IMG/VR virus record: IMGVR_UViG_3300042468_001259
Span: 1-62,534 of that record
Origin: a virus
DNA length: 62,534 nucleotides
Strand: one strand, 5' to 3'
Shown: positions 1 through 62,534 of the stretch, piece by piece
How the letters are laid out: every line of letters starts with the position of its first letter
How positions within the stretch are numbered: the first letter of the stretch is position 1
The notes under the pieces: model-generated
What the model saw: the letters and a program-made list of their open reading frames with translations, nothing else
The model's database searches: none
What the model was told of the DNA's origin: nothing
Program-made: the position numbers and the translations under genes

Positions 1-366
1 AGCTACCGAGGTGATAAGAAGTCTAATTAGCCAGGTTTTCATCTCTACATAGCTGTGGGCAGTCTGCCTAAGGAATTCAAACTCTTTAATCATCGCGGTA
101 ACGTCACGAACCAAGATTTCTAAGGTACCCTTTAGGCCGTTATTGCCGTCCACACCTATAGTAATATGTTTATTGTCTCTGGCCATGTCGCGAATTTCTG
201 TAACTGTAGCTCCTAGGGTTCTGAACTGTTCCTGGGTTGTGGAGATATACGACTCTAACCTTATTTTGATGTTAGTTATTTCTGCGTCAGTCAGCCTTTT
301 TTGACTTTCCAACTCAGCTACTGCTAAAGAAATGGCTTGAATTGAATGTTCGTCTCGAGGTGGCAT
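1..366 (-). CDS. Partial coiled-coil protein with C-terminal membrane segment (XhlA/holin-like)
   Basis: Open from an ATG at 364-366 on the minus strand to the window edge, so the C-terminus is missing; 122 codons are visible. It begins MPPRDEHSIQAISLAVAELE and has a long charged, probably helical stretch followed near the edge by the hydrophobic start WLIRLLITSVA. A short coiled coil followed by one terminal membrane helix is the layout of haemolysin XhlA and of several phage holin-associated proteins; that is known of the family, and the assignment here is inference from layout only. It is the first of five minus-strand genes that include the portal. It could equally be a small structural membrane protein. 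Confidence 0.6.
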   Translation of the reverse strand, partial: MPPRDEHSIQAISLAVAELESQKRLTDAEITNIKIRLESYISTTQEQFRTLGATVTEIRDMARDNKHITIGVDGNNGLKGTLEILVRDVTAMIKEFEFLRQTAHSYVEMKTWLIRLLITSVA

Positions 367-414
367 ATTTAGAAATAGTGGTCCGGGTTATGTTATACAT
401 AATTATAGGACAAA

Positions 415-783
415 TCAAGGCTGTTGTCGCTTGATAATTTCGACTTTTTCGGCAGGGTCAGGCTGATCTTCGTCAGAAATATAATAGTTTAATTCTTTTG
501 AATCGTAATCGGTTTTATCGTCGGAAACGTCATCACTGTCAGCGACGTGTTCCTTCTTACTTCCTCTGAAAACGGAGCGCACAGAGTCGTCATAGACTTT
601 ATTTACTATTCTCAGCTCGCTGGTACCTACCTCGCCCATATAGATACCTTTTCTTGGCATATCTAGAGCGTGTTCAACACAAGTCCATCGACTCTCTGGA
701 ACGCCAAGCATTTTCAATGCTTCTATTCTTTCTTTCGGTATTTTTTTACCGCTAACTACACAAGTATATACTTTGTTTGCCAT
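415..783 (-). CDS. Small acidic hypothetical protein
   Basis: 122 aa, ATG at 783, immediately downstream of the portal gene (the portal stop is at 785). The N-terminal half is compact, with C8-x-x-SGK-x-IPKER and a second Cys near residue 35 followed by EHA. This recalls half of a DksA/TraR-like zinc module, but only two cysteines and one histidine are visible, so zinc binding is uncertain. The C-terminal half is very acidic (runs of D and E with S and Y) and probably disordered. Translation coupled to the portal suggests a role in head or connector assembly, but no function is recognised. Confidence 0.75.
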   Translation of the reverse strand: MANKVYTCVVSGKKIPKERIEALKMLGVPESRWTCVEHALDMPRKGIYMGEVGTSELRIVNKVYDDSVRSVFRGSKKEHVADSDDVSDDKTDYDSKELNYYISDEDQPDPAEKVEIIKRQQP

Positions 784-784
784 A

Positions 785-2578
785 TCATTGTTGTTGCTGT
801 TGACCTCCTCCGGCAGCTTGCTGTTTTGCTCCAGCTAACCCTTGGGATTTTGATTGAGATGTCATTTGTTCTAGCTGAGCTTTTACTTGAGCATACAAGT
901 CCTGGTCGGTGGCCTTGATCTGCTGCAGCTGAGATCTTCTTTGAGCTGCGTCGAGAGGGAATAGCTGCTGCGCTATCTGCTGTGCCTGTGCGAGAGCATC
1001 CTGCGGCGTAACGCCTCCTCCACCACCACCCTGAGCAGGCATTTGTCCTCCAGGGGCTCCTCCTTGCTGTGGATTTCCCTGAAGCATCTGCATAACGTTC
1101 TGCTGAGTCGCCTGCGAGATCTGCTGCTTTTCCATTTCTTCTTCTTGAATTTCTTGTACAGTACGATCTTCCTGCATCTTTTTCCTGACCTGATCTTCGT
1201 AATCGAAGTTGTAGAGTTTGAGCAGTTCAGACCTGGCGATAGAGTTCGCAGAGACAAGCTGTCCAATAACACTCTTTCTTTCGATGTCGTCACTGAATGT
1301 AATCGGAATTAACGATATCTTGGCTTTGGGAAGCCCCATGATATTGCCGATTACTTCGCCCATATGGTTCAACAGAATGTTGTAATTGCTCGGCACTACG
1401 CTCCAAGCATTTTCAAACATACGCAGCATTGGGCCAGCAGCTTGTTGCTGAAAATTCATCTGGAACATCTCAATAGGGATGTCGAGAGCATTTAGAATAT
1501 TATTCTTTGCCTGTTCCATTAGCTCCGTAGGTGCCAACTTTGTACCGTCGCCACCTAACTGCTGATAGTTTAGGGGAAATGCGAATTTATGATAAGCTCC
1601 AGGGTCTCTACGGTGTTCATCGATCATCTCGTCGACAGCGCTAGACCAAACAGCCCCATTCTGATTGAGTAAAGGGTTTGCTGCCGGGTTAGAAGCATCT
1701 CCCATCGCAATTACACGGAAGGGAGCAATGTCTTCAAAGCATATAACTTCATTATATCTCTTTAATGTTTGAAGCATGAAGAAATCTTCAAAAATGAACA
1801 TGCTTGGAGGTATGGCTTTTCCATCTGTCCTCAACGTATTAGGAGTATCAAGCTTTAGATGAACAAAGTTTTTTGAGTTAAACGCCAGCATTGTCTTGTT
1901 AAAGACACATTCAAAAACGATCTTTGGTGTTTTTTTGCTATAGAACTTATTGTTCTTTGTCATTACTTTTTTAGAATATTGCCCAGGAATATCCCAAAAG
2001 TATTCTGCTTCTCCTGTAGTCTCCTCGTATCTGATACGAATCTCTTTTGCTGGCCAATGAACAACATGAATTTTTTCGACATCGTTGGCAGGCTTATCAA
2101 CGCATTCATGCTCTCCTTTATAAGAGCACTTCAAACAAGTCATGAGATACTTGCCTTTGTTAAACTCAAAATTGTTAAGTTTATCAATATTTGAAGTTTT
2201 CTTACAGCTAGGACAAGTAAGATATCTGTAAAATCCTTGGTTTACAGTTACAAACTCATTACCGTAAGCAAGCAGGTTTAAGCCAGCTTTAGAGCAAACT
2301 TTTTTCCATTGAAGCTTATCAAGAATTTCAACGTACTTCTTTTTGGCCTCTTCATCATCACAATCTACAGTCAAAGATGTAATAAAATAGTTAGCTATTC
2401 TATTCAGAGCTTGCTTATAAAAGCCGTTTCTAAAAAGCAAATGCTCTGCCCACAAAAGCATACCTTCGATATTCATCGGAAGGTACTGAAGAGGTATGTT
2501 GTAAAAAGGATTAGAATAGCGGTCTCTACCACTATTAGCTAGATTAAAGTAACTTTGAGGGTCGTCGGAGTTAATCAT
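785..2578 (-). CDS. Portal protein with zinc-knuckle insertion
   Basis: 597 aa. The portal forms the dodecameric channel at the capsid vertex through which DNA is packaged and ejected. Recognisable portal traits are the N-terminal wing (RNGFYKQALNRIANYF followed by LLAYGNEFV), a central stretch TELMEQAKNNILNALDIP and the stem or crown segment around AAGPMLRMFENAW. Length fits large-phage portals. Unusually, residues 122-151 carry two CxxC pairs (C122, C125, C148, C151) that would make a zinc ribbon in the wing. The C-terminal 130 residues are Gln/Gly-rich low complexity ending in poly-Q. It overlaps the 56-aa gene upstream by 8 nt, so the two are probably translationally coupled. No terminase or protease lies in the window; they may lie to the left. 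Confidence 0.85.
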   Translation of the reverse strand: MINSDDPQSYFNLANSGRDRYSNPFYNIPLQYLPMNIEGMLLWAEHLLFRNGFYKQALNRIANYFITSLTVDCDDEEAKKKYVEILDKLQWKKVCSKAGLNLLAYGNEFVTVNQGFYRYLTCPSCKKTSNIDKLNNFEFNKGKYLMTCLKCSYKGEHECVDKPANDVEKIHVVHWPAKEIRIRYEETTGEAEYFWDIPGQYSKKVMTKNNKFYSKKTPKIVFECVFNKTMLAFNSKNFVHLKLDTPNTLRTDGKAIPPSMFIFEDFFMLQTLKRYNEVICFEDIAPFRVIAMGDASNPAANPLLNQNGAVWSSAVDEMIDEHRRDPGAYHKFAFPLNYQQLGGDGTKLAPTELMEQAKNNILNALDIPIEMFQMNFQQQAAGPMLRMFENAWSVVPSNYNILLNHMGEVIGNIMGLPKAKISLIPITFSDDIERKSVIGQLVSANSIARSELLKLYNFDYEDQVRKKMQEDRTVQEIQEEEMEKQQISQATQQNVMQMLQGNPQQGGAPGGQMPAQGGGGGGVTPQDALAQAQQIAQQLFPLDAAQRRSQLQQIKATDQDLYAQVKAQLEQMTSQSKSQGLAGAKQQAAGGGQQQQQ

Positions 2579-2741
2579 TAAGATTTTGTTCTTTTAAATT
2601 TTCAATTTTTTCGGGGCGAGTCAGCTTATGTTTATTTGATTCATCAGCTACCTTGAATCCCTCTGCATCGTAATACTCTGCTTTCTTAGTATTGTCAAAA
2701 TCGCTAAGCGATTCGTCTGTAAGCATGCCATGTTTTTCCAT
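2571..2741 (-). CDS. Small charged protein encoded just upstream of the portal
   Basis: A short gene found by reading the minus strand between the portal and the next gene. ATG at 2741, stop TAA at 2571-2573, 56 aa, beginning MEKHGMLTDESLSDFDNTKK. It fills the otherwise empty 166-nt gap, its stop overlaps the portal start by 8 nt, and its start lies 3 nt from the stop of the gene at 2745. The protein is highly charged with no membrane segment or cysteine. Position and exact fit support a real gene coupled to the portal; the function is unknown. Confidence 0.7.
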   Translation of the reverse strand: MEKHGMLTDESLSDFDNTKKAEYYDAEGFKVADESNKHKLTRPEKIENLKEQNLND

Positions 2742-2744
2742 AAA

Positions 2745-3344
2745 TTATTCTTGATTTTCTTCGGGCACTTTAAACAAAATCATAAATCTTTTATGTCCAG
2801 ATGGCGAGTCAAAAATAACTCCTGGGTAATATACCGAGAATGTGTACCTATCTGCCGTATGTAGAAGCAGCGTCTCTCCAATTTTAGGCTCAAATACAAC
2901 AGAGTCCTCATCACTGAAGATGAGGAGGAACGCGAGACTATGTTCTATGACATGCTCTACTTTGGCTTTAATTTTACCAAAACTGTTTTCAAACTGAATA
3001 GTTTGTAGTCTAATTTCCTCAACCTCTTGTTGAGGTGTTTGTGTTTCTTCCGGGATATACTCGGAAAACGAGTACTGAAAAGAGTCTGATGTTTTCTGTT
3101 TAGCTCCCTTTTTCTTGGAGGTTTTGGGTTGACCGTGAGTAACTAGCCTTTTGCCTCCGTTACGTATAAGAGAAGTAACGATCGCTTTACCTTGCTCTGC
3201 AATAGCCTCAGGATTACCATACAGGCTAACTCCTGACTGAGTGTTTTTCGCTCCTGTAGCAGAATAGACCGACTTGCTTGGGTCGCTACTCCCGACGACT
3301 AGATCTCCTGTTTTGTAGCCTGCTATGTTGTCTGTGGGTGTCAT
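2745..3344 (-). CDS. Hypothetical protein, probable head/connector component
   Basis: 199 aa, first gene of the visible minus-strand operon that leads into the portal. Residues 1-50 are polar and Ser/Gly-rich, 65-90 are Lys-rich (KTSKKKGAKQK), and residues 110-195 alternate hydrophobic and polar residues as in a small beta barrel (EHVIEHSLAFLLIF, then GETLLLHTADRYTFSVYY). No family is recognised. Its place upstream of the portal suggests a connector, adaptor or tail-completion protein, but this rests on position alone. It starts 77 nt from the divergent plus-strand gene, so this is probably the operon head. Confidence 0.7.
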   Translation of the reverse strand: MTPTDNIAGYKTGDLVVGSSDPSKSVYSATGAKNTQSGVSLYGNPEAIAEQGKAIVTSLIRNGGKRLVTHGQPKTSKKKGAKQKTSDSFQYSFSEYIPEETQTPQQEVEEIRLQTIQFENSFGKIKAKVEHVIEHSLAFLLIFSDEDSVVFEPKIGETLLLHTADRYTFSVYYPGVIFDSPSGHKRFMILFKVPEENQE

Positions 3345-3421
3345 AATTTTATTGATTTTTCCGTAATGTCCGCTTAATGTATAGTATATCTAGCTCCTAG
3401 CAACAACTTTCTTACAGTCAA
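3345..3421. promoter_or_regulatory. Divergent intergenic promoter region
   Basis: 77 nt separate the minus-strand portal operon from the plus-strand gene at 3422. The AT-rich core near 3378-3390 (ATGTATAGTATATC) contains TATAGT/TATATC-like -10 boxes on the plus strand and TATACT on the minus strand, so overlapping divergent promoters are plausible. No convincing -35 box or Shine-Dalgarno sequence is visible for either gene. Confidence 0.4.
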
Positions 3422-4951
3422 ATGGCAAAAAGCATAAAATTATCTAAAAGTAGTACCATTGAATTGCCTGACATCTTTTCTTATAAGTTGGTTGTTAAAG
3501 CTGTGCAGCCTCAGGGTATGTCTTCCAAAATCTTTGTCAATCAACGAACAAGAAATTTTGCGAAAGGCTTGTTTGAGGATACTTTTGTCGCCGTGTGTAC
3601 TCCTGTTCAATTGGAAGATTTTTCTGAGGATTCTCCTTCTGAAGACAGCTCTTACTACAGAACAGACTCTATAGAGCTTGTGACAAGAACTCCAGAACTT
3701 CTGTCGGAGATCTTTGAGTCTTTAAAGTACGAAGTCAAGAAGCTCGTCACTGATCTGGAGGCTCTAGATGATCTTGGTCCCGAGCAGCTGTATGATATAA
3801 CTGGGCGTGAGGCTGTGGTCGCCATACCTGCTGCACCTACCATCGCAAGCGTAATAGGAGGATACACATCAATAATGATAAACTTTGTTCCTGCGAAAGC
3901 TGGAAGTATTCCTATCAAAACTTACGAATATAGTCTGGACGGAGGGCAGCTATGGAACCATAGAGGAATTGACAGCACTGCGTCTCCAATATACGTAACA
4001 CAGCTGCATCCTTGGATGACTTTTAATGTGAAAATCCGAGCAGTTGATTTTCTTGGAAATAAAGGACTGCCTACACAAGATACAGTTTATGCGTACACAA
4101 TACCTTCTCCGGACGCACCAACCATAAGTAGTGTTGCTGCTGCGGACGCAGGAGAACTATTAGTCAGCTTCATTCCAGCAGCGGCAGGAGCGAACCCTGC
4201 AGCGACAAACTACGCATACAGCACTGACGCAGGTAATACTTGGACGGAAAGAATTCCGGCAAGTACAGCCAGTCCATTAAAAATAGAAGGACTTTCCGAC
4301 AATACTAACTACTCGATAAGGCTTAGAGGCTTGAGTAATGGTATTGCTGGAGGAGGATCAAACACAGTAATAGGTAGGACAGCTTCTGTAATTCCTCCTG
4401 CAAGTTTCTGGACCACATGCACAGCCACACTAGGAGTAAGCAAACTAATATCGAATCTCGATTTGTGTCCTTTGAACTTCACAAGTTCAAGAATAGGCGA
4501 CGCAGTCAGTGGTATGCCTGGGAAATGGATTGTAGAACAGAATACAACTATACCCTCAGCTACAGATGTCTCATTTGAAGTAACAGGCAAATACTCCAAG
4601 ATGACTCTGGTTGTCTGCTATAGGAACGATTACGTGGATGCAGCAAATCCTGGAATAGGGAGCGCAGACGCTGACGGAAACAAGTATCCATATATAGCGT
4701 TTTTGCCTACCAGCAACATATCTGCATTTGGTATCGGAAGCTTTGTACGCCTCAAATGGAATGGCGTTAAAATCTTTGAGTTTTTGAATCAAGCGAGTAC
4801 TAAACCGCTGCCTGCTTACTTACCGTCAGCCTTAAAAAATTATGGAGATTTAGGTCGAGTAGGTCCTGGACAGACAGGAAGTATTGTGATTGAAATAGAG
4901 GCACAAGGAGATGGAGCAGCAGCATTCAGCTTTTTATTGGGTTACAACTAA
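3422..4951 (+). CDS. Virion protein with two fibronectin type III domains
   Basis: 509 aa. The N-terminal 135 residues (MAKSIKLSKSSTIELPDIF onwards) have no recognised fold and may anchor the protein in the virion. Two FN3-like domains follow at about 140-222 and 228-318, seen from APTIASVIGG, TYEYSLDGGQLW, APTISSVAAADAGELLVSF and NYSIRLRGLSNG. The last 180 residues form a beta-rich domain of unknown type (WTTCTATLGV to the C-terminus). FN3 domains are common on phage tail and baseplate proteins, where they are thought to bind surface glycans weakly. It is separated from the next gene by 165 nt, so it is probably transcribed alone or with read-through. Confidence 0.75.
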   Translation: MAKSIKLSKSSTIELPDIFSYKLVVKAVQPQGMSSKIFVNQRTRNFAKGLFEDTFVAVCTPVQLEDFSEDSPSEDSSYYRTDSIELVTRTPELLSEIFESLKYEVKKLVTDLEALDDLGPEQLYDITGREAVVAIPAAPTIASVIGGYTSIMINFVPAKAGSIPIKTYEYSLDGGQLWNHRGIDSTASPIYVTQLHPWMTFNVKIRAVDFLGNKGLPTQDTVYAYTIPSPDAPTISSVAAADAGELLVSFIPAAAGANPAATNYAYSTDAGNTWTERIPASTASPLKIEGLSDNTNYSIRLRGLSNGIAGGGSNTVIGRTASVIPPASFWTTCTATLGVSKLISNLDLCPLNFTSSRIGDAVSGMPGKWIVEQNTTIPSATDVSFEVTGKYSKMTLVVCYRNDYVDAANPGIGSADADGNKYPYIAFLPTSNISAFGIGSFVRLKWNGVKIFEFLNQASTKPLPAYLPSALKNYGDLGRVGPGQTGSIVIEIEAQGDGAAAFSFLLGYN

Positions 4952-5101
4952 AAAGCTGTTGCCTAGCTTCGATTTATTTGTACAGTCATAGAGCATTTCA
5001 ACAAAATCTGTATTCTAAACTCAGTTTGTACAAGGACTGTTCAAGACACAAATAGCTAAAAATAAAGAATATCCAGCTTTTTTTGAGAAAACTCATTCGT
5101 T

Positions 5102-5118
5102 TCACAAAAAATAAAAAT
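5102..5118 (+). promoter_or_regulatory. A-rich 5' leader shared with the gene at 11040
   Basis: The sequence TCACAAAAAATAAAAAT ends at the start codon of the metallophosphoesterase gene and is repeated exactly at 11022-11038, 1 nt before the start of the 960-aa virion gene. Neither gene has a Shine-Dalgarno sequence. It may be an A-rich translation enhancer or part of a transcription start region. Confidence 0.4.
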
Positions 5119-6610
5119 GAAGAAAACCGACCTTATTCAGCACTGTATCAAGCTAAAAAAGCGTAAACAGGGAATTGCCAAATATCTTGTGAGTCAAGGG
5201 TATGATCTGGAAGATGTTGTGGAAATTAATAAAGAAGTCTTGAGAAAAATGGGCAAGTCCCAACACAAGACTGAGGAAAAAGGGCACGTCGATAACGGTA
5301 CACCCCTAGGTTTGAAATTTACCGAGAAATACACCTACAACAAAGCCGATGATACATACGTAATGTATCTTAAAACAGCCAACAGTAATGTTGTGTTGAG
5401 CGGTGATGTTGTCAGAGGCATCAAGGAAAACTATTCAAACTGGTATAACAATAAGCACACCATCAATGAAATATCCAGGAATTACGCTATTCCTAGAAAC
5501 TATCTAGTAGAGGTGTTGCGTGTTCTTGAGGTAACTCACGACTCAGAGCCGATAACCAATGAGCAGCTGCAGGAGCGTGGTGTTGATGAGATTGCCTCAG
5601 ATCTTCTACAAAAAAAGAAATTCCAGCTACATCAAGAGTTCCAGAAAAAGAGCTGGAAAGACACGATAAGTTCCGCAGAAAAATGGAATAAGTTGCAGCA
5701 AGGAGTGCTTGATCCCTTCGCCAATTTCATCGAGAATTGGGAACCTCCTGCTTATTTGCCTGTTCAATATCTAAAAAGCAACCATAGAGGCTTTGACGAT
5801 AAAGCGCTTATTGTTGGTCTGTCTGATGTTCATTTTGGAGCAAAAACAAACAGTAAAGAATCTTACAGAGACAAAGGATATAGCTCAAAAGAAGCCGCCG
5901 AATGTATCAAACACTATGCAGAAGAAATCAGAAAAATTGTTGAAAATAGATCTTATCGGCTTAATGAGTGCGTGCTTGCTTCATTGGGCGATATTCTCCA
6001 TACGACAGGAGCAGGGTTCACTACCAAGGGAACTATGCTTGTTCACGATTGCATCAAGGAGGAGCAGTTCACTATCGCCTTCGACAGCATCGTATATCTA
6101 ATCAACACACTTCTGACGCTTTTCCCGAAAGTTAAAGTCAAAAGCGTTAAAGGAAATCACAACGACTTTGGAGACTGGGTATTGTTTAAAACACTCGAGG
6201 CCTACTATAGGACAGAAAAAAGAATAGAGTTTGATGTGTTTCAAACAGACCATGGATTATTTAAAGTAAAGAATACTCTGTTTGTAGCCTCTCACGGCTA
6301 TAGCGCAGAGTACAAGGGAAGGCTTCCTTCTTCTGGTAAGGCAAGAGAAAGCTATATAGCAAATCTCTTCTTGAGTAAGCCAGAAACACTTATAGGTGTA
6401 ACTCAAAAGGTTTTCCTGACCGCAGATCAGCACCATCTAGAGATGCGTGAGTATGCTGAGTTTGAGCACTATATGCTGAGCACAACAGTACGAGGAGACA
6501 AACATAGCGAGGCAATGGGACTCAATAATATATCAAGGCAGTCGTGTTTTATTGTAGACGAAGGAGGAATCGGTGAAATAGTTTACTGCTATGGAAAGAG
6601 AAGCCATTAA
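5117..6610 (+). CDS. Calcineurin-like metallophosphoesterase with N-terminal HTH-like region
   Basis: 497 aa. The C-terminal half has the full metal-ligand set of the calcineurin-like phosphoesterase family: D237-x-H239 (SDVHFGA), G291-D292, G346-NH-ND350, H393 (SHGY) and H439/H440 (ADQHH). The order and spacing fit two-metal phosphodiesterases such as the Mre11/SbcD and YfcE groups. Residues 100-150 (INEISRNYAIPRNYLVEVLRVL) look like a helix-turn-helix, which would suit a DNA-acting enzyme. The substrate cannot be read from sequence; a DNA nuclease or nucleotide phosphodiesterase are both possible. It overlaps the next gene by 20 nt. Confidence 0.85.
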   Translation: MKKTDLIQHCIKLKKRKQGIAKYLVSQGYDLEDVVEINKEVLRKMGKSQHKTEEKGHVDNGTPLGLKFTEKYTYNKADDTYVMYLKTANSNVVLSGDVVRGIKENYSNWYNNKHTINEISRNYAIPRNYLVEVLRVLEVTHDSEPITNEQLQERGVDEIASDLLQKKKFQLHQEFQKKSWKDTISSAEKWNKLQQGVLDPFANFIENWEPPAYLPVQYLKSNHRGFDDKALIVGLSDVHFGAKTNSKESYRDKGYSSKEAAECIKHYAEEIRKIVENRSYRLNECVLASLGDILHTTGAGFTTKGTMLVHDCIKEEQFTIAFDSIVYLINTLLTLFPKVKVKSVKGNHNDFGDWVLFKTLEAYYRTEKRIEFDVFQTDHGLFKVKNTLFVASHGYSAEYKGRLPSSGKARESYIANLFLSKPETLIGVTQKVFLTADQHHLEMREYAEFEHYMLSTTVRGDKHSEAMGLNNISRQSCFIVDEGGIGEIVYCYGKRSH

Positions 6611-7040
6611 ACAAGAGGTAGCTGCACAGAACATAGTCAACGATGCCTATGGTCTGCAAGATCACGGAGTAGCCTCAAGTCTAGCTGCCTCATCTTACGG
6701 ACAGATGAGAGCCACTCCTATTGCTCCTCTCACTGTGGCTGACCTGGTCGAGGCTGACAACAGACTAGCTAGATATCCAGGATATGCAATCAGCTCTGCA
6801 GGTTCTTCTGGGTTTGCATATCCTGTCGTAGGTGTGGGTGCGGCAGGGCAGCAAGAATTTCCATTTACATATGCTTCCTACACAAGCTACGGTTCTACAG
6901 ACCATATAAGAAACAAAGAAGATGAAGCCAAGCTCAAGAAAGAAGTTGAAGAACTTCGTAATGAGATTGCAAAAATAAAAGAGCTGCTAAATAATACAGC
7001 AAAAATACAGGAGTCAGAGCACAGAAAGATACCAGTCTAG
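6591..7040 (+). CDS. Hypothetical protein with C-terminal coiled coil
   Basis: 149 aa, ATG at 6591 inside the end of the metallophosphoesterase gene (20-nt overlap), so probably translationally coupled. Residues 1-100 are Ala/Ser/Gly/Tyr-rich without an obvious fold. Residues 105-140 (KEDEAKLKKEVEELRNEIAK) form a strong coiled coil. No family is recognised. The coupling suggests an accessory or multimerising partner of the phosphoesterase, but nothing in the sequence proves it. Confidence 0.7.
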   Translation: MEREAIKQEVAAQNIVNDAYGLQDHGVASSLAASSYGQMRATPIAPLTVADLVEADNRLARYPGYAISSAGSSGFAYPVVGVGAAGQQEFPFTYASYTSYGSTDHIRNKEDEAKLKKEVEELRNEIAKIKELLNNTAKIQESEHRKIPV

Positions 7041-7052
7041 TCATATATTTTT

Positions 7053-7075
7053 GGGGTTATTTGTGGTATAATATT
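7053..7075 (+). promoter_or_regulatory. Extended -10 promoter for the tRNA cluster
   Basis: TATAAT at 7067-7072 preceded by TGG (7064-7066) gives an extended -10 element. The upstream GGTTATTT is shared with the promoter near 9395. No clear -35 box is present. It lies 50 nt before the first tRNA and after the 149-aa gene. Confidence 0.65.
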
Positions 7076-7122
7076 ATGAATAGAGTGGGTAAACTTTCCC
7101 CCTCACTAGAAGAGAGTAGAAC

Positions 7123-7194
<72 letters not shown>

Positions 7195-7217
7195 CTCTGC
7201 TCTTTTTTAGATTCAAT

Positions 7218-7305
7218 GCCGGTGTGGCGGAATGGCAGACGCAACGGACTTAAAATCCGTTGGGGAGCAATCCTCGTGTGGGTTCGAGTCCCACCATCGG
7301 CACCA
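7218..7305 (+). tRNA. tRNA-Leu (TAA anticodon)
   Basis: Class II tRNA with a long variable arm (GGGGAGCAATCCTC). Acceptor stem GCCGGTG/CATCGGC, anticodon stem ACGGA/TCCGT around CTTAAAA (anticodon TAA), T-stem GTGGG/CCCAC with loop TTCGAGT. The discriminator A is followed by an encoded CCA (7303-7305), unlike the other two tRNAs here. It reads UUA/UUG. Confidence 0.95.
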
Positions 7306-7333
7306 CCTTGGTTTAACCTCAACCCTGTTAATT

Positions 7334-7549
7334 ATGAACTCTAGACTTACGAGCTCTTCGGAATATAAAGATAGCCGGCAACGCAGCAACTCAGTGTTTG
7401 GCATTGCGTTCACCGTACTGGCTTTGATCGATTTTTCAACAATTAGGTTTTTTGACTTGCCTGGGTTTGAAGCCTGTGTTGTATTTCTACTTGGATGCAT
7501 TTCCTCCATCTTTGCACTAGAGGCAGCAGTAAGACTAAAAATCCTGTGA
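7334..7549 (+). CDS. Small membrane protein between tRNA genes
   Basis: 71 aa from ATG 7334. An upstream ATG in this frame lies inside the tRNA-Leu gene and is rejected. Two hydrophobic segments are visible, about 24-38 (VFGIAFTVLALIDF) and 46-65 (FEACVVFLLGCISSIFALEA), so a two-helix inner-membrane protein is likely. It overlaps the next gene by TGATG. No family is recognised; a small holin or other membrane accessory protein is possible. Confidence 0.7.
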   Translation: MNSRLTSSSEYKDSRQRSNSVFGIAFTVLALIDFSTIRFFDLPGFEACVVFLLGCISSIFALEAAVRLKIL

Positions 7550-7782
7550 TGCCTCATAAAGTAAAGGTGACGGAAGAGTATCGGAGTTTGAATGTCTCTG
7601 TGTACAGAGTGAATACCTACCGTAAAGGTGAGTTTTTGCTTTTATACTACGGAGATCCTTTCAGCTCTTCGCCAGATATTGAGGTGTATTGGAGCACTCG
7701 CACAGAGCCTGTCAGTCCAGGCTCGTCAGAGTACACAAGCGCCAAAAATCATGTGGCCGAGTTCTTGAACAAGCATCGGTAA
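7549..7782 (+). CDS. Small hypothetical protein
   Basis: 77 aa from ATG 7549, which overlaps the previous stop as TGATG; longer in-frame starts upstream are shadows inside the membrane-protein gene. Sequence begins MPHKVKVTEEYRSLNVSVYR and has alternating beta-like stretches (GEFLLLYYGDPF), with no cysteine or membrane segment. It ends 5 nt before the tRNA-Arg gene. Function unknown. Confidence 0.65.
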   Translation: MPHKVKVTEEYRSLNVSVYRVNTYRKGEFLLLYYGDPFSSSPDIEVYWSTRTEPVSPGSSEYTSAKNHVAEFLNKHR

Positions 7783-7787
7783 AAAAC

Positions 7788-7859
7788 GCACCCATAGCTC
7801 AACGGACAGAGCAGCGGATTTCTAATCCGTTGATGAAGGTTCGATTCCTTCTGGGTGCA
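7788..7859 (+). tRNA. tRNA-Arg (TCT anticodon)
   Basis: Cloverleaf with acceptor stem GCACCCA/TGGGTGC, D-stem GCTC/GAGC, anticodon stem GCGGA/TCCGT around TTTCTAA (anticodon TCT), T-stem GAAGG/CCTTC with loop TTCGATT, discriminator A. No CCA is encoded. It reads AGA/AGG; AGA is the dominant arginine codon in many genes of this window. Confidence 0.95.
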
Positions 7860-7870
7860 CTTTTTCGCAG

Positions 7871-9100
7871 ATGAGAAATCCTCTTGATGTCATGGGCACG
7901 CCTGAAAAGGTTGCTTCGTACGACAAGCTAGATGTTTATCTTGAACCGTTCATTCGAGATAATTTTTCAGTAGATAGCCAGATCTTTACGATGCCTGCCT
8001 GTTCTGGAGAGCAGGAAAGAGAAAGAATTCTAGATAGGATTCTCAGGCTCGAAAAAGATCGTGGCGAATCAAAGCTGAAGCTCCACACGTTCGACTATGA
8101 ATATCTCAAGGAAGATACAGGGATAGGAGAGTATCCAGAACGATTATGGGAGCACCATGTAGGCGACATATTCCATTCATTGTTAAAGAAAGGATTTGTC
8201 GAGAAACCCACCTTTGCCTGGTTTGATTTAACAGGACCACTAACAGATGGTAACCTGAGTAATATTCAAGCCTGCATCACCAAATTGTGTTCAGTGAACA
8301 GTTTTATAGCAATCACACTTGCTGTGCATGCTGTTCAAGGAATACAACCAACCAGCAAGGCTGCAGTTGCTTATAGTTTAAATTGTCTTAGCATCGAGGA
8401 TAAAATCGAGATGACAAGCCAGTTGCTTATAGACGAGGTAGCGCAGCATAACAAAGCTCTAGTGGAGAAGTTCGTCTTTTCCTATAGAAAGAAAATAACT
8501 ACGTTCTGTGTATTCGGATATGTAGTCACCCAACCCAAACAAAAAATGCTAGAAACAACGTTTGAGAGATCAGTAAGTCAGCAAGAAAGTCATAACCCTA
8601 TGGAAGGTTTGATGCTTCTTGAAAAAGCTGTCGAGGGCATGAAGATTCTGAGAGGCAAGCGCGAAGAATTGCTCTCGGAAATTGCAAAGATCGACGAGCA
8701 GTTGACAAAATACACAGGCCTGCTTGGAAGCATGCAGGCTCTTGTGGGTGTGAGTGTGCCGGTAACTGCACAGCAAACCAATCCAGTCAACGAGCGTTGC
8801 TCTGCCCTCGAGCGTGAGATTCTTGGTGCTTTTGTGGATACAGATTCACAGAACTATCACAGTATTCTGCTCACCAAAGAGGATATCATCGAGCAGCGCG
8901 ACATCAGTCCTCAGCAGCTGAATAGTTGGACATACACAACCAACAAGAAAAAGCGTTTGATCGAGAAGATCGGCAACAAGTATAAGCTCACCGCCAAAGG
9001 GTGCAAGTTTATCAAGGAGCAGGATATTTCTCCAGCAAACACAGAGAGCTTCACAGCAACCACAACTTCAGTGACAACCGCAGTAACAACCCAAGCATAA
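7871..9100 (+). CDS. Hypothetical protein: possible MTase-like N-terminus, coiled coil, winged-helix C-terminus
   Basis: 409 aa, ATG 11 nt after tRNA-Arg. Residues 20-230 have the look of an alpha/beta enzyme related to class I methyltransferases (LKLHTFDYEYL, FAWFDLTGPLT, FIAITLAVHAV and a late FCVFGYVV strand), but no clear glycine-rich SAM motif is seen. Residues 250-285 form a coiled coil (LEKAVEGMKILRGKREELL). Residues 305-385 resemble a winged helix (LTKEDIIEQRDISPQQLNSW, then KLTAKGCKFI). A tail of Thr/Ala follows. The layout suits a DNA-associated or regulatory protein; the methyltransferase idea is weak. Confidence 0.65.
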   Translation: MRNPLDVMGTPEKVASYDKLDVYLEPFIRDNFSVDSQIFTMPACSGEQERERILDRILRLEKDRGESKLKLHTFDYEYLKEDTGIGEYPERLWEHHVGDIFHSLLKKGFVEKPTFAWFDLTGPLTDGNLSNIQACITKLCSVNSFIAITLAVHAVQGIQPTSKAAVAYSLNCLSIEDKIEMTSQLLIDEVAQHNKALVEKFVFSYRKKITTFCVFGYVVTQPKQKMLETTFERSVSQQESHNPMEGLMLLEKAVEGMKILRGKREELLSEIAKIDEQLTKYTGLLGSMQALVGVSVPVTAQQTNPVNERCSALEREILGAFVDTDSQNYHSILLTKEDIIEQRDISPQQLNSWTYTTNKKKRLIEKIGNKYKLTAKGCKFIKEQDISPANTESFTATTTSVTTAVTTQA

Positions 9101-9107
9101 CAAACCT

Positions 9108-9305
9108 ATGGCCAACAAATCGAGCAAAGTCAAAAACGAGATCCATCGCAAAGAACTGAAGAAGACGATGGGCGGCAAACCAGTCAATCCGAACTTCTAT
9201 ATCGTGGGTCCTGATGGAGTAAGGAAAAAGAATCCGGATGTTCTCAAGAGCGGTCCCCGTCGAGGCGTAACAGCCAAGACTAAAAAGGGAAACAAGGAGG
9301 ACTAG
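9108..9305 (+). CDS. Small basic protein
   Basis: 65 aa, very rich in Lys and Arg (MANKSSKVKNEIHRKELKK and a GPRRGVTAKTKKGN tail), start 7 nt after the previous stop. The composition suggests nucleic-acid binding, but no fold is recognised. A strong terminator follows directly, so this is the last gene of the transcription unit that starts at the tRNA cluster. Confidence 0.65.
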   Translation: MANKSSKVKNEIHRKELKKTMGGKPVNPNFYIVGPDGVRKKNPDVLKSGPRRGVTAKTKKGNKED

Positions 9306-9323
9306 ACCTTCCCCCAAAAACAG

Positions 9324-9364
9324 CCCTCGTCCCGAGCAATCGGGGCGGGGGTTTTCCTTTTTTT
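9324..9364 (+). terminator. Rho-independent terminator
   Basis: A 12-bp GC-rich stem (CCCTCGTCCCGA with TCGGGGCGGGGG, two G-U pairs, one near the foot and one mid-stem) with a 4-nt AGCA loop, followed by TTTTCCTTTTTTT. It ends the unit containing the tRNAs and the 65-aa gene. Confidence 0.9.
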
Positions 9365-9373
9365 AGGTATTGA

Positions 9374-9386
9374 CCCCCCCCCCCCC
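9374..9386 (+). repeat. Poly-C tract (13 C)
   Basis: An uninterrupted run of 13 cytosines between the terminator and the next promoter. Such a run is rare in an AT-rich phage. It lies 20 nt upstream of a GATAAT -10 box, so length changes could alter promoter spacing; an assembly or sequencing length error is also possible. Confidence 0.85.
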
Positions 9387-9394
9387 AACTTCGC

Positions 9395-9412
9395 GGTTAT
9401 TTTTGGGATAAT
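9395..9412 (+). promoter_or_regulatory. Extended -10 promoter
   Basis: TGG (9404-9406) followed by GATAAT (9407-9412), preceded by GGTTATTT as at the tRNA-cluster promoter. It would give a leader of about 35 nt before ATG 9453. Confidence 0.6.
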
Positions 9413-9452
9413 ACATTGAAACGTAATACTGCGTCTCATTTTTACCATACCC

Positions 9453-9725
9453 ATGAGAACAAGAACGCTATACATGGCAGCCGCAATCGCGCTGCTTTTT
9501 GTTTGTTTTGATGTCAGCACCAGCCTCTTCTTCTACAGAAGAGACTCGCACAAAGACTTTGAGAGAATCAAAGAACTTACTGTGAGTTTCACTAGAGAGC
9601 AGGCAAAGGCTGAAGAATTGACAGCTAGAGTAGCAGAACTTGAGGAGCAGCTAGAGCAGTGCAACGTTGCATTGTTGAAGAGCAAGTATAAACCCACGAA
9701 AAAACTAGACCCCTGTAAACTATGA
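9453..9725 (+). CDS. Membrane-anchored coiled-coil protein, candidate i-spanin
   Basis: 90 aa. One N-terminal hydrophobic segment at 6-28 (LYMAAAIALLFVCFDVSTSL) is followed by a basic stretch and a coiled coil at 35-78 (FERIKELTVSF, EELTARVAELEEQLEQCN). One N-terminal membrane helix plus a periplasmic coiled coil is the layout of Rz-type inner-membrane spanins, which help disrupt the outer membrane at lysis. The size is at the short end for that family and no o-spanin lipoprotein was found nearby, so this is a layout-based guess. ATGA overlap with the next gene. Confidence 0.65.
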   Translation: MRTRTLYMAAAIALLFVCFDVSTSLFFYRRDSHKDFERIKELTVSFTREQAKAEELTARVAELEEQLEQCNVALLKSKYKPTKKLDPCKL

Positions 9726-10354
9726 AAGTTAATAACCTCGAAGTAACGTTGTTGGATTATGATCATACTGGTACCGCAATCGGAGGATTGTTCGAGCCTT
9801 TTGATACTATTAAGGAAGCGCAGGCTTACCTGGTAGGTCTCAGAGCAATGAATGCGAACTTTGATGAGGTGAGAGTAGACGTCAGATTCTTCTATAGAAG
9901 CGAAGTGACTCTTACTTCAGATGTGATTGGTTGCATGCTGCGTCAGCTGGATCTTCTGGCCGAGGCCGAGATAAACGAGGAAAGCTCTGAAGCGAAACTC
10001 ATCAAAGCCTTCACGAACTCGAAGGCTGAGGCTCCGAAGAAAGAGAACAAGCCTCTGGAAAAGCCGAAAACTGACGAAAAGCCGAGGGCTGTAGAAAAGC
10101 CTTTGCCTGAGTGGCCCTCCTATATGGAGCAGCTCGAGATTTCGATAGCTGAAATTAAAGAGTGTCTTCTTAAAGAGGATGCTGTGAAATTCACTCCGAA
10201 ATATTGTCAGGCCAGGGTGGATGCCTGGAAAGATAGCCTTGCCTGGATGGAAAAAGAGCTCGATGTGCAGAAGCACGAGGAGGACCTCAAAGCTTTGTTG
10301 AAGTTTGAGGAAGAGGAGAGAAAGAGGGAACAGGAAGCCGCAGGCTATTGGTAG
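9722..10354 (+). CDS. Hypothetical protein with charged linker and helical C-terminus
   Basis: 210 aa, starting in an ATGA overlap with the candidate spanin gene. Residues 1-80 look like a small alpha/beta domain (NLEVTLLDYDHTGTAIGG onwards). Residues 95-130 are a Lys/Pro/Glu-rich disordered linker. Residues 135-208 are strongly helical and charged (EEDLKALLKFEEEERKREQE). No family is recognised. A terminator follows within 30 nt. Confidence 0.7.
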   Translation: MKVNNLEVTLLDYDHTGTAIGGLFEPFDTIKEAQAYLVGLRAMNANFDEVRVDVRFFYRSEVTLTSDVIGCMLRQLDLLAEAEINEESSEAKLIKAFTNSKAEAPKKENKPLEKPKTDEKPRAVEKPLPEWPSYMEQLEISIAEIKECLLKEDAVKFTPKYCQARVDAWKDSLAWMEKELDVQKHEEDLKALLKFEEEERKREQEAAGYW

Positions 10355-10384
10355 TAGCCCTATCAGGAAGAAAAGGCGAGAAAG

Positions 10385-10410
10385 AGGACTCAGAAATGAG
10401 TCCTTTTTTT
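10385..10410 (+). terminator. Rho-independent terminator
   Basis: Stem AGGACTC/GAGTCCT with a 6-nt loop and a run of seven T. It closes the 9453-10354 pair and is followed by AGCTATCAG, a sequence nearly repeated after the terminator at 61673. Confidence 0.85.
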
Positions 10411-10436
10411 AGCTATCAGCCAGTTAAAATACACTA

Positions 10437-10449
10437 TATAATATCTGTA
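10437..10449 (+). promoter_or_regulatory. -10 box placed for a leaderless transcript
   Basis: TATAAT at 10437-10442 is followed after exactly 6 nt by the ATG of the next gene, so transcription would start at or next to the A of ATG. No -35 box is recognisable. The same spacing is seen at 61735 and, on the minus strand, at 16109. Confidence 0.6.
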
Positions 10450-10967
10450 TGAACCCTGAATTTAAAAACAACATCATTAGCTTTATTAAAAAAGCAAACA
10501 CTCTTCCTGCAGCTCAGATAAGCTCAGAACTAAAACAGAAGGCCATGGATATCATACGGTCGAAAGCAACAGGGTTCAGAACTGGAGGAGCAGCTGTGGG
10601 AGGAACTGCAGGAGCACTGGCTGGAGGAATAGGGGGTGTGATCGATCCAGACACTCGTATAGATCCTAGAACAGGACAGAAGATCAGGAAAAGCAGACTT
10701 TCATCTGCCCTAAGAGGAGCCACGGCCGGAGGATTGGTTGGAGCAGGCATAGGAGCATTTTCAGGACATCTTGCAAGAGAAAGAGCAATCAATAGCTACT
10801 ATCAGCATGACCTCGCTCCTGAGATGCTTGGAAGAATACACAGTAATCCTCAGGTACCTTTAAACAAACTAGAGCAGATCATGCTGAATGATTTTAAAAA
10901 TAAAAAAATAGATTTTGCAGATCATGCTAAGAGAATGATGGAGAGAAGGAGGAGTGGAGAGATCTAA
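10449..10967 (+). CDS. Glycine-zipper membrane protein with cargo-like N-terminal motif
   Basis: 172 aa. Residues 9-20 (ISFIKKANTLPA) carry the hydrophobic-x-K-x-A motif shared with other proteins of this block. Residues 45-66 (GGAAVGGTAGALAGGIGGVI) and 91-104 (ATAGGLVGAGIGAF) are glycine-zipper segments likely to insert in a membrane, as in some phage DNA-ejection proteins. The rest is polar and basic. A role as an ejected or inner virion membrane protein is inferred from the motif and the glycine zippers; no family name can be given. Confidence 0.7.
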   Translation: MNPEFKNNIISFIKKANTLPAAQISSELKQKAMDIIRSKATGFRTGGAAVGGTAGALAGGIGGVIDPDTRIDPRTGQKIRKSRLSSALRGATAGGLVGAGIGAFSGHLARERAINSYYQHDLAPEMLGRIHSNPQVPLNKLEQIMLNDFKNKKIDFADHAKRMMERRRSGEI

Positions 10968-11021
10968 TTGTCCTGTTTCTGCACAATTTAAACATTTTTT
11001 GTCTTAGAATAGGCAAATACA

Positions 11022-11038
11022 TCACAAAAAATAAAAAT
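11022..11038 (+). promoter_or_regulatory. Second copy of the A-rich leader
   Basis: TCACAAAAAATAAAAAT identical to 5102-5118, ending 1 nt before the ATG at 11040. No Shine-Dalgarno is present. Confidence 0.4.
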
Positions 11039-11039
11039 T

Positions 11040-13922
11040 ATGCATTCTATAAGAGAGCTATTTGAAAAGATCGCCCTTGCTCATTCAGTGTCTCCGAGTG
11101 TTCCTGGTATGGTGGCACAGAATCATCTGGGGGTATTGCCTCAGCAGGTAGGTGTGCCTGTAGCTCGAGGCAACCCAATGACCACGTCATTTAGCGTAGC
11201 AGACAAAAACTTCAAACCTGTACAGAGTCCCACAGTTCCTCAACAAGGAGCACCAAAACCTCAAGCACCTCCAAGCAATCAGCCGCCTCCTGCTCCTCAG
11301 CTGAGTGGCACTAATGCATATAGATCAGCAGCTACTCAACCCATCAGAACACCAAGCAGAAAGACTGCAGAGTATAGAAGAAGCACAGGGATTATAGATG
11401 TGAATGGTGAGGAGTATACAAATCCCGAAGACCTGGAGCTGCTGGGCAAGCTTGGTTATGATCTGGATATTGAGGAATACACTGGATTGGAGAAAAGCGC
11501 CGAAGTACTAGACATATACTCGTATATCGAGAAGGTGGCAGGGGTACCTAAAGAGGTGGCTAAGCTTATAGACAAGGGAGAAGCATTCAGTGGTGAATAT
11601 CTCAAGGATATGGGATATAGTGTGCCTGAAGGGTATGAGGTGAAAGGTGACTTGTGTTTTCCTGTTGAAAAAACAGAGCAGTCTTTTCAACAAACTGAAA
11701 AGAACGAAAAGCAGTCTGGTGAGCGGCCTGGTTTATGGGCAAATATTCATGCAAAAAGAAAGCGTGGAGAGAAAGCAGCTAAGCCTGGAGACGAGGATTA
11801 TCCAGACAAGAAACAATGGGATAAGCTGAGTAAAGAAGGAGCAGCTGATCCAAGTAAGACTATACTGGTTACAGGACACAGCGGAGCTGGTAAGAGCACA
11901 CTAGCTAAAGCGCTAGCAGAGAAATTAAATATTCCACTACATAGAGTAGATGCTCAGGAGAGCTGGGACAATCTAAGAGCAGATTTAGAGAGTAGACCTG
12001 ACTATGAAAGACTCGCTCTAACTCCAGGTTCCGCTGAGAATAAGCAGTATATCAAAGATATTCGAAAGATTGTAGGCAAGTCTCTGAAAGAGATGGAGGG
12101 TCCAGCTGTTCTTGAAGGTACACAGGTAACCACACTAGGACCAAGACAGCTCAAAAAATATATGGCTAATGTTCTTGTGGGTGGTGACGTTGAGCAGTCT
12201 ATAGCTCAGCGGTTGCAGCGTATGACAGACAAAGCAGCTAAAAAAGGAATAACCTTATCTCCTGAAGATCTAGATAGAAAAATGCTAGAGTCCAGAATGG
12301 TAGCTGACTCGTGGAGTCCAGGAATGGAGAAGTTTAAAAAGGTTCCTGGTGTAATTAATTATAATCACACAGAGCATGAGGTAGAGCCTTTGATAGAGCA
12401 GCTGCGTGCACTGATGAATAAACAAGCTGCTGCCGATCCGGCGCAATCTATTCTAGTCACAGGACACAGCGGAGCAGGAAAAACTACACTGGCGCAAACG
12501 ATAGCTGAAAAACTTGGTCTACCTTTGCATAGTGTGGATAAGCATCCTGAGTTTAAAGAATATGTTACTAAAGATGACCACGGACGCTGGCAAAAGTCGC
12601 TAACCCCAGGCACAGACGAGCACAAGTTCTATACAGACCTTGTACACAGAGCAAACAAGCACACTATAGATAACAGTCCTCCCGCTTCAATTATTGAGGG
12701 AGCTCAGTTAGGACATATGACTCCTGAAGAGCTCGCAAAATATAGAGCACATATTCTTGTGGGAGGAGATCCTGAGCAAAGTATAGCTCAAAGAATTGCT
12801 CGCTCAGCTAAAAAGAAAGGTGTCACATTTTCTCCAGAAGAAATTCTAGAAAAGCAAATGAAAGCGAGAGCGGTAGTAGACTTCTGGGAGCCTGGAATTG
12901 AGAAGTTCAGGAAGCTTCCAGGGGTTATCAACTATAATCATACAGAGCATCAGATAGAACCTCTAATTTCTCAGCTGCGTGCACTAATGAGCAAACAAGC
13001 AGCTTCTGCAGCCAGTCAAAGCAAACCTGTTACAGAACATAGTGAATCGATCACAGAGAAACAGGCAATGACTCTGTCGGCTAGTAAAAACATACTAAGA
13101 AACTTTAAAGCCTCTGGAGGTAAATTGCGTAGAGTTATGGGCACTTCAGAATACTCGCCTATTGAAAATATGATTCAAATAACTGGAAAATATAGAAAAG
13201 ACGGATTCTCCCCACTTGCGAAGTTCTGGCACGAATATGGACATTTTTTAGATAAAGATAAGGTACTGGAGGCATACAGGCAAATGACTACTCATCCTTC
13301 GGCTATGACACAAGAGCTTAAAACTAAAATGCCTGCAGTTTCACTACAACTAGAAAACACTGCAAATACGAATGCATTGAGAGAGATGCAACGGCTCGGA
13401 GTTCCTGAAGCTCTACAGCAAAAATACACACCTACTGCAAGTGCAGGATATAATACATACCGGACGGGGACTAATCTAATTGCACCATTACAGGATTTCA
13501 TACACACCGAAGGGCTCACACTTCCTCAAAGTCTAGATGTTAGCCTCCCTGACCACATGGCGGCTGTGCAAAAATTTAATCAGTCGGCTATGCCTATAAT
13601 GGCTCCCATAGGAAAATATATGTCACAAACTCTTGAGAAAATTTCTCCAGAGTTTGATCCATTTAAAATGGTTGGCCGTCCACTATCTAAAAATTTACGG
13701 AAAAATAACCCTGGGTTTGATAAATCATTTAGAGAATACCACGGTAAGTTCAAAGAACCTTTGAGCTTACCATATGCCGGACCTCCACAAGCAAATGTAA
13801 AGCAAGGGTCAGGCAGATGCTGGGAAGGCTATGAACCTGTTCCTGGAAAAGAAGCATATAGTGAGGATAGTTGCAGACCAAAAACTGAAAAGAAAAAGCC
13901 TAACGCAGACAAAGAGAAATAA
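11040..13922 (+). CDS. Multidomain virion-like protein: two tandem P-loop kinase domains and a HEYGH metallopeptidase motif
   Basis: 960 aa. N-terminal 110 residues are Pro/Gln-rich after a LFEKIALAHS motif. Residues 145-180 hold two more hydrophobic-x-K-x-A motifs. Two tandem domains of about 195 residues follow, each opening with AADP and then ILVTGHSGAGK[ST]T (P-loops near 280 and 474) and a Walker-B-like [VI][LI]EG[TA]Q; they resemble zeta-toxin/AAA_33-type small-molecule kinases and are clearly a duplication. Residues 731-735 are HEYGH followed by FLD, an HExxH zinc-peptidase motif. The C-terminus has GRCWEGYEPVPG and a second Cys (SEDSC), a short Cys-Trp-Gly-Tyr tail. Substrates are unknown; packaging in the capsid is inferred. 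Confidence 0.8.
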   Translation: MHSIRELFEKIALAHSVSPSVPGMVAQNHLGVLPQQVGVPVARGNPMTTSFSVADKNFKPVQSPTVPQQGAPKPQAPPSNQPPPAPQLSGTNAYRSAATQPIRTPSRKTAEYRRSTGIIDVNGEEYTNPEDLELLGKLGYDLDIEEYTGLEKSAEVLDIYSYIEKVAGVPKEVAKLIDKGEAFSGEYLKDMGYSVPEGYEVKGDLCFPVEKTEQSFQQTEKNEKQSGERPGLWANIHAKRKRGEKAAKPGDEDYPDKKQWDKLSKEGAADPSKTILVTGHSGAGKSTLAKALAEKLNIPLHRVDAQESWDNLRADLESRPDYERLALTPGSAENKQYIKDIRKIVGKSLKEMEGPAVLEGTQVTTLGPRQLKKYMANVLVGGDVEQSIAQRLQRMTDKAAKKGITLSPEDLDRKMLESRMVADSWSPGMEKFKKVPGVINYNHTEHEVEPLIEQLRALMNKQAAADPAQSILVTGHSGAGKTTLAQTIAEKLGLPLHSVDKHPEFKEYVTKDDHGRWQKSLTPGTDEHKFYTDLVHRANKHTIDNSPPASIIEGAQLGHMTPEELAKYRAHILVGGDPEQSIAQRIARSAKKKGVTFSPEEILEKQMKARAVVDFWEPGIEKFRKLPGVINYNHTEHQIEPLISQLRALMSKQAASAASQSKPVTEHSESITEKQAMTLSASKNILRNFKASGGKLRRVMGTSEYSPIENMIQITGKYRKDGFSPLAKFWHEYGHFLDKDKVLEAYRQMTTHPSAMTQELKTKMPAVSLQLENTANTNALREMQRLGVPEALQQKYTPTASAGYNTYRTGTNLIAPLQDFIHTEGLTLPQSLDVSLPDHMAAVQKFNQSAMPIMAPIGKYMSQTLEKISPEFDPFKMVGRPLSKNLRKNNPGFDKSFREYHGKFKEPLSLPYAGPPQANVKQGSGRCWEGYEPVPGKEAYSEDSCRPKTEKKKPNADKEK

Positions 13923-13923
13923 T

Positions 13924-14298
13924 ATGAATCAAAACAACCTAAAAGAGTACGGTATAGATGTAGGTTTACTCATGAGTGGGTTGTTTGGCGCTATATTGCT
14001 TACAAGTAAGGATACAGCGGTAAACTTAACAAGAACAATATCTAGTTTAATAGGAGGAGCAGCCAGCGCTAACTATCTAACTCCTATTGTGGTTAACGTA
14101 ACAAAGTTAGACAATACACACTACCACTATGGAATAGCTTTTCTGCTTGGTTTCCTTGGACTGAGAGGCATCGAATATTTTAGTCGAAAAATCATTCCAG
14201 AGTCTGCGCACAAAGAGCTGCATGAAAGTGCACAAAAGACAGCCTATTCTTACAGAAGAAGAAAGCCCAGGAAAAGAAATGTACCAAGGATAGACTAA
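13924..14298 (+). CDS. Holin-like membrane protein
   Basis: 124 aa from ATG 13924 in a TAATATG junction; a longer frame opening at 13831 lies inside the previous gene and is rejected. Hydrophobic segments at about 13-27 (LLMSGLFGAILL), 36-55 (ISSLIGGAASANYLTPIVV) and 72-87 (YGIAFLLGFLGLRGIEYF), then a very basic tail (RRRKPRKRN). This layout and the central SANYLTP/LGFLGLRG pattern match small phage holins, which form the lethal membrane lesion. No endolysin is next to it, so the lysis role is inference. Confidence 0.7.
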   Translation: MNQNNLKEYGIDVGLLMSGLFGAILLTSKDTAVNLTRTISSLIGGAASANYLTPIVVNVTKLDNTHYHYGIAFLLGFLGLRGIEYFSRKIIPESAHKELHESAQKTAYSYRRRKPRKRNVPRID

Positions 14299-14299
14299 T

Positions 14300-14665
14300 A
14301 TGATTACAGAGACCACCATCAATGCCGTTGCCAATATAACCACGTCCCTTTCTGCTCTTGGACTGCTCATTCACATATTCGGTGATCCTGATAATCCTGT
14401 CTGGGATAATAGCGTGAAGGCCTGGCTTGCTAAAGGAGGACTATCTATTGTGATTTGCGGAGCTTCGGCGAATGTACTCACTCTTAGCGCACCTCCAGTT
14501 ACAGAAGTGATTTTAAATGTTGGAATCAGCGTTACTTTTTTCTGGCTTAGCTGGTGGCAGTGGGAGCTTTTTAAGGAAATGCAAGAGAAAGCAGCAGGCA
14601 AGAAAAAGAGAGCAGTTATAAGAAAACCGAAGAGCAGAACAGCTAAACCCAAAACATACAAATAA
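14300..14665 (+). CDS. Second holin-like membrane protein
   Basis: 121 aa, TAATATG junction with the previous gene. Hydrophobic segments at about 12-28, 44-64 (AKGGLSIVICGASANVLTL) and 70-88 (ILNVGISVTFFWLSWWQW), then a basic tail rich in Lys and Arg. Same size, topology and tail as its neighbour but no clear sequence identity, so it may be a holin/antiholin pair or two subunits of one complex. No conserved family is recognised. Confidence 0.65.
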   Translation: MITETTINAVANITTSLSALGLLIHIFGDPDNPVWDNSVKAWLAKGGLSIVICGASANVLTLSAPPVTEVILNVGISVTFFWLSWWQWELFKEMQEKAAGKKKRAVIRKPKSRTAKPKTYK

Positions 14666-14666
14666 T

Positions 14667-15938
14667 ATGAACAGACGTGAATTTCTATACACAGGATTGT
14701 TTGGTGGACTAGGCTTGAGTCTGGGAGACGTGCTTAAACTACAGGCAGAGTCTGCAACAGTTCCAAAGGCTAGCTCGGTTATTCATATATTTCTTCCTGG
14801 CGGAGCAGCCGCACAGGAAACATGGGATCCAAAAATAAACGCTCCTTCTGAGTATAGAGGACCTCTAAAATCTGTAGCCACAAGCATCCCAGGAATACAT
14901 TTCTCTGAGCATCTGTCCAAAACAGCTAGAATTGCGGACAAGCTGACTGTTGTACGTTCGATGACCCACGGCGAAGCTGCGCATGAGCGAGGAGTAACTA
15001 GTATGTTTACAGGTTACAAGCCCTCTCCTGCTATAACCTATCCATCTTTTGGTTCTGTAATATCTCAACAGCAGGGAGGAAGAAACAGCCTGCCTGCATA
15101 TGTCTGTATACCTCAAAAGATGGAGAATAACGGCACAGATGCTCTTGGCGCAGGCTTCTTGCCCACAGCATACGGACCATTCAGTCTGGGAAGCGATCCT
15201 GCAGCCGAGGGATTCAAGGTAAGAGATCTTTCATCAAACGTATCGGAAGAGCGCTTTGACAGAAGAAGGTCCATACTCGATACAGTGGACAGTCATTTCA
15301 GGTATCTAGAAAAGAGCGACTCTTTGTCTGCTATGGATACTTTCTATCAGCAGGCATATGACCTTATAGCTTCTCCAAAAGCCAGAGAGGCCTTTGCAAT
15401 AGATCGTGAGACTCAGGCTATGCGAGATGCTTATGGAAGAAACCAGGCAGGTCAGCGACTTCTTATGGCCAGAAGAATGGTAGAGGCAGGGGTTAGATAT
15501 GTGTCTGTTACCTACGGCGGCTGGGACATGCACACAACAATAGGCAACGGCATAAGCAAGGCTCTACCTGCTTTTGACCAGGCCTACTCCACCTTGATAA
15601 CTGATCTCGAACAGAGAGGCATGCTAGACTCTACACTGGTGATGATCAGTTCTGAATTTGGACGCACTCCAAAGATCAACAAAGATGCAGGTAGAGATCA
15701 CTGGCCTAGAGTGTTCTCTGTTGTTTTTGCAGGAGGAGGCTTCAAAAAAGGACTAGTGTATGGTCAGTCTAGCGTCACAGGAGATGATGTTGATGAGAAG
15801 CCTGTAACAGTAGAGAATCTCGCTGCCACACTATACCATCAGATAGGCATCAACCCTGAAGGTACTCTTGAAGGAGGAGGCGGAAGGCCTGTAAAAATCG
15901 TGTATAACGGAAGTGTTATGCACGACCTGCTCACCTAG
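14667..15938 (+). CDS. DUF1501 protein with Tat signal (copy 1)
   Basis: 423 aa. Begins MNRREFLYTGLFGGLGLSLG, a twin-arginine export signal. The DUF1501 fold belongs to the alkaline phosphatase/sulfatase superfamily and its hallmark blocks are all present: IHIFLPGGAAAQETWDPK (39-56), GGWDMH (284-289), SEFGRTP (329-335), GRDHWP (342-347) and the C-terminal NLAATLYHQIGI. Copies are numerous in Planctomycetes and Verrucomicrobia; the biochemical activity of the family is unproven. It follows two holin-like genes with TAATATG spacing. Tat export means it acts outside the host cytoplasm. Presence in a phage points to acquisition from a planctomycete-like host. Confidence 0.9.
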   Translation: MNRREFLYTGLFGGLGLSLGDVLKLQAESATVPKASSVIHIFLPGGAAAQETWDPKINAPSEYRGPLKSVATSIPGIHFSEHLSKTARIADKLTVVRSMTHGEAAHERGVTSMFTGYKPSPAITYPSFGSVISQQQGGRNSLPAYVCIPQKMENNGTDALGAGFLPTAYGPFSLGSDPAAEGFKVRDLSSNVSEERFDRRRSILDTVDSHFRYLEKSDSLSAMDTFYQQAYDLIASPKAREAFAIDRETQAMRDAYGRNQAGQRLLMARRMVEAGVRYVSVTYGGWDMHTTIGNGISKALPAFDQAYSTLITDLEQRGMLDSTLVMISSEFGRTPKINKDAGRDHWPRVFSVVFAGGGFKKGLVYGQSSVTGDDVDEKPVTVENLAATLYHQIGINPEGTLEGGGGRPVKIVYNGSVMHDLLT

Positions 15939-16097
15939 TCACCAGTGGCGTATTATTCCAGCAACGATGAAGATGTTGGTGATTATATAGCAAAAAATAA
16001 TTAAAGTTCTTATTATTGCTATTTGATCTGCAATTTCATTGTCTTTGTGAGACTTTTCGCCAATTGCCTTGGACCATATATACCAGATACGTTTCAT
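15939..16097 (-). CDS. 52-aa antisense membrane protein
   Basis: A short minus-strand gene in the gap between the two DUF1501 genes. ATG at 16095-16097, stop at 15939-15941. Sequence starts MKRIWYIWSKAIGEKSHKDN, then EIADQIAIIRT, a membrane helix (LIIFCYIITNIFIVAGII) and the end RHW. This pattern (W..KA.GEK, iRT, membrane helix, RHW) matches a small conserved protein I recall from large T4-like cyanophages and other big phages; this recollection could not be checked. A TATAAT box on the minus strand lies 6 nt before the ATG. It is the only minus-strand gene to the right of 3344. Function unknown. Confidence 0.75.
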   Translation of the reverse strand: MKRIWYIWSKAIGEKSHKDNEIADQIAIIRTLIIFCYIITNIFIVAGIIRHW

Positions 16098-16103
16098 AAG
16101 TAG

Positions 16104-16109
16104 ATTATA
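16104..16109 (-). promoter_or_regulatory. -10 box for the antisense 52-aa gene
   Basis: TATAAT on the minus strand, 6 nt before the ATG at 16097, preceded by GGTTTG. The spacing would give a leaderless transcript, as at 10437 and 61735. Confidence 0.55.
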
Positions 16110-16125
16110 CAAACCACAAAAGACT

Positions 16126-17484
16126 ATGCAAGACTGCGGTAATCACGACACTAATCCTACAACTAGAAGAGAGCTGCTCACCAAGTTTGGCTGGGGCCTT
16201 GGGGGTCTTTCACTAGCCTCACTGTTCGGTGTTTCAACATCCGAGGGAGCAAGCCCACTGCAACCAAAAAATCCTCACTTCCCTGTAAAAGCAAAGGCGG
16301 TGATTCATCTTTTTGCTACAGGGGCACCCTCTCATCTTGATACATTTGATTTTAAGCCAGAGCTAAAAAAAAGAGATGGAGTGAATGATGGAGGAGGACA
16401 GCTGCTTGCTTCTCCTTTTGAGTTTCCACGATTTGGCAAATCAGGTCTAGAGATATCTGAGGTATGGTCAAAGCTGGGTAAACATGCGGATGATATGGCT
16501 ATCATCAATTCTATGCAGACAGATGTGCCAGACCATGGCATTGCTCAAAAGATGATGAGCACAGGCTCTACACAGCTGCCAAAGCCAAGCCTAGGTTCAT
16601 GGCTCGTGTATGGTCTTGGAACCGTGAATCAGAGCATGCCAGGCTTTGTAACCTTGAATGGTGACGCTACCTGGAGGCAATGCGCTTTTCTTCCAGGCAT
16701 GTATCAAGGGTGTAACATAAACTATAAGCTCGGTATGAGAGCAGAAGAGGCTCTCAACAACATACGCAGCGAGTTCTCTACTCTCGACAGGCAGAGAAGG
16801 CAGATAGATTTCTCAAAAATGATGAATCTCGATCACATGAAGCAGCTGCAAAGAGATGTGCAGCTAGAGTCTAGAATAGAGGCTTTTGAGGTGGCTTTTA
16901 AGATGCAGACTGAGGCTACAGATGCTTTTGACCTCAGCAGAGAGCCTGAGACAATAAAAGATTTGTATGGACGCACAGAAGAGGGAGCAAGAATGCTGCT
17001 TGCTCGTAGGCTTGTAGAGAAAGGGGTGAGGATGGTTCAGGTAAATGTGGGAGGGTTTGACCACCACAGCGACATCAAAACAAACATGACTAGAACAGCA
17101 GGAAGATATGATCAGGCATTTAGTGCGCTGCTCACAGACCTCAAGCAAAGAGGCTTGCTAGACTCTACACTAGTGATTTGGGGAGGTGAGTTTGGCAGAA
17201 CGAGCATTGCTGGAGGAGGGGCTGGGGCACCAGGAAGAGATCATAACGGCAAAGCTTTTAGCATATGGATGAGTGGAGGTGGTGTAAAAGGCGGACAGAA
17301 ATACGGAGAGACAAATGAGATCGGCTCGACATCTGTGAAAGATGTGGTACATGTTCACGATCTCCACGCTACAATACTGCAGCTCATGGGGTTTGATCAC
17401 ACAAAGCTAATCTACGAGTATAACGGCAGACCATTCAGGCTTACCGATGTATTTGGAAATGTAATAAAAGAAATAATCGCTTAA
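16126..17484 (+). CDS. DUF1501 protein with Tat-like signal (copy 2)
   Basis: 452 aa from ATG 16126. An earlier in-frame ATG at 16069 is rejected because it would run antisense through the 52-aa gene and delay the signal sequence. Starts MQDCGNHDTNPTTRRELL; the Cys near the N-terminus followed by TRRE and FGWGLGGLSLASL is the usual N-terminal form of planctomycete DUF1501 proteins. Family blocks are IHLFATGAPSHLDTFDFKP, GFDHH (310-314), GEFGRT (354-359) and GRDHNG. It belongs to a different DUF1501 subgroup from copy 1, so the pair was probably acquired separately and not duplicated in the phage. The next gene overlaps its stop by one base (TAATG). Confidence 0.9.
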   Translation: MQDCGNHDTNPTTRRELLTKFGWGLGGLSLASLFGVSTSEGASPLQPKNPHFPVKAKAVIHLFATGAPSHLDTFDFKPELKKRDGVNDGGGQLLASPFEFPRFGKSGLEISEVWSKLGKHADDMAIINSMQTDVPDHGIAQKMMSTGSTQLPKPSLGSWLVYGLGTVNQSMPGFVTLNGDATWRQCAFLPGMYQGCNINYKLGMRAEEALNNIRSEFSTLDRQRRQIDFSKMMNLDHMKQLQRDVQLESRIEAFEVAFKMQTEATDAFDLSREPETIKDLYGRTEEGARMLLARRLVEKGVRMVQVNVGGFDHHSDIKTNMTRTAGRYDQAFSALLTDLKQRGLLDSTLVIWGGEFGRTSIAGGGAGAPGRDHNGKAFSIWMSGGGVKGGQKYGETNEIGSTSVKDVVHVHDLHATILQLMGFDHTKLIYEYNGRPFRLTDVFGNVIKEIIA

Positions 17485-17930
17485 TGAGGCATAAAACGCA
17501 TGAATGTTCCATATGCGGAAAGATATGGAACAGAGAGACAGAAAGAATGAGACAAGGCAAAACCTGCAGCACGAAATGCGCTAGCATAAAAGGCTATTTG
17601 TCTGGAGACAGGAAAGAAACAAGCATAGAGCTTAAGCTACAAGAAATACTAGCTGCTCTAGATATAGCATTCGTCACTCAACAACCGCTACTAGGTATTA
17701 CTGTAGCAGACATATTTATAGCTCCTAATGTGGTTGTTTTTGCTGACGGCACCTACTGGCATAGCGGAGCAATGAAAGAGTATAAAGACAGAGAAAAGAC
17801 CAAGAGGCTTGAGAAAGCAGGCTATGTTGTGCTTCGACTGGATGAAAAAGAAATAAACAAAGATGCAGACGCAGTTAAAGAAAAGCTGCTAGAGGCTTAC
17901 GGAAAGAGAAAGGTATCAAAAACTCTTTAA
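17484..17930 (+). CDS. Vsr/DUF559-like endonuclease with N-terminal zinc finger
   Basis: 148 aa, TAATG overlap with DUF1501 copy 2. Residues 8-32 hold a CxxC...CxxxC zinc finger (C8, C11, C28, C32). Residues 46-135 fit the Vsr/PD-(D/E)xK-type nuclease fold: ELKLQEILAAL, then D76 in VADIFIAPNVVVFADG and a YWH (91-93) like the YWHG of Vsr proteins, then KRLEKAGYVVLRLDEKEI. Such stand-alone proteins are often homing-type nucleases in phages and are also found near mobile genes. Its place next to the two DUF1501 genes fits a mobile cassette. Confidence 0.8.
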   Translation: MRHKTHECSICGKIWNRETERMRQGKTCSTKCASIKGYLSGDRKETSIELKLQEILAALDIAFVTQQPLLGITVADIFIAPNVVVFADGTYWHSGAMKEYKDREKTKRLEKAGYVVLRLDEKEINKDADAVKEKLLEAYGKRKVSKTL

Positions 17931-17973
17931 TTTTTTATATTTGGCTGCTATTATTAGAACAACCGCAATAACT

Positions 17974-18492
17974 ATGAATAACATCGAAAAATCTTATCTG
18001 TACGGCTTTGTTAAAAAGGCAAATGAGTTTGGCTATACTGACGAACAGGCAGTTGCTCTACTGAAGTCAGCTAATACCGTTCCTGGTAGAATTCCGTCGC
18101 CATTGCAGCGGCCACTCATCTCTGGAAATGATGCAGCCTATATTCAGCAACCAAAGAGAACGCCTCAAGAGGCGTCAGCATCATATATTCAACACAGTGC
18201 TTCCCCGTTGAAGCAGATGATGGGTGTGAATGTTCCTTACCCAGGCTCTAGCCGTCCTGATGCTGTTCGCCCTGGCTGGTCTGGAGAGTCTGTTCCTGTT
18301 GGAGGACATAATTTGATGGGGCAAGCCAAACTGAACATTGGCGATGCTAATCCCTCCAATGTAAATCCTCTAGGATACAACCATGCTGGAGTAGCGAACG
18401 AGATGCTTCAGAATCAGGCGGCTAACATGGGAGGTCCTGGTGCAGGCTATTTAGGTAATCTTCAAGCTATCAATGCAACAAGTCCTCGATAA
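17974..18492 (+). CDS. Virion-like protein with cargo motif
   Basis: 172 aa from ATG 17974; a TTG at 17941 would add 11 residues without support. Residues 6-20 (KSYLYGFVKKANEFGYTDEQ) and 24-34 (ALLKSANTVPG) contain the hydrophobic-x-K-x-A motif twice; KANT[LV]P is shared with the protein at 10449. The rest is Pro/Gly/Asn-rich and probably extended. No enzyme motif is visible. By motif and context it is probably a minor capsid or inner-body protein. A terminator follows. Confidence 0.7.
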   Translation: MNNIEKSYLYGFVKKANEFGYTDEQAVALLKSANTVPGRIPSPLQRPLISGNDAAYIQQPKRTPQEASASYIQHSASPLKQMMGVNVPYPGSSRPDAVRPGWSGESVPVGGHNLMGQAKLNIGDANPSNVNPLGYNHAGVANEMLQNQAANMGGPGAGYLGNLQAINATSPR

Positions 18493-18523
18493 CAGCTAAA
18501 AACACCATATTAAACCTAGAAAG

Positions 18524-18551
18524 AGCCTGCCTTTGCGCAGGCTTTTCTTTT
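18524..18551 (+). terminator. Rho-independent terminator
   Basis: Stem AGCCTGC/GCAGGCT with a 6-nt loop (CTTTGC), followed by TTTCTTTTA. It follows the 172-aa gene by 31 nt. Confidence 0.9.
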
Positions 18552-18559
18552 AATCTGAG

Positions 18560-18588
18560 TTGAGTTAATTTAAACTACAACATATAAT
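18560..18588 (+). promoter_or_regulatory. Sigma70-like promoter
   Basis: TTGAGT (18560-18565), 17-nt spacer, TATAAT (18583-18588). This is the best classical -35/-10 pair in the window; leader to ATG 18614 is about 19 nt. Confidence 0.75.
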
Positions 18589-18613
18589 GTAATAAACAAA
18601 TCCGTGCAAATAT

Positions 18614-19474
18614 ATGAGTAAAGCCATTAAGCTGTTAGAAAAAATCGCCAAAACCGAAGAAGAAACCGGAGGGAAAAAGACTAACCCGTTTCTTATTGCA
18701 GGTATACCATTGGCTGCTCTGGGAGCACTTAGTCTTCCCGGTAGTATCCCTGCCAGCAAAATGGCTCTGAAGCAGTTGATGGATCCTAGAATGAATGTGA
18801 AGAGAAATCCTGAAACTGAGGCTATTATAGAAGGGACGGAAGGTTTTCTAGCGAGACACTTTGGAAGAAAATATATGCCTGCTGAGTTTGTGGCAGACTA
18901 TATTGAAAGCGGCCATGGGCTTGGAAACACTCCATACAAGGAAGGGTTTAAAGCGTTTGCAAAAAGTCAGGCAAAAACAACTCCAACCTATCCTACTCTA
19001 GAGGCAGCCAAACGAGAAGCCATAGATCATTACGACAAGTTTACAGGTCCCGAGCGTGAAGGATTGTTAAAGTGGCTCGATGAAATGCGTGCGCATAATC
19101 TTGAAAACATGACTTATGCCAAAGAGCCAGGCGCTAAAGGTAAACATATTATGCACGATGGCAAGTATGTGGAAAAGATGCCCGGCAAAGATCATAGAAC
19201 ATCAAAGAAAATGCAGGAGTTTGAGAGGCGCGCAGAAAAATTTAAAGCTCTTGTAGAGCAGGAGGGTGATGTGCTTGCCAATATTAGAAACACCAAAGAT
19301 GAGGACATTCTTCATATCTTAAAAACCATGCAGGCACAAAAAGCAGGGGTGGGAGCAATGTATGGTAAGGCAGGTCTCGCTGGACTTGGAATGACTGCTG
19401 CAGGAGCAGGATTGACTGGTGTGGGCGCTGCGAAGCATATATATGATAATAAAAAAGAGAAAAGTCATTCTTAA
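18614..19474 (+). CDS. Virion-like protein with two membrane segments
   Basis: 286 aa. Residues 4-14 (AIKLLEKIAKT) carry the shared hydrophobic-x-K-x-A motif right at the N-terminus. Hydrophobic segments lie at 28-44 (LIAGIPLAALGALSLPG) and 250-270 (GLAGLGMTAAGAGLTGVGAA, glycine-rich), with a charged helical middle (AKREAIDHYDKFTGPEREG). The two hydrophobic ends suggest a membrane-inserting inner virion protein. First gene after a strong promoter; 17 nt to the next gene. Confidence 0.7.
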   Translation: MSKAIKLLEKIAKTEEETGGKKTNPFLIAGIPLAALGALSLPGSIPASKMALKQLMDPRMNVKRNPETEAIIEGTEGFLARHFGRKYMPAEFVADYIESGHGLGNTPYKEGFKAFAKSQAKTTPTYPTLEAAKREAIDHYDKFTGPEREGLLKWLDEMRAHNLENMTYAKEPGAKGKHIMHDGKYVEKMPGKDHRTSKKMQEFERRAEKFKALVEQEGDVLANIRNTKDEDILHILKTMQAQKAGVGAMYGKAGLAGLGMTAAGAGLTGVGAAKHIYDNKKEKSHS

Positions 19475-19491
19475 GCCTAATCAATTTAACC

Positions 19492-21981
19492 ATGAGTACT
19501 GAAAAAAAACAAAATGATCACAAACTGGAAACATATCTTAATTATGTTGGCAGCGGACTTGGTCTTGCTGGCGGCTATAGGTTTATTCAAGGAGGCGGAA
19601 CAAGAGGATTAGATACAGAGGCTGCTCCTAGAGTACAGGTAATGAGCGGAGCAGAAGGATCTTTTGGTAATCAAGCTAAAGGGCTAGAATCTATGCTGAA
19701 GGCTGAAGGTATCGAAGCCACTCCATACTCTTGGACAAGCACAGCAGACAAAGAGCGTCTGGGAGGATTTCGACGATTGCTCGATGCTCCAGGCTCCGAT
19801 GCTTCTATTTATGTAGGACATAACTCGTTTCCAGGTAAAGATCTGGCAGACATAGGAAAGGTTAAATACAGAATCAACAGTGACTTTAGAGAAGGCAACT
19901 TTATCAGTCCCAAGCTTCTCTATCATGGAGGTGAAAGTGAGTCTTCTTCAGACAAACTGAAGAGAAAGATCATCGAGACTGTAGGAGGAGACAGGATGGC
20001 TGTGCGTGAGGACCCAAAGAGCTACGATAGGTTCTTTACACCAGGAGATCCTAGCATACCTATGCCTGAACAATACCAGGGTAAGCTTCCTACAGTAATG
20101 ACAGGTAACATTCCTACGAGAGATGTGTTTGGTCAGACTCCGTTTAAAGAGAAAGACTGGAGTCCTGGAGCAAAGATCAATGCTGTGCTTACTACTGGTG
20201 GAGGTAACGCGATGCCTCAGGTGTTTGACGAGCTTCCTAAAGAGCATGCCGGACTTCTTCCAGGAGCAGATCGTCCTGGAGTATATAATCTTGAAGAGAG
20301 ACTCAAGGGACAGCAATGGCGTGATTATGACGTTAGCAAGAGATTCTTCCTTGATGACATTATGGAGAATCTCAGAAAGACTCATGGCGAAGACAATGTG
20401 AATCTCAAATTCCTTACCGGACTAGGTAAAGCGAATACATGGCCTGACAACAAAGAGTTTATCGAGAAACTCAGGAAGTATGTTACAGAAGACCCAGAAG
20501 GACAAAGGAGATTCAAAGGACTTCAGGTGCTTGATCATATCGACGATATGCCAGGGGCTTTTGCTGATGCTCATTACGTTTTTGCTACACCAGGAAGCAC
20601 AGTGGCTGAAGTGATGCGTATGCCAGGAGAACATGTACCAAGAATGATTAATGTTCTGCCTAACGATAAGCCTGAAGGTTATATGAAGCATTTTCCTGTT
20701 AATGCTGAAGAGACTGTTCGTAAATTTCCAGGAGCTCATACATGGGATACTATGGGAGAGAATAGGGGTGAGGCTCTTGCCAAGATCATGAGCGAAGGAG
20801 TTCCTCACGCTCCAGGCAGAACAACAGGCTACGAGTCTGATTTCTCTCAGATAGGTAAAACTATTCGAGAAGATGTTAAGAACAATAAGATCAAAAATAT
20901 CAAAACACTTGCTGCTCTAGGAGGAGCTAGTGCTGGGGCGTTTTTGCTGGCGCAGGTCGCTAAAATGGTGAGAAAAAGACAAGAGCGTAAGGCTCTTGAA
21001 GGGCAAACAAAGCATGCCGGCGTGGCTTTTGTGGAAGAGTATCTCGCCAAAGAAGCCAATTGGTTGACGAGGCAGTTTGCTCCTTCCCAGAAAAACAGAC
21101 AAAATCAATATCAGAAGGATATGGATGCAGGCATAGGCTGGGCAAGCAATGCAGACAGAAATGCATACTTCAAAGCAAAAGGAACTCCTGTTCCTGTAGG
21201 TGCTCCTGAAATAATTGACCAGCCTGAGGTCCGCCCGACTCCAGTGCAACCTGTGGCTCGTCCTCAGCCTCCAGCGGCTCCTCAAAGACCTGCTGCTGGT
21301 ACACAAGCTAGAACTCCTGGATATAATGAAATCCCTCCTATGATGAGGGAGCACATTTGGAGAAGTAACCCTGGATATGCTTCTTCTCTGCTTGGTGACC
21401 AGGTTCAAGCAGATCAGAACAAAGCTAACATGACTACCTATCAGAATGAGCAGGCTAGGCTCGCTCAGCAATATCCTGATCTGGCTGTTGCAGGCTCTCC
21501 GATGAACCAGGCGTTTGTTCAGCAAGCGCAGCAGCAAGGATATGCAGGCAATCCTCAACTAGCGGCAAATGCAGACCCTAGCTGGTTAAGTATGGCAGCA
21601 TATAATGCGTATAATCAGGTAAATCCTCAGCAACCTCAGACAGCTGCTCCATCGCCTGTACCTAAAGGACAAGGGCCTAATCCTCCTGTTGCTAACTTCC
21701 GGACAACACCAGCAGTTCAGCTCCAGAATGCGCCTCAACCTCAAGCGCAGCAGCCACAACAACAGCAACCTGCAGTAAGACCTCCTTCTATGCCTGCTCC
21801 TGGTCAGCCTGTAACACCTGCGGCTCCGTCTGCAGATTATAGAGGAATTATGGGAAGCTATAATCAGCGTTCGCCACTAGATCAAAGAAAGAAACAGTAT
21901 ATTGACCAATTGTTGAGGAACAACCCAGGTATGACTAAGCAGCAAATCTGGGCAGATAAAGGATACAACAATATTCGATAA
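19492..21981 (+). CDS. Virion-like protein carrying a MurG-like GT-B glycosyltransferase domain
   Basis: 829 aa. Residues 35-450 resemble GT-B enzymes of the GT28 (MurG/MGDG synthase) type: an N-terminal Rossmann half starting PRVQVMSGAEGSFGNQ, then AVLTTGGGNAMPQVFDEL (232-249), VNLKFLTGLGKANTW (300-315), VLDHIDDMPGAFADAHYVF and ATPGSTVAEVMRMP (365-380). A hydrophobic segment lies at 473-494. Near 515 AFVEEYLAKEANWL carries the block's motif. Residues 540-829 are Pro/Gln-rich low complexity with a helical end. A glycosyltransferase joined to a virion-type tail could be packaged and injected; substrate is unknown, but lipid-linked or cell-wall precursors are usual for the family. Confidence 0.75.
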   Translation: MSTEKKQNDHKLETYLNYVGSGLGLAGGYRFIQGGGTRGLDTEAAPRVQVMSGAEGSFGNQAKGLESMLKAEGIEATPYSWTSTADKERLGGFRRLLDAPGSDASIYVGHNSFPGKDLADIGKVKYRINSDFREGNFISPKLLYHGGESESSSDKLKRKIIETVGGDRMAVREDPKSYDRFFTPGDPSIPMPEQYQGKLPTVMTGNIPTRDVFGQTPFKEKDWSPGAKINAVLTTGGGNAMPQVFDELPKEHAGLLPGADRPGVYNLEERLKGQQWRDYDVSKRFFLDDIMENLRKTHGEDNVNLKFLTGLGKANTWPDNKEFIEKLRKYVTEDPEGQRRFKGLQVLDHIDDMPGAFADAHYVFATPGSTVAEVMRMPGEHVPRMINVLPNDKPEGYMKHFPVNAEETVRKFPGAHTWDTMGENRGEALAKIMSEGVPHAPGRTTGYESDFSQIGKTIREDVKNNKIKNIKTLAALGGASAGAFLLAQVAKMVRKRQERKALEGQTKHAGVAFVEEYLAKEANWLTRQFAPSQKNRQNQYQKDMDAGIGWASNADRNAYFKAKGTPVPVGAPEIIDQPEVRPTPVQPVARPQPPAAPQRPAAGTQARTPGYNEIPPMMREHIWRSNPGYASSLLGDQVQADQNKANMTTYQNEQARLAQQYPDLAVAGSPMNQAFVQQAQQQGYAGNPQLAANADPSWLSMAAYNAYNQVNPQQPQTAAPSPVPKGQGPNPPVANFRTTPAVQLQNAPQPQAQQPQQQQPAVRPPSMPAPGQPVTPAAPSADYRGIMGSYNQRSPLDQRKKQYIDQLLRNNPGMTKQQIWADKGYNNIR

Positions 21982-21982
21982 T

Positions 21983-22564
21983 ATGCCTGCTAAAAGCGAA
22001 GCACAACAAAGACTGTTTGGTATGGCGCTTAGTGCAAAAAGAGGCAAAGGCAGCTATGACAAAAAAATACATGAGCTTGCTTCCAGCATGTCTGAGAAGC
22101 AGCTTCATGACTTTGCAGCCACAAAGCATTCTAAACTTCCAGAGAAGAAGGGAGAGGCAGGAAATAGTTTTGCTGCCTCTATATTGCTAGGATTGCAGAA
22201 ACTGGCCGCAGATCCGACAGCTGACTTTAATCACCTCTATACAGCTAAAGAAAAACCACTGACAGACAAGAGACTGAAAGAGAATAAGCCTAGTGTTCCA
22301 AAAGACGATACATTCAAGATACCGAAGCATCGAACACCCACATTAAAGATAGCTCTAGAGCTGCTTTCTGGAGGCATGGCTGACGAGCTGCCTGACAGCG
22401 AATACGACAAAAAAGAACTTCGAAAAGGGCAGGAGCACGAGAAAGAGCATACAACAAACGCTAGGCTGGCTAAAGAGATAGCGAAAGATCATCTCGAAGA
22501 GCACGAAGACTACTACTCGAAACTAGAAAAAACTAAAATAGGACTGGCTCGTTTTGTATTGTAA
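21983..22564 (+). CDS. DUF3008 family protein
   Basis: 193 aa, TAATATG junction. Begins MPAKSEAQQRLFGMALSAKR, the signature of DUF3008, a short domain found in many phage and bacterial proteins of unknown role. It continues with SMSEKQLHDFAATKH, also typical. Residues 55-75 (SFAASILLGLQKLAADPT) contain the shared hydrophobic-x-K-x-A motif followed by AADP, as before each kinase domain at 11040. The C-terminal 120 residues are charged and helical. Last gene of the motif-bearing block. Confidence 0.85.
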   Translation: MPAKSEAQQRLFGMALSAKRGKGSYDKKIHELASSMSEKQLHDFAATKHSKLPEKKGEAGNSFAASILLGLQKLAADPTADFNHLYTAKEKPLTDKRLKENKPSVPKDDTFKIPKHRTPTLKIALELLSGGMADELPDSEYDKKELRKGQEHEKEHTTNARLAKEIAKDHLEEHEDYYSKLEKTKIGLARFVL

Positions 22565-22596
22565 CAAGAAGGAATATCACTGTAGATTCAGTGAAT

Positions 22597-23583
22597 ATGA
22601 AAGTTCTACACATTTCCTTCCATTCTGGCTGCTTTAAAGATCAGTACAGCATACTTAACATTCTGGGATTTCAGGTAACGAACCTCCCATTCTATCCTGG
22701 AGCCTATACGGTATCGAGAGACATAGCATCAACTTTCTGGAATCAGCACAGAGAGCTTATCAACTCTCACGACTACGTGCTTGTGTCAGATACATCTGCA
22801 ATCACCAGATGTATTCTGCAGCACATGGATGAGTTTAAATCAAAGCTCGTTATCTGGATATGCAACAGGTTCGACTATGCTATGTGGCACGAGCCTGAGT
22901 TCTATGAACTGTTCAACAGATACAAGGACCATCCTCAAGTAAGAGTAGCATGCTACACTTTCTGGGAAAAGATATGGTGTTTGAAGCGAGGCATTGATGT
23001 TCTGTCTGCTCCTGTAATTACTCCATTAGGAAAAGCTTTGGGAGACACTATTCCAGAGGGAGAGAGTCCTTGCCATTCCTGGAAAGAGGCTGAGAGTGAG
23101 CAGAAAGAGATGATCGTACCAGGGTATAGAAACGATGTTCTGCTTGGACAAAGTTTAAAAGCGAAAGAACTCAGCGTATATCACGGAAAGTTTAAGAATG
23201 TAGCCGAGCTCTCTGGCTTCAAGGCCTATATTACTCAGCCTGATGCAATGTCTAAGCTGTTTGTCTTTGAATCGTTGCATGCAGGTATTCCTGTTGTGCT
23301 TCCGTCCATCTCGAGACTTCTCGAGCTGAGCAAAGGAGACTATCTATTCAATCTAACAGGGCATGGAGGAGGAAGCATGCTTACAGAAGATCTTGCTAAG
23401 CTCTGCGAATGGTACAATCCAGAACACAAGAGTGTGAGATTCTATTTTGAATCTGAAGAAGATATTCCAGAAATAGTAAAGAGTATAGATAGAGACAAAT
23501 TAGCTCCATATTTTAAAGATATCACAGCTAATCTAGAAAACAGTGTTTTAAATAAATGGAAAACACTGTATGATGGGTTTTAG
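22597..23583 (+). CDS. GT-B glycosyltransferase
   Basis: 328 aa from ATG 22597; a GTG two codons upstream is possible. It opens MKVLHISFHSGCFKDQ, an N-terminal Rossmann strand, and has the donor-site half near 215-255 (FKAYITQPDAMSKLFVFESL, then HAGIPVVLPS), with E in FES as the probable nucleotide-sugar contact. This fits retaining GT-B enzymes of the GT4 type in outline. It is the first gene of the fibre/glycosylation region and directly precedes the first collagen-like fibre. Sugar and acceptor unknown. Confidence 0.75.
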   Translation: MKVLHISFHSGCFKDQYSILNILGFQVTNLPFYPGAYTVSRDIASTFWNQHRELINSHDYVLVSDTSAITRCILQHMDEFKSKLVIWICNRFDYAMWHEPEFYELFNRYKDHPQVRVACYTFWEKIWCLKRGIDVLSAPVITPLGKALGDTIPEGESPCHSWKEAESEQKEMIVPGYRNDVLLGQSLKAKELSVYHGKFKNVAELSGFKAYITQPDAMSKLFVFESLHAGIPVVLPSISRLLELSKGDYLFNLTGHGGGSMLTEDLAKLCEWYNPEHKSVRFYFESEEDIPEIVKSIDRDKLAPYFKDITANLENSVLNKWKTLYDGF

Positions 23584-23610
23584 CCTTATATAGTTTGCTT
23601 TTGAATAAGG

Positions 23611-23639
23611 TTGAAATTTATTGCTGGCTACAGTAACAT
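23611..23639 (+). promoter_or_regulatory. Candidate promoter before the first collagen-like gene
   Basis: TTGAAA (23611-23616), 17-nt spacer, TAACAT (23634-23639), 13 nt before ATG 23653. A weak inverted repeat (CCTTAT/ATAAGG, 23584-23610) lies between the previous stop and this promoter and may act as a terminator. Confidence 0.5.
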
Positions 23640-23652
23640 ATAGTTATTATTT

Positions 23653-25866
23653 ATGGTTGTTCTTACTGAGAAAATTGCTGACCTTATTGCCGCGACAGTG
23701 GTAAATAATCCTGACCTGCTCATATTAGAGCAGAACGGCAGAACCAAAAAGGTCGACTTCGGTTTGTTGAAGCAGGCTATTGCCGGAGCTATAGGTACAG
23801 GAAAAGACGGTCGAGAGATCACTCTAAGAAACAACGGAACATCAATTCAGTGGAAGTATACGACAAATGATATTGTCTGGAAAAACCTGCTAGATATATC
23901 AAATCTTGTTGTAACAGGTACAGGTAGCGGTGGAGGTGGAGGAAACGGTGCGACAGGAGCGACAGGACTTGCAGGGTTTACAGGAGCAACCGGAGCAACC
24001 GGACGACAAGGAAGTACAGGACCTCAAGGCAGCACAGGCAGTACAGGAATAACTGGATCAACAGGAAGTACAGGAAGTACAGGAGCCCAGGGAGCCACAG
24101 GCAGTACCGGATTAGCAGGAAGCACAGGGGCAACCGGATTAACCGGAGCAACTGGCACAGCAGGAACTGGAGGAAGTACCGGAGCTACAGGGCTAGTAGG
24201 AAGCACTGGAACAGCAGGAGCCACAGGATTGGCAGGCAGTACCGGAGCTACTGGACTTCAGGGAAGCACAGGGATTCAAGGCAGTACAGGTAGTACCGGG
24301 AATCAAGGTTCTACAGGTGCAACAGGGTTTGGAGCCACAGGGGCTACAGGAGAAACAGGTGCAACAGGATTGACGGGAGCCACAGGATCGAAGGGAGATC
24401 GTGGTGATGCAGGTGGAGCCACAGGAGCGACTGGTATTCAAGGTGCTACTGGTCCTGGCGGAGGCGCTACTGGTCCTACAGGAGCAACAGGGATTCAGGG
24501 AGCTACTGGTCCTGAGGGAGCCACAGGTGCTGGTGCAACAGGCGCAACAGGAGTTCAAGGAGCTACAGGTATACAAGGATCGACTGGTCCTGAGGGAGCT
24601 ACAGGTGCTGGCGCAACAGGAGCAACTGGTATTCAAGGGGCCACCGGAACACAGGGCGCAACTGGGGCAGGAGCTACAGGAGCTACAGGTCCTCAAGGCG
24701 CGACAGGAGTTCAAGGAATTCAAGGAGGATCAGGAGGTGCGGGCGCAACAGGAGCTGCAGGTGCTACTGGAACTCAAGGAAGTACTGGAGCAACCGGGTC
24801 ACAAGGAAGCACTGGATCTCAGGGAGCCACAGGCGAAACAGGTGCTACTGGAACTCAAGGAAGTACTGGAGCAACTGGATCACAAGGAAGCACAGGAAGC
24901 ACAGGAGCTCAAGGGTCTACAGGATCTGAAGGAGCTACAGGATCTCAGGGAGCTACCGGAATTCAAGGAAGCACCGGAGCAACCGGATCACAAGGAAGTA
25001 CCGGGACGCAAGGGTCTACAGGATCTGAAGGAGCTACAGGGGCAACAGGGATTCAGGGAGCTACCGGAACTCATGGATCTACAGGAGCCACTGGAGTTGG
25101 TGCTACAGGCAGTACAGGTCCAATAGGAGCCACAGGACCCGCAGGCGGTCCAACAGGAGCTACGGGAGCCACTGGGTATATTTCCATTACAGCTGTAGCA
25201 GGCTCAGTAAATACTCAGATTACAGGTAATGGATTTCAATCAGCGTTTACATTCGACGGATTTAATGGAACAGATCCGGCAAACTATTTCGTAAGTATTG
25301 ATGGAATAGATCAGATTCCTGGATTGAATTTTACTGTAATTCAGCATCCTACGCTTCCTACAAAAGGACAAATAACCCTGTCTTCGGTGCCTTTAAATAA
25401 CAGTGTTATTTCTGTCAGAGCTCTGATTGGTGGAGTTGCTGGAGGTTCAGCATCTTTCTCAGGCTTGCTAAATCCTCCTGTGTATGAAGTTCTTTCTAGC
25501 ACTGCTCCTAATAGTGCAGGACCCACTGTAGGGGTAGCCAGAGGGGTGGTCTCTTTGAATCTTAACTCATCACAGATATTTAGTCTGCAGGCCGTAAACA
25601 CCGCCTACACATTAAATGTGACCACACCTACAGGACTAAATGCGAACCAAGTTGTGAGTTTTTCTCTTTTTGTTTTTGCTGATGTAAGTACAGGAACAAC
25701 TGTGTTCGACAGCATATCTATAAATGGAAGCGTTGCTAATCCTTTATGGCCTAACGGAGCAAATCCAACAGGCAGTATGGCAGGCATAGACTTTTATGCG
25801 TTTACAATAATTAAAAACACATCAGGAGAGTTTTCCCTGGTAGCTAACCATATAAATTATGTGTAG
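23653..25866 (+). CDS. Collagen-like fibre protein 1
   Basis: 737 aa. An N-terminal domain (1-95, [19 protein letters not shown] onwards) probably attaches to the virion. Residues 98-508 are uninterrupted G-x-T/G-x-Q type collagen triplets dominated by GAT, GST and IQG. The C-terminal 225 residues are a globular domain ([14 protein letters not shown] to the end) with a DG-rich beta core, probably for trimerisation and binding. In bacterial and viral collagens Thr at the Y position stabilises the triple helix and can be O-glycosylated, as in Bacillus BclA. A tail or head fibre role is very likely. The triplet code uses many similar 9-mers, so the gene is repetitive at DNA level. Confidence 0.85.
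23946..25175 (+). repeat. Collagen-triplet coding repeat
   Basis: About 410 codons of Gly-x-Thr-rich triplets; GGAGCTACAGGA- and GGAAGTACAGGA-like units recur with mostly synonymous changes. Such tracts can expand or contract by recombination. Confidence 0.85.
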
Positions 25867-25899
25867 CTTTAATAAATTTAACTAGTTAATATATCCTTC

Positions 25900-28800
25900 A
25901 TGAGTACTCCATTTAACAAGCCAGACGCAGGAATGCTTGATCTAATCGGCGATGTGGTTGCCGCTTCAGATGGAACGTCCACAAAAGTTGTTAAAATTCA
26001 AGGAAGACCGCTTGCTGATGTGAGTCCTTCTCCTGGTCAGGCAATGACCTGGGATGGAGCTAGCTGGACTCCTGGAGCAGGAGCTGGGAGGCAAGGAAGC
26101 ACTGGAGCAACAGGGATTCAGGGAGCTACCGGACTTCAGGGAAGTACCGGTGTAACTGGAGCTACAGGGCAAAAAGGAGACCAGGGACCTCCTAACGGAG
26201 CAACAGGAAGTACAGGGATTCAAGGAAGTACAGGAAGTACTGGAAGTACTGGAGTGCAAGGATCTACTGGAGTGCAAGGAAGCACCGGAAGCACAGGTCT
26301 GCAAGGAAGTACAGGACTACAAGGCAGCACAGGAAGTACTGGAATAACCGGATCAACAGGAAGTACAGGGATTCAAGGAAGCACAGGTCTGCAAGGAAGC
26401 ACAGGACTGCAGGGAAGTACAGGACTCCAGGGAAGTACAGGAAGCACTGGAGTGCAAGGTGCTACAGGAACGCAGGGAAGCACAGGACTCCAGGGAAGCA
26501 CAGGGCTACAAGGAAGCACAGGAAGCACTGGCGTGCAAGGAGCCACAGGTATACAAGGTTCTACTGGACCTCAAGGAGCGACTGGCTCTGGAGCTACTGG
26601 AGTGCAAGGAGCCACAGGACTACAAGGAAGCACAGGAAGTACCGGACTAGGGCATGCAGGACTAACCTCAGCATCGAGTCTCACTATAGGTACAGGGAAC
26701 AAAGCGTTTACAACAAGTCTCGGATCGTCAGCTACCGCGTTTAATGTGGGAAGTCGTGTTCGTGCCGCACACACAGCCTCTCCTGAAAACTACATGGAAG
26801 GCACTATTACGGCTTTCGCTGGAACTGCTTTAACTTTGTCTGTTGATGTTGCGGCAGGTACAGGAACGCTTACTCCGTGGACTTTTAGCATCGTCGGGTC
26901 TGCAGGAGCAACTGGAGCGACTGGAGCACAAGGAGCGACTGGAGCACAAGGAGCGACTGGGTCTCAGGGACCTGCAGGCCAGTCGACAAGCTTTTACAAC
27001 TATCAAATAGATACCGCTGTTTTTCCTACCCCTGTAGGTACATTTAGTGTCACAGGAGGACATATATATTATAACACAGCCACTCAAATTGCAGCTACTA
27101 GCATACTAGTGTCACATAAAGATGTCTCTAATAACGACATTGATATGTTTTTGGCTCTGCTAAAGAAAGACGACGTTTTTGTGATTCAACAAAAGACGGA
27201 TTCTAGCAAGTCTCAGAGATGGACTGTAAATGCTGCTCCTACACTAGTTGATAATAATTATATACTTCTTCCTGTTACCCTTACCGGAGGAACAGCCGAA
27301 TTCAATAACAATGACGCTGTTCTTTTTGCTCCTGTGTCTGGAGGATTGGTTGGAGCTACAGGAGCTCAGGGAGCTACAGGAGCTCAGGGAGCTACAGGTC
27401 CAGGAGTAACTCTTCCTGTATCCATAGGTTCAGGAGGAACAGGAGCAACAGGAATTTATGAGGCATTAAATGCCCTAAACAGTCCCATATACTATGTTAA
27501 CGTCGCACAGATAGGAAACCTATCAGGTGTGATGACAGGAGACACGTACGCCACAGGCAATCTAGCCTCGCCGATCACCTTTGATACGGCGTATAGTCCG
27601 CCGGTTAATTCTGTCATTCTATTTACTGCCCAGACAAGCAATATTCAAAATGGTTTTTGGATTATTACTTCTCTTGGAGGAGCAGGAACGCCTGCTACGT
27701 TTGAGAGACCTCCGTGGTATAAAGGCACAGTCAGAAGTGGTGTTTTGGCCTATGTACGCTTCGGATCAACTAGAGTAAACTATATATACAATGTATATTC
27801 TGCTACTGTAAACTCAGACATTGTTGTGGGTAATACAGGTATCAGCACAGTAGTCATAGGGCAGAGATCAACCAATACCACAACTGCAGGCAACACATAT
27901 ATAGCAAGACAGACATTCGCTCCAGGTTCTACCACAGGATCTCCTATTGGATTTCAGGCTGGCGTGCTATTACAGACTCCAGCTGCTCACGCTGTAGAAT
28001 GGGATAGTAATACGCTTTATGTTACAGGAAGTACCCCGTTTTCCAACGTAACAAATAACGTCGCTAGAACTAACCTTGTTAGCGAACAGCTTCCTTATGG
28101 AGGAACTATCCCAGGAGCAACAGGATTCTCTCCTGCTTCATTATACTATGCTGCAGCCTATAGCGAAACCAATATTGCTGCTACGACAACTGCAAATCAG
28201 CTTTATACCGCAGCAGGTCCTCTTGTAATAGATGGCTACACGGTACTAGCTAACGATTTGGTTCTGCTGGGAGCACAAACAACAACTCCAGCACAGAGAG
28301 GTTTGTGGAAGGTTGTTTGTGCAGGCTCTAACTACACAGGACTTGCTGCTGCCAGCTCGACCACAACACTGACCATGAGTAACGGAGCTGGAACTCCTCT
28401 CAGTCTCAACTCATATCTTCTGGGTGTTGGAGGAGCAAACAACATATACATCGCAAGCACAAACAACACGTTCTACGGCACTGTTACAACAACAAGCACA
28501 ACAAACTCACTTAGTTTGAATAACTGCAGTGGAACTCCTCTCACTGTAGGTGTTGGAATTCAAGGATTAGGTATTCCAGCAGGAACAACAGTCACAGCTG
28601 TTACATATTCACTGAGCACCACAGTGTCAGCAACAGCAACGAATACGACCTCTTTCTCAACAACTGGAGGCAATATTCTGCCTGCAGGCACATTTATTCA
28701 AGGAGCAGGGATACCTCCGAACACATTCATCGTCTCAGGAACAGGCGCACCATATACTGTTAATAATTTGGTTAATTTGACTGCAGGAGCCACGGTAACG

Positions 28801-29694
28801 AATAATGCAGTCACATGTACCACGAGCAATAATGTGAATATAGCTGCAGGGTTGCTAGTAAGCTTTAGTTCCTCGACATACACAACAAACACAACTCTCA
28901 GCATAGGAGCCAACACAGCGGTCACAGCTCCTACTGTATTGGCTCGTCCATTGTCCTTCTATCAAGGAAATTTATACAGAGGCCCTTTCCTGGTCAGTGT
29001 ATACAGAGGAACAAAATACTCTGGATACATGTTCTCTATGTACAACAGTGCAGCAGGGAACGCGACAATGATTCCCAATACTACCACAACGATTGAGGCT
29101 AGTATTGTGAATGCAAAGACAGCTAATAATGGAGCCACAGGAGCCACAGGTCCGCAAGGAGCCACAGGCTCTGGAGCCACAGGAGTTCAAGGAGCAACCG
29201 GATTAACTGGAGCAACTGGAATTCAAGGATCTACAGGACCTGGCGGGTCAGCAGGAGCTACAGGACTTCAGGGTGCTACCGGGCTAGTAGGGGCCACAGG
29301 TGCGGTAGGGGCAACAGGACTAGTGGGAGCTACAGGAGTATTTGGAGCCACAGGACTTCAGGGAAGTACAGGCCCATATAGTGCTCCGAGCACCAGAACA
29401 GTAAGTTCTGGCACAACCGACGCACTGCAGACGACAGATGCAAACAACACAGTATACTACACAGGAACAAGCGCAGTCACAATCACCGCACCTGTAGCTA
29501 CAAATGTTGCTCAAGGAACGCAAATAATTCTAGTTAATGGTTCTGCGAGTGCGCTTCACACTGTCTCCTCGGCAAACGGCGTTGTTTCTGCAGGAGGGAG
29601 ATATAAACTTGCCCAGCAGTATTCGACTGCTGTGCTTCATTGTGTATCAACAACTCCTGCTGTGTGGGTACTGAGCGGAGATCTTATCGTATAA
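25900..29694 (+). CDS. Collagen-like fibre protein 2
   Basis: 1264 aa. N-terminal 60 residues ([20 protein letters not shown]) likely attach to the virion. Collagen-like tracts occur at about 61-252, 335-357, 485-500 and 1077-1162, separated by globular beta-rich modules. The module at 360-480 (DNDID-like [15 protein letters not shown], then [14 protein letters not shown]) is of a kind often found in collagen-like phage fibres. Residues 520-1075 are Thr/Asn/Gly-rich beta structure. The C-terminal 100 residues ([19 protein letters not shown] to the end) look like a trimeric beta tip. A TAATAT box 7 nt before the ATG is a possible promoter. Confidence 0.8.
26083..26655 (+). repeat. Collagen-triplet coding repeat, near-identical 15-mers
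   Basis: A tandem array of GST/LQG/VQG triplets; the 15-mer CAAGGAAGCACAGGA and close variants recur many times, making this the most DNA-repetitive part of the collagen genes. Confidence 0.85.
29131..29385 (+). repeat. Collagen-triplet coding repeat near the C-terminal tip
   Basis: GAT/LVG/LQG triplets just before the C-terminal binding domain of collagen-like fibre 2; about 85 codons. Confidence 0.8.
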
Positions 29695-29698
29695 CCCT

Positions 29699-32600
29699 AT
29701 GCCTAGATTTCCTGGAGGAAGAGCAAAAGCACTAAATATTGTTCCAAATATTAGTGCTCAACCAGCAGCCAATACGAACGTAGGGCTAAACAGTGCTTTT
29801 GCTCCGAGTATCACCGTAAATAACGGAACACTGCCTATTGTTATAGAATGGTATAAAACAGGGTTCTCTACAGTTCTCGCTACAAGCACAGCGAATACCC
29901 TGCCATTTACATCTAATCCGACTTTGCTGGCCAATGCAGGAACTGCAGATATTGCTACATATTATGCAAAAGTCACAAACAGAGCAAACACCCTAGGCTC
30001 GAACTCCTCGAACACAACACTAGGAATACTTCCATCAGCTCCAAACACAATAAGTCTAGCAGGGAATGGTACAGCTCGTACGCTGGTGATTACTTTTGGT
30101 ACAGGAGCAGGAAACACGTACCTTAACGGAGGGACCTTGTCGGAGTTTATATATACAATATTTAGCGATGCAGCATACACAACTCCTGTAGCAGGATTAA
30201 GTAACGTGGCTACGCCTGCACAGGCTAAAACTGTAACTGTAACAAATTCAAATTTAAATAATGGAACAACATACTATGCTAGAGTATTTGTAAGAACGCT
30301 GAGTTCTGGAGATAGTTCGCCAGCCTCTTCAGCAGGAGCATTTCCCTACGCTCCTCCTCAGGCTCCTTCTGGCATGACTGTTGCTGGTAACGGAACATCC
30401 AATACTCTGGTAGTTACATTCCCCACACAGACATCCACAACTTTAAATCATTCTACTTTTGGTTCGTTTGAGTATTCCGTGTATAGTAATAGCGGACTTA
30501 CAAACATCGTAGGAAGCTACTCTGCAGTAACAACAACAAACACAACTGTAACTCTTACGAATGCTTTGTTCGTTAATGGAACGACATACTATGTAAGAGC
30601 GAGAGTATATAGCTCTAATGCAAGCTATGGCGACTATGCTAGTGCTTCTGGAACTCCTACAACGGTTCCGTCGGCTCCGACGAGCGTGACGTTAACTCGG
30701 TCAGCATCACAATCACTCTCGCTCTCTTTTGGAGCAGCAACAGCTCAAGGAGCAGCTATCACAGGCTATCAATACTCTGTGTTCACTGACCCAGGACTTA
30801 CAGCGGCGGTCGCAGGCAAGGTAAATGTAGCTGCTGCGGTAGGCACTAACTCTATTACTGGCCTCACAAACGGAACAACCTATTATGTCAATGTATGGGC
30901 AACTTCAGCCCTAGGAGCAGGAACAGGTAGCGCTGTTAGCGCATACCCATTCGAATTTCCTACAGCTCCAACAAGTGTGTCGCTGGGTTCGGCAGGCAAC
31001 GGAGTACTTACACTCACTTTCGGAGCAGCAACAGCTCAAGGAGAAGCTATTACAGGGTATAATTATACATTGTATACCGATGCTGCTCTGACAGCTGCCG
31101 TGGCAGGCAAAACAGATGTGGCAGGAGCATCACCTAGTGGCACTGTTATTTCTGGCTTGGCTAACGGTACGACCTATTATGCGAGAGTATACGCAACCAC
31201 AGCGCGAGGAAATGGAACGGCGGGATCATTCACGGCAGGAGCGACACCATTTACTACACCTACAGCCCCAGCAAGTGTAACGCTCGGTTCTGCTGTAAAT
31301 GGAGGACTAACTCTAAGCTTTGCAGCCTCAACAGCGAGAGGGTCTGCAATCACAGGATACAGATATACACTATATACAAACTCAGGACTTTCTACTGTTG
31401 TGCCTGGTAGACAGGACGTGGCTGTGAGTGTCGGAAACACTGCTATTACAGGATTATCGAACGGAACAACATACTATGCAGCTGTGTACGCTACTAGCGG
31501 AGCTGGAAACAGTGAAACAGGCACGTTTACATCTGGATTGATGGTCGGCGCAGCGGCAAATGCCCCAACAGGCGTAACCCTCACCGTAGCTTCTTCAACA
31601 AGCCTGAATGTTTCTTTTACAGGCAGCGTTACGAACGGATCCACAATAAACAGCTATGTGCTGACATTACGCACAGTAGCAGCATCTACAGGTCCGGCTG
31701 TGCCTGCATATAGCGGAGTAACCATCACTAGTGGGGCAGTACTAACAGGACTTGTAACAGGAACAACCTATTTTGCTGATGTTGTGGCAAACTATACTTT
31801 TGGAGGATCAACCGCCAACACAGCTGCAGGAAGTTCTTCTGGAGTCACGTGTGCTGTTGCCCCTGCTGCACCTAGCTCTGTAACTCTTGCAGCAGCCTCA
31901 AGCACATCAGTCACACTATCGTTTGTTACAGGAGTGACAAACGGAGCCACAATAAATAATTACACCTATAGTTTAAGGGCAGGCGCGTCGTATGCTGTAA
32001 GTAGTTATGTGGCAGGGCAGCAGAACATAAGCACCACAGCAACATCCGGAATACCTATAACTGGCCTCTCCACTGGTACAACCTACTACGCCGAAGTTAA
32101 AACAAACTATACTGTAAACGGCGTGGCAGGCAGCACAGGAGTAACAGTATCCTCTGGAGTCACAACTGTTGGCGTTCCTAGTGCTCCTTCAAGCATAACA
32201 CTAGCCGCCACAAGCGGCACAACGATGAGTTTGACGTTTACCCCAGGATCACTGAATGGATCAACTCTCACAAACTATAGCTATAGCCTAAAGAGATCGA
32301 GTGACAACGTGGTTGTGTCAGGTCCAACCACAACAAGTTCGACCAGCGGCATAGGAATCTCTGGGCTTACAGCAGGAACTACATACTATGCAGAAGTCTG
32401 GACAAACAGCAATCTAGGGGAAGGAGCTCGAGGAACATCCACTGCTGTGCTGTGTGCAGCTGCTCCATCAGCTCCTTCAGGAGTGACTCTGACAGTTGCG
32501 TCAGCCACAAGTATGACGCTCTCTTTCACTCCAGGAGCAACAAACGGATCTACATTACAGACAAACCCGTACAATTATACTATAAATGTAGGCTCGGTAT

Positions 32601-34630
32601 CAGGAACACAGCAGGCATCAGGATCCACAAGCAGCACAAGTGGCATATCTATCACTGGCCTTACCACAGGCACCGCATATTTTGCCAGTGTGTATACCGC
32701 GAGTACCAACTTCGGCAACAGCGCCTCAGCGAGCTCTAGTGGAGTGGTGTGTGCAATTGCTCCTGCTGCGCCTACCTCAGTTTTACTCAGCAGAATAGCA
32801 GGAAGCAGCACAAGCCTCTCGCTATCGTTTGTTGCAGGCTCGACAAACGGGTCTACTTTGACCGCGTCTCCGTATCGCTATATTTTGTACTCAGGAGCTA
32901 TAGGAGGCACGGTAGCTGTGTCAGATTCAGGAACCACATCCTCTCCGATAACAATTGGAGGATTAACTGCAGGAACAACATATACAGCTAGAATGTATAC
33001 AGCCAGTTCAAATGCAGGGAACAGTGCTTTCGCTGACTTTACAGCAGGTACGCTGTGTGCAGCTGCTCCATCAGCAACAGCAGCAAACTACACCCTCACG
33101 AATGGTACCAGCAATCAAATCACCTTTAATTGGGGTAGCGTGTTTACGGCGAATGGGTCAGCAATCACAGGATATACTTATACAGTGTATAACTCGGGAG
33201 GAGTCGTGGTTGCAGGACCCACGTCTGCAGGAACAAATACAAGCATAACACAAACAGGATTAAATAATGGAACACAGTATTACATTATTGTGTCGGCTAC
33301 AAACGCCGCAGGATCTACATCGGCGCAGTCGAACAATGTTGCTTGTATAGGTGCGCCAGCATTTACAGGCTCGTTCTCCAATACAAACGGCACCAGCGGA
33401 CAAGTTACTTTCAATTGGGGTAGCGTATTCTCGAACAACGGCTCTTCAATTACAGGATACAATTACACAGTTCGTACCTCAGGAGGAACGGTTGTTGCAG
33501 GACCTACCTCAACAACCAACTCGAGTGTCACAATTACTGGACTCAGCAACGGAACAGATTACAACATTACTGTAACGGCGACCAATGGAGCAGGAACAAG
33601 CGCAGGAGCGCAGTCAGGCAATATTGTTTGTAGAGGTGTGCCTTCTGGAACAATAAGCTATCTGTTCACTAGAGGCAACCAACAGCTGACTTTTTCTTGG
33701 TCTGGTTGGAACACGAACGGAGCAGCAATTCTCGACTATACTTATACTTTTTACACCAGTCCAGGGAACGCAGTTGTTGCCGGCCCCACAACAACAACCA
33801 ATACAAGTGCTACAGCAACCGGACTGACAAACGGAACAAATTACTATATTTCTGTATCTGCTCGTAATGCGGCAGGATCAAGCACAGCAATAGCGAGTGA
33901 CTGGGTGACGGTTTGCACTGTTCCAGGAGTGTCTGGAAACATGACATATACCAAAGCTGCAGGTACTATTACGCTTAATTGGGATGCCCCAGCAGTCACA
34001 GGAGGATGCCTTATTCAGGGATACAAAGTCAGATTGCGTAACGGAGCTACTGTTGTGTCTGACTGGACCACAGTAACAAACAGGACAACAACATATACCG
34101 GAGTACCAGACGGACAAAATTATACCGCCGATCTTATTGCTTACAGTGCAGCAGGAGACGGAGCAACTAACACATACACAGGTATATTAAGTTTTGTGAC
34201 TATAGTCGCTCCCGCAGGAACGCCTGTACCAGTAAGCATGACTTATTACATAGGCAATAACTGGAGAACGACTAGAGTTAATTTCTCAGGAGCCACAGGG
34301 TTTGGCACAGCTTCTGTGGTTACAGGAATGACCGTCACAGGTTGTCCAAGCAACAATGGAAGTTGGCTTGGGCAATCCTGGAGTTGTTTTGGCGGTTCAA
34401 GCGGATTTACTGTCAATAATGCTAACTCTAGCTCAGTATTAATTTCTTGGGGAGGTAACGTTAATTGCGGAAGCGGATTTACCAACGCGTCTTTGTGTGT
34501 AAAGGCCAAGTTCACCAACTCTGCAGGTGAGGGAGCTGAGACTGCACCATTTAGAGTAGAGTCATACGGACAGTCAACGACCATCCTTTACTCGACACTA
34601 GGAGGATCAGGCTGTCTGAACGGCTGCTAA
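29699..34630 (+). CDS. Giant FN3-repeat fibre protein
   Basis: 1643 aa. After an Ig-like N-terminal domain (to about 115), about 14 fibronectin type III domains follow in tandem, each opening with P[ST]AP.SV.L and closing with [IS]TGL.[NT]GT.YY..V.A. Examples start at APNTISLAGN, APSGMTVAGN, APTSVTLTRS, APTSVSLGSA and APASVTLGSA. The C-terminal 130 residues are a Cys-containing domain (TVTGCPSNNG, GNVNCGSGF, GSGCLNGC) and may be the tip. It is the largest protein in the window, 4 nt after fibre 2. Probable long tail fibre or whisker; FN3 arrays give flexible spacing and can bind surface glycans. No catalytic motif seen. Confidence 0.85.
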   Translation: MPRFPGGRAKALNIVPNISAQPAANTNVGLNSAFAPSITVNNGTLPIVIEWYKTGFSTVLATSTANTLPFTSNPTLLANAGTADIATYYAKVTNRANTLGSNSSNTTLGILPSAPNTISLAGNGTARTLVITFGTGAGNTYLNGGTLSEFIYTIFSDAAYTTPVAGLSNVATPAQAKTVTVTNSNLNNGTTYYARVFVRTLSSGDSSPASSAGAFPYAPPQAPSGMTVAGNGTSNTLVVTFPTQTSTTLNHSTFGSFEYSVYSNSGLTNIVGSYSAVTTTNTTVTLTNALFVNGTTYYVRARVYSSNASYGDYASASGTPTTVPSAPTSVTLTRSASQSLSLSFGAATAQGAAITGYQYSVFTDPGLTAAVAGKVNVAAAVGTNSITGLTNGTTYYVNVWATSALGAGTGSAVSAYPFEFPTAPTSVSLGSAGNGVLTLTFGAATAQGEAITGYNYTLYTDAALTAAVAGKTDVAGASPSGTVISGLANGTTYYARVYATTARGNGTAGSFTAGATPFTTPTAPASVTLGSAVNGGLTLSFAASTARGSAITGYRYTLYTNSGLSTVVPGRQDVAVSVGNTAITGLSNGTTYYAAVYATSGAGNSETGTFTSGLMVGAAANAPTGVTLTVASSTSLNVSFTGSVTNGSTINSYVLTLRTVAASTGPAVPAYSGVTITSGAVLTGLVTGTTYFADVVANYTFGGSTANTAAGSSSGVTCAVAPAAPSSVTLAAASSTSVTLSFVTGVTNGATINNYTYSLRAGASYAVSSYVAGQQNISTTATSGIPITGLSTGTTYYAEVKTNYTVNGVAGSTGVTVSSGVTTVGVPSAPSSITLAATSGTTMSLTFTPGSLNGSTLTNYSYSLKRSSDNVVVSGPTTTSSTSGIGISGLTAGTTYYAEVWTNSNLGEGARGTSTAVLCAAAPSAPSGVTLTVASATSMTLSFTPGATNGSTLQTNPYNYTINVGSVSGTQQASGSTSSTSGISITGLTTGTAYFASVYTASTNFGNSASASSSGVVCAIAPAAPTSVLLSRIAGSSTSLSLSFVAGSTNGSTLTASPYRYILYSGAIGGTVAVSDSGTTSSPITIGGLTAGTTYTARMYTASSNAGNSAFADFTAGTLCAAAPSATAANYTLTNGTSNQITFNWGSVFTANGSAITGYTYTVYNSGGVVVAGPTSAGTNTSITQTGLNNGTQYYIIVSATNAAGSTSAQSNNVACIGAPAFTGSFSNTNGTSGQVTFNWGSVFSNNGSSITGYNYTVRTSGGTVVAGPTSTTNSSVTITGLSNGTDYNITVTATNGAGTSAGAQSGNIVCRGVPSGTISYLFTRGNQQLTFSWSGWNTNGAAILDYTYTFYTSPGNAVVAGPTTTTNTSATATGLTNGTNYYISVSARNAAGSSTAIASDWVTVCTVPGVSGNMTYTKAAGTITLNWDAPAVTGGCLIQGYKVRLRNGATVVSDWTTVTNRTTTYTGVPDGQNYTADLIAYSAAGDGATNTYTGILSFVTIVAPAGTPVPVSMTYYIGNNWRTTRVNFSGATGFGTASVVTGMTVTGCPSNNGSWLGQSWSCFGGSSGFTVNNANSSSVLISWGGNVNCGSGFTNASLCVKAKFTNSAGEGAETAPFRVESYGQSTTILYSTLGGSGCLNGC
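30030..34190 (+). repeat. Tandem FN3-domain coding array
   Basis: About 14 diverged copies of a 240-320-nt unit encoding one FN3 domain each. Identity is highest between the units at 30970-31260 and 31260-31560 and low elsewhere, so the array is mostly old. Confidence 0.8.
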
Positions 34631-34675
34631 AAATATATAGACATTAGTTTGTAGTTTGATGTAGTCTGCTTGGGT

Positions 34676-35824
34676 ATGACACAACTACACTGCCTAGGAT
34701 TACCGCACACAATAACTAATGCTGACTATGTCGCTTGCGCTTTTACTCAGAAAGTACGCAAGTTTTTAACGATGTTTAAAGACAGCGACAAATACAGAAC
34801 CATACACTACGGACACAACAAATCAGATACAGACGCTCACGAGCAGGTTGATGTTACAAGTGATGAAGTACTAAACTCTGCTTATGGAGATTATGATTGG
34901 AAGAAAGGGTTCTTTAAGCACGCTACAGATGACCTTGCTCACAAGGTATTCAATCAAAACGCAGGAAGAGAGATTCTAAAAAGAAAGAAAAAGTCTGATC
35001 TTGTGTTAGCTTTCTGGGGAGGAACAAGAGAAGCGTGCGAGATCGCCAACAAAGACGGAGATCTTATTGTTGTTGAGCCTGGTATAGGTAGTGGCTGGGC
35101 TTTTGCGCAGTTTAGATGTTACGAAAGCTATCCTTTAAAAGGAGCATATGTGGGCACAGACGGCGTATCGTTCTGTAATCCTACCTGGTATCACAGAATT
35201 GTCCCAAATTATTTTAATCCTCTAGAGTTCGAGGCAAAATCGGAAAGAGAGGACTGGGCACTATATATTGGTAGAATAGGAACAAACAAAGGTCTCGACC
35301 TCGCTATTGATGCCTGCAAGAGGCTAGGAGTTAAACTTAAGGTGTGTGGTCAGGGAGGACCATCAGACATCGGAATGACTGAGTGGCCTGCGCATGTTGA
35401 ATATCTTGGCTATGCTGATGTGGCTACTAGAAAAGACCTTATGGGCAGAGCCAAATTCGGGTTCTTATTGTCTACTTATTGGGAACCATTTGGCGGAACT
35501 GCCGTAGAGATGCTGTTCAGCGGCTGTGTTCCTATCTGCGCAGACAACGGAGCAATGACCGAGTACATCGTTGATGGAGTTAACGGATTTAGATGCAATA
35601 CGATGGGAGACATACTGCGAGCAGTACGTCTGGTCGATACTATTGATCGCAATAGATTGGTAGCTTTCGCAAACGATAACTTTAGTCTCACTGCAGTAAA
35701 ACCCAAGTTTGAGAGGGCTTTTGACGACTTCAGTGACGTCTTCAACAAAGAAGGTTGGTATACTGATCACAATCGTACTTTGGATACAGGTCTCGGATTA
35801 AACTTCAAAGCGCTATACGTATAA
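34676..35824 (+). CDS. GT4-type glycosyltransferase
   Basis: 382 aa from ATG 34676 (a TTG two codons upstream is less likely). N-terminal half begins TQLHCLGLPHTITNADYVAC, a form I recall from other phage GTs. C-terminal half has YIGRIGTNKGLDLAIDACKR, VCGQGG, VEYLGYAD and the E-x7-E donor motif EPFGGTAVE, all hallmarks of retaining GT4 enzymes with a GT-B fold. It sits between the FN3 fibre and a methyltransferase, in a run of five sugar-modifying genes up to 39047. Next gene starts in TAATATG. Confidence 0.9.
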   Translation: MTQLHCLGLPHTITNADYVACAFTQKVRKFLTMFKDSDKYRTIHYGHNKSDTDAHEQVDVTSDEVLNSAYGDYDWKKGFFKHATDDLAHKVFNQNAGREILKRKKKSDLVLAFWGGTREACEIANKDGDLIVVEPGIGSGWAFAQFRCYESYPLKGAYVGTDGVSFCNPTWYHRIVPNYFNPLEFEAKSEREDWALYIGRIGTNKGLDLAIDACKRLGVKLKVCGQGGPSDIGMTEWPAHVEYLGYADVATRKDLMGRAKFGFLLSTYWEPFGGTAVEMLFSGCVPICADNGAMTEYIVDGVNGFRCNTMGDILRAVRLVDTIDRNRLVAFANDNFSLTAVKPKFERAFDDFSDVFNKEGWYTDHNRTLDTGLGLNFKALYV

Positions 35825-35825
35825 T

Positions 35826-36359
35826 ATGAAAATTATTGATGTTGGGTGTGGGCCAGGCATTTATGTCAAAGCTCTTAGAGAAGCTGGTGTGGAAGCTGAT
35901 GGAGTTGATCTTGATCCTCGTTGTCCATATGATGTTATGGACGTTTTTTCTAGTGATTTTGATTCTAAATACAAAGGAAAATACGACATAGCCATGTGTA
36001 TCGAGGTCGCTGAACATCTACCAGCGACAAGAGCTGATGACCTTGTTAAAACACTCACAGGACTGGCTCCAGTAGTGTTGTTTTCAGCTGCCATCCCAGG
36101 TCAAGGTGGTCATGGACATATCAATTGTCAGCCCAAAGAGTATTGGATAGAAAAATTTGCTCTGTTAAACTACGTGGTAGATGCAGAAGCTACAGACAAG
36201 CTTATAGCTTTTATGGTTTCTGGATATCATATGGGTTGGTTTAGAAACAATGCGGTAGTATTCAAAGAATACGGAGCTGCTTGCTATGACAGGATTATCG
36301 CAGAAGAAACTCCCCAAGCAATAAGGCTAGCCTCTTATATTGCTGCAGAAGGATTGTAA
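35826..36359 (+). CDS. SAM-dependent class I methyltransferase
   Basis: 177 aa. Motif I is DVGCGPGIYVKALREAG (5-21), motif II acidic residue follows in VDLDP (28-32), and MCIEVAEHLP forms motif IV. This is the minimal methyltransferase_11/23 core with a short C-terminal domain. Similar small methyltransferases methylate glycans or lipids in surface-polysaccharide clusters; here it lies between glycosyltransferase genes, so sugar O-methylation is a reasonable guess, not proven. Confidence 0.85.
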   Translation: MKIIDVGCGPGIYVKALREAGVEADGVDLDPRCPYDVMDVFSSDFDSKYKGKYDIAMCIEVAEHLPATRADDLVKTLTGLAPVVLFSAAIPGQGGHGHINCQPKEYWIEKFALLNYVVDAEATDKLIAFMVSGYHMGWFRNNAVVFKEYGAACYDRIIAEETPQAIRLASYIAAEGL

Positions 36360-36375
36360 TTCTTTAGGTTAAGAA

Positions 36376-37362
36376 ATGCACTGGAACTGTTTCGACTCTC
36401 TGTTAGGGCGTAGATGTAAAACGAAAACAGGTTTGTTTAACCTGATAGAGAGTCGCACAGCCGTAACTGATTTTGCAAAAGAGCGAGAGATTGCAGAGTA
36501 CTCATGTAGCTCTCTAAGCGAGGTGTACAGTAAGCTGGCGGAAACCCGTTCGTGGAGCACTCAGGAAATTGAAGTATTCAAGAGAATAGAGATAGCTACA
36601 GAGATAGAACAAAGCTTCCCGATCTATAGTAACATTGAAAAAATAACTGAGGGAGATGTGATTCATAACAACTCGCTTCTTCCTCATGCCGCAATAGTGC
36701 AGCTCCTACAGAATCATGGAGCAATTAAAAATATACGTATTTCCGGAGAACTGTGTGCGGACGTTTGCAATGACGCAATCACGACCACAGAAATTGAAGA
36801 GATTCTCCCTGAAGAGTTTTCTTTATTCGTCAGAGTTCTGCGTCTGTCGAATCCGTACACTGAGGGTTCAAAAGAGCATGAGTGCTGGCTTTCACAAGCG
36901 CAGTACAACATGCCCGTACTCGCTCTTGCCTCATGCCTGCTACCTGAAAACAACATAAGTTTTATTGTCCCGGAATGCTCTATGTTGCGTAGAATACATC
37001 AAGAAATATATGGAGCGGTAAATCCTACGGTAAAATATCTAGCAGAATACCAGGACGAGCAGCCTTCTGGTTACCTAGGGTATCTACGCAGAGCAAAGAG
37101 AAATGGTCTGCTGGTAGGACTATCTAGGCACAGATATGGTCTAGAGAGGTTGAGTAAAACCAAGCTAGATGTCGCTCTAGACTTTAGATATGTCGACAAG
37201 CTAGAAAATCAAAAACTTTTAAGCAGCAACATGGACGAGCATGATCCTGTTGCTCTGCTTGTTCTGAATAAAGCGATTGAAAATTTGAAATACTTTAAAC
37301 CGACTAAAAATATTGAAAAAATTGAAGATGCTCTTGCTAAATTTCTAGCAATACAGAAATAA
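36376..37362 (+). CDS. Hypothetical protein in the glycosylation cluster
   Basis: 328 aa. Begins MHWNCFDSLLGRRCKTKTGL. An alpha/beta composition with stretches such as ALASCLLPENNISFIVPECS (190-210) and IRISGELCADVCN suggests an enzyme, but no known motif (DxD, E-x7-E or a glycine-rich SAM loop) is clear. C-terminal 60 residues are helical and Lys-rich. It is flanked by a methyltransferase and glycosyltransferases, so a sugar-related role is likely by context only. It may be a new family. Confidence 0.7.
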   Translation: MHWNCFDSLLGRRCKTKTGLFNLIESRTAVTDFAKEREIAEYSCSSLSEVYSKLAETRSWSTQEIEVFKRIEIATEIEQSFPIYSNIEKITEGDVIHNNSLLPHAAIVQLLQNHGAIKNIRISGELCADVCNDAITTTEIEEILPEEFSLFVRVLRLSNPYTEGSKEHECWLSQAQYNMPVLALASCLLPENNISFIVPECSMLRRIHQEIYGAVNPTVKYLAEYQDEQPSGYLGYLRRAKRNGLLVGLSRHRYGLERLSKTKLDVALDFRYVDKLENQKLLSSNMDEHDPVALLVLNKAIENLKYFKPTKNIEKIEDALAKFLAIQK

Positions 37363-37368
37363 TACTAT

Positions 37369-38370
37369 ATGACAGGGAATATGCATAAATTTAAAAAAGT
37401 GATTATTTGGGGATATCCTCTATACTCACACTCGCACTCGTTCATACACCACGGATGGTATAAAGCTTTTAAACATCTAGGCTATGAAACGTACTGGTTC
37501 CACGACCAAGATCATCCTACAGACTTTGATTACGAGAACGCTCTTTTCATTACCGAAGGCTATGCAGATGAACAAATGCCGGTAGTCTCTTCGTCCACAT
37601 ATTTTGTCCATGTTTGTAAAAATCCATCAAAGTTTGTGAGCGCGGGCGCTCGTCTAATAGATATTAGGTTTAACGTCAAAAGAACTAGAGACTACACTTA
37701 CGACTATTGTCTAGCTAACCTGAGTCTGACTGGCGTAGACCCCTTCACTGCCTATGAAAAAAATGCTAACGACAACGCGTTAGCAGAAAGACACAGAAAA
37801 GGAGTCGCAGGCTACGAGGCGGTTTATGTTATGTGGGCTACAGACATGCTGCCTCACGAGATCGACCTGAATGACGCATATATTCCTAGAGACAGGGAAG
37901 TGCACCATATAGGTTCTGCTTGGTCGGCAAACATGAAAGAGCTTCAAGAATTTCAGCAGTCTCTGGAAAAAGAGGGCATTAGCTTTGTGGTTCACGACCC
38001 CTGGAAAAAGATGACAACCAACGAGGAAGCGAAGCATCTTGTTCAGAAGTCGTATATTGCTCCAGATATTCGTGGGTCCGGACTAACTTGCTCTGGATCT
38101 ACTGCAGAGGAATGCAACCATCTATCTATAGGATATATTCCATGTAGAACTTTTAAAAACATAAGCTATGGACAGCTAGGGATAACTAATTCGCCTGCAG
38201 TCAAAGACTTGATGCAAGACCATGTTATTTTTTCTGACAACTCAGGGTTACTGTTATCTGCAGCTCAACCCTACTTGACAGACTATGATAGAATTCAATC
38301 AGCAATGAGGTATGTACAAGAAAACCATACCTATGTAAACAGAGTTAACGCACTATTAAACGTATTATGA
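37369..38370 (+). CDS. GT-B-like glycosyltransferase
   Basis: 333 aa; a second ATG at 37381 is also possible. Opens VIIWGYPLYSHSHSFIHHGW, typical of N-terminal GT-B halves in phage enzymes, followed by WYKAFKHLGYETYWF. C-terminal half has DIRGSGLTCSGSTAEECNHLSIGYIPCRTFKNISYG, the pattern of a donor-binding loop ending in a conserved GY[IP] and later GITNSPAV. No E-x7-E is obvious, so this is a diverged enzyme. ATGA overlap with the next glycosyltransferase. Confidence 0.7.
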   Translation: MTGNMHKFKKVIIWGYPLYSHSHSFIHHGWYKAFKHLGYETYWFHDQDHPTDFDYENALFITEGYADEQMPVVSSSTYFVHVCKNPSKFVSAGARLIDIRFNVKRTRDYTYDYCLANLSLTGVDPFTAYEKNANDNALAERHRKGVAGYEAVYVMWATDMLPHEIDLNDAYIPRDREVHHIGSAWSANMKELQEFQQSLEKEGISFVVHDPWKKMTTNEEAKHLVQKSYIAPDIRGSGLTCSGSTAEECNHLSIGYIPCRTFKNISYGQLGITNSPAVKDLMQDHVIFSDNSGLLLSAAQPYLTDYDRIQSAMRYVQENHTYVNRVNALLNVL

Positions 38371-39047
38371 TTCCAATTGATATTATTATGCTCGCCAGTT
38401 CCAGTAACGAGGAACTCTATAAAATGACGAAACAGGCTCTAGCCTCTTTGAAAGAGTCGGAGACAGATTATTCTTTCGAGGTAAAACTTGTAGAGTCTCA
38501 CTCAGAAGCACACAACCAAGGATTCAGTTATCCGGAGGCTTTGTGTATTTTTCCAAACGAACCATTTCACTACAACAAGTTTCTTAATAGAGGATTAGAG
38601 TACTGTTCGAGAGAATGGGTGGTCGTGGTCAACAACGACGTCATTTTCTATCCTGGTTGGTTTTCAGCAATGATGAACTACCACAAAAACAATCCTGATG
38701 TGAAAAGCTTCTCTCCGTGTGATCCTTTACACGAGGACCAGCTCAGGAAAGGACACCAAGGAGTTGAAGGGCTGCAAGGATATGAAATAAGGCACCACGT
38801 CAAAGGCTGGTGTATTGCTTCTCACAGAGAGCTGATAGATAGCTGCAAGCTGTTTGATGAGAGTTTTCCTTTCTGGTATCAGGATGATGACTATGCAGAG
38901 ACGATAAAGCGAGCAGGCTATAAGCATGCACTGGTACTAGATTCTCTGGTGCGTCACTTCTCAGGACAATCTACAGAGCTTTTTAAAGATGAGAAAATAA
39001 ATATGACTATGGGGCAGAGGAATACATTTAAAAATAAGTGGGGTTAG
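38367..39047 (+). CDS. GT2-family glycosyltransferase
   Basis: 226 aa, ATGA overlap. GT-A fold of the GT2 family: IDIIMLASSSNEELYKMTKQ, a diverged DxD in WVVVVNNDVIFYPG (89-92), GWCIASHRELIDSC and the C-terminal FWYQDDDYAETIKRAGYKHA with QDDDY as the catalytic-base region. It is short but has all GT2 core blocks. Last gene of the first glycosylation run; a 75-nt gap with a possible TATTTT box (6 nt before the next ATG) follows. Confidence 0.9.
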   Translation: MIPIDIIMLASSSNEELYKMTKQALASLKESETDYSFEVKLVESHSEAHNQGFSYPEALCIFPNEPFHYNKFLNRGLEYCSREWVVVVNNDVIFYPGWFSAMMNYHKNNPDVKSFSPCDPLHEDQLRKGHQGVEGLQGYEIRHHVKGWCIASHRELIDSCKLFDESFPFWYQDDDYAETIKRAGYKHALVLDSLVRHFSGQSTELFKDEKINMTMGQRNTFKNKWG

Positions 39048-39122
39048 ACAATAGAGGCAGTCTTTTATTGCTATCAAGTTCAAAAAGAGATAGAATAAGA
39101 CTAAATTAGCTATTTTTAAATT

Positions 39123-39692
39123 ATGCCTAGAAAAATAACAGATTCTGGTCCGTACGCATCAATACCTTCAGCAGCTACAAGGCTAGACAAATACTATTTC
39201 GCCACAGATCAGGGAAAGTATTATTACTCTGACGGATCTAAATGGAGAGAAAAGATCGTCGATCTTACAGATATAGATCCTGATACAGAGGCCAGGGTTA
39301 TGTGTGGTATTACTCCTACTGGAGGAATTAACCCAATCAAGATCAGCGACCAGGGAGCTCTCTTGCTTTCTGGTAGTATTAGTGTGGGTAATGTAAATGC
39401 GAGTTCATTTACATCTGGAGCCTTGCTGGACAAGTCTGGAGGATTTGTTACGGCTACAGCTAATACAAGCATCCAGGTTGTAGCACAAAACGCTAATAGA
39501 AAATATTTCTTTTTCCAGAATATTTCTGACACTGACATGTATTTGTCTATAGGCGGAACAGCTAGTCTTACATCAGGAATGCTGATGGCTAAGAATGGCG
39601 GAGGTATCAGCTGCGATAGCTTTGTTCCTACACAAGCAATTACCGTGTTTTGTACTACTGCAGGCAAGAACTTTACAGCCTACGAAGGTTAA
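39123..39692 (+). CDS. Small fibre/structural protein
   Basis: 189 aa. Begins MPRKITDSGPYASIPSAATR, then a YFATDQGKYYYSDGSKWR segment of the type seen near the N-termini of phage neck and fibre proteins, and a beta-rich C-terminal half (KYFFFQNISDTDMYLSIGG). The second half resembles a common small jelly-roll-like domain in phage structural proteins. Likely a fibre adaptor or head decoration. Closely followed by a collagen-like gene. Confidence 0.7.
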   Translation: MPRKITDSGPYASIPSAATRLDKYYFATDQGKYYYSDGSKWREKIVDLTDIDPDTEARVMCGITPTGGINPIKISDQGALLLSGSISVGNVNASSFTSGALLDKSGGFVTATANTSIQVVAQNANRKYFFFQNISDTDMYLSIGGTASLTSGMLMAKNGGGISCDSFVPTQAITVFCTTAGKNFTAYEG

Positions 39693-39695
39693 TCT

Positions 39696-40625
39696 ATGAA
39701 ATTATTCGCATCTACCGTTGGAGGAGCAACCGGGTCAACTGGAGCAATAGGAGCTACAGGGATACTCGGAGCTACAGGAAGCACCGGGATTCAAGGTAGT
39801 ACCGGTATTCAAGGGAGTACAGGAAGTACAGGAGCAGAAGGAGCTACAGGCGCTACAGGGATACAAGGCGCTACCGGAGCAACTGGCGCACAAGGAGCTA
39901 CTGGAAGTACAGGAGCAGAAGGAGCTACAGGCGCAACTGGTATTCAGGGTGCAACCGGAGCTACTGGAGCAACCGGAGCTCAAGGGTCCACAGGAGCTAC
40001 CGGAGCATCCTTAAATTGGCAGGGCGAGTACATTCATACAAAAAACTATAAAGCCAATGACGCAGTGAGCTATGTAGGTTCTTCTTATATAGCTCTCGAG
40101 GATACTGTCGGGAAGTTTCCGACAGACGGCGCGAAGTGGGGTATTCTCGCTTCTGGGGCTTCTCCTGAAAGTGTCACGATGTTTGCGGTGACTACAGACG
40201 GAGTAAAAGACAAGTACTCCCCAATCCCTGGAATAGTGTCTCCTGACGCTGCAAAATATATTGTCGTTTTAGATGGTATTATTCAGCCTCCATACAAGGC
40301 ATACACCGTGAGCACATCTCCAACAGGAGGAGAGGTGTTCTTTTTTGATGAAACTCCTGCAGCAGGCCTCGAACTGATTGTTATGGCTTTTAGAGGGTCT
40401 TATTCTAGAACCACAACCAACTTCCAGGGTACAGGCACAAAGCTTGTTTTCAGTCCTGTAGCAGGGATTACAAGCATGGACGCGACGAAGTATATAGTTA
40501 CTGTAGGAGGATTGGTACAGGCACCAAACGTATCCTATACTGTTAATGCCCTCAACGGAGGCTCGCTTGTTTTTGATGAGGCTCCTGCTCTAGATGCTCC
40601 TGTAACTATAATGACATTCTATTAA
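39696..40625 (+). CDS. Collagen-like fibre protein 3 with carbohydrate-binding module
   Basis: 309 aa. Collagen triplets at residues 8-105 (GAT/GST/IQG). Then [20 protein letters not shown] with YIALED, the aromatic pattern (W..Y..nd.V.Y.g..Y.A) of CBM5/12-like chitin-binding modules often found on phage fibres. Two related C-terminal beta repeats follow ([18 protein letters not shown] and [18 protein letters not shown]). The protein could bind glycans and is itself Thr-rich. Confidence 0.85.
39720..40010 (+). repeat. Collagen-triplet coding repeat
   Basis: About 97 codons of GAT/GST/AEG/IQG triplets at the N-terminus of fibre protein 3. Confidence 0.85.
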
Positions 40626-40644
40626 TACTATTTTTACTAGTATT
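40624..40644 (+). terminator. Small AT hairpin at the end of fibre 3
   Basis: AATACTA, 7-nt loop, TAGTATT: a 7-bp AT-rich stem overlapping the stop codon, with no T-run after it. It may be a weak terminator or an mRNA-end stabiliser. Confidence 0.35.
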
Positions 40645-40693
40645 TCTCACGAGCTTTATTTAAAATACAATCAACCTCTAGATAACAAAAGTC

Positions 40694-43153
40694 ATGCCGC
40701 TAACAAAAATAACTTCTACAATGCTGAGCGCTGCTCTGCAGACCAGTATAACTAACGCTACAGGAGCTTCAGGTGTAGGCTCGGGAGCTACAGGAGCAAC
40801 AGGAGCGGCAGGGGCAACAGGAACGCAAGGGGCTACAGGGATTCAGGGTGCTACTGGTCCAGCTTCCCCACTATCTGCATTAAATTACTCACAAACAAAA
40901 GGAGTTTTAACAACAATAACTACCGGAGCTACAATGCCTGCTATTGTAGTTACCTGCTCTTTAACTACCAAAGGAAATCCTGTACAGGTGGTGGCTTACG
41001 GGGACGTATTTAATCCGAGTCTTCCTATCAATTGTCCGTTAGCTCTATATAGAAACGGGGTAATGATCAGCAATATAGCTTACACACAAAGCTATTATGC
41101 AAATGAAAATCAAGCATTCAGCTTGTCTATCATAGATACTGATGCTCCGGCAGGTACTCACATATATACTCTTAGAGTACCTAGCTTAAGTACATCAAAC
41201 GTTACATTTGCTGCTCCTGTTATTTATGCTGTAGAGCTGCAGAACGTGCAGGGAGCAACCGGTCTAGGAGCCACAGGACCTCAGGGTGCGACAGGCTCTC
41301 CAGGGTCTAACGGAGCTACAGGAACGCAAGGGGCTACAGGGCTTGGAGCCACAGGAGCAACAGGGATTATGGGAGCCACAGGCCCCGCAGGAGGAGCTAC
41401 AGGAGCGACAGGGATTATGGGTGCTACTGGGCCAGCAGGAGGAGCAACAGGAGCAACTGGCGTGGAGGGTGCCACAGGTTCACAAGGAGCCACAGGAGAC
41501 GTAGGAGCTACAGGATCTGGCGCTACTGGAGCAACAGGGATTATGGGCGCTACCGGTCCTGCAGGAGGCGCAACAGGAGCGACAGGCGTTATGGGAGCCA
41601 CAGGCCCCGCAGGCGGAGCTACTGGAGCAACCGGAGCGCAAGGGTCCACAGGTGTAGCAGGAGCCACAGGAGACGTAGGTGCCACAGGATTTGGAGCCAC
41701 AGGTGCAACTGGTATTCAAGGCGCTACGGGTCCTGCGGGAGGTGCAACCGGAGCAACAGGGATTATGGGTGCTACTGGTCCTGCAGGTGGAGCCACTGGA
41801 TCTACAGGGGTTCAAGGGGCTACTGGACCTGAGGGTGCTACAGGAGCTGCAGGCTCTACCGGGTCCACAGGGATTCAAGGTGCTACTGGACCTCAAGGGT
41901 CTACAGGATCTCAAGGGTCTACAGGATTTGGAGCCACAGGAGCAACTGGTATTCAAGGAGCTACGGGTCCTGCGGGAGGAGCTACTGGAGCTACTGGAGT
42001 TGGTGCCACAGGCAGTACAGGTTCACAAGGAGCCACAGGACCCGAGGGATCCACAGGACCTCAAGGGTCTACAGGACCTGAGGGAGCCACAGGCGCTGGC
42101 GCAACAGGCGCAACAGGGGTTATGGGCGCTACCGGTCCTGCAGGAGGCGCAACAGGAGCGACAGGCGTTATGGGAGCCACAGGCCCCGGCGGAGGCGCAA
42201 CAGGACCACAAGGAGCAACCGGAACTCAGGGAGCAACTGGTATCCAGGGTGCAACCGGAGCCGGAGCAACGGGAGCAGAAGGAGCCACAGGAGCAACTGG
42301 TATTCAGGGCGCTACAGGCACACAGGGATCCACAGGAGCTCAAGGGTCTACTGGAGCTGAGGGAGCAACAGGACCGCAAGGAAGCACAGGACCGCAAGGC
42401 GCTACTGGAGCAGGATCTACTGGAGCTGTAGGTGCAACAGGCCCGCAAGGCGCTACTGGAGCAGGATCTGATGGAGCAACCGGAGCGCAAGGAGCAACTG
42501 GATCTAATGGGGCTACAGGCCCACAAGGAGCAACAGGGTCTCCAGGATCTAATGGAGCTACAGGCCCACAAGGAGCAACTGGAGCTGCAGGAGCAACCGG
42601 AGCTCAGGGAGCAACTGGTATTGGGGCAACTGGACCAAAAGGTGATCCAGGTCCCGCAGGAGGCGCAACCGGAGCGACAGGGTCTCCAGGGTCTAATGGG
42701 GCTACAGGAGCAACAGGTATTCTAGGTGCAACAGGAGCGACAGGAAGCATGAGTCCTCTGCTTGGTGTTCCTACAAAAGAGGTAGTGAACGTCATGGCGG
42801 ATACTGGAGGTTCTGTGGATGTGTTTATCAAAGCAGGACAAGTGGTCTATTTTACAAACCCAGCCACCAGCGATTTCCAGATAAACCTGAAAGGTAACGC
42901 AAACACAACGTTTGACAGCCTTCTCGAAAATGGAGAAGCAATGTCCATTTCGATAATGATTACAACCGGAACGACTACAGCTTATACAATATCCAGTATA
43001 ACAATTGATGGAGGGTCTTCGACACTTATCAATCTGCCTACATTCACTCCAACCACAAGCACAGTTAATGTTTATGGTATTACACTGATAAAAACCGGAG
43101 GCGACTATACGTCGTTCGTGTTCCAGAATACCTACGGAGCAGTAACCCGCTAA
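40694..43153 (+). CDS. Collagen-like fibre protein 4
   Basis: 819 aa. N-terminal 30 residues ([20 protein letters not shown]) are a short attachment segment. Triplets occur at 34-56 and, after a 130-residue beta domain ([19 protein letters not shown] onwards), at about 187-687, where [13 protein letters not shown] and IQG recur; this is the longest collagen tract in the window. A 130-residue beta C-terminal domain ([19 protein letters not shown]) likely trimerises. Thr is the main Y-position residue. Expected role: long flexible fibre. Confidence 0.85.
41255..42755 (+). repeat. Long collagen-triplet coding repeat
   Basis: About 500 codons with recurring GGGCCAGCAGGAGGAGCAACAG-like units (GPAGGAT). 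Internal near-repeats of 40-60 nt make it prone to length change and to misassembly. Confidence 0.85.
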
Positions 43154-43167
43154 TACAGGAGAAAACT

Positions 43168-45159
43168 ATGCCTTTAATAACCACAGCAGGCATTAATAGT
43201 GCCTCTAAAGCTCTAGGAGGTATAGCCTCTATCGTATCCTGGTATGCGGACAGATCGAGGTATAGCAGAACAGTTACACTTGTAGGGAATGTAGAACAGA
43301 AATCAGACACATCTACTCCAGCCAAATATGCTATAGCGTATAAAAACCAGTCTTCTGACTACGGAGCACTACAACTACCTCTTAGCGCATTTCCATTAGG
43401 AGCAACCAAGTTTTATATAGATACAGTATTTAGAGTAAAGCGCTCCGGAGATATCATATTTAGAGCGATAGGTACTCCACTGAGCGGCAGCACGCTCTAT
43501 TTGAGTGGATACGGTTACGACTTGTTAAATTACTCTGTCGTAACAAGCGCAACAGATAATACAAAATTTTCACTAGAGCAAATTTTCCTGTGGAGAGATG
43601 TTGCCGTCGATCCTACCGGGAAAATAACCGGAACCACAGAGATATCTCCAAACAGCTGGAATCATCTCGCCGTTATATTCGATGATGGAAAGATAACAAC
43701 TTATCTAAACGGTAAGCTAGAAATATTCGTTAATCCTGCTGGAGGCGATCCTATAGAGATTGTACTGAGCGGAGGATCTATGGCGCTATATCAATCGAAT
43801 GGTGTTAATGCTTTCGATCCCGCGTGGAATAACACAGCTAACCTTGGAGTTGTTCCTAGACTAGATGTATGTGTCTCTGAAAGCACAACACAAGCACAAG
43901 CCGAAGCTTTCTGCTATTTTAGAGCTGTTAACACAACAACAGAAGCTATTCCTACAGTTTTTGGATTAATCGCGCCTAGAGCGTACACCATTCCTCCTAA
44001 AACTAATCAAACACAATTGCTACTGACTAACGGAAGTGTGCGTGTACCTGTGCTGGCTAGATGGATGGACGATGCTTCTCTTAGCTTGAGAAATGTAGCT
44101 TTTGGAGGAGATGTAAAACTAGATACAGATGCAGGTTGCGCTAGTTTTGGACTTACCGCAAACAGCACGTCCCCTGGAGCTTTGATTGTGGATGAATTTA
44201 TCGACGTGAGAACAAATACGATAAATTTAGATTTTTGGCTCAACACCAGCAGTCTAGACGATCAAAGTGTTTTTTGCTTTAAAAATAAATCAAATGCCAC
44301 AAAGTTACACGTTCATATAAAGCAGGGCAGGCTGCGTGTAGATAACGGCAGCGTGTTCGCTAGTGACGGAGTGCCCATAGCTATTTCGACTTGGTATCAT
44401 GTGCGAGTAACCAGGGAACCAGTGTCATCGGTATTTAAAATTTTTATAGATGGTGTACTTGCCGATACAGGAATAACACTGTTAAACGACAATACCTACA
44501 ATCTCTGGATAGGCTCTAACGCTGTTATAGGCTACGGACAAACCTCTGCAGATCTCCCACCTTCCACAAACAAGTTTAGAGGCTCGCTAGGAAATATTCG
44601 TATTGTGACAGATCTGCTTGATGGTAATACCAATTTTACAAAGCCTGCAGCACTTCTTCCTCTTGTGAACAACACAGAGCTATTGCTGGATTTTCAAGCC
44701 ACAGACATCCCGTCCTATTCTGTAGCCTATCTGTATGCAGGAGAGCCCGGCAAAGCGAACGGCGATCAACCTCGGCTCTACGATTGGCTCGCAGGAGGAG
44801 GCACATATTTCTATAGCGACAGTACACGTACTGCACCTCTTGCGTCAGGGCTGCCTTTGAAAGGAGCAATCATAAATATCTTGGGTATGGATGACGAGTA
44901 TTCTCAGGCTTCTACTACGCCTCCTGCAGGAATGGTCAATCCGCAGATCGAGGCAGTGTCGGTACTAGTGATGCAAATATCTGCAGATAGAATGCCTACC
45001 AGAATAGAAGGAAGTATAGGCTATCGAAAAAATAACAAAATGCCGGGATCGTTTGAAGATAACTGGGATAATTACGTACGCATACATTCTTCAACAATAT
45101 CTTGCGATATCAATCTACCTAATGCTAATCTTTTAATTGATCAGGTAACTATAAATTAA
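43168..45159 (+). CDS. Fibre protein with two LamG/ConA-like lectin domains
   Basis: 663 aa. Two concanavalin-A/LamG domains are seen by the paired strand motifs SWNHLAVIFDDGKITTYLNG (about 165-190) and TWYHVRVTREPVSSVFKIFI (about 410-435), each followed by a G.L or G.. turn. The C-terminal 150 residues (YLYAGEPGKANGDQPRLYD onwards) form another beta module with TYFYSDSTRTAPLASG. LamG domains in phage fibres bind sugars. An AGGAG Shine-Dalgarno precedes the ATG (43158-43162), one of the few clear ones here. TAATATG junction to the next gene. Confidence 0.85.
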   Translation: MPLITTAGINSASKALGGIASIVSWYADRSRYSRTVTLVGNVEQKSDTSTPAKYAIAYKNQSSDYGALQLPLSAFPLGATKFYIDTVFRVKRSGDIIFRAIGTPLSGSTLYLSGYGYDLLNYSVVTSATDNTKFSLEQIFLWRDVAVDPTGKITGTTEISPNSWNHLAVIFDDGKITTYLNGKLEIFVNPAGGDPIEIVLSGGSMALYQSNGVNAFDPAWNNTANLGVVPRLDVCVSESTTQAQAEAFCYFRAVNTTTEAIPTVFGLIAPRAYTIPPKTNQTQLLLTNGSVRVPVLARWMDDASLSLRNVAFGGDVKLDTDAGCASFGLTANSTSPGALIVDEFIDVRTNTINLDFWLNTSSLDDQSVFCFKNKSNATKLHVHIKQGRLRVDNGSVFASDGVPIAISTWYHVRVTREPVSSVFKIFIDGVLADTGITLLNDNTYNLWIGSNAVIGYGQTSADLPPSTNKFRGSLGNIRIVTDLLDGNTNFTKPAALLPLVNNTELLLDFQATDIPSYSVAYLYAGEPGKANGDQPRLYDWLAGGGTYFYSDSTRTAPLASGLPLKGAIINILGMDDEYSQASTTPPAGMVNPQIEAVSVLVMQISADRMPTRIEGSIGYRKNNKMPGSFEDNWDNYVRIHSSTISCDINLPNANLLIDQVTIN

Positions 45160-45160
45160 T

Positions 45161-48100
45161 ATGGGGTCTATCATAGCCAACAACATTACTTTAAACAGCT
45201 CCACAAACGTTAAAACCTTGCAGACTAGTGCAGGGAATGTGCCTACTAGCGGAGCGTCAGGCCAGGTTCGGTTGAGAAATGGGGCTACCAACTCAGGAAA
45301 CATTACAGCCACGGATGTATTCGTCACAGGAGGAAGCGTAAATAACGGAAACATTGTTGCGGCTCGGACTACTATAGATACCACAGGCACTAACACAGGA
45401 AGTATAACCACACCCACAGTTATTCTAAAGGGTGTGAATGGAGGACAGATTCTTGGGAATTTGCGCAGGTATCCTGGCTCCGTGAATACAGGCTCTGTGA
45501 GCAGATTTGTAGTCAGTAGTACTCCGGAAGAAGAAACTTACATTGATGAGAAGGTAGGTTTATCTTTAAGCGTCTCTGCCTACTATGGACCGAACAGCTC
45601 AGCACAGATAACGTATAAATGGCAAAAAAGCTCAAGCGCTCCGTTCACCTCTTGGACAGATCTTCCTTCGACTTCAAACACATACACACAAGCATCAGAT
45701 TTTTTAGCTTTAGAGAATCAAAGAATTCGTTGTGTTTTAACTACTTCTGCAGATCCTGGAGCAGTGTATGTAGCGGAAACAACAATTAAAGTTCAACGAG
45801 TATATAATAATTATATCTATAGTGGACTCATCAATGCAGGCTCATGGGTAGGTACACAGGTAATTGACAAGGCTGTGCATAACGCAGCAGGGCAAATATC
45901 TTTGCTAGGTTCAGGATTTTATGAGTTCACCGACGGTTTAGTTCGTAGAGTGGAGACATACTCCTCTACCGATCCTACCGGAACGGATCCTAAGGGAAAT
46001 ACTTTCGCCAATGCAGGCGTCAATGGTTATTATAATCAATATGTTGAGTTGCTAAGTTCTGTTGTTATAGATGGAGGTCCTTGCGGAGTTGACGATCAGA
46101 ACAACCCTACAGACGGAGAAGGACCATCCTTCTTCAGTGAGCTGTATGAAGGCTATTTCTTTTTAAACGGCTTACCATTTACAGGGACAGTATCCGCAGC
46201 GCGCAACAGCCGCACAGCAGATACTACTGGAACTATTTTTAGTTGCACTACAAGCACGGAAACAAAAAAGTTTTTTCTGGGAGTGATTGTTGACGATATT
46301 CCTAGTCACACAGTAGACAGTGACGGCAAAATAACCGTACATGACTCTGTAAACTTTGCAACCAAAGGGCTAACTTCTCTAAGATTTAACAATGTAAAAA
46401 GAGTTGAGGGAGACTTTAGAATAAACGGTAACTCCCTACAGTATGGGCTCTATCGTTGTGTTGCGGAGAGTATTACAGGTGCTTTTGTCTGCTCAGGTGT
46501 TGCAATAGGGTCTCTTTCAAACTGTACTCCTAGTGTAGGATCTTTAGATTGTTCTTATTGCGCACTAACAACCCTAAAAGGAGCTCCTGTTCTAACTGGA
46601 GTAGCAGGACCAGGATTTAATTGCTCTAACAATAATCTCACAAGTCTTCAGTACGTTCCAACCATTCCTAATGGAGCAAGTTTTGACTGCTCTTTTAATC
46701 AAATAACCAGTTTACAACACTTTTCTGCTGCAGGGAATGTACACAACTTTTATTGCATGTGGAACAGTTTAACTAGTCTGCAAGGCTTTAATGTTCCAGG
46801 AACTCTTCAAGAGTTTGACTGTAATCGAAATCACCCACTAACTAGTTTGCGTTACGGTCCTACCGACAAACAGCTCGTCTCGTACAATTGTAGCAATCTA
46901 CCTAACTTAACGAGCTTGCAATACTTACCTCAAAGCATCACGACTCTAAGAGCAGAAAATACAGGCATTACAAATGTAAATTATATGCCTTGCGCAGGAG
47001 TAAATTTTTTCCTTGGAGGAAAAATGTTTCCTGTGACTGCTGACCAATGTGGAGTTAAATGGGTATATTTAAACAACACAAGAACAGCAGAGGTCGATTT
47101 TCTTGGAGCCTATAGTACAGGTTACTTCTCCCCTAAAGGAACGCTGGCTACAACCTACTCAACTACTACTCCTCAAAAAGCCATAGACACAGGAGATTTC
47201 TATACCTACGCTAACGGCGTACCCACAAAAGTTAGAGATGGTGTTTTGTGGAATGGCGCTTCTATATATTACGTGGGAGGCAAATACAAAGTGGATGGCA
47301 GCCATTCCACTCCAACAGGAATTCAAGGAGACTTGCTGTCCCTTAATATAGCTGACGTGGTTTTTACAGGTACGTTATCCTTAAGTCCGGGCAGTTACAC
47401 ATCGCTAGGCCTTCCTAGTGAAATAGGAACTTTGATAGTAGTGCCTAATTCGCTGACTTCTGTTGTAGGTACTGCAACCATAGGTACGCTTATTTTTTCA
47501 GGAAATGTACAGTTACCTGAAAGTGAGTATAACAAGTGGAATTTCACGTCGTTTCAATTGTTAAATGGCAGCTTTACAACTGTAAGCATTCCTAATGTGT
47601 CGGGAGATGTTCTAATCAGTAACACAGCAATCTCTTCATTATTATCTATAGGGAATGTAGGAGGGTCATTGACTGTACAGTCAGCCAATTACGGAGGTGG
47701 ATATATAGCTAACATTGGAACTGTAGCAGGGACGACGACTTTTTTGAGTGTAAGAGTCGCCGAAGTAACTATAGCAGGAACCCACACATTTCTTGCGTCA
47801 ATAATGCCAAATTTAACTAAGGTAACTATAGGAGGATCCTCAATGAGTAGTGTAGAATTCCAGAACGCTGCACAGCTAGCGCAGCTGGATCTACCTCAAA
47901 CTGTAAATAGGCTGGTGTTAAATAACACAAAACTTACCGACTATACTAATTTTCCCTGCACTATAAGTCAATTTTCTAATGCTTATGCTGCGGCGCAAAG
48001 TGTGACCTCTGTCGATAAGTGTGGGGTATGGTGGTTTTATAACAATAATACGAGAGTAAAGGCCCTAGGAGTAATGTCCATAGGGTACTTTACCACGGCA

Positions 48101-49789
48101 GGAGTCAAAGACCTCACATACTCAAACTCTATTCCTCAAACAGCCTTAGACACAGGAGATTTCTATACATTCAGCAATGGAACTCCTACCATGGGACGCA
48201 AAGGTTTAGTAATCTTGCCATACTTGGCGCCCGTACAGGTTTCATACGACAGTGTAACTCAAAAATTCACTGTTCCGTCCGTGAGCTGGAATGTGCCGTA
48301 CGGACCAAACTTCACAATCGGATATGCAGACTTTTCTAATGTCACGGTTCTAGGTGATTTAAACATAACCTTTCCTAGCGGGCAAGCAATAATTTACGAC
48401 TATCCTGCCAGCTATGCTCCAGTTGAAGTAACGGGTACACTACGATATAGAGCAGCGCAGGGTTCTGGTATATCGAAAACCTATGCTGATCTAAGTCATA
48501 CTGCAAGAAAAGTAGGAAATTTAGACTTTGGAGAAAATACCGACATTTCTAGACCCGTTGTAGAGTTGTTGTCTTTTGCAGGTTGTCCTACGGTAACAGG
48601 AGAATTCACTTATGGGAGTTCCTTCACGCTGCCTCCCAGCTTTTCTACATTTCCTGCAGGAGTTCAGATAAATACTTTTAACCTTTTTGTAACCAGAGCT
48701 AATGGTTTGATAAATCTTAGCGCGCTTCCTACCTCTATTGTAACTTTTAGATTCAGCGGGAGTGGAAATTTTGGAGTTGGCAATATTCCTGCAAATGTAC
48801 AGAACATTACATTGAATGTCGGCGTATTTGGGACGACGTCCGATCTCTCAACACTACCTGCTACACTAAATAGCCTTACGATAACAGGGACCGGGCTTAT
48901 ACGTAGAATGCTAACGAATGCTCCATGCACAATAAACAGTATAAGTTTACCTGGATTGCAGAGTCACGAAAGATTAATAGTTCCAGACCGTTGTGGAGTT
49001 TGGTGGAGCTACTCTTCAACAGGAAGGACGCAAGTACAGCAGAGCATGGCTTTAAGTATAGGCTACTTTGATCAGACTTTAGACGCCATATCTACAACAT
49101 ATACGAACTCTACTCCTCAAAAAGCCGCAGACACAGGAGACTTCTATACCTACGCTAACGGCGTGCCTACTAAGGTAAGGGACGGACGCGTATCTAATTA
49201 CATACATAATAATGGCTACCCGTATACTCAGGTATATACCTTAGCTTCGTACAATTCTAGCAAGCAGCTGTATGTTGTGAATGATCGTGTGACCCATGGA
49301 AATTATGATCCTCAAGGCACAGGTTTGACTGCTAACTTGGCTGATTGCTTGCTTACCGACTCTCTTATAACGCTTTCATACCTTCCGGACAGATCCAACG
49401 CGATCATGCCTCTCCTTCCCCGCGAAGTTCAAGGGGATGCTCTTATGACGCTAGAGAGGGCAACCAATTTCACAGGACTTCCACGAGTAATTATAGGGTC
49501 TTGTTCTCTGGAGTACTTATCCATCTCGGAGGCAAACATGGACAGTCTCGCTAGCAATTTTCCTACTTATATTGGAGGTAATTTATTAATAAGGTACTCT
49601 ACCGGGGTAGATTTTGGTGCCACTCCAAAAACCATATTAGGAAACATCAGCGTGGTCAGCCTTAAAAATAACAGCTTGATCGACTCTCGAGTATCAAGCA
49701 TAACCTCCACAAACGGGAAAAGATTAACGGTCACTAGTACAGGCAAAATATACGAGTACAATAACGGCACGTACTCTCTTATTAACTAA
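45161..49789 (+). CDS. Giant fibre protein with Cys-type leucine-rich repeats and recurring GYF modules
   Basis: 1542 aa. Leading beta domains with Gly/Asn-rich NGN-like ladders (1-130), then an LRR array at about 460-610 with the pattern [FL][DN]CS.N.LTSL...P (LDCSYCALTTLKGAP, FDCSFNQITSLQHF, FDCNRNHPLTSLRYG). The same module, CGV[KW]W.Y....[TR] followed by GYF and DTGDFYTYANGVPTKVRDG, occurs at about 630, 960 and 1290 and separates beta/LRR-like segments, so the protein is built from three related units. LRRs are protein- and glycan-binding; in a fibre they may bind a host receptor. No enzyme motif seen. Confidence 0.8.
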   Translation: MGSIIANNITLNSSTNVKTLQTSAGNVPTSGASGQVRLRNGATNSGNITATDVFVTGGSVNNGNIVAARTTIDTTGTNTGSITTPTVILKGVNGGQILGNLRRYPGSVNTGSVSRFVVSSTPEEETYIDEKVGLSLSVSAYYGPNSSAQITYKWQKSSSAPFTSWTDLPSTSNTYTQASDFLALENQRIRCVLTTSADPGAVYVAETTIKVQRVYNNYIYSGLINAGSWVGTQVIDKAVHNAAGQISLLGSGFYEFTDGLVRRVETYSSTDPTGTDPKGNTFANAGVNGYYNQYVELLSSVVIDGGPCGVDDQNNPTDGEGPSFFSELYEGYFFLNGLPFTGTVSAARNSRTADTTGTIFSCTTSTETKKFFLGVIVDDIPSHTVDSDGKITVHDSVNFATKGLTSLRFNNVKRVEGDFRINGNSLQYGLYRCVAESITGAFVCSGVAIGSLSNCTPSVGSLDCSYCALTTLKGAPVLTGVAGPGFNCSNNNLTSLQYVPTIPNGASFDCSFNQITSLQHFSAAGNVHNFYCMWNSLTSLQGFNVPGTLQEFDCNRNHPLTSLRYGPTDKQLVSYNCSNLPNLTSLQYLPQSITTLRAENTGITNVNYMPCAGVNFFLGGKMFPVTADQCGVKWVYLNNTRTAEVDFLGAYSTGYFSPKGTLATTYSTTTPQKAIDTGDFYTYANGVPTKVRDGVLWNGASIYYVGGKYKVDGSHSTPTGIQGDLLSLNIADVVFTGTLSLSPGSYTSLGLPSEIGTLIVVPNSLTSVVGTATIGTLIFSGNVQLPESEYNKWNFTSFQLLNGSFTTVSIPNVSGDVLISNTAISSLLSIGNVGGSLTVQSANYGGGYIANIGTVAGTTTFLSVRVAEVTIAGTHTFLASIMPNLTKVTIGGSSMSSVEFQNAAQLAQLDLPQTVNRLVLNNTKLTDYTNFPCTISQFSNAYAAAQSVTSVDKCGVWWFYNNNTRVKALGVMSIGYFTTAGVKDLTYSNSIPQTALDTGDFYTFSNGTPTMGRKGLVILPYLAPVQVSYDSVTQKFTVPSVSWNVPYGPNFTIGYADFSNVTVLGDLNITFPSGQAIIYDYPASYAPVEVTGTLRYRAAQGSGISKTYADLSHTARKVGNLDFGENTDISRPVVELLSFAGCPTVTGEFTYGSSFTLPPSFSTFPAGVQINTFNLFVTRANGLINLSALPTSIVTFRFSGSGNFGVGNIPANVQNITLNVGVFGTTSDLSTLPATLNSLTITGTGLIRRMLTNAPCTINSISLPGLQSHERLIVPDRCGVWWSYSSTGRTQVQQSMALSIGYFDQTLDAISTTYTNSTPQKAADTGDFYTYANGVPTKVRDGRVSNYIHNNGYPYTQVYTLASYNSSKQLYVVNDRVTHGNYDPQGTGLTANLADCLLTDSLITLSYLPDRSNAIMPLLPREVQGDALMTLERATNFTGLPRVIIGSCSLEYLSISEANMDSLASNFPTYIGGNLLIRYSTGVDFGATPKTILGNISVVSLKNNSLIDSRVSSITSTNGKRLTVTSTGKIYEYNNGTYSLIN

Positions 49790-49797
49790 AACTTAGT

Positions 49798-51858
49798 ATG
49801 CGGTTTAAAATACCTGGCAAGGAAGATGTAGATCTTTCTCAACTCCTCAGCGTACAAGTGGCAGGAGTCGAGTTGCTTCAAGGGAGAAGAGTTGTGAAGT
49901 TTACGAAAAGTCTTGATGCCGACTATGTTAAAAGTAACAAGTACTTTGAGGTAGCCGACAATTTACTGTCTGACAAGACAGAGATACAGTTCACGTACAG
50001 ACTCAACGGAGAAATCAAGACGGTCTCTGTGGACAAGCGGAAACATCTACAAGATCTTTTCTACGACTATGCAGAAAAATATAAAGACCTGTATCTGTTC
50101 GACTGTGCGGAGAGCTTACTTTCTTTGCCTTGCTATATAGTTGATACAGGAATAGGTATAAATACAGCTGAAGAGCATTTACGCTCTGCGGGGTTTAATT
50201 CTATAACTTTTATTCCCTCGAGCGATATAGAAAACATACAAGACAGAATCACGTACAATCACGGACAAGCATGGAAAAAAGCTGTTGAAGAAGAACACAA
50301 AAGATTTTTGATAGTAGACTCTGACTGTGTGTTCACTTCAAATTTTTTTAATTCGCTACTAAATATTAAAGGAATAGTTCCTGAGCTGGTCGACGTCTTG
50401 TTTCTAGGAGGAAGGCACCCTATCTCTATTGAGACAGAAGCAAACTATAGTAATTTCGTAAAGCTTGATGCTTGCTTCGCCTACATAGGAACTAGGGAAA
50501 TTTTATATGAGTGGATAGGTAAGGTAGCAAATAGTGAGAAGCAGCTTCAGCTAGCTAGCGTAGTTTCAACTAGCGGAGTCAAGCAGTTCGCTCTAACGCA
50601 TTCTCCTTTTTTAAGTGAAAACTTTAGAGACTTCAGGCTGCAGAGTTGTGGAGATCTTGGACTCGCATATAAAAGCAAGAGTAGCACCAAACACTACCCG
50701 TTAGCTTTTCATGATGAGGATATCAGAGAATTAGACTCTTCCTTCTGGGTTCAGGTTTATCCTGAGACTGAGTATGAGTTTAACACAGGAGAGTATCTGT
50801 TGTGGGAATCTCCAGATAAAGACAATGTGGACAACATCATAAAGAAGTTTACATTTCCCTCTGCGGGTGTTCTTACGGTTAACGATGCAGTAGTCTGCGG
50901 AAGAGGTCTCGTGTTTAATAGAGACACTTCTACAAGGTACGGAGGAGTAACACAGCTAGGTACCGTAAGATTGCGTACGCAAAAAAACTCAGAAACAAAA
51001 TTAACCTGGTTTGGTAAATGCAATTTAGATAATAATCCAGACATTCCCCTGGAATACAAGGGAGGAACCGCATTAAACATGACAAAACTTTTTGGAAACA
51101 ACAATCTTTGTCACGCGTTACTAGATTCAATGGGCTGCGGGATACATGTACTAAATAAAGCTAAAATAGATTTGCAGTCGTTTGACTGGTATATAGTGCC
51201 CTCTTTTAAAAACAACATAATTTCCTCCCTGTATAAAAAGCTAAACCTAGCTAAAAATAAGTTAATTCATTGTGGCTTGAAATATGATCCTGTTACAAAG
51301 CAAACAAAAGCCACACACAAGAATGGCTTTATTTTTGACTCTGTTACATCGCCTACTTTTAGCGGGTTCGGCAGACTATACCGCAAAGATACATTTTTGG
51401 ATCTCCGGGAGTTATTTAAAGAGGAAATGAGTTCCGTTAGAGAACCGTACCGGTTGATATATCTTTCTAGAGAGGGAGGAGGAAGAGACGTACACAACCT
51501 CGAACCTTTTGAGGACCTGCTTGCTTCTCTGGGATTTGAAACAATATACGCAAGTAATCAAGCAGATCTCCCGAGGATCATGCAAGAAGCTTCCGTGGTT
51601 ATAGGCTCACACGGAGCTGCGATGGCAAACTGCGTGTTTTGCTCAACCAAAACTACTCTGATAGACTTGCTTCCTGCTTATTATATTGCTCCGTACTATA
51701 TGAGCTTAGCTGACTCAGTAGGATTTAAATATTATGGTATCGTTTGCGCTGAGAGCGAACCCAATAAGAAAGTTTCTAGCTCTGCGCCTCACGCACAAAG
51801 AAGCATGTTTGTTAACACAGACAAATTAAAAAGTTTTTTAGAAACAACCGTACTGTAG
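49798..51858 (+). CDS. Two-domain glycosyltransferase: GT25-like plus GT61 (DUF563)
   Basis: 686 aa. After an N-terminal 95-residue part, residues 112-330 resemble a GT-A enzyme of GT25/GT2 type, with AWKKAVEEEHKRFLIVDSDC; D174-S-D176 is the likely metal site. Residues 400-680 are a GT61/DUF563 domain: MTKLFGNNNLCHALLDSMGC, LIYLSREGGGRDVHNLEPFE and VVIGSHGAAMANCVFC, all typical. Two different GT folds in one chain suggest consecutive sugar transfer to one acceptor. It follows the LRR fibre by 8 nt and starts the second glycosylation run. Confidence 0.85.
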   Translation: MRFKIPGKEDVDLSQLLSVQVAGVELLQGRRVVKFTKSLDADYVKSNKYFEVADNLLSDKTEIQFTYRLNGEIKTVSVDKRKHLQDLFYDYAEKYKDLYLFDCAESLLSLPCYIVDTGIGINTAEEHLRSAGFNSITFIPSSDIENIQDRITYNHGQAWKKAVEEEHKRFLIVDSDCVFTSNFFNSLLNIKGIVPELVDVLFLGGRHPISIETEANYSNFVKLDACFAYIGTREILYEWIGKVANSEKQLQLASVVSTSGVKQFALTHSPFLSENFRDFRLQSCGDLGLAYKSKSSTKHYPLAFHDEDIRELDSSFWVQVYPETEYEFNTGEYLLWESPDKDNVDNIIKKFTFPSAGVLTVNDAVVCGRGLVFNRDTSTRYGGVTQLGTVRLRTQKNSETKLTWFGKCNLDNNPDIPLEYKGGTALNMTKLFGNNNLCHALLDSMGCGIHVLNKAKIDLQSFDWYIVPSFKNNIISSLYKKLNLAKNKLIHCGLKYDPVTKQTKATHKNGFIFDSVTSPTFSGFGRLYRKDTFLDLRELFKEEMSSVREPYRLIYLSREGGGRDVHNLEPFEDLLASLGFETIYASNQADLPRIMQEASVVIGSHGAAMANCVFCSTKTTLIDLLPAYYIAPYYMSLADSVGFKYYGIVCAESEPNKKVSSSAPHAQRSMFVNTDKLKSFLETTVL

Positions 51859-51861
51859 TTT

Positions 51862-52821
51862 ATGAGCGACAAATCTTTGTTTGTAGTCGTACCGTATTTT
51901 AATTTTGTAAATTACTCCTCAGGATTAAAAAATCTAAACAGGTTTGTAAGCCAGATGGCTATGTACCCTGACATTAAAATGGTGTTGGTAGAAGGATACA
52001 GAGAGACTAGCCTGCCTGATTTTACAGAAAAAATTTTCAAGCATATTAAAGTTCATCTTCCTAGCGTTTTGTGGGTCAAAGAAAATTTAATAAACATAGG
52101 CGTAGCTAGTTTGCCTGATGATTGGAAGTATGCCTCTTGGATAGACAGAGATATTTTATTCACAAATACAAGCTGGGTAGAGGAGACTATCCAGCAGCTA
52201 GAATACAACGATCTCGTGCAGCCTTGGACCTCTTGTGTTTTTTTAGATAAAGATCACCTTCCTGAAACTATAACAAAACACACGGAGTCTGTTGTTTTTG
52301 CTGAAAGCTTTTGTAGCTTTTTTGCGAAAAACACAATGACTACAGATAACTGGCATAGAGCCACGCCTTCCACGATAGGAAGGCTTACCACTAATGTATG
52401 GGGAGGACATCCAGGACAGGCCTGGGCGATAACCAGAGAGTTCTATACAAAGCTAGGAGGATTGTACGACAAAGGGATTGTAGGAGGAGCAGATTCACTA
52501 ATCCTGATAGCTAAGTTAAAACTAAAAAGTACAGGCATGCTGGCTGGGATTGCTGAGGATGCTGCAGAGCATATAGGAAAACTGACCAACGCTCGAATAT
52601 CTAGTGTGCGAGGCTTGGTTTGTCACTATAGTCATGGAGAGATTGAAGACAGGAACTATACACACAGACATAAAATATTGACGAACAATCAGTACAGTCC
52701 TGAAACTTGTTTAAAATATACCTCAGAAGGAGTTTTGACCTACAGAGAGCAAAATACAGCTCTCGAGCAAGAAGTTTATAACTATTTTAAAATGCGTAAA
52801 GAAGATGGAAATAACCAATGA
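51862..52821 (+). CDS. GT2-like glycosyltransferase
   Basis: 319 aa. GT-A style: VVVPYFNFVNYSSG at the N-terminus, D95-R-D97 in SWIDRDILF as the probable DxD site, and the late block GQAWAITREFYTKLGGLYDK followed by GGAD, comparable to the GT2/GT-A acceptor-loop region. Highly diverged from standard GT2. 3 nt after the two-domain glycosyltransferase and overlapping the next methyltransferase by 17 nt. Confidence 0.75.
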   Translation: MSDKSLFVVVPYFNFVNYSSGLKNLNRFVSQMAMYPDIKMVLVEGYRETSLPDFTEKIFKHIKVHLPSVLWVKENLINIGVASLPDDWKYASWIDRDILFTNTSWVEETIQQLEYNDLVQPWTSCVFLDKDHLPETITKHTESVVFAESFCSFFAKNTMTTDNWHRATPSTIGRLTTNVWGGHPGQAWAITREFYTKLGGLYDKGIVGGADSLILIAKLKLKSTGMLAGIAEDAAEHIGKLTNARISSVRGLVCHYSHGEIEDRNYTHRHKILTNNQYSPETCLKYTSEGVLTYREQNTALEQEVYNYFKMRKEDGNNQ

Positions 52822-53386
52822 CTCTAGACTGGTCAGCATTACCCTGGAAGGGACACAATACATATCCTTGCGCTATATGATGCCTTGGAATCCTCTGAGC
52901 CCTAAAGGAATACAAGGCCTGCTTCATTTGGCTCAAGATGTGCAGGAGAAGGCAAAACATAAAAGTATATGGGTCGAAATAGGCACACACCACGGAGAGG
53001 CGGCAGCGCTGTTATTAGGGTTTAGATACATAAAAAAGCTACATTGTGTAGACATACTGGAAAATTCTTTAAGCGCTAGAAGATTGAAAGATGCTATACG
53101 TGAGGGCCGCTGCGTGCTCCACAAAAAATCATCACTAGATTTTTCTGAGGAAATAGATCAAGTTGACGTAGTGTACATCGACGGGAACCATAACTATGGG
53201 GATGTAAAGTCAGACATCGCTGCATGGTACGACAAAATTCCTTCTGGTGGAGTACTTGCAGGACACGACTATAATCAGGTAAGCTGGCCTGGCGCAGTAA
53301 AAGCAGTAGATGAATTTTTAGCTAATAATAAAGAGCTCACCCTACAAAAGTATATAGATTCTAGTTGGGCTATATTTAAACCGTAG
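52805..53386 (+). CDS. Methyltransferase_24-type SAM methyltransferase
   Basis: 193 aa, overlapping the previous gene by 17 nt. Core: WVEIGTHHGEAAALLL (57-72, motif I), HCVDILENSLS (motif II acidic residue), VVYIDGNHNYGDVKSDIAAW and GGVLAGHDY. This IDGNHxY/GGxxxGHDY pattern is typical of Methyltransf_24 enzymes and related cephalosporin-hydroxylase-like proteins in surface-sugar clusters. Expected role is O-methylation of a sugar; acceptor unknown. Confidence 0.85.
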   Translation: MEITNDSRLVSITLEGTQYISLRYMMPWNPLSPKGIQGLLHLAQDVQEKAKHKSIWVEIGTHHGEAAALLLGFRYIKKLHCVDILENSLSARRLKDAIREGRCVLHKKSSLDFSEEIDQVDVVYIDGNHNYGDVKSDIAAWYDKIPSGGVLAGHDYNQVSWPGAVKAVDEFLANNKELTLQKYIDSSWAIFKP

Positions 53387-53410
53387 CAGGTTAAATTAAA
53401 TTGCTCGATT

Positions 53411-53438
53411 CTCTGTAATATGTTATATATTAACAGAG
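53411..53438. promoter_or_regulatory. Imperfect palindrome upstream of the 145-aa gene
   Basis: CTCTGTAATAT...ATATTAACAGAG forms an 11-bp inverted repeat with one bulge around an AT-rich centre containing TTATATAT. It could be an operator overlapping a promoter. It lies about 50 nt before the next gene. A tiny ATG frame of 8 codons at 53442-53468 follows and may be a leader or chance. Confidence 0.35.
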
Positions 53439-53486
53439 ATTATGAGCAAAAAAACAAAGTATTTTTAACTTCGGAGATACTGATGC

Positions 53487-53924
53487 ATGAAGGTGTATCG
53501 GTATTTTTTTATGCTTTATGCAGCTCTCATATTTATTTTTGTTGTTATGCCGCTATTGACTAAATTTACAGATATCAGACGAGCTTCTGGAGTTCTAGAC
53601 AAGTTCTCTAGAACCAATCCACTATACTTCTATGCCGTAGGCAGCGACACACAGTGGACTAATCTGGCTAACTGGTATAAAAATCTTAGCCGTAAAACAA
53701 ACGCAACGAGTTTACCGACCAGTTCATCAAAAGTTACATTACTCTCTAGTTGCGCAGCGAATCTAGACTCTTCGAGTTGGGTAACGCCTAAAAGCATATA
53801 TCTAGAAAAAGATGTTACCTTGACCCTAACGTCTACCGCAGCCACACCTCCAGCTTTTTCTTGTTCAGTGTACGGAGAAAGGTCTGCAAGACTAATAGCA
53901 AATAATGTAGCTCTGCGACCTTAG
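53487..53924 (+). CDS. Membrane-anchored small protein
   Basis: 145 aa, ATG 53487 with a GGAG at 53473-53476. An N-terminal membrane helix (6-26, FFMLYAALIFIFVVMPLL) with one basic residue pair before it is followed by a polar beta-rich region (NATSLPTSSSKVTLLSSC, EKDVTLTLTSTAATPPAF). It may be an anchor, signal-anchor or a virion protein made in the membrane; the next gene follows after 1 nt and encodes a beta-ladder fibre, and the end of this protein resembles that ladder. Function unknown. Confidence 0.65.
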   Translation: MKVYRYFFMLYAALIFIFVVMPLLTKFTDIRRASGVLDKFSRTNPLYFYAVGSDTQWTNLANWYKNLSRKTNATSLPTSSSKVTLLSSCAANLDSSSWVTPKSIYLEKDVTLTLTSTAATPPAFSCSVYGERSARLIANNVALRP

Positions 53925-53925
53925 T

Positions 53926-55413
53926 ATGGCTGACCAGAATCAAATATTTGTAAACACCACACTGAATGCGGGAGCAACTCTGCACACTACTGTGCACGGA
54001 GAGGTGGAAATAAACGAAGGAGGAGGCAATTGCGGTACGGTGATAGGAAATATTAACGTACGCAAAGGAGGAAATCACGGGAAAAGCTGTCCAACAAGCA
54101 CACTATGTACAGGGAAAGTGGTTGTCGACGCTGAGGGAGAAATATATGGTCAAGTCTTGGGAGAGGTTGTTCTCAATGCAGGAGCGATAGCTGGTAGTCC
54201 TAATCAGCCTGCAGTAGTTACAGGAAAGGTAGTGATACGGAATAACGCTATAATAAATAACGTAACAGTATATGGTGACGCCAGAGTTCAGAGGCTTGCA
54301 AATACAGCTAACGCAGCGATATACGGAGCAGTTACCGAGTATAAAGTTGGTCCTTACATAAACGCGTATTATGGAGATAACGGAGAGATTGCTTCCGCTA
54401 CGGTAATAAATCTGCCTACCCCTGCTCTGGATGGTCCGGCTAATGTATACTACAATTACTCTGCAGGGTCTTCTAATCCTGCTAATGGATATTACAGCAC
54501 TGGGAGATATTTAAATGGAGGTATCACTACTGTACCTGTGCCTACGCCTCGCCCAGCAATAGACGATGGGATATTCAGAGTATACAACGTCGCAGGAAGA
54601 GATAATGCTCCGACGCAAACACCAACAACCCGAGTTGCCAGTGGAGTATACAGCAACGGCTACTTTCAATCTGGAACTTTTTACTATCCAGCTTTTGGAG
54701 AAGTTAAACCTAGCGTGCCTCTAGATATACCTGCAGCAGCGAACAGGAGAGTGTATTTCCAAGGAGCCGACGCTATTTTTGATGCATACTCTGGACTAAA
54801 CGCAGGAACAGGAGGAACACCCGAATATGTTCCTGCTGACCCTGGCGGGACAGCTACAGGATCGGCGGCTTTTGCTGCAGGGACAGATCGTTGGGAAGGA
54901 GACACAGCAGGCTGGAGTGGATATAGCTCGAGAGGATGGGTGTCGGGGCCTTATACTACAGGATTTTACAATAACGGGTATTTAAGTACCCCTCCAACAG
55001 GAACAGGGTTTACGAAAACTATCGATGGAAACCTCATAAGGTCAACTACAGGAACGCAGACTTCTGAAACTACACTGGCTGCAGCACGATACAACTCAGC
55101 TGGAGAGCCTCTAGAGCTTAACAAAGGTTACCTGGGCAATGCCTACGGAGGTTCCACGTCTTCTCGTAAGGAAATATGGGTACCACAAAATCAGACACTC
55201 GGCTTAGATGCGGAGGTATTTGCAAATCCAAATTTATCGACACCTCTAGCTCAGGACTTCAGCTACAACAACTTTATTTACTCAGTAAACTTATCAGGAG
55301 TTATCGACGAGATTACTCCTTTACCTACAGGATATACTTCTACCACTCCAATAGCTGGGATGGGTAGTTTCCCCAATTCAACAAATTCAGGTTCTACAAC
55401 CATAGTTATATGA
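53926..55413 (+). CDS. Beta-ladder fibre protein with GYF/GYY modules
   Basis: 495 aa. The first 140 residues read as a short-step beta helix, with G.V/G.I ladders (HGEVEINEGGGNCGTVIG, TGKVVVDAEGEIYGQVLG, VTGKVVIRNNAIINN). This resembles polymer-binding or bactofilin-like beta-solenoids. Then repeated modules with [NST]G[YF][YF] (NGYYSTGRYLNGG, NGYFQSGTFYYP, NGYLSTPPTG), the same flavour as in the LRR fibre. Expected: tail-fibre or whisker component. Its stop overlaps the next GT gene as ATGA. Confidence 0.75.
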   Translation: MADQNQIFVNTTLNAGATLHTTVHGEVEINEGGGNCGTVIGNINVRKGGNHGKSCPTSTLCTGKVVVDAEGEIYGQVLGEVVLNAGAIAGSPNQPAVVTGKVVIRNNAIINNVTVYGDARVQRLANTANAAIYGAVTEYKVGPYINAYYGDNGEIASATVINLPTPALDGPANVYYNYSAGSSNPANGYYSTGRYLNGGITTVPVPTPRPAIDDGIFRVYNVAGRDNAPTQTPTTRVASGVYSNGYFQSGTFYYPAFGEVKPSVPLDIPAAANRRVYFQGADAIFDAYSGLNAGTGGTPEYVPADPGGTATGSAAFAAGTDRWEGDTAGWSGYSSRGWVSGPYTTGFYNNGYLSTPPTGTGFTKTIDGNLIRSTTGTQTSETTLAAARYNSAGEPLELNKGYLGNAYGGSTSSRKEIWVPQNQTLGLDAEVFANPNLSTPLAQDFSYNNFIYSVNLSGVIDEITPLPTGYTSTTPIAGMGSFPNSTNSGSTTIVI

Positions 55414-56471
55414 TAACCGAAGAAAAATTGCTTAGTGCTCTGCACACAGCTATAGATGACACAACTACGGAACATATTAAGCTTGTGGACTCAAGCGTGT
55501 GGCGAGATGGAGCAGCTCCAGAAGTGGAGTTACCCACAGACCGCAGAGCTATCTGGACTGAGCCTTATCCTGGAATATACATCATCAACGTCAACGGAGT
55601 AAGACATTTCAAAAAGCAGTTCGGATCGATTCAAGAGCTTTTTAAAAAGGCGGTAGCCGCGAATTACACGATAAATTCTTTAGCCTTTGACGTGCCTTCG
55701 AAGCCCAGACTTTTTAACTTTAAAAGTACAGAGAAAACTAGTGTAGCCATAATTACTATGTTTTCTCCAAAAGCCTCAAGAGACTGCTGGTTAGAATTTA
55801 TTAAAAATGTGCAATTTCCTGACGATGTCGAAGTTGATGTGATTCTGGGAGATAATAGCGGAAACACAAACGTAAAAAATCTACAAGTTCAGCTAAAGAG
55901 TGAGTTGTCTTTAAAATATAGAGACATACACATTTTAGATTTGGGAGACCCTTACGAGGTTAAACCTGAAGACCACTATCTAGAAATGCACAAGCATGCT
56001 CATGTGGCTGTGAATTATTCGATACTGCTGCAAGAACCCTCCGAGCACTTCGACTATATACTAAAAATAGAGGACGATATGGAGCCTCCAGAGGACGGAT
56101 TTGTAAGACTCTACGAGCAGATAAAAAATTTAGAGAAACAGAAAAAGAAAGTGGCTTGCGTAGGAGGGTACTATAGGCAGAAACTGGACCCTTCGACACC
56201 ATGCCTATCTATGCAACCTTTCATATGGGGTAAGACTCCCAAAATTGAAGACATGCAGCCTAGACTGATACGGGTAGAGATGCAAGGAGGAGGATTCTCT
56301 TTGTACAACTGTAAAGCGTTACAAGAGGTGCTTCCGTATAGGCTGACGTTTAAAAGACCTCACGGTAATTTTTATATGACTGGCTGGGACGGTAGCATTG
56401 GAGAAGAATGGTCAGCGTCTGGATGGGAACAATACTGCGACGGAACACTTTTTTGTAAGCATCATTTTTAA
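55410..56471 (+). CDS. GT2-like glycosyltransferase
   Basis: 353 aa, ATGA overlap with the fibre. N-terminal 110 residues (MITEEKLLSALHTAIDDTT) are extra. The GT-A part begins VAIITMFSPKASRDCWLEF with VILGDNSGN as the nucleotide-binding turn, then YILKIEDDMEPPEDGF with EDD at about 221-223 as the DxD site. The late block GGGFSLYNCKALQEVLPYRL and W..GSIGEEWSASGWEQYC fit the acceptor region. Part of a run of five glycosyltransferases and a sulfotransferase through 60785. Confidence 0.8.
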   Translation: MITEEKLLSALHTAIDDTTTEHIKLVDSSVWRDGAAPEVELPTDRRAIWTEPYPGIYIINVNGVRHFKKQFGSIQELFKKAVAANYTINSLAFDVPSKPRLFNFKSTEKTSVAIITMFSPKASRDCWLEFIKNVQFPDDVEVDVILGDNSGNTNVKNLQVQLKSELSLKYRDIHILDLGDPYEVKPEDHYLEMHKHAHVAVNYSILLQEPSEHFDYILKIEDDMEPPEDGFVRLYEQIKNLEKQKKKVACVGGYYRQKLDPSTPCLSMQPFIWGKTPKIEDMQPRLIRVEMQGGGFSLYNCKALQEVLPYRLTFKRPHGNFYMTGWDGSIGEEWSASGWEQYCDGTLFCKHHF

Positions 56472-56474
56472 GCC

Positions 56475-57269
56475 ATGAACTACCTTTCTGCCACAACCAT
56501 AGTTAAAAATGAAAAGCACTATATTAAAGAGTGGCTGGCTTACTACAAGAGCATGGGAGTCGAGCAGTTCTATATCTTTGATAACGGATCCACGGACGGA
56601 ACAGAAGACGAAGTGTATGATTTACCCTTTTCGGACGATATAAACTTCATAGACTTTAAACTAAATAAAACAGACAAAATTGCTTCCGCTTATAACTTCG
56701 CAGTTGAATACTTTAAGAGCAAAACAGAGTGGATGATATTTTGTGATCCTGACGAGTTTTTTATACCTCAAGCTGTGGATGATTTGAGGAAATTTCTTGA
56801 AGACTACGAGGAGTTTTCTGGAGTAGGCGCAAACTGGAGAACGTACGGATCTTCTGGACACATTCTGCGACCAGTCTCAGGTCTTTGTGTTGAGAATTTT
56901 TTAAACAGAGGCAAAGACGACTGGTGCGTGAACTTGCACGTCAAAAGCATTGTAAAACCTAGCGAGGTGATAGGTTATCTAAATCCTCATGTATTTAATA
57001 CTTTAAAAGGAACTGCTGACGAGAACGGAGAATTAATTAAAGGAGAAACTCCAGGTAGACTAGAAGCTGTTAATGGGAGTAAGATAAGAGTTAATCAATA
57101 TTTTACAAGAGCTTACGAGGATTATCTAGAAAAGTACAGAGCTAGCGACAAAACTTCGAGTAACTTTAAAGAACGTGCGGATATTGATTGGTTTGATGCC
57201 TACGACATTAATGAAGTCTATGACGATACCGCAAAACAATACGCAGAGCAAATAAGACAAAATTTATAA
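56475..57269 (+). CDS. GT92-like glycosyltransferase
   Basis: 264 aa. Opens MNYLSATTIVKNEKHYIKEW, then WLAYYKSMGVEQFYIFDNGS and MIFCDPDEFF (DPDEF at 91-95, metal site), the set found in Glyco_transf_92 and the related Glyco_tranf_2_4 family. It is shorter than eukaryotic GT92 and close to bacterial forms, usually involved in polysaccharide or glycan branch transfer. Next gene begins in TAATATG. Confidence 0.9.
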   Translation: MNYLSATTIVKNEKHYIKEWLAYYKSMGVEQFYIFDNGSTDGTEDEVYDLPFSDDINFIDFKLNKTDKIASAYNFAVEYFKSKTEWMIFCDPDEFFIPQAVDDLRKFLEDYEEFSGVGANWRTYGSSGHILRPVSGLCVENFLNRGKDDWCVNLHVKSIVKPSEVIGYLNPHVFNTLKGTADENGELIKGETPGRLEAVNGSKIRVNQYFTRAYEDYLEKYRASDKTSSNFKERADIDWFDAYDINEVYDDTAKQYAEQIRQNL

Positions 57270-57270
57270 T

Positions 57271-58083
57271 ATGGAAAAAATTCCCTGGTTCATCTGTCTT
57301 AACGACAGAAAAAACATATATAACGATCTAGCTAAAATAGCGGCCAAATCGTCGGAGGTGTGCGAAAATTTTGACCGTTACTGTCTGTATGCTGGAGAAG
57401 ACCAAGCATTCGTAGATTACCTTACAGGTACAGGAGTCACAGTCATTAAACATAAATCGACATTTACTGACGATATAAACAAGACAAATCGAATCCCTGG
57501 TGAAAAACTATTGATGCAGGGTACGTATATGCGTATGGATATTCCAAAAGTAATGCATGAGCGCGGACTAGACTACTCGCACTACTTCTATACAGATACT
57601 GACGTAATTTTTCAGAAAGACCCATATACCGAACTTGTAGATAATCTACCCTCCACTATAGCAGCTACAGGAGAATTTACAGAGCAAGGCAATGTTAAGA
57701 ACTTGTTTAATGCAGGAGTTATGCTGTGTAACACACGATACATGTACAACAGTTACGAAGATCTTATACAGTTTGTAAAACTAGGTAAGTACAACTTTCA
57801 AGCTCATGATCAAGGAGCTTTAAATATTTTTTACAAAGACGCAGTCTGCAAATTTTCAGATCTTCTTAATTGGAAGATTTACTGGGGAATTAACAAAGAA
57901 GCTTATCTTGTCCATTTTCACGGACTTAAAATAGACCGTCTGGAAGACTTTGTTACCCTGGACCGTGAAAAGTTTTTACAAAAATGGCCTATGATTAGGC
58001 ATATTGTAAACTACAAGCCAGACACAGGCGAAGCGCTTAACTATTACTACAACACATATAAACAACAGCTAGCTTCTTTGTAA
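57271..58083 (+). CDS. GT8-like glycosyltransferase, paralogue A
   Basis: 270 aa. IPWFICLNDRKNIYNDLAKI at the N-terminus, DTD at 109-111 in YFYTDTDVIFQKDPY, NAGVMLCNTRYM, HDQGALNIFY and late HFHG: the block order of the GT8/GT77 group of retaining GT-A enzymes. The next gene is a clear paralogue, so the pair arose by tandem duplication and may transfer related sugars. Confidence 0.9.
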   Translation: MEKIPWFICLNDRKNIYNDLAKIAAKSSEVCENFDRYCLYAGEDQAFVDYLTGTGVTVIKHKSTFTDDINKTNRIPGEKLLMQGTYMRMDIPKVMHERGLDYSHYFYTDTDVIFQKDPYTELVDNLPSTIAATGEFTEQGNVKNLFNAGVMLCNTRYMYNSYEDLIQFVKLGKYNFQAHDQGALNIFYKDAVCKFSDLLNWKIYWGINKEAYLVHFHGLKIDRLEDFVTLDREKFLQKWPMIRHIVNYKPDTGEALNYYYNTYKQQLASL

Positions 58084-58085
58084 TT

Positions 58086-58889
58086 ATGAGCTCAATACCC
58101 TGGTTCATCTGTCTTAATGATCTATATCAAGAGCAAGCAAAAGTGGCTGTAGCTACTGCCGAAATTTGTAAAAACTTTAAGCGCTATTGTCTGTATAACG
58201 GCAATGATGAGGCTTTTGTTCGTTTCTTGGAGAGCTATGAGGTGACTGTAATAAGAGGAGAGTGCGCTATACATGACGAAATCCACGAGTATGTGTCTGA
58301 CCCTAACGAAGTGCGCACAGCCTGTTCCACATATCTTAGGTTAGATGTTCCTGTTGTACTTAAAAAGCTCGAGGTTAAAGCATCGCATTATCTGTATACG
58401 GATGTGGATGTTCTTTTCCAAAGTGACCCGTACGAGTTACTCAACAGCTATTTGCCAGAGACTTTTGCTGCTGCAGGAGAGAACGCTAAAAATTGTGATG
58501 TAAGCAAACATTTTAATGCAGGAGTGCTGTGGTGCAATAGTGAGTACATGCTCGAAACATACGACGCGCTCATCACAAGCATTACAGATAAACAGTTTAA
58601 ATTCGCAGGAAGAGACCAGGGAGCTCTGAATAGCTTTTATAAGACCTCAGTTAAAAAGCTTAGCGATCTATTGAATTGGAAAACTTACTGGGGTATAAAT
58701 GATGATGCAAGCATTATACATTATCACGGAATGCAGAGCGATCGTGCTGAAAAACTGATTGAGCTTGGAGCCTCTCTTTTTGCTGAACGAATCCCTGGAT
58801 TAAAGCCGCTGGTATGTCATAGTAAACACGCGGAGGAATCAATAATTCACTATTATCGTAAATTTCAAAGCCTGCTAAAAACTTTATGA
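58086..58889 (+). CDS. GT8-like glycosyltransferase, paralogue B
   Basis: 267 aa, 2 nt after paralogue A. Shares IPWFICLND, a DVD motif at 106-108 (LYTDVDVLFQSDPY), NAGVLWCNSEYM, RDQGALNSFY, LLNWKTYWGIN and a C-terminal HYHG. Identity to paralogue A looks moderate (about one third to one half over the core, by eye), so the duplication is not recent. ATGA overlap with the sulfotransferase gene. Confidence 0.9.
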   Translation: MSSIPWFICLNDLYQEQAKVAVATAEICKNFKRYCLYNGNDEAFVRFLESYEVTVIRGECAIHDEIHEYVSDPNEVRTACSTYLRLDVPVVLKKLEVKASHYLYTDVDVLFQSDPYELLNSYLPETFAAAGENAKNCDVSKHFNAGVLWCNSEYMLETYDALITSITDKQFKFAGRDQGALNSFYKTSVKKLSDLLNWKTYWGINDDASIIHYHGMQSDRAEKLIELGASLFAERIPGLKPLVCHSKHAEESIIHYYRKFQSLLKTL

Positions 58890-59794
58890 ATATTATCTAC
58901 AATAAAAAACACGACTACGTGATGTGTTACGTGCCCAAGGCAGGATGCAGCCTCATGCGTAAAATATACAAAGACTTTCACGAAGATGAGTACTCTTCTT
59001 GGGACGGGCTTAATTTCAGCTCGCTATTTGTTACCGGCAACGACAAGCCTCAGGTCTATGCAACAAGCAACAAGTTTATTTTGGTTAGGAATCCTTATAA
59101 GCGAGTACTCAGCGCCTACTATGATAAGTTCTTACATGTCCAGGGAAGCCAAACAACTCTTTCTGTAAAGTTTGTAAATTTATTTAAATTGTACTGTATT
59201 ACAAAAGATGCAGAGCTGGTAGCCACTGCTTCAGACAATGACGAGCTGCATAGATTGTCTCCGTCATTAAAATCATTGATCAGAAAGGCGAAGCTGCCGA
59301 TCAACCTAGGTGATGTGCCTGACGACTTTGATACTTCGTTTAGAAGGTATCTGGAGTTTTTAAAGTTCTTTAAAGCTAACGGAATCTTCAATCTCGAAGA
59401 GCACCACGAACTTCAGTGCTTTTATCCCTACCCTGGCTGGGAGCTCGACAGGATTTTAAAAGATATATATGTAATGGATATTGAACGTCTTCCTGACGGT
59501 GTAGCAGAGTTTTACGGAAGATTTTTAAGCGAAGGGGATCTTGCCCGGATAAAAGAGCTGACTGCACAAAATTTAAAAGTACATGCGAACAGGAACAGCA
59601 CCGCCCCTAAAAAAGATCTGAGAGGCAGCATTTCTGCAACCACACACGGAGACGAAATTGTGAAATTGGCTACAGAAACCAACACACTACCAGATCATTT
59701 CACTATGTTTGATCCGGACACAGAGAGCTTGTTTTACGAGATATTTGCAAAAGACTTTACCGCGTTTAACTATAAGAGAATGTATGAAAAATAA
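58886..59794 (+). CDS. Sulfotransferase (Sulfotransfer_2-like)
   Basis: 302 aa. The 5'-phosphosulfate loop is CYVPKAGCSLMRKIY (14-28), close to the VPKTGGTSL/VPKAGCS form of carbohydrate sulfotransferases; the 3'-phosphate block is FILVRNPYKRVLSAYYDKF (about 62-80). Length matches family 2 and the HNK-1/chondroitin-type bacterial relatives. It would move sulfate from PAPS to a sugar hydroxyl, in the cytoplasm. It sits among glycosyltransferases in one operon, so a sulfated glycan product is likely. Sulfotransferases are unusual in phages. Confidence 0.85.
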   Translation: MNIIYNKKHDYVMCYVPKAGCSLMRKIYKDFHEDEYSSWDGLNFSSLFVTGNDKPQVYATSNKFILVRNPYKRVLSAYYDKFLHVQGSQTTLSVKFVNLFKLYCITKDAELVATASDNDELHRLSPSLKSLIRKAKLPINLGDVPDDFDTSFRRYLEFLKFFKANGIFNLEEHHELQCFYPYPGWELDRILKDIYVMDIERLPDGVAEFYGRFLSEGDLARIKELTAQNLKVHANRNSTAPKKDLRGSISATTHGDEIVKLATETNTLPDHFTMFDPDTESLFYEIFAKDFTAFNYKRMYEK

Positions 59795-60785
59795 AATTTG
59801 TTTGGTTCTTCCCTATTACGGACCGTTTCATGCCTACTTTAATTTGTTTCTACATAGTGTAGGCAGAAACAAAGACTTTTTTGATTTGTTGCTGGTTACA
59901 GATCATCCTGTGCCCGATCTACCCTCGAACGTTTATAACAAAATCTATTCAGTTGATGAGGTAGGTAAGAGAATAACTGCAGCTATCAAAGATTGGTTTT
60001 CGGTAGATGTGGCTACACCCTTTCCTGAAGGCAAGATGTCCAACGGAAGACCGGCGCTGTATAAACTGTGCGATTACAAATTTCTTTATGGTGACGTGTT
60101 TGCTGAAGAATTGCAGAGCTACCCTTATTGGGGGTTTGTAGACTGCGATCTTATTTTTGGAGATGCTTCCAAATTTCTTCAAGACTTTGAACAATACGAC
60201 TTTATAGGCAACAGAGGTCATCTTTGTTTTTTAAAGAAAGGGGACAAAGCTAAAAATATTTTATTGGATGTGTCTAACTGGCCAAATCACCCAAATTACA
60301 TGCCGTCTAGACTAAAAGAAGCCAAGGAAAGTATCCCGAAGACTAGAGATCAACACCTACTAGATGAGGGATGGTTTCAATGTACACTTAAAATGTATGC
60401 CGGACTTTATCCTGATAAGTTCAAGTATTTTTATACTGCTTACTCGGGAATAGTGGCAGACACTTATCACCCAGGAGCTGAAAATAAATTATATTTTGAT
60501 AAGCTACAGGCCAGGTTTGAATTCCCTGAAAAGCTACCAAATGGAGTAGCTCAAACAACTTTTAAAAATTTTGAAGAGCAGTATTTTGCGTATTTAGACG
60601 GCAGGGTTTTTCGCAAGAGCTTTGCAAATGCTTACGATTCTTGCGAGCACTTGTATGTACATCTCATAGGACGTACGTCTTATGCTAGCAATAATGTCGG
60701 ATTCAAAGACTACGACTCAAAACTGAACTTCACCATTAAACCTATTTTAACCTTCGACAAAATCGAAGAAGACTACGAAATCTAA
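59784..60785 (+). CDS. DUF6625 glycosyltransferase-like protein
   Basis: 333 aa from ATG 59784; a longer frame opening at 59709 lies inside the sulfotransferase gene and is rejected. Opens MKNKICLVLPYYGPFHAYFN and then LLLVTD, the DUF6625 hallmark; the DxD-like site is VDCDLIFGD near residue 120. DUF6625 proteins occur in bacterial polysaccharide clusters and are predicted GT-A glycosyltransferases. Overlaps the sulfotransferase stop by 11 nt. Last gene of the glycosylation region. Confidence 0.85.
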   Translation: MKNKICLVLPYYGPFHAYFNLFLHSVGRNKDFFDLLLVTDHPVPDLPSNVYNKIYSVDEVGKRITAAIKDWFSVDVATPFPEGKMSNGRPALYKLCDYKFLYGDVFAEELQSYPYWGFVDCDLIFGDASKFLQDFEQYDFIGNRGHLCFLKKGDKAKNILLDVSNWPNHPNYMPSRLKEAKESIPKTRDQHLLDEGWFQCTLKMYAGLYPDKFKYFYTAYSGIVADTYHPGAENKLYFDKLQARFEFPEKLPNGVAQTTFKNFEEQYFAYLDGRVFRKSFANAYDSCEHLYVHLIGRTSYASNNVGFKDYDSKLNFTIKPILTFDKIEEDYEI

Positions 60786-60810
60786 GTATTGCCTGATTAA
60801 ATAATAGGGC

Positions 60811-60826
60811 AAATTTATGGTATAAT
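60811..60826 (+). promoter_or_regulatory. Extended -10 promoter for the DUF3228 operon
   Basis: TATAAT at 60821-60826 with TGG at 60818-60820. Same type as at 7067 and 9407. No -35 box seen. It gives a leader of about 47 nt before ATG 60880. Confidence 0.65.
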
Positions 60827-60843
60827 ATATTGATACCTAGACA

Positions 60844-60875
60844 TGTTGTCCTGGTAGCCTTTTAACCACCCAACA
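60844..60875 (+). promoter_or_regulatory. Hairpin in the 5' leader of the DUF3228 gene
   Basis: TGTTG and TGGT pair with ACCA and CAACA around a 9-nt loop and a 3x2 internal loop. It lies 5 nt before the start codon, where it could affect ribosome binding. May be chance. Confidence 0.3.
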
Positions 60876-60879
60876 AAAC

Positions 60880-61434
60880 ATGAACGTTAAAATTAACCTG
60901 AATAAGTACTTCACTGAAAGCCAGCTCAGCCGCGTCAATGTCGATGCCGCGACTTTGGTCGAAGCCGCAGAAAATGCTTTTAAAACCAGAGCATTTACAG
61001 AAGGAGACAAGCCTGACACGTACCTGATAACCATTCCCACAGAATGGGTGAATCCGGTACTTGTTACTTTAAAGCCTGGAGATACAGGAACGTTTACGTT
61101 CGAAGCCAGACCCGGAGTAGATGAACTTCCGTCGAAGCGCCTGCGAGCTGACGCTTCTCTAACTCCTGATCCGTTTGACTCTGCGGAGCTCGTGATGTAC
61201 GGAAGAACTGCTCTGGGGAGAGATGCGACACACGAAGATTCAACCTTCGAGCTTGTGACTATAATCACGAAGCAGGGCACTGGTCCGCAGCCAATCCATC
61301 CTGACACTCTCATCAAGAATTACTTCTTGCTGCCTGGAGGTTCACCGATGGCGATCTCGGTCGACGAGTTTGCTGTAAGACTCAAGCAGAGCTATGTGTT
61401 CTGGGCCGACAAAGTGATACTCGCGGACAGATGA
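60880..61434 (+). CDS. DUF3228 family protein
   Basis: 184 aa. Recognised by the family blocks FDSAELVMYGRTALGRD (98-114), the PIHPDTLIKNYF segment near 138-149 and SVDEFAVRLKQSYVFWADKV near 160-179. In bacterial and eukaryotic members the middle block usually reads LMHNHFG; here it is LIKNYFL, so the family's conserved His pair is absent. Members occur in diverse bacteria and plants, with unknown function; presence in a phage is unusual. It is preceded by its own promoter, 94 nt after the glycosylation operon, so it is probably regulated apart from it. Confidence 0.8.
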   Translation: MNVKINLNKYFTESQLSRVNVDAATLVEAAENAFKTRAFTEGDKPDTYLITIPTEWVNPVLVTLKPGDTGTFTFEARPGVDELPSKRLRADASLTPDPFDSAELVMYGRTALGRDATHEDSTFELVTIITKQGTGPQPIHPDTLIKNYFLLPGGSPMAISVDEFAVRLKQSYVFWADKVILADR

Positions 61435-61435
61435 T

Positions 61436-61639
61436 ATGTGCTCTCCATACATGCCTAACCCGCACGGAAGCGCGAGGACTATCGCAGAATCTGCGAATGC
61501 CCGAAGCAGCATGCTCAGAGACGAGGATTATTGGCAGCCCATAATCATGGAGCGGCCTTGGTTGTTTCCTCAGCTTAAAAGGACTGGGGTATGGGACACC
61601 CTAGGACGCATTAGAAAGAGAGGTAAAAAACGTCCCTGA
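61436..61639 (+). CDS. Small hypothetical protein
   Basis: 67 aa, TGATATG junction with the DUF3228 gene. Contains YWQPIIMERPWLFPQLKRTG and a basic end (RIRKRGKKRP). No family recognised; a terminator follows within 35 nt, so this is the end of the DUF3228 operon. Confidence 0.65.
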   Translation: MCSPYMPNPHGSARTIAESANARSSMLRDEDYWQPIIMERPWLFPQLKRTGVWDTLGRIRKRGKKRP

Positions 61640-61672
61640 AGCCAGGCTAAACAAGAGTTAGGCATACAAGAA

Positions 61673-61702
61673 AAGGGTGGAGATATTCTCCGCCCTTTTT
61701 TT
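61673..61702 (+). terminator. Rho-independent terminator
   Basis: Stem AAGGGTGGAG/CTCCGCCCTT (one G-U pair), 5-nt loop, T-run 61696-61702, followed by AGCTATTAG as at the terminator near 10385. Confidence 0.9.
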
Positions 61703-61734
61703 AGCTATTAGGTGGCTTTTAGGCTAGAACCTGC

Positions 61735-61747
61735 TATTATAGAAGTA
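61735..61747 (+). promoter_or_regulatory. Extended -10 box placed for a leaderless transcript
   Basis: TGC then TATTAT (61735-61740), 6 nt before ATG 61747, same spacing as at 10437. No -35 box. Confidence 0.55.
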
Positions 61748-62007
61748 TGCGATTGCTGCCTGCCAATATAGTTAAGCTAGCCAAGTCTTTAGAGCTTAGA
61801 AAGCTTATTGAGGCCAAGGAGCGGTCTGACGCAGGCGACTACACAACAAAAAATAAAATACTTCAAGACATTCTTAACAAAAGCCCCAAGCAGTTTAAGA
61901 TAGACTCAAAGTTAAATGAAAAATATGTAGGCATAACGCATATTCCTTCCGGATTTAAAATACACACGCAAAGAAAGCTGATTCCTTCAAATATAGAATA
62001 TAAATGA
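61747..62007 (+). CDS. Small hypothetical protein with cargo-like motif
   Basis: 86 aa. Residues 5-14 (PANIVKLAKSL) resemble the hydrophobic-x-K-x-A motif of the 10449-22564 block. Later KYVGITHIPSGFKIHTQRK is a compact conserved-looking segment. Basic overall. Function unknown. ATGA overlap with the next gene. Confidence 0.7.
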   Translation: MRLLPANIVKLAKSLELRKLIEAKERSDAGDYTTKNKILQDILNKSPKQFKIDSKLNEKYVGITHIPSGFKIHTQRKLIPSNIEYK

Positions 62008-62450
62008 AAGTTAAACAGGTTTGCGAAGAGTTGTTAGGTGGTAGAAAGTACCCGCTAACTTCACTACTTGGAGAAGTTATAGAAGCGTTACAGGCTCTGT
62101 TAAAGCTGGACTTTAAAGAGTTCTTAGGAGAATTTAGGCAAATCATTTTTGAGCTTCAAATACATATACATCAAACAACAGGAGCAGATTTTGACCTCTT
62201 GTTTTGCACTGATGTAATTAACGAAGGATACCTTAGGCGAAAGGTGTGGATAGAGCTGTTCTCCCTGTTTGATATCCCGTTTCACAATAAGTATCTGATT
62301 AACGGAAGTAATTTTCGCAGAGCCCATAAGATAAAAGCAGCGTTTAAGCTGGCTGGGCTAAGATTAAATGTCCTGCACGCGGTAAGTCTGAGTGAAAAAT
62401 ACAAACAGATTTATCCGGACAATCCAACCAAAGGCATATACGTAAAATAA
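62004..62450 (+). CDS. Hypothetical protein, weakly MazG-like helix pattern
   Basis: 148 aa. Residues 20-50 (LLGEVIEALQALLKLDFKEF, then GEFRQIIFELQ) show an E..E.....D/E.GE pattern reminiscent of MazG-type pyrophosphatase metal helices, but the second E-x-x-D pair of the family is missing, so this is only a hint. The C-terminal half (EGYLRRKVWIELFSLFDIPF, HKIKAAFKLAGLRL) is helical. TAATATG to the next gene. Confidence 0.65.
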   Translation: MKVKQVCEELLGGRKYPLTSLLGEVIEALQALLKLDFKEFLGEFRQIIFELQIHIHQTTGADFDLLFCTDVINEGYLRRKVWIELFSLFDIPFHNKYLINGSNFRRAHKIKAAFKLAGLRLNVLHAVSLSEKYKQIYPDNPTKGIYVK

Positions 62451-62451
62451 T

Positions 62452-62534
62452 ATGACAAAACCAAAAACGCCCGCAAAACCAGACACTAGCCCTAAGGTGT
62501 ACCAGAGAGAAAAAATTTCTTTTGAGCTTAAAAT
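62452..62534 (+). CDS. Partial gene at the right edge
   Basis: 27 codons visible, starting MTKPKTPAKPDTSPKVYQRE and cut by the window end. Lys/Pro-rich N-terminus. It begins in a TAATATG junction, which supports the start. Nothing more can be said. Confidence 0.6.
   Translation, partial: MTKPKTPAKPDTSPKVYQREKISFELK

Follow-up and report, generated by a model that had tools for sequence, protein, structure and literature searches.

The window analysed here, a 62,534-nt piece of a large tailed-phage genome whose relatives reach 204 kb, contains an island of about 38 kb (22591–60785) in which fibre genes alternate with glycan-enzyme genes. This stretch is well supported as a unit, a hypervariable island of tail-fibre (host-recognition) genes, and the presence of a glycan-building enzyme set linked to the fibres is supported. 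The same kind of block in related phages suggests that the sugars are added to the phage's own fibres. Judging from gene content and order, the phage enzymes may assemble a glycan on the fibre proteins of the phage itself, with the virion as the proposed acceptor; we regard this proposal as evenly poised, and between the virion and the host surface we think that the virion is somewhat more likely. A previous sequence-only reading had described a virion self-glycosylation system: its glycan-building set tied to fibres stands, the virion is a plausible acceptor, and its masking or retuning of the virion surface is purely inferential.

Organization of the island

All 25 main genes of the island lie on the + strand, with small gaps or overlaps, and profile matches bear out the interleaving of fibre genes with glycosyltransferase (GT), methyltransferase and sulfotransferase genes over about 38 kb. 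Since same-species contigs repeat this arrangement at ~99.98% and the island recurs in relatives, the layout is not due to chance. The portal of the phage is 23–25% identical to the portals of four phage-collection records, which is a remote likeness only.

Four collagen-like fibres, as had been claimed, match PF01391: proteins of 737 residues (23653–25866, E = 2.7e-44), 1264 residues with additional non-collagen parts (25900–29694, E = 1.9e-36), 309 residues (39696–40625, E = 6.5e-15) and 819 residues (40694–43153, E = 1.5e-42). The multi-FN3 fibre of 1643 residues (29699–34630; PF00041, E = 4.5e-71) and the LamG/ConA-like fibre of 663 residues (43168–45159; PF13385, E = 1.3e-17) were likewise confirmed. 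The large probable fibre of 1542 residues (45161–49789), formerly called an LRR fibre, has no LRR family match and gives only a sub-threshold match to Bactofilin (0.0014). Another probable fibre (53926–55413) ends in the Ser/Thr-rich tail FPNSTNSGSTTIVI, and its stop codon overlaps the start of the gene at 55410. A 189-residue protein encoded between enzyme and fibre genes (39123–39692) matches positions 90986–91483 of the relative G002 at 48%, and a 145-residue protein (53487–53924) has a single N-terminal hydrophobic stretch (Kyte–Doolittle 2.51).

Assignment of the enzyme genes

Seven of the eleven GTs claimed for the island (34670, 38367, 49798, 55410, 56475, 57271 and 58086) have support from a family match, from homology or from fold. 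Pfam matches were obtained for the GT4 enzyme (34670–35824; PF00534, E = 1.3e-14; phrog_3408, E = 3.4e-98), the GT2 enzyme (38367–39047; PF00535, E = 1.6e-7; phrog_22332, E = 1.5e-19), the GT2_4/GT92-type enzyme (56475–57269; PF13704, E = 1.2e-15, with a second match at 3.3e-13; 53% in L341 and L107) and the DUF6625 protein (59709–60785, start codon uncertain; PF20330, E = 1.4e-36; relatives in L107 and L341), which belongs to a family of unknown function. In the gene described as GT25 plus GT61 (49798–51858), GT61 is found in the C-terminal half (PF04577, E = 2.1e-14), and the GT25 part is not confirmed: the first 401 residues give no GT match in Pfam even at an E limit of 10, and a single-sequence model of the N-terminal half has a pLDDT of 32, too low for use. 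The GT8-like pair holds, with 58086–58889 assigned by PF01501 (E = 7e-7) and 57271–58083, which has no significant Pfam match (best PF03407 at 0.019), assigned by its 48% identity over 221 residues to L341 8211–9005; one GT8-like L341 protein matches both genes (48% and 46% identity, respectively).

The 330-residue ORF at 22591–23583, earlier taken for a GT-B enzyme, has no family match in Pfam and phrog searches; the 319-residue ORF at 51862–52821, also called a GT, has no GT match in the same searches; and the possible GT-B enzyme at 37369–38370 has only a below-cut-off match (PF13524, E = 0.02), so that none of the three is established as a GT. A 328-residue protein (36376–37362) has no family match. 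Both methyltransferases are confirmed (35826–36359, PF13489, E = 5.5e-12; 52805–53386, Methyltransf_24, PF13578, E = 7.3e-16), as is the sulfotransferase (58886–59794; PF03567, E = 2.1e-14), the alignment of which spans just profile positions 2–107 of 252. Members of this sulfotransferase family are rare in such settings, with none in 48 GT-carrying records. That all of the families named were established was an overstatement, since only seven of the eleven GTs are supported and one is a DUF6625 protein; 'GT25' and 'LRR' are without a match.

Collagen tracts and neighbouring glycosyltransferases

Within uninterrupted runs of at least 12 Gly triplets, the third position is Thr in 148 and Gln in 63 of 255 triplets, which confirms the reported dominance of G-x-T, and Pro occupies X in 12 of 255. 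Among 80 IMG/VR loci with collagen-like tracts, chosen regardless of GTs, Thr fills at least 40% of third positions in 22. Because Thr-rich collagen is thus common among phages, and GT-family matches are not clearly more frequent beside Thr-rich (86 ORFs) than beside Thr-poor collagen (105 ORFs), the argument from G-x-T triplets for glycosylation is weak. In the window no established GT directly adjoins a collagen gene: the GT4 gene adjoins the FN3 fibre instead, and the product of 22591, whose neighbour is the collagen gene 23653, matches no GT family.

The GT4 family (phrog_3408) is abundant in phages, with at least 589 confirmed IMG/VR stretches against 22 in genome_contigs, for which one search pattern was a residue longer than in the IMG/VR search. 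A collagen ORF was present in 34 of 80 GT4 loci. When random genes were drawn from the same loci (2000 draws), a collagen ORF lay within 3 kb of the GT4 gene in 19 of 46 clusters against a random-gene mean of 12.9 (0 of 2000 draws reached 19), and was adjacent to it in nine of 46 against 4.95 expected (59 of 2000 draws reached 9), a modest excess of adjacency. In four of the 46 clusters (L174, L178, L182 and L199) an oxygenase, the GT4 enzyme and a collagen are encoded by successive ORFs on the + strand. The family also accompanies fibre or tail genes in phages that are clearly of different types. In the cyanophage S-CAM7 (recorded host Synechococcus) the GT4 gene (44.9%) is flanked by genes annotated 'late control gene D protein' and 'tail protein', and a gene for a 2OG-Fe(II) oxygenase lies two genes beyond; one of its three PF13692 matches is far from fibre genes.

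The GT-A-fold enzyme 55410 and the tail of its neighbour

The product of 55410–56471 has no family match; its predicted model supports assignment as a GT-A-fold glycosyltransferase. The best Foldseek match is COLGALT1 (9evj, E = 4.9e-6), and as many GT-A enzymes tie at Z-scores of 10–12 on realignment, the model indicates the GT-A fold only. An acidic EDD motif (E221, D222 and D223) is invariant in eight sequences. Relatives occur in eight other IMG/VR contigs and two same-species contigs. The gene upstream of 55410 ends in G-[IVS]-T-[YFT]-x(0-7) in seven of eight contigs, the exception being L341, and this ending, a pattern composed after the sequences had been viewed, occurs in nine of 1107 ORFs, every one beside a 55410 gene. 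The carriers fall into about four classes, some without Ser/Thr richness. It is conceivable, if rather doubtful, that 55410 is tag-directed, modifying a short C-terminal G-[IVS]-T-[YFT] tail grafted onto unrelated neighbours, and that together with the oxygenase–GT4–collagen rows of other phages it represents a phage analogue of the hydroxylation and glycosylation of collagen, with sulfation and methylation in addition. Such an enzyme would let the phage exchange the body of a fibre yet retain its glycan; in fibre genes the tail is Ser/Thr-rich.

Recurrence of the island in related phages

The relative G002 has an island at the same place (64955–92772, between homologues of 21983 and 61747), containing collagen-like fibres, a GT4 enzyme 69% identical to 34670, a homologue of 55410 and further GT-like genes. 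In G001, the contig of which starts within the island, the island part extends until 13868 and includes GT genes, a homologue of 55410 and two collagen-like fibres; homologues of 61747 and 62004 come next. The flanks are kept in both and the content is mostly swapped. All seven PF00535/PF13692 matches in three long relatives are within the island (two in G001, three in G002 and two in G022); the GT matches of G026 are scattered.

This turnover may also be read as a recombination hot spot that gathers cargo, in which GT and fibre genes are close together because they turn over jointly, and the enzymes act on various targets. In favour of such a hot spot, blastp finds no match for most window enzymes in G001 to G007, G010 and G011, and some GT4 loci (L185 and L218, by eye) lie among non-structural genes. 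We nevertheless consider it improbable: the 55410, GT2_4, GT8 and DUF6625 genes stay together in L107 and L341, a methyltransferase of the 35826 type (71–84% identity) overlaps or follows GT4 also in L142, L143, L144 and L158, and the C-terminal tails recur beside 55410.

That the GTs, and perhaps the sulfotransferase, modify phage DNA bases against restriction is the least probable reading. The island GT families presumably differ from T4-type DNA GTs, the enzyme genes are interleaved with fibre genes, and relatives swap most of the enzyme set yet keep its place. DNA glucosylation by phage GTs is nonetheless known (PMC12619734), and phage GTs and sulfotransferases have been connected with nucleotide modification (PMC10829341).

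Proposed decoration of the virion

In the proposed route, fibres and enzymes would be made together: gene order, small gaps and overlaps are observed, and since the enzyme genes alternate with fibre genes and overlap them, late co-expression is probable. Fibre-dedicated GTs, chiefly GT4 34670 and GT-A 55410, would then start O-glycans on Thr/Ser residues, either in the G-x-T tracts of the collagens, in the Ser/Thr-rich C-terminus of the protein encoded beside 55410, or in both. From their families, the GT2_4, GT8 and GT61 enzymes, and perhaps the DUF6625 protein, could lengthen the chain by drawing on nucleotide sugars of the host; capping would fall to the two methyltransferases and the sulfotransferase, supplied with host AdoMet and PAPS. 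The glycan might stiffen or protect the fibres or alter their binding.

Soluble enzymes, overlap with fibre genes, the frequent location of GT4 near collagen and the tail of the neighbour of 55410 favour the virion as acceptor; against it are G-x-T triplets that do not track GT neighbours and the need for PAPS and sugar donors to be host-derived. The enzymes might instead remodel the host surface polysaccharide (O-chain or capsule), blocking superinfection or re-adsorption of progeny to debris, and would sit with the fibres because both concern the receptor. We hold this to be possible but the less probable of the two acceptors. The GT2, GT4 and GT8 families are typical of envelope glycans, which counts for the host surface, as does a G002 gene that by eye resembles polysaccharide pyruvyltransferases. 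It is also the published reading of the GTs of pelagimyophage fibre islands, for which host O-chain modification was proposed and GT8 too was tied to envelope glycans (PMC7029224), and of cyanophage GT clusters, interpreted as outer-polysaccharide enzymes (PMC7824862). By Kyte–Doolittle hydropathy, however, no island ORF has more than one TM-like window (the enzymes show a single marginal stretch, 1.62, in methyltransferase 35826), so the island lacks a flippase, polymerase or GtrA/GtrB-like protein, including the multi-span flippase and polyprenyl-phosphate GT of a serotype-conversion gtr cluster. The probable late expression, and the occurrence of the same GT4 family with fibre or tail genes in evidently different phage types, also speak against a host target. 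The missing membrane spans still leave room for a host acceptor, since soluble GTs also build lipid-linked host glycans.

If the virion is the target, fibre glycan decoration could be widespread in large aquatic phages, given the abundance of GT4, and phage fibre-island GTs published as host-surface enzymes would need re-annotation. We know of no sulfated glycan on a phage virion, and a literature search joining phage, glycosyltransferase, sulfotransferase and tail fiber found no paper. Phage sulfotransferases, with or without GTs, are already in print (PMC10829341, PMC11309003).

Comparison with known systems

The island belongs to a known kind, the 'host recognition cluster', the GTs of which are usually read as host-surface enzymes. 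As in pelagimyophages and cyanomyophages (PMC7029224), a large hypervariable island in the structural region, between conserved flanks, carries tail fibres and several GTs, and triple collagen repeats occur among the structural proteins. There the cluster is defined by its position in a T4-like structural block, between VrlC and gp14, the neck gene. The window phage belongs to another lineage and adds GT61, DUF6625 and sulfotransferase genes to those described in the available text of that report. Giant viruses also encode glycan genes for surface fibrils (PMC10117803), but these are eukaryotic viruses with sugar-synthesis pathways, none of which was recognised in the window. Human COLGALT1/LH3 shares the collagen context, and COLGALT1 is the best Foldseek match of the 55410 model, although other GT-A enzymes tie on realignment.

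A precedent comes from Clostridioides difficile spores, where the gene immediately upstream of bclA3 encodes SgtA, which transfers GlcNAc to Thr (and Ser) residues in peptides from the collagen region (PMC7157674); a GT gene thus lies beside a collagen-like gene and the acceptor is the Thr of G-x-T triplets. BclA3, however, is a spore protein of a bacterium and its triplets are GPT, whereas in the window Pro at X is scarce and no established GT adjoins a collagen gene. In mycobacteriophages glycans were observed on the capsid and tail tube (PMC12619734), whereas here fibres are the proposed acceptor; the C-termini of those virion proteins carry the glycans, which recalls the Ser/Thr-rich tails beside 55410.

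Genomic context

The record, a linear IMG/VR virus of 62,534 bases, is probably a fragment of a larger genome. Its gene at 785-2578 (minus strand), which we call a putative portal gene from one annotated match (Salmonella phage Arash), has relatives of about 80% identity in IMG/VR, on contigs as long as 204 kb, and remote relatives (23–25% identity) in four phage-collection records. Portions of the window recur at about 99.98% identity in G008, G009, G014, G015 and L043, conspecific contigs that also prolong the sequence to the left and the right. Positions 22597-46000 gave no megablast match in the phage collection. In a 198-kb relative, the alignment of the portal homologue (G022:150113-151876) runs through one in-frame TAA. 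Two DUF1501 proteins are encoded at 14667-15938 and 16069-17484 (6e-112 and 9.3e-128), both with Tat-like starts recognized by eye (RREF and RREL) and both with relatives in the related contigs G003 and G006. DUF1501 is typical of Planctomycetota and Verrucomicrobiota, and the pair is a possible hint to the phage host. N-terminal helical motifs of the YGFVKKANEFGYTDEQAVALLKSA type, perhaps a virion or packaging signal, occur at 17941-18492 and in relatives (G002 at 61760 and 62448, G006 at 4271 and 5449).

Organization of the gene block

Between 22591 and 60785 the main genes all run in the same direction, with intergenic gaps of −86 to 100 bases. The first start codon, at 22591, is GTG; at 59709 a TTG codon gives the 86-base overlap, and the true start of this gene probably lies further inside. 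Family matches bear out the collagen tracts in four genes, the FN3 fibre and the LamG fibre of the sequence-only reading. Two further ORFs (named, as throughout, by start position), 45161 and 53926, have the look of repeat fibres without a family match, and the LRR assignment of 45161, for which no LRR match was obtained, is not established. Among the glycosyltransferases (GTs) claimed for the block, 34670 (GT4), 38367 (GT2), the GT61 half of 49798, 56475 (GT2_4/GT92) and the GT8 pair 57271/58086 stand; those at 22591, 37369 and 51862 and the GT25 half of 49798 are not established. Family support was obtained for both methyltransferases (35826 and 52805) and for the sulfotransferase (58886), and 59709 matches DUF6625. 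At most one TM-like window was seen in any ORF of the block. Sequence searches of solved structures with 55410, 49798 and 58886 gave no significant match. Scans for promoters and terminators were close to shuffled expectation and uninformative; in the second half promoters were clearly fewer (24 versus 40.9 expected from shuffling). Outside the block, the N-terminal half of 19492-21981 resembles a GT-B glycosyltransferase by eye, with no Pfam match at E 10.

Islands in related contigs

The island is real and recurring, and is of an already known type. Its flanks have homologues in relatives (on the left to 21983, on the right 61747 and 62004), and the genes between are mostly replaced there; a recombination hot spot collecting cargo is one account of such a block, which we consider improbable, and the kinds of gene present recur. 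In the island of G002, collagen-like fibres are joined by a GT4 that shares 69% identity with 34670, a homologue of 55410, a methyltransferase related to 52805 and a relative of 39123, together with a pyruvyltransferase-like gene, more GTs and a GT-D type protein recognized by eye. In G001, which starts inside the island, a homologue of 55410 is accompanied by a pair of collagen-like fibres and two long genes that resemble GTs. All matches to PF00535 and PF13692 lie inside the island in G001, G002 and G022 (two, three and two matches in contigs of 167, 204 and 198 kb, respectively). Of three PF13692 matches in S-CAM7, one falls outside the fibre region; G026 (136 kb), which may belong to another lineage, has GT matches at three widely separated sites.

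Two further loci, L107 and L341, retain 55410, GT2_4, GT8, GT61 and DUF6625; L107 has two DUF6625 genes in all, and also the GT4 and, by eye, a methyltransferase. No portal relative was found in these records, which may be incomplete. Collagen matches are absent from G003, G004 and G007, and GT2 and GT4 matches from G003 and G004, but we take these absences as uninformative because the contigs end near the island start expected from homologues. Repeats of the form LPxDFDxxxYRxxNxDL...HYxxxGxxExR lie on or beside GT genes in L107 (2647-3090 and 4128-4520) and L341 (7076-7423), and also at the N-termini of G001 5120 and G002 81275.

GT4 and collagen-like genes

The family of 34670 is PHROG 3408, present in 52 phage-collection records, of which 51 bear Synechococcus phage names; in Synechococcus phage S-CAM7, which encodes a 2OG-Fe(II) oxygenase as well, the GT4 gene sits among tail genes. 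Profile scans confirmed at least 589 stretches in IMG/VR versus 22 in genome_contigs, where one of the two patterns was one residue longer than in the IMG/VR scan. An ORF with at least ten consecutive Gly triplets was present in 34 of the 80 viral GT4 loci kept. Such a collagen ORF lies within 3 kb of GT4 in 19 of 46 clusters, compared with a mean of 12.9 for random genes of the same loci (none of 2000 draws reached 19), and is directly adjacent in nine of 46, compared with a mean of 4.95 (59 of 2000 draws reached nine). As the control was drawn from the same loci and is therefore strict, the excess is modest. Further GT4 genes adjoin neck-like or non-structural genes.

In eight clusters (L168, L169, L174, L178, L182, L192, L199 and L215) the next upstream plus-strand ORF of GT4 is a Pfam-confirmed 2OG-Fe(II) oxygenase; L175 and L193, outside the Pfam scan, show a similar arrangement by appearance. 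In L174, L178, L182 and L199 the oxygenase, GT4 and a collagen ORF are successive, rows that recall, in phage form, how collagen is hydroxylated and glycosylated.

The dominance of G-x-T triplets is borne out, with Thr third in 148 of 255 triplets; the step from this composition to glycosylation gained no support when GT neighbours were compared. Among 80 loci of at least 120 stretches, drawn by a Gly-triplet DNA pattern with GTs disregarded, the Thr fraction at the third position ranged from 0 to 0.88 and was at least 0.40 in 22. These 22 Thr-rich loci were compared with 28 Thr-poor loci (19 and 27 yielding ORFs), 30 being excluded for intermediate values or for tracts failing the collagen-like rule. 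In Pfam tallies that stop at 25 families (of 54 and 72 in all), so that families with a single hit can be missing, and in which one protein can count several times, the 86 ORFs within 5 kb of Thr-rich collagens gave GT25 in three, a PLOD GT domain in two, 2OG-Fe(II) oxygenase in three, epimerase in two and GT2 in at least one; the 105 ORFs around Thr-poor collagens gave GT2 in two, GT17, GT1 and Methyltransf_24 in one each and oxygenase in two. For the families listed in this sample there is no clear association, and the data do not support Thr-richness as predicting GT neighbours. GT25 (L277 3967-4791, 6.7e-12) lies near a collagen-like gene in another phage, and PLOD-type GT domains, the strongest match at 3.9e-49, near those of other phages.

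The 55410 enzyme and the tail of its neighbour

The product of 55410 is without a family match, and eight aligned sequences share invariant motifs. Its predicted model (mean pLDDT 71.6; below 50 at residues 268-293 and 313-353) matches GT-A enzymes; COLGALT as the specific nearest fold was dropped after realignment. Relatives occur in G001 (= L340), G002 (= L108), L107, L109, L110, L111, L112 and L341, with same-species copies in L105 and L106. In a search of genome_contigs for bacterial homologues none of 42 pattern matches was confirmed, which is weak evidence of absence because two short patterns were used.

The gene preceding 55410 ends in FPNSTN(S/A)GSTTIV(I/L) in the window and G001, despite the body of 53926 having no blastp match in relatives, and in DSGQTSSQGS(R/S)FS(A/E)GVTY(A/G) in G002, L109, L110 and L112; in L107 the neighbours on both sides, and in L341 the downstream one, have GITF or GITY a few residues before their end. 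The pattern G-[IVS]-T-[YFT]-x(0-7)-end is found in nine of 1107 ORFs of the 55410 contigs, all nine touching a 55410 gene (seven of eight upstream and two of eight downstream neighbours). Elsewhere it occurs in none of 534 portal-locus ORFs, none of 195 bacterial GT4-locus ORFs and two of 1075 viral GT4-locus ORFs, which both belong to the L107 contig. In the collagen sample five of 678 ORFs carry it; a 55410 gene was not noticed beside them. Because the pattern was drawn up after viewing the sequences and its carriers form about four classes, the suggested association is a lead only. The stop of 53926 overlaps the start of 55410, so that nucleotide constraints could contribute to the conservation; no clear Shine-Dalgarno sequence was seen at this overlap.

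The sulfotransferase

The enzyme set of the island includes an unusual sulfotransferase. PF03567 was matched in the window and the same-species contigs G014 and G015 (three of eight records) and was not found in G001, G003, G004, G005 or G025, in any of 48 records carrying the GT4 or 55410 families or in any of 14 control genomes; the search that was negative in the controls is the one that gave the matches in the window, G014 and G015. A search of IMG/VR with the 58886 protein retained three loci, all 100% identical. The motifs PKAGCSL and RNPYKRVLSAY, recognized by eye, are presumably those of the PAPS site. PF13469 was matched in two of the 48 records and in L115, where a GT cluster is accompanied by an oxygenase and a Sulfotransfer_3 protein.

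Acceptors and comparison with known systems

A literature search found no publication combining phage, GT, sulfotransferase and tail fiber. Passages of PMC10829341 describe sulfotransferases and GTs among underground-estuary virus genes, which the authors connect with the modification of nucleotides or proteins, and tell of nucleotide sulfation in phages. The sulfotransferase as an argument against a DNA target was dropped on this account; that the GTs, and perhaps the sulfotransferase, act on phage DNA is nevertheless very unlikely, if slightly less so in the light of that report. A sulfotransferase domain also appears in a coral-associated phage, according to part of PMC11309003.

The host surface as acceptor is possible, but we would not favour it. 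It is the reading given, in the relevant passages, to the pelagimyophage hypervariable host recognition cluster, where GTs accompany tail fibres and are taken as host O-chain enzymes (PMC7029224), and to cyanophage GT clusters, interpreted as outer-polysaccharide enzymes (PMC7824862). That the virion fibres are the acceptor stands at about an even chance. Parts of PMC12619734 describe GTs that belong to the core of a different lineage of large aquatic phages and cite glycans on the C-termini of mycobacteriophage capsid and tail-tube proteins, and PMC7157674, in the portion concerned, describes a GT encoded beside a collagen-like gene that modifies Thr of its product.
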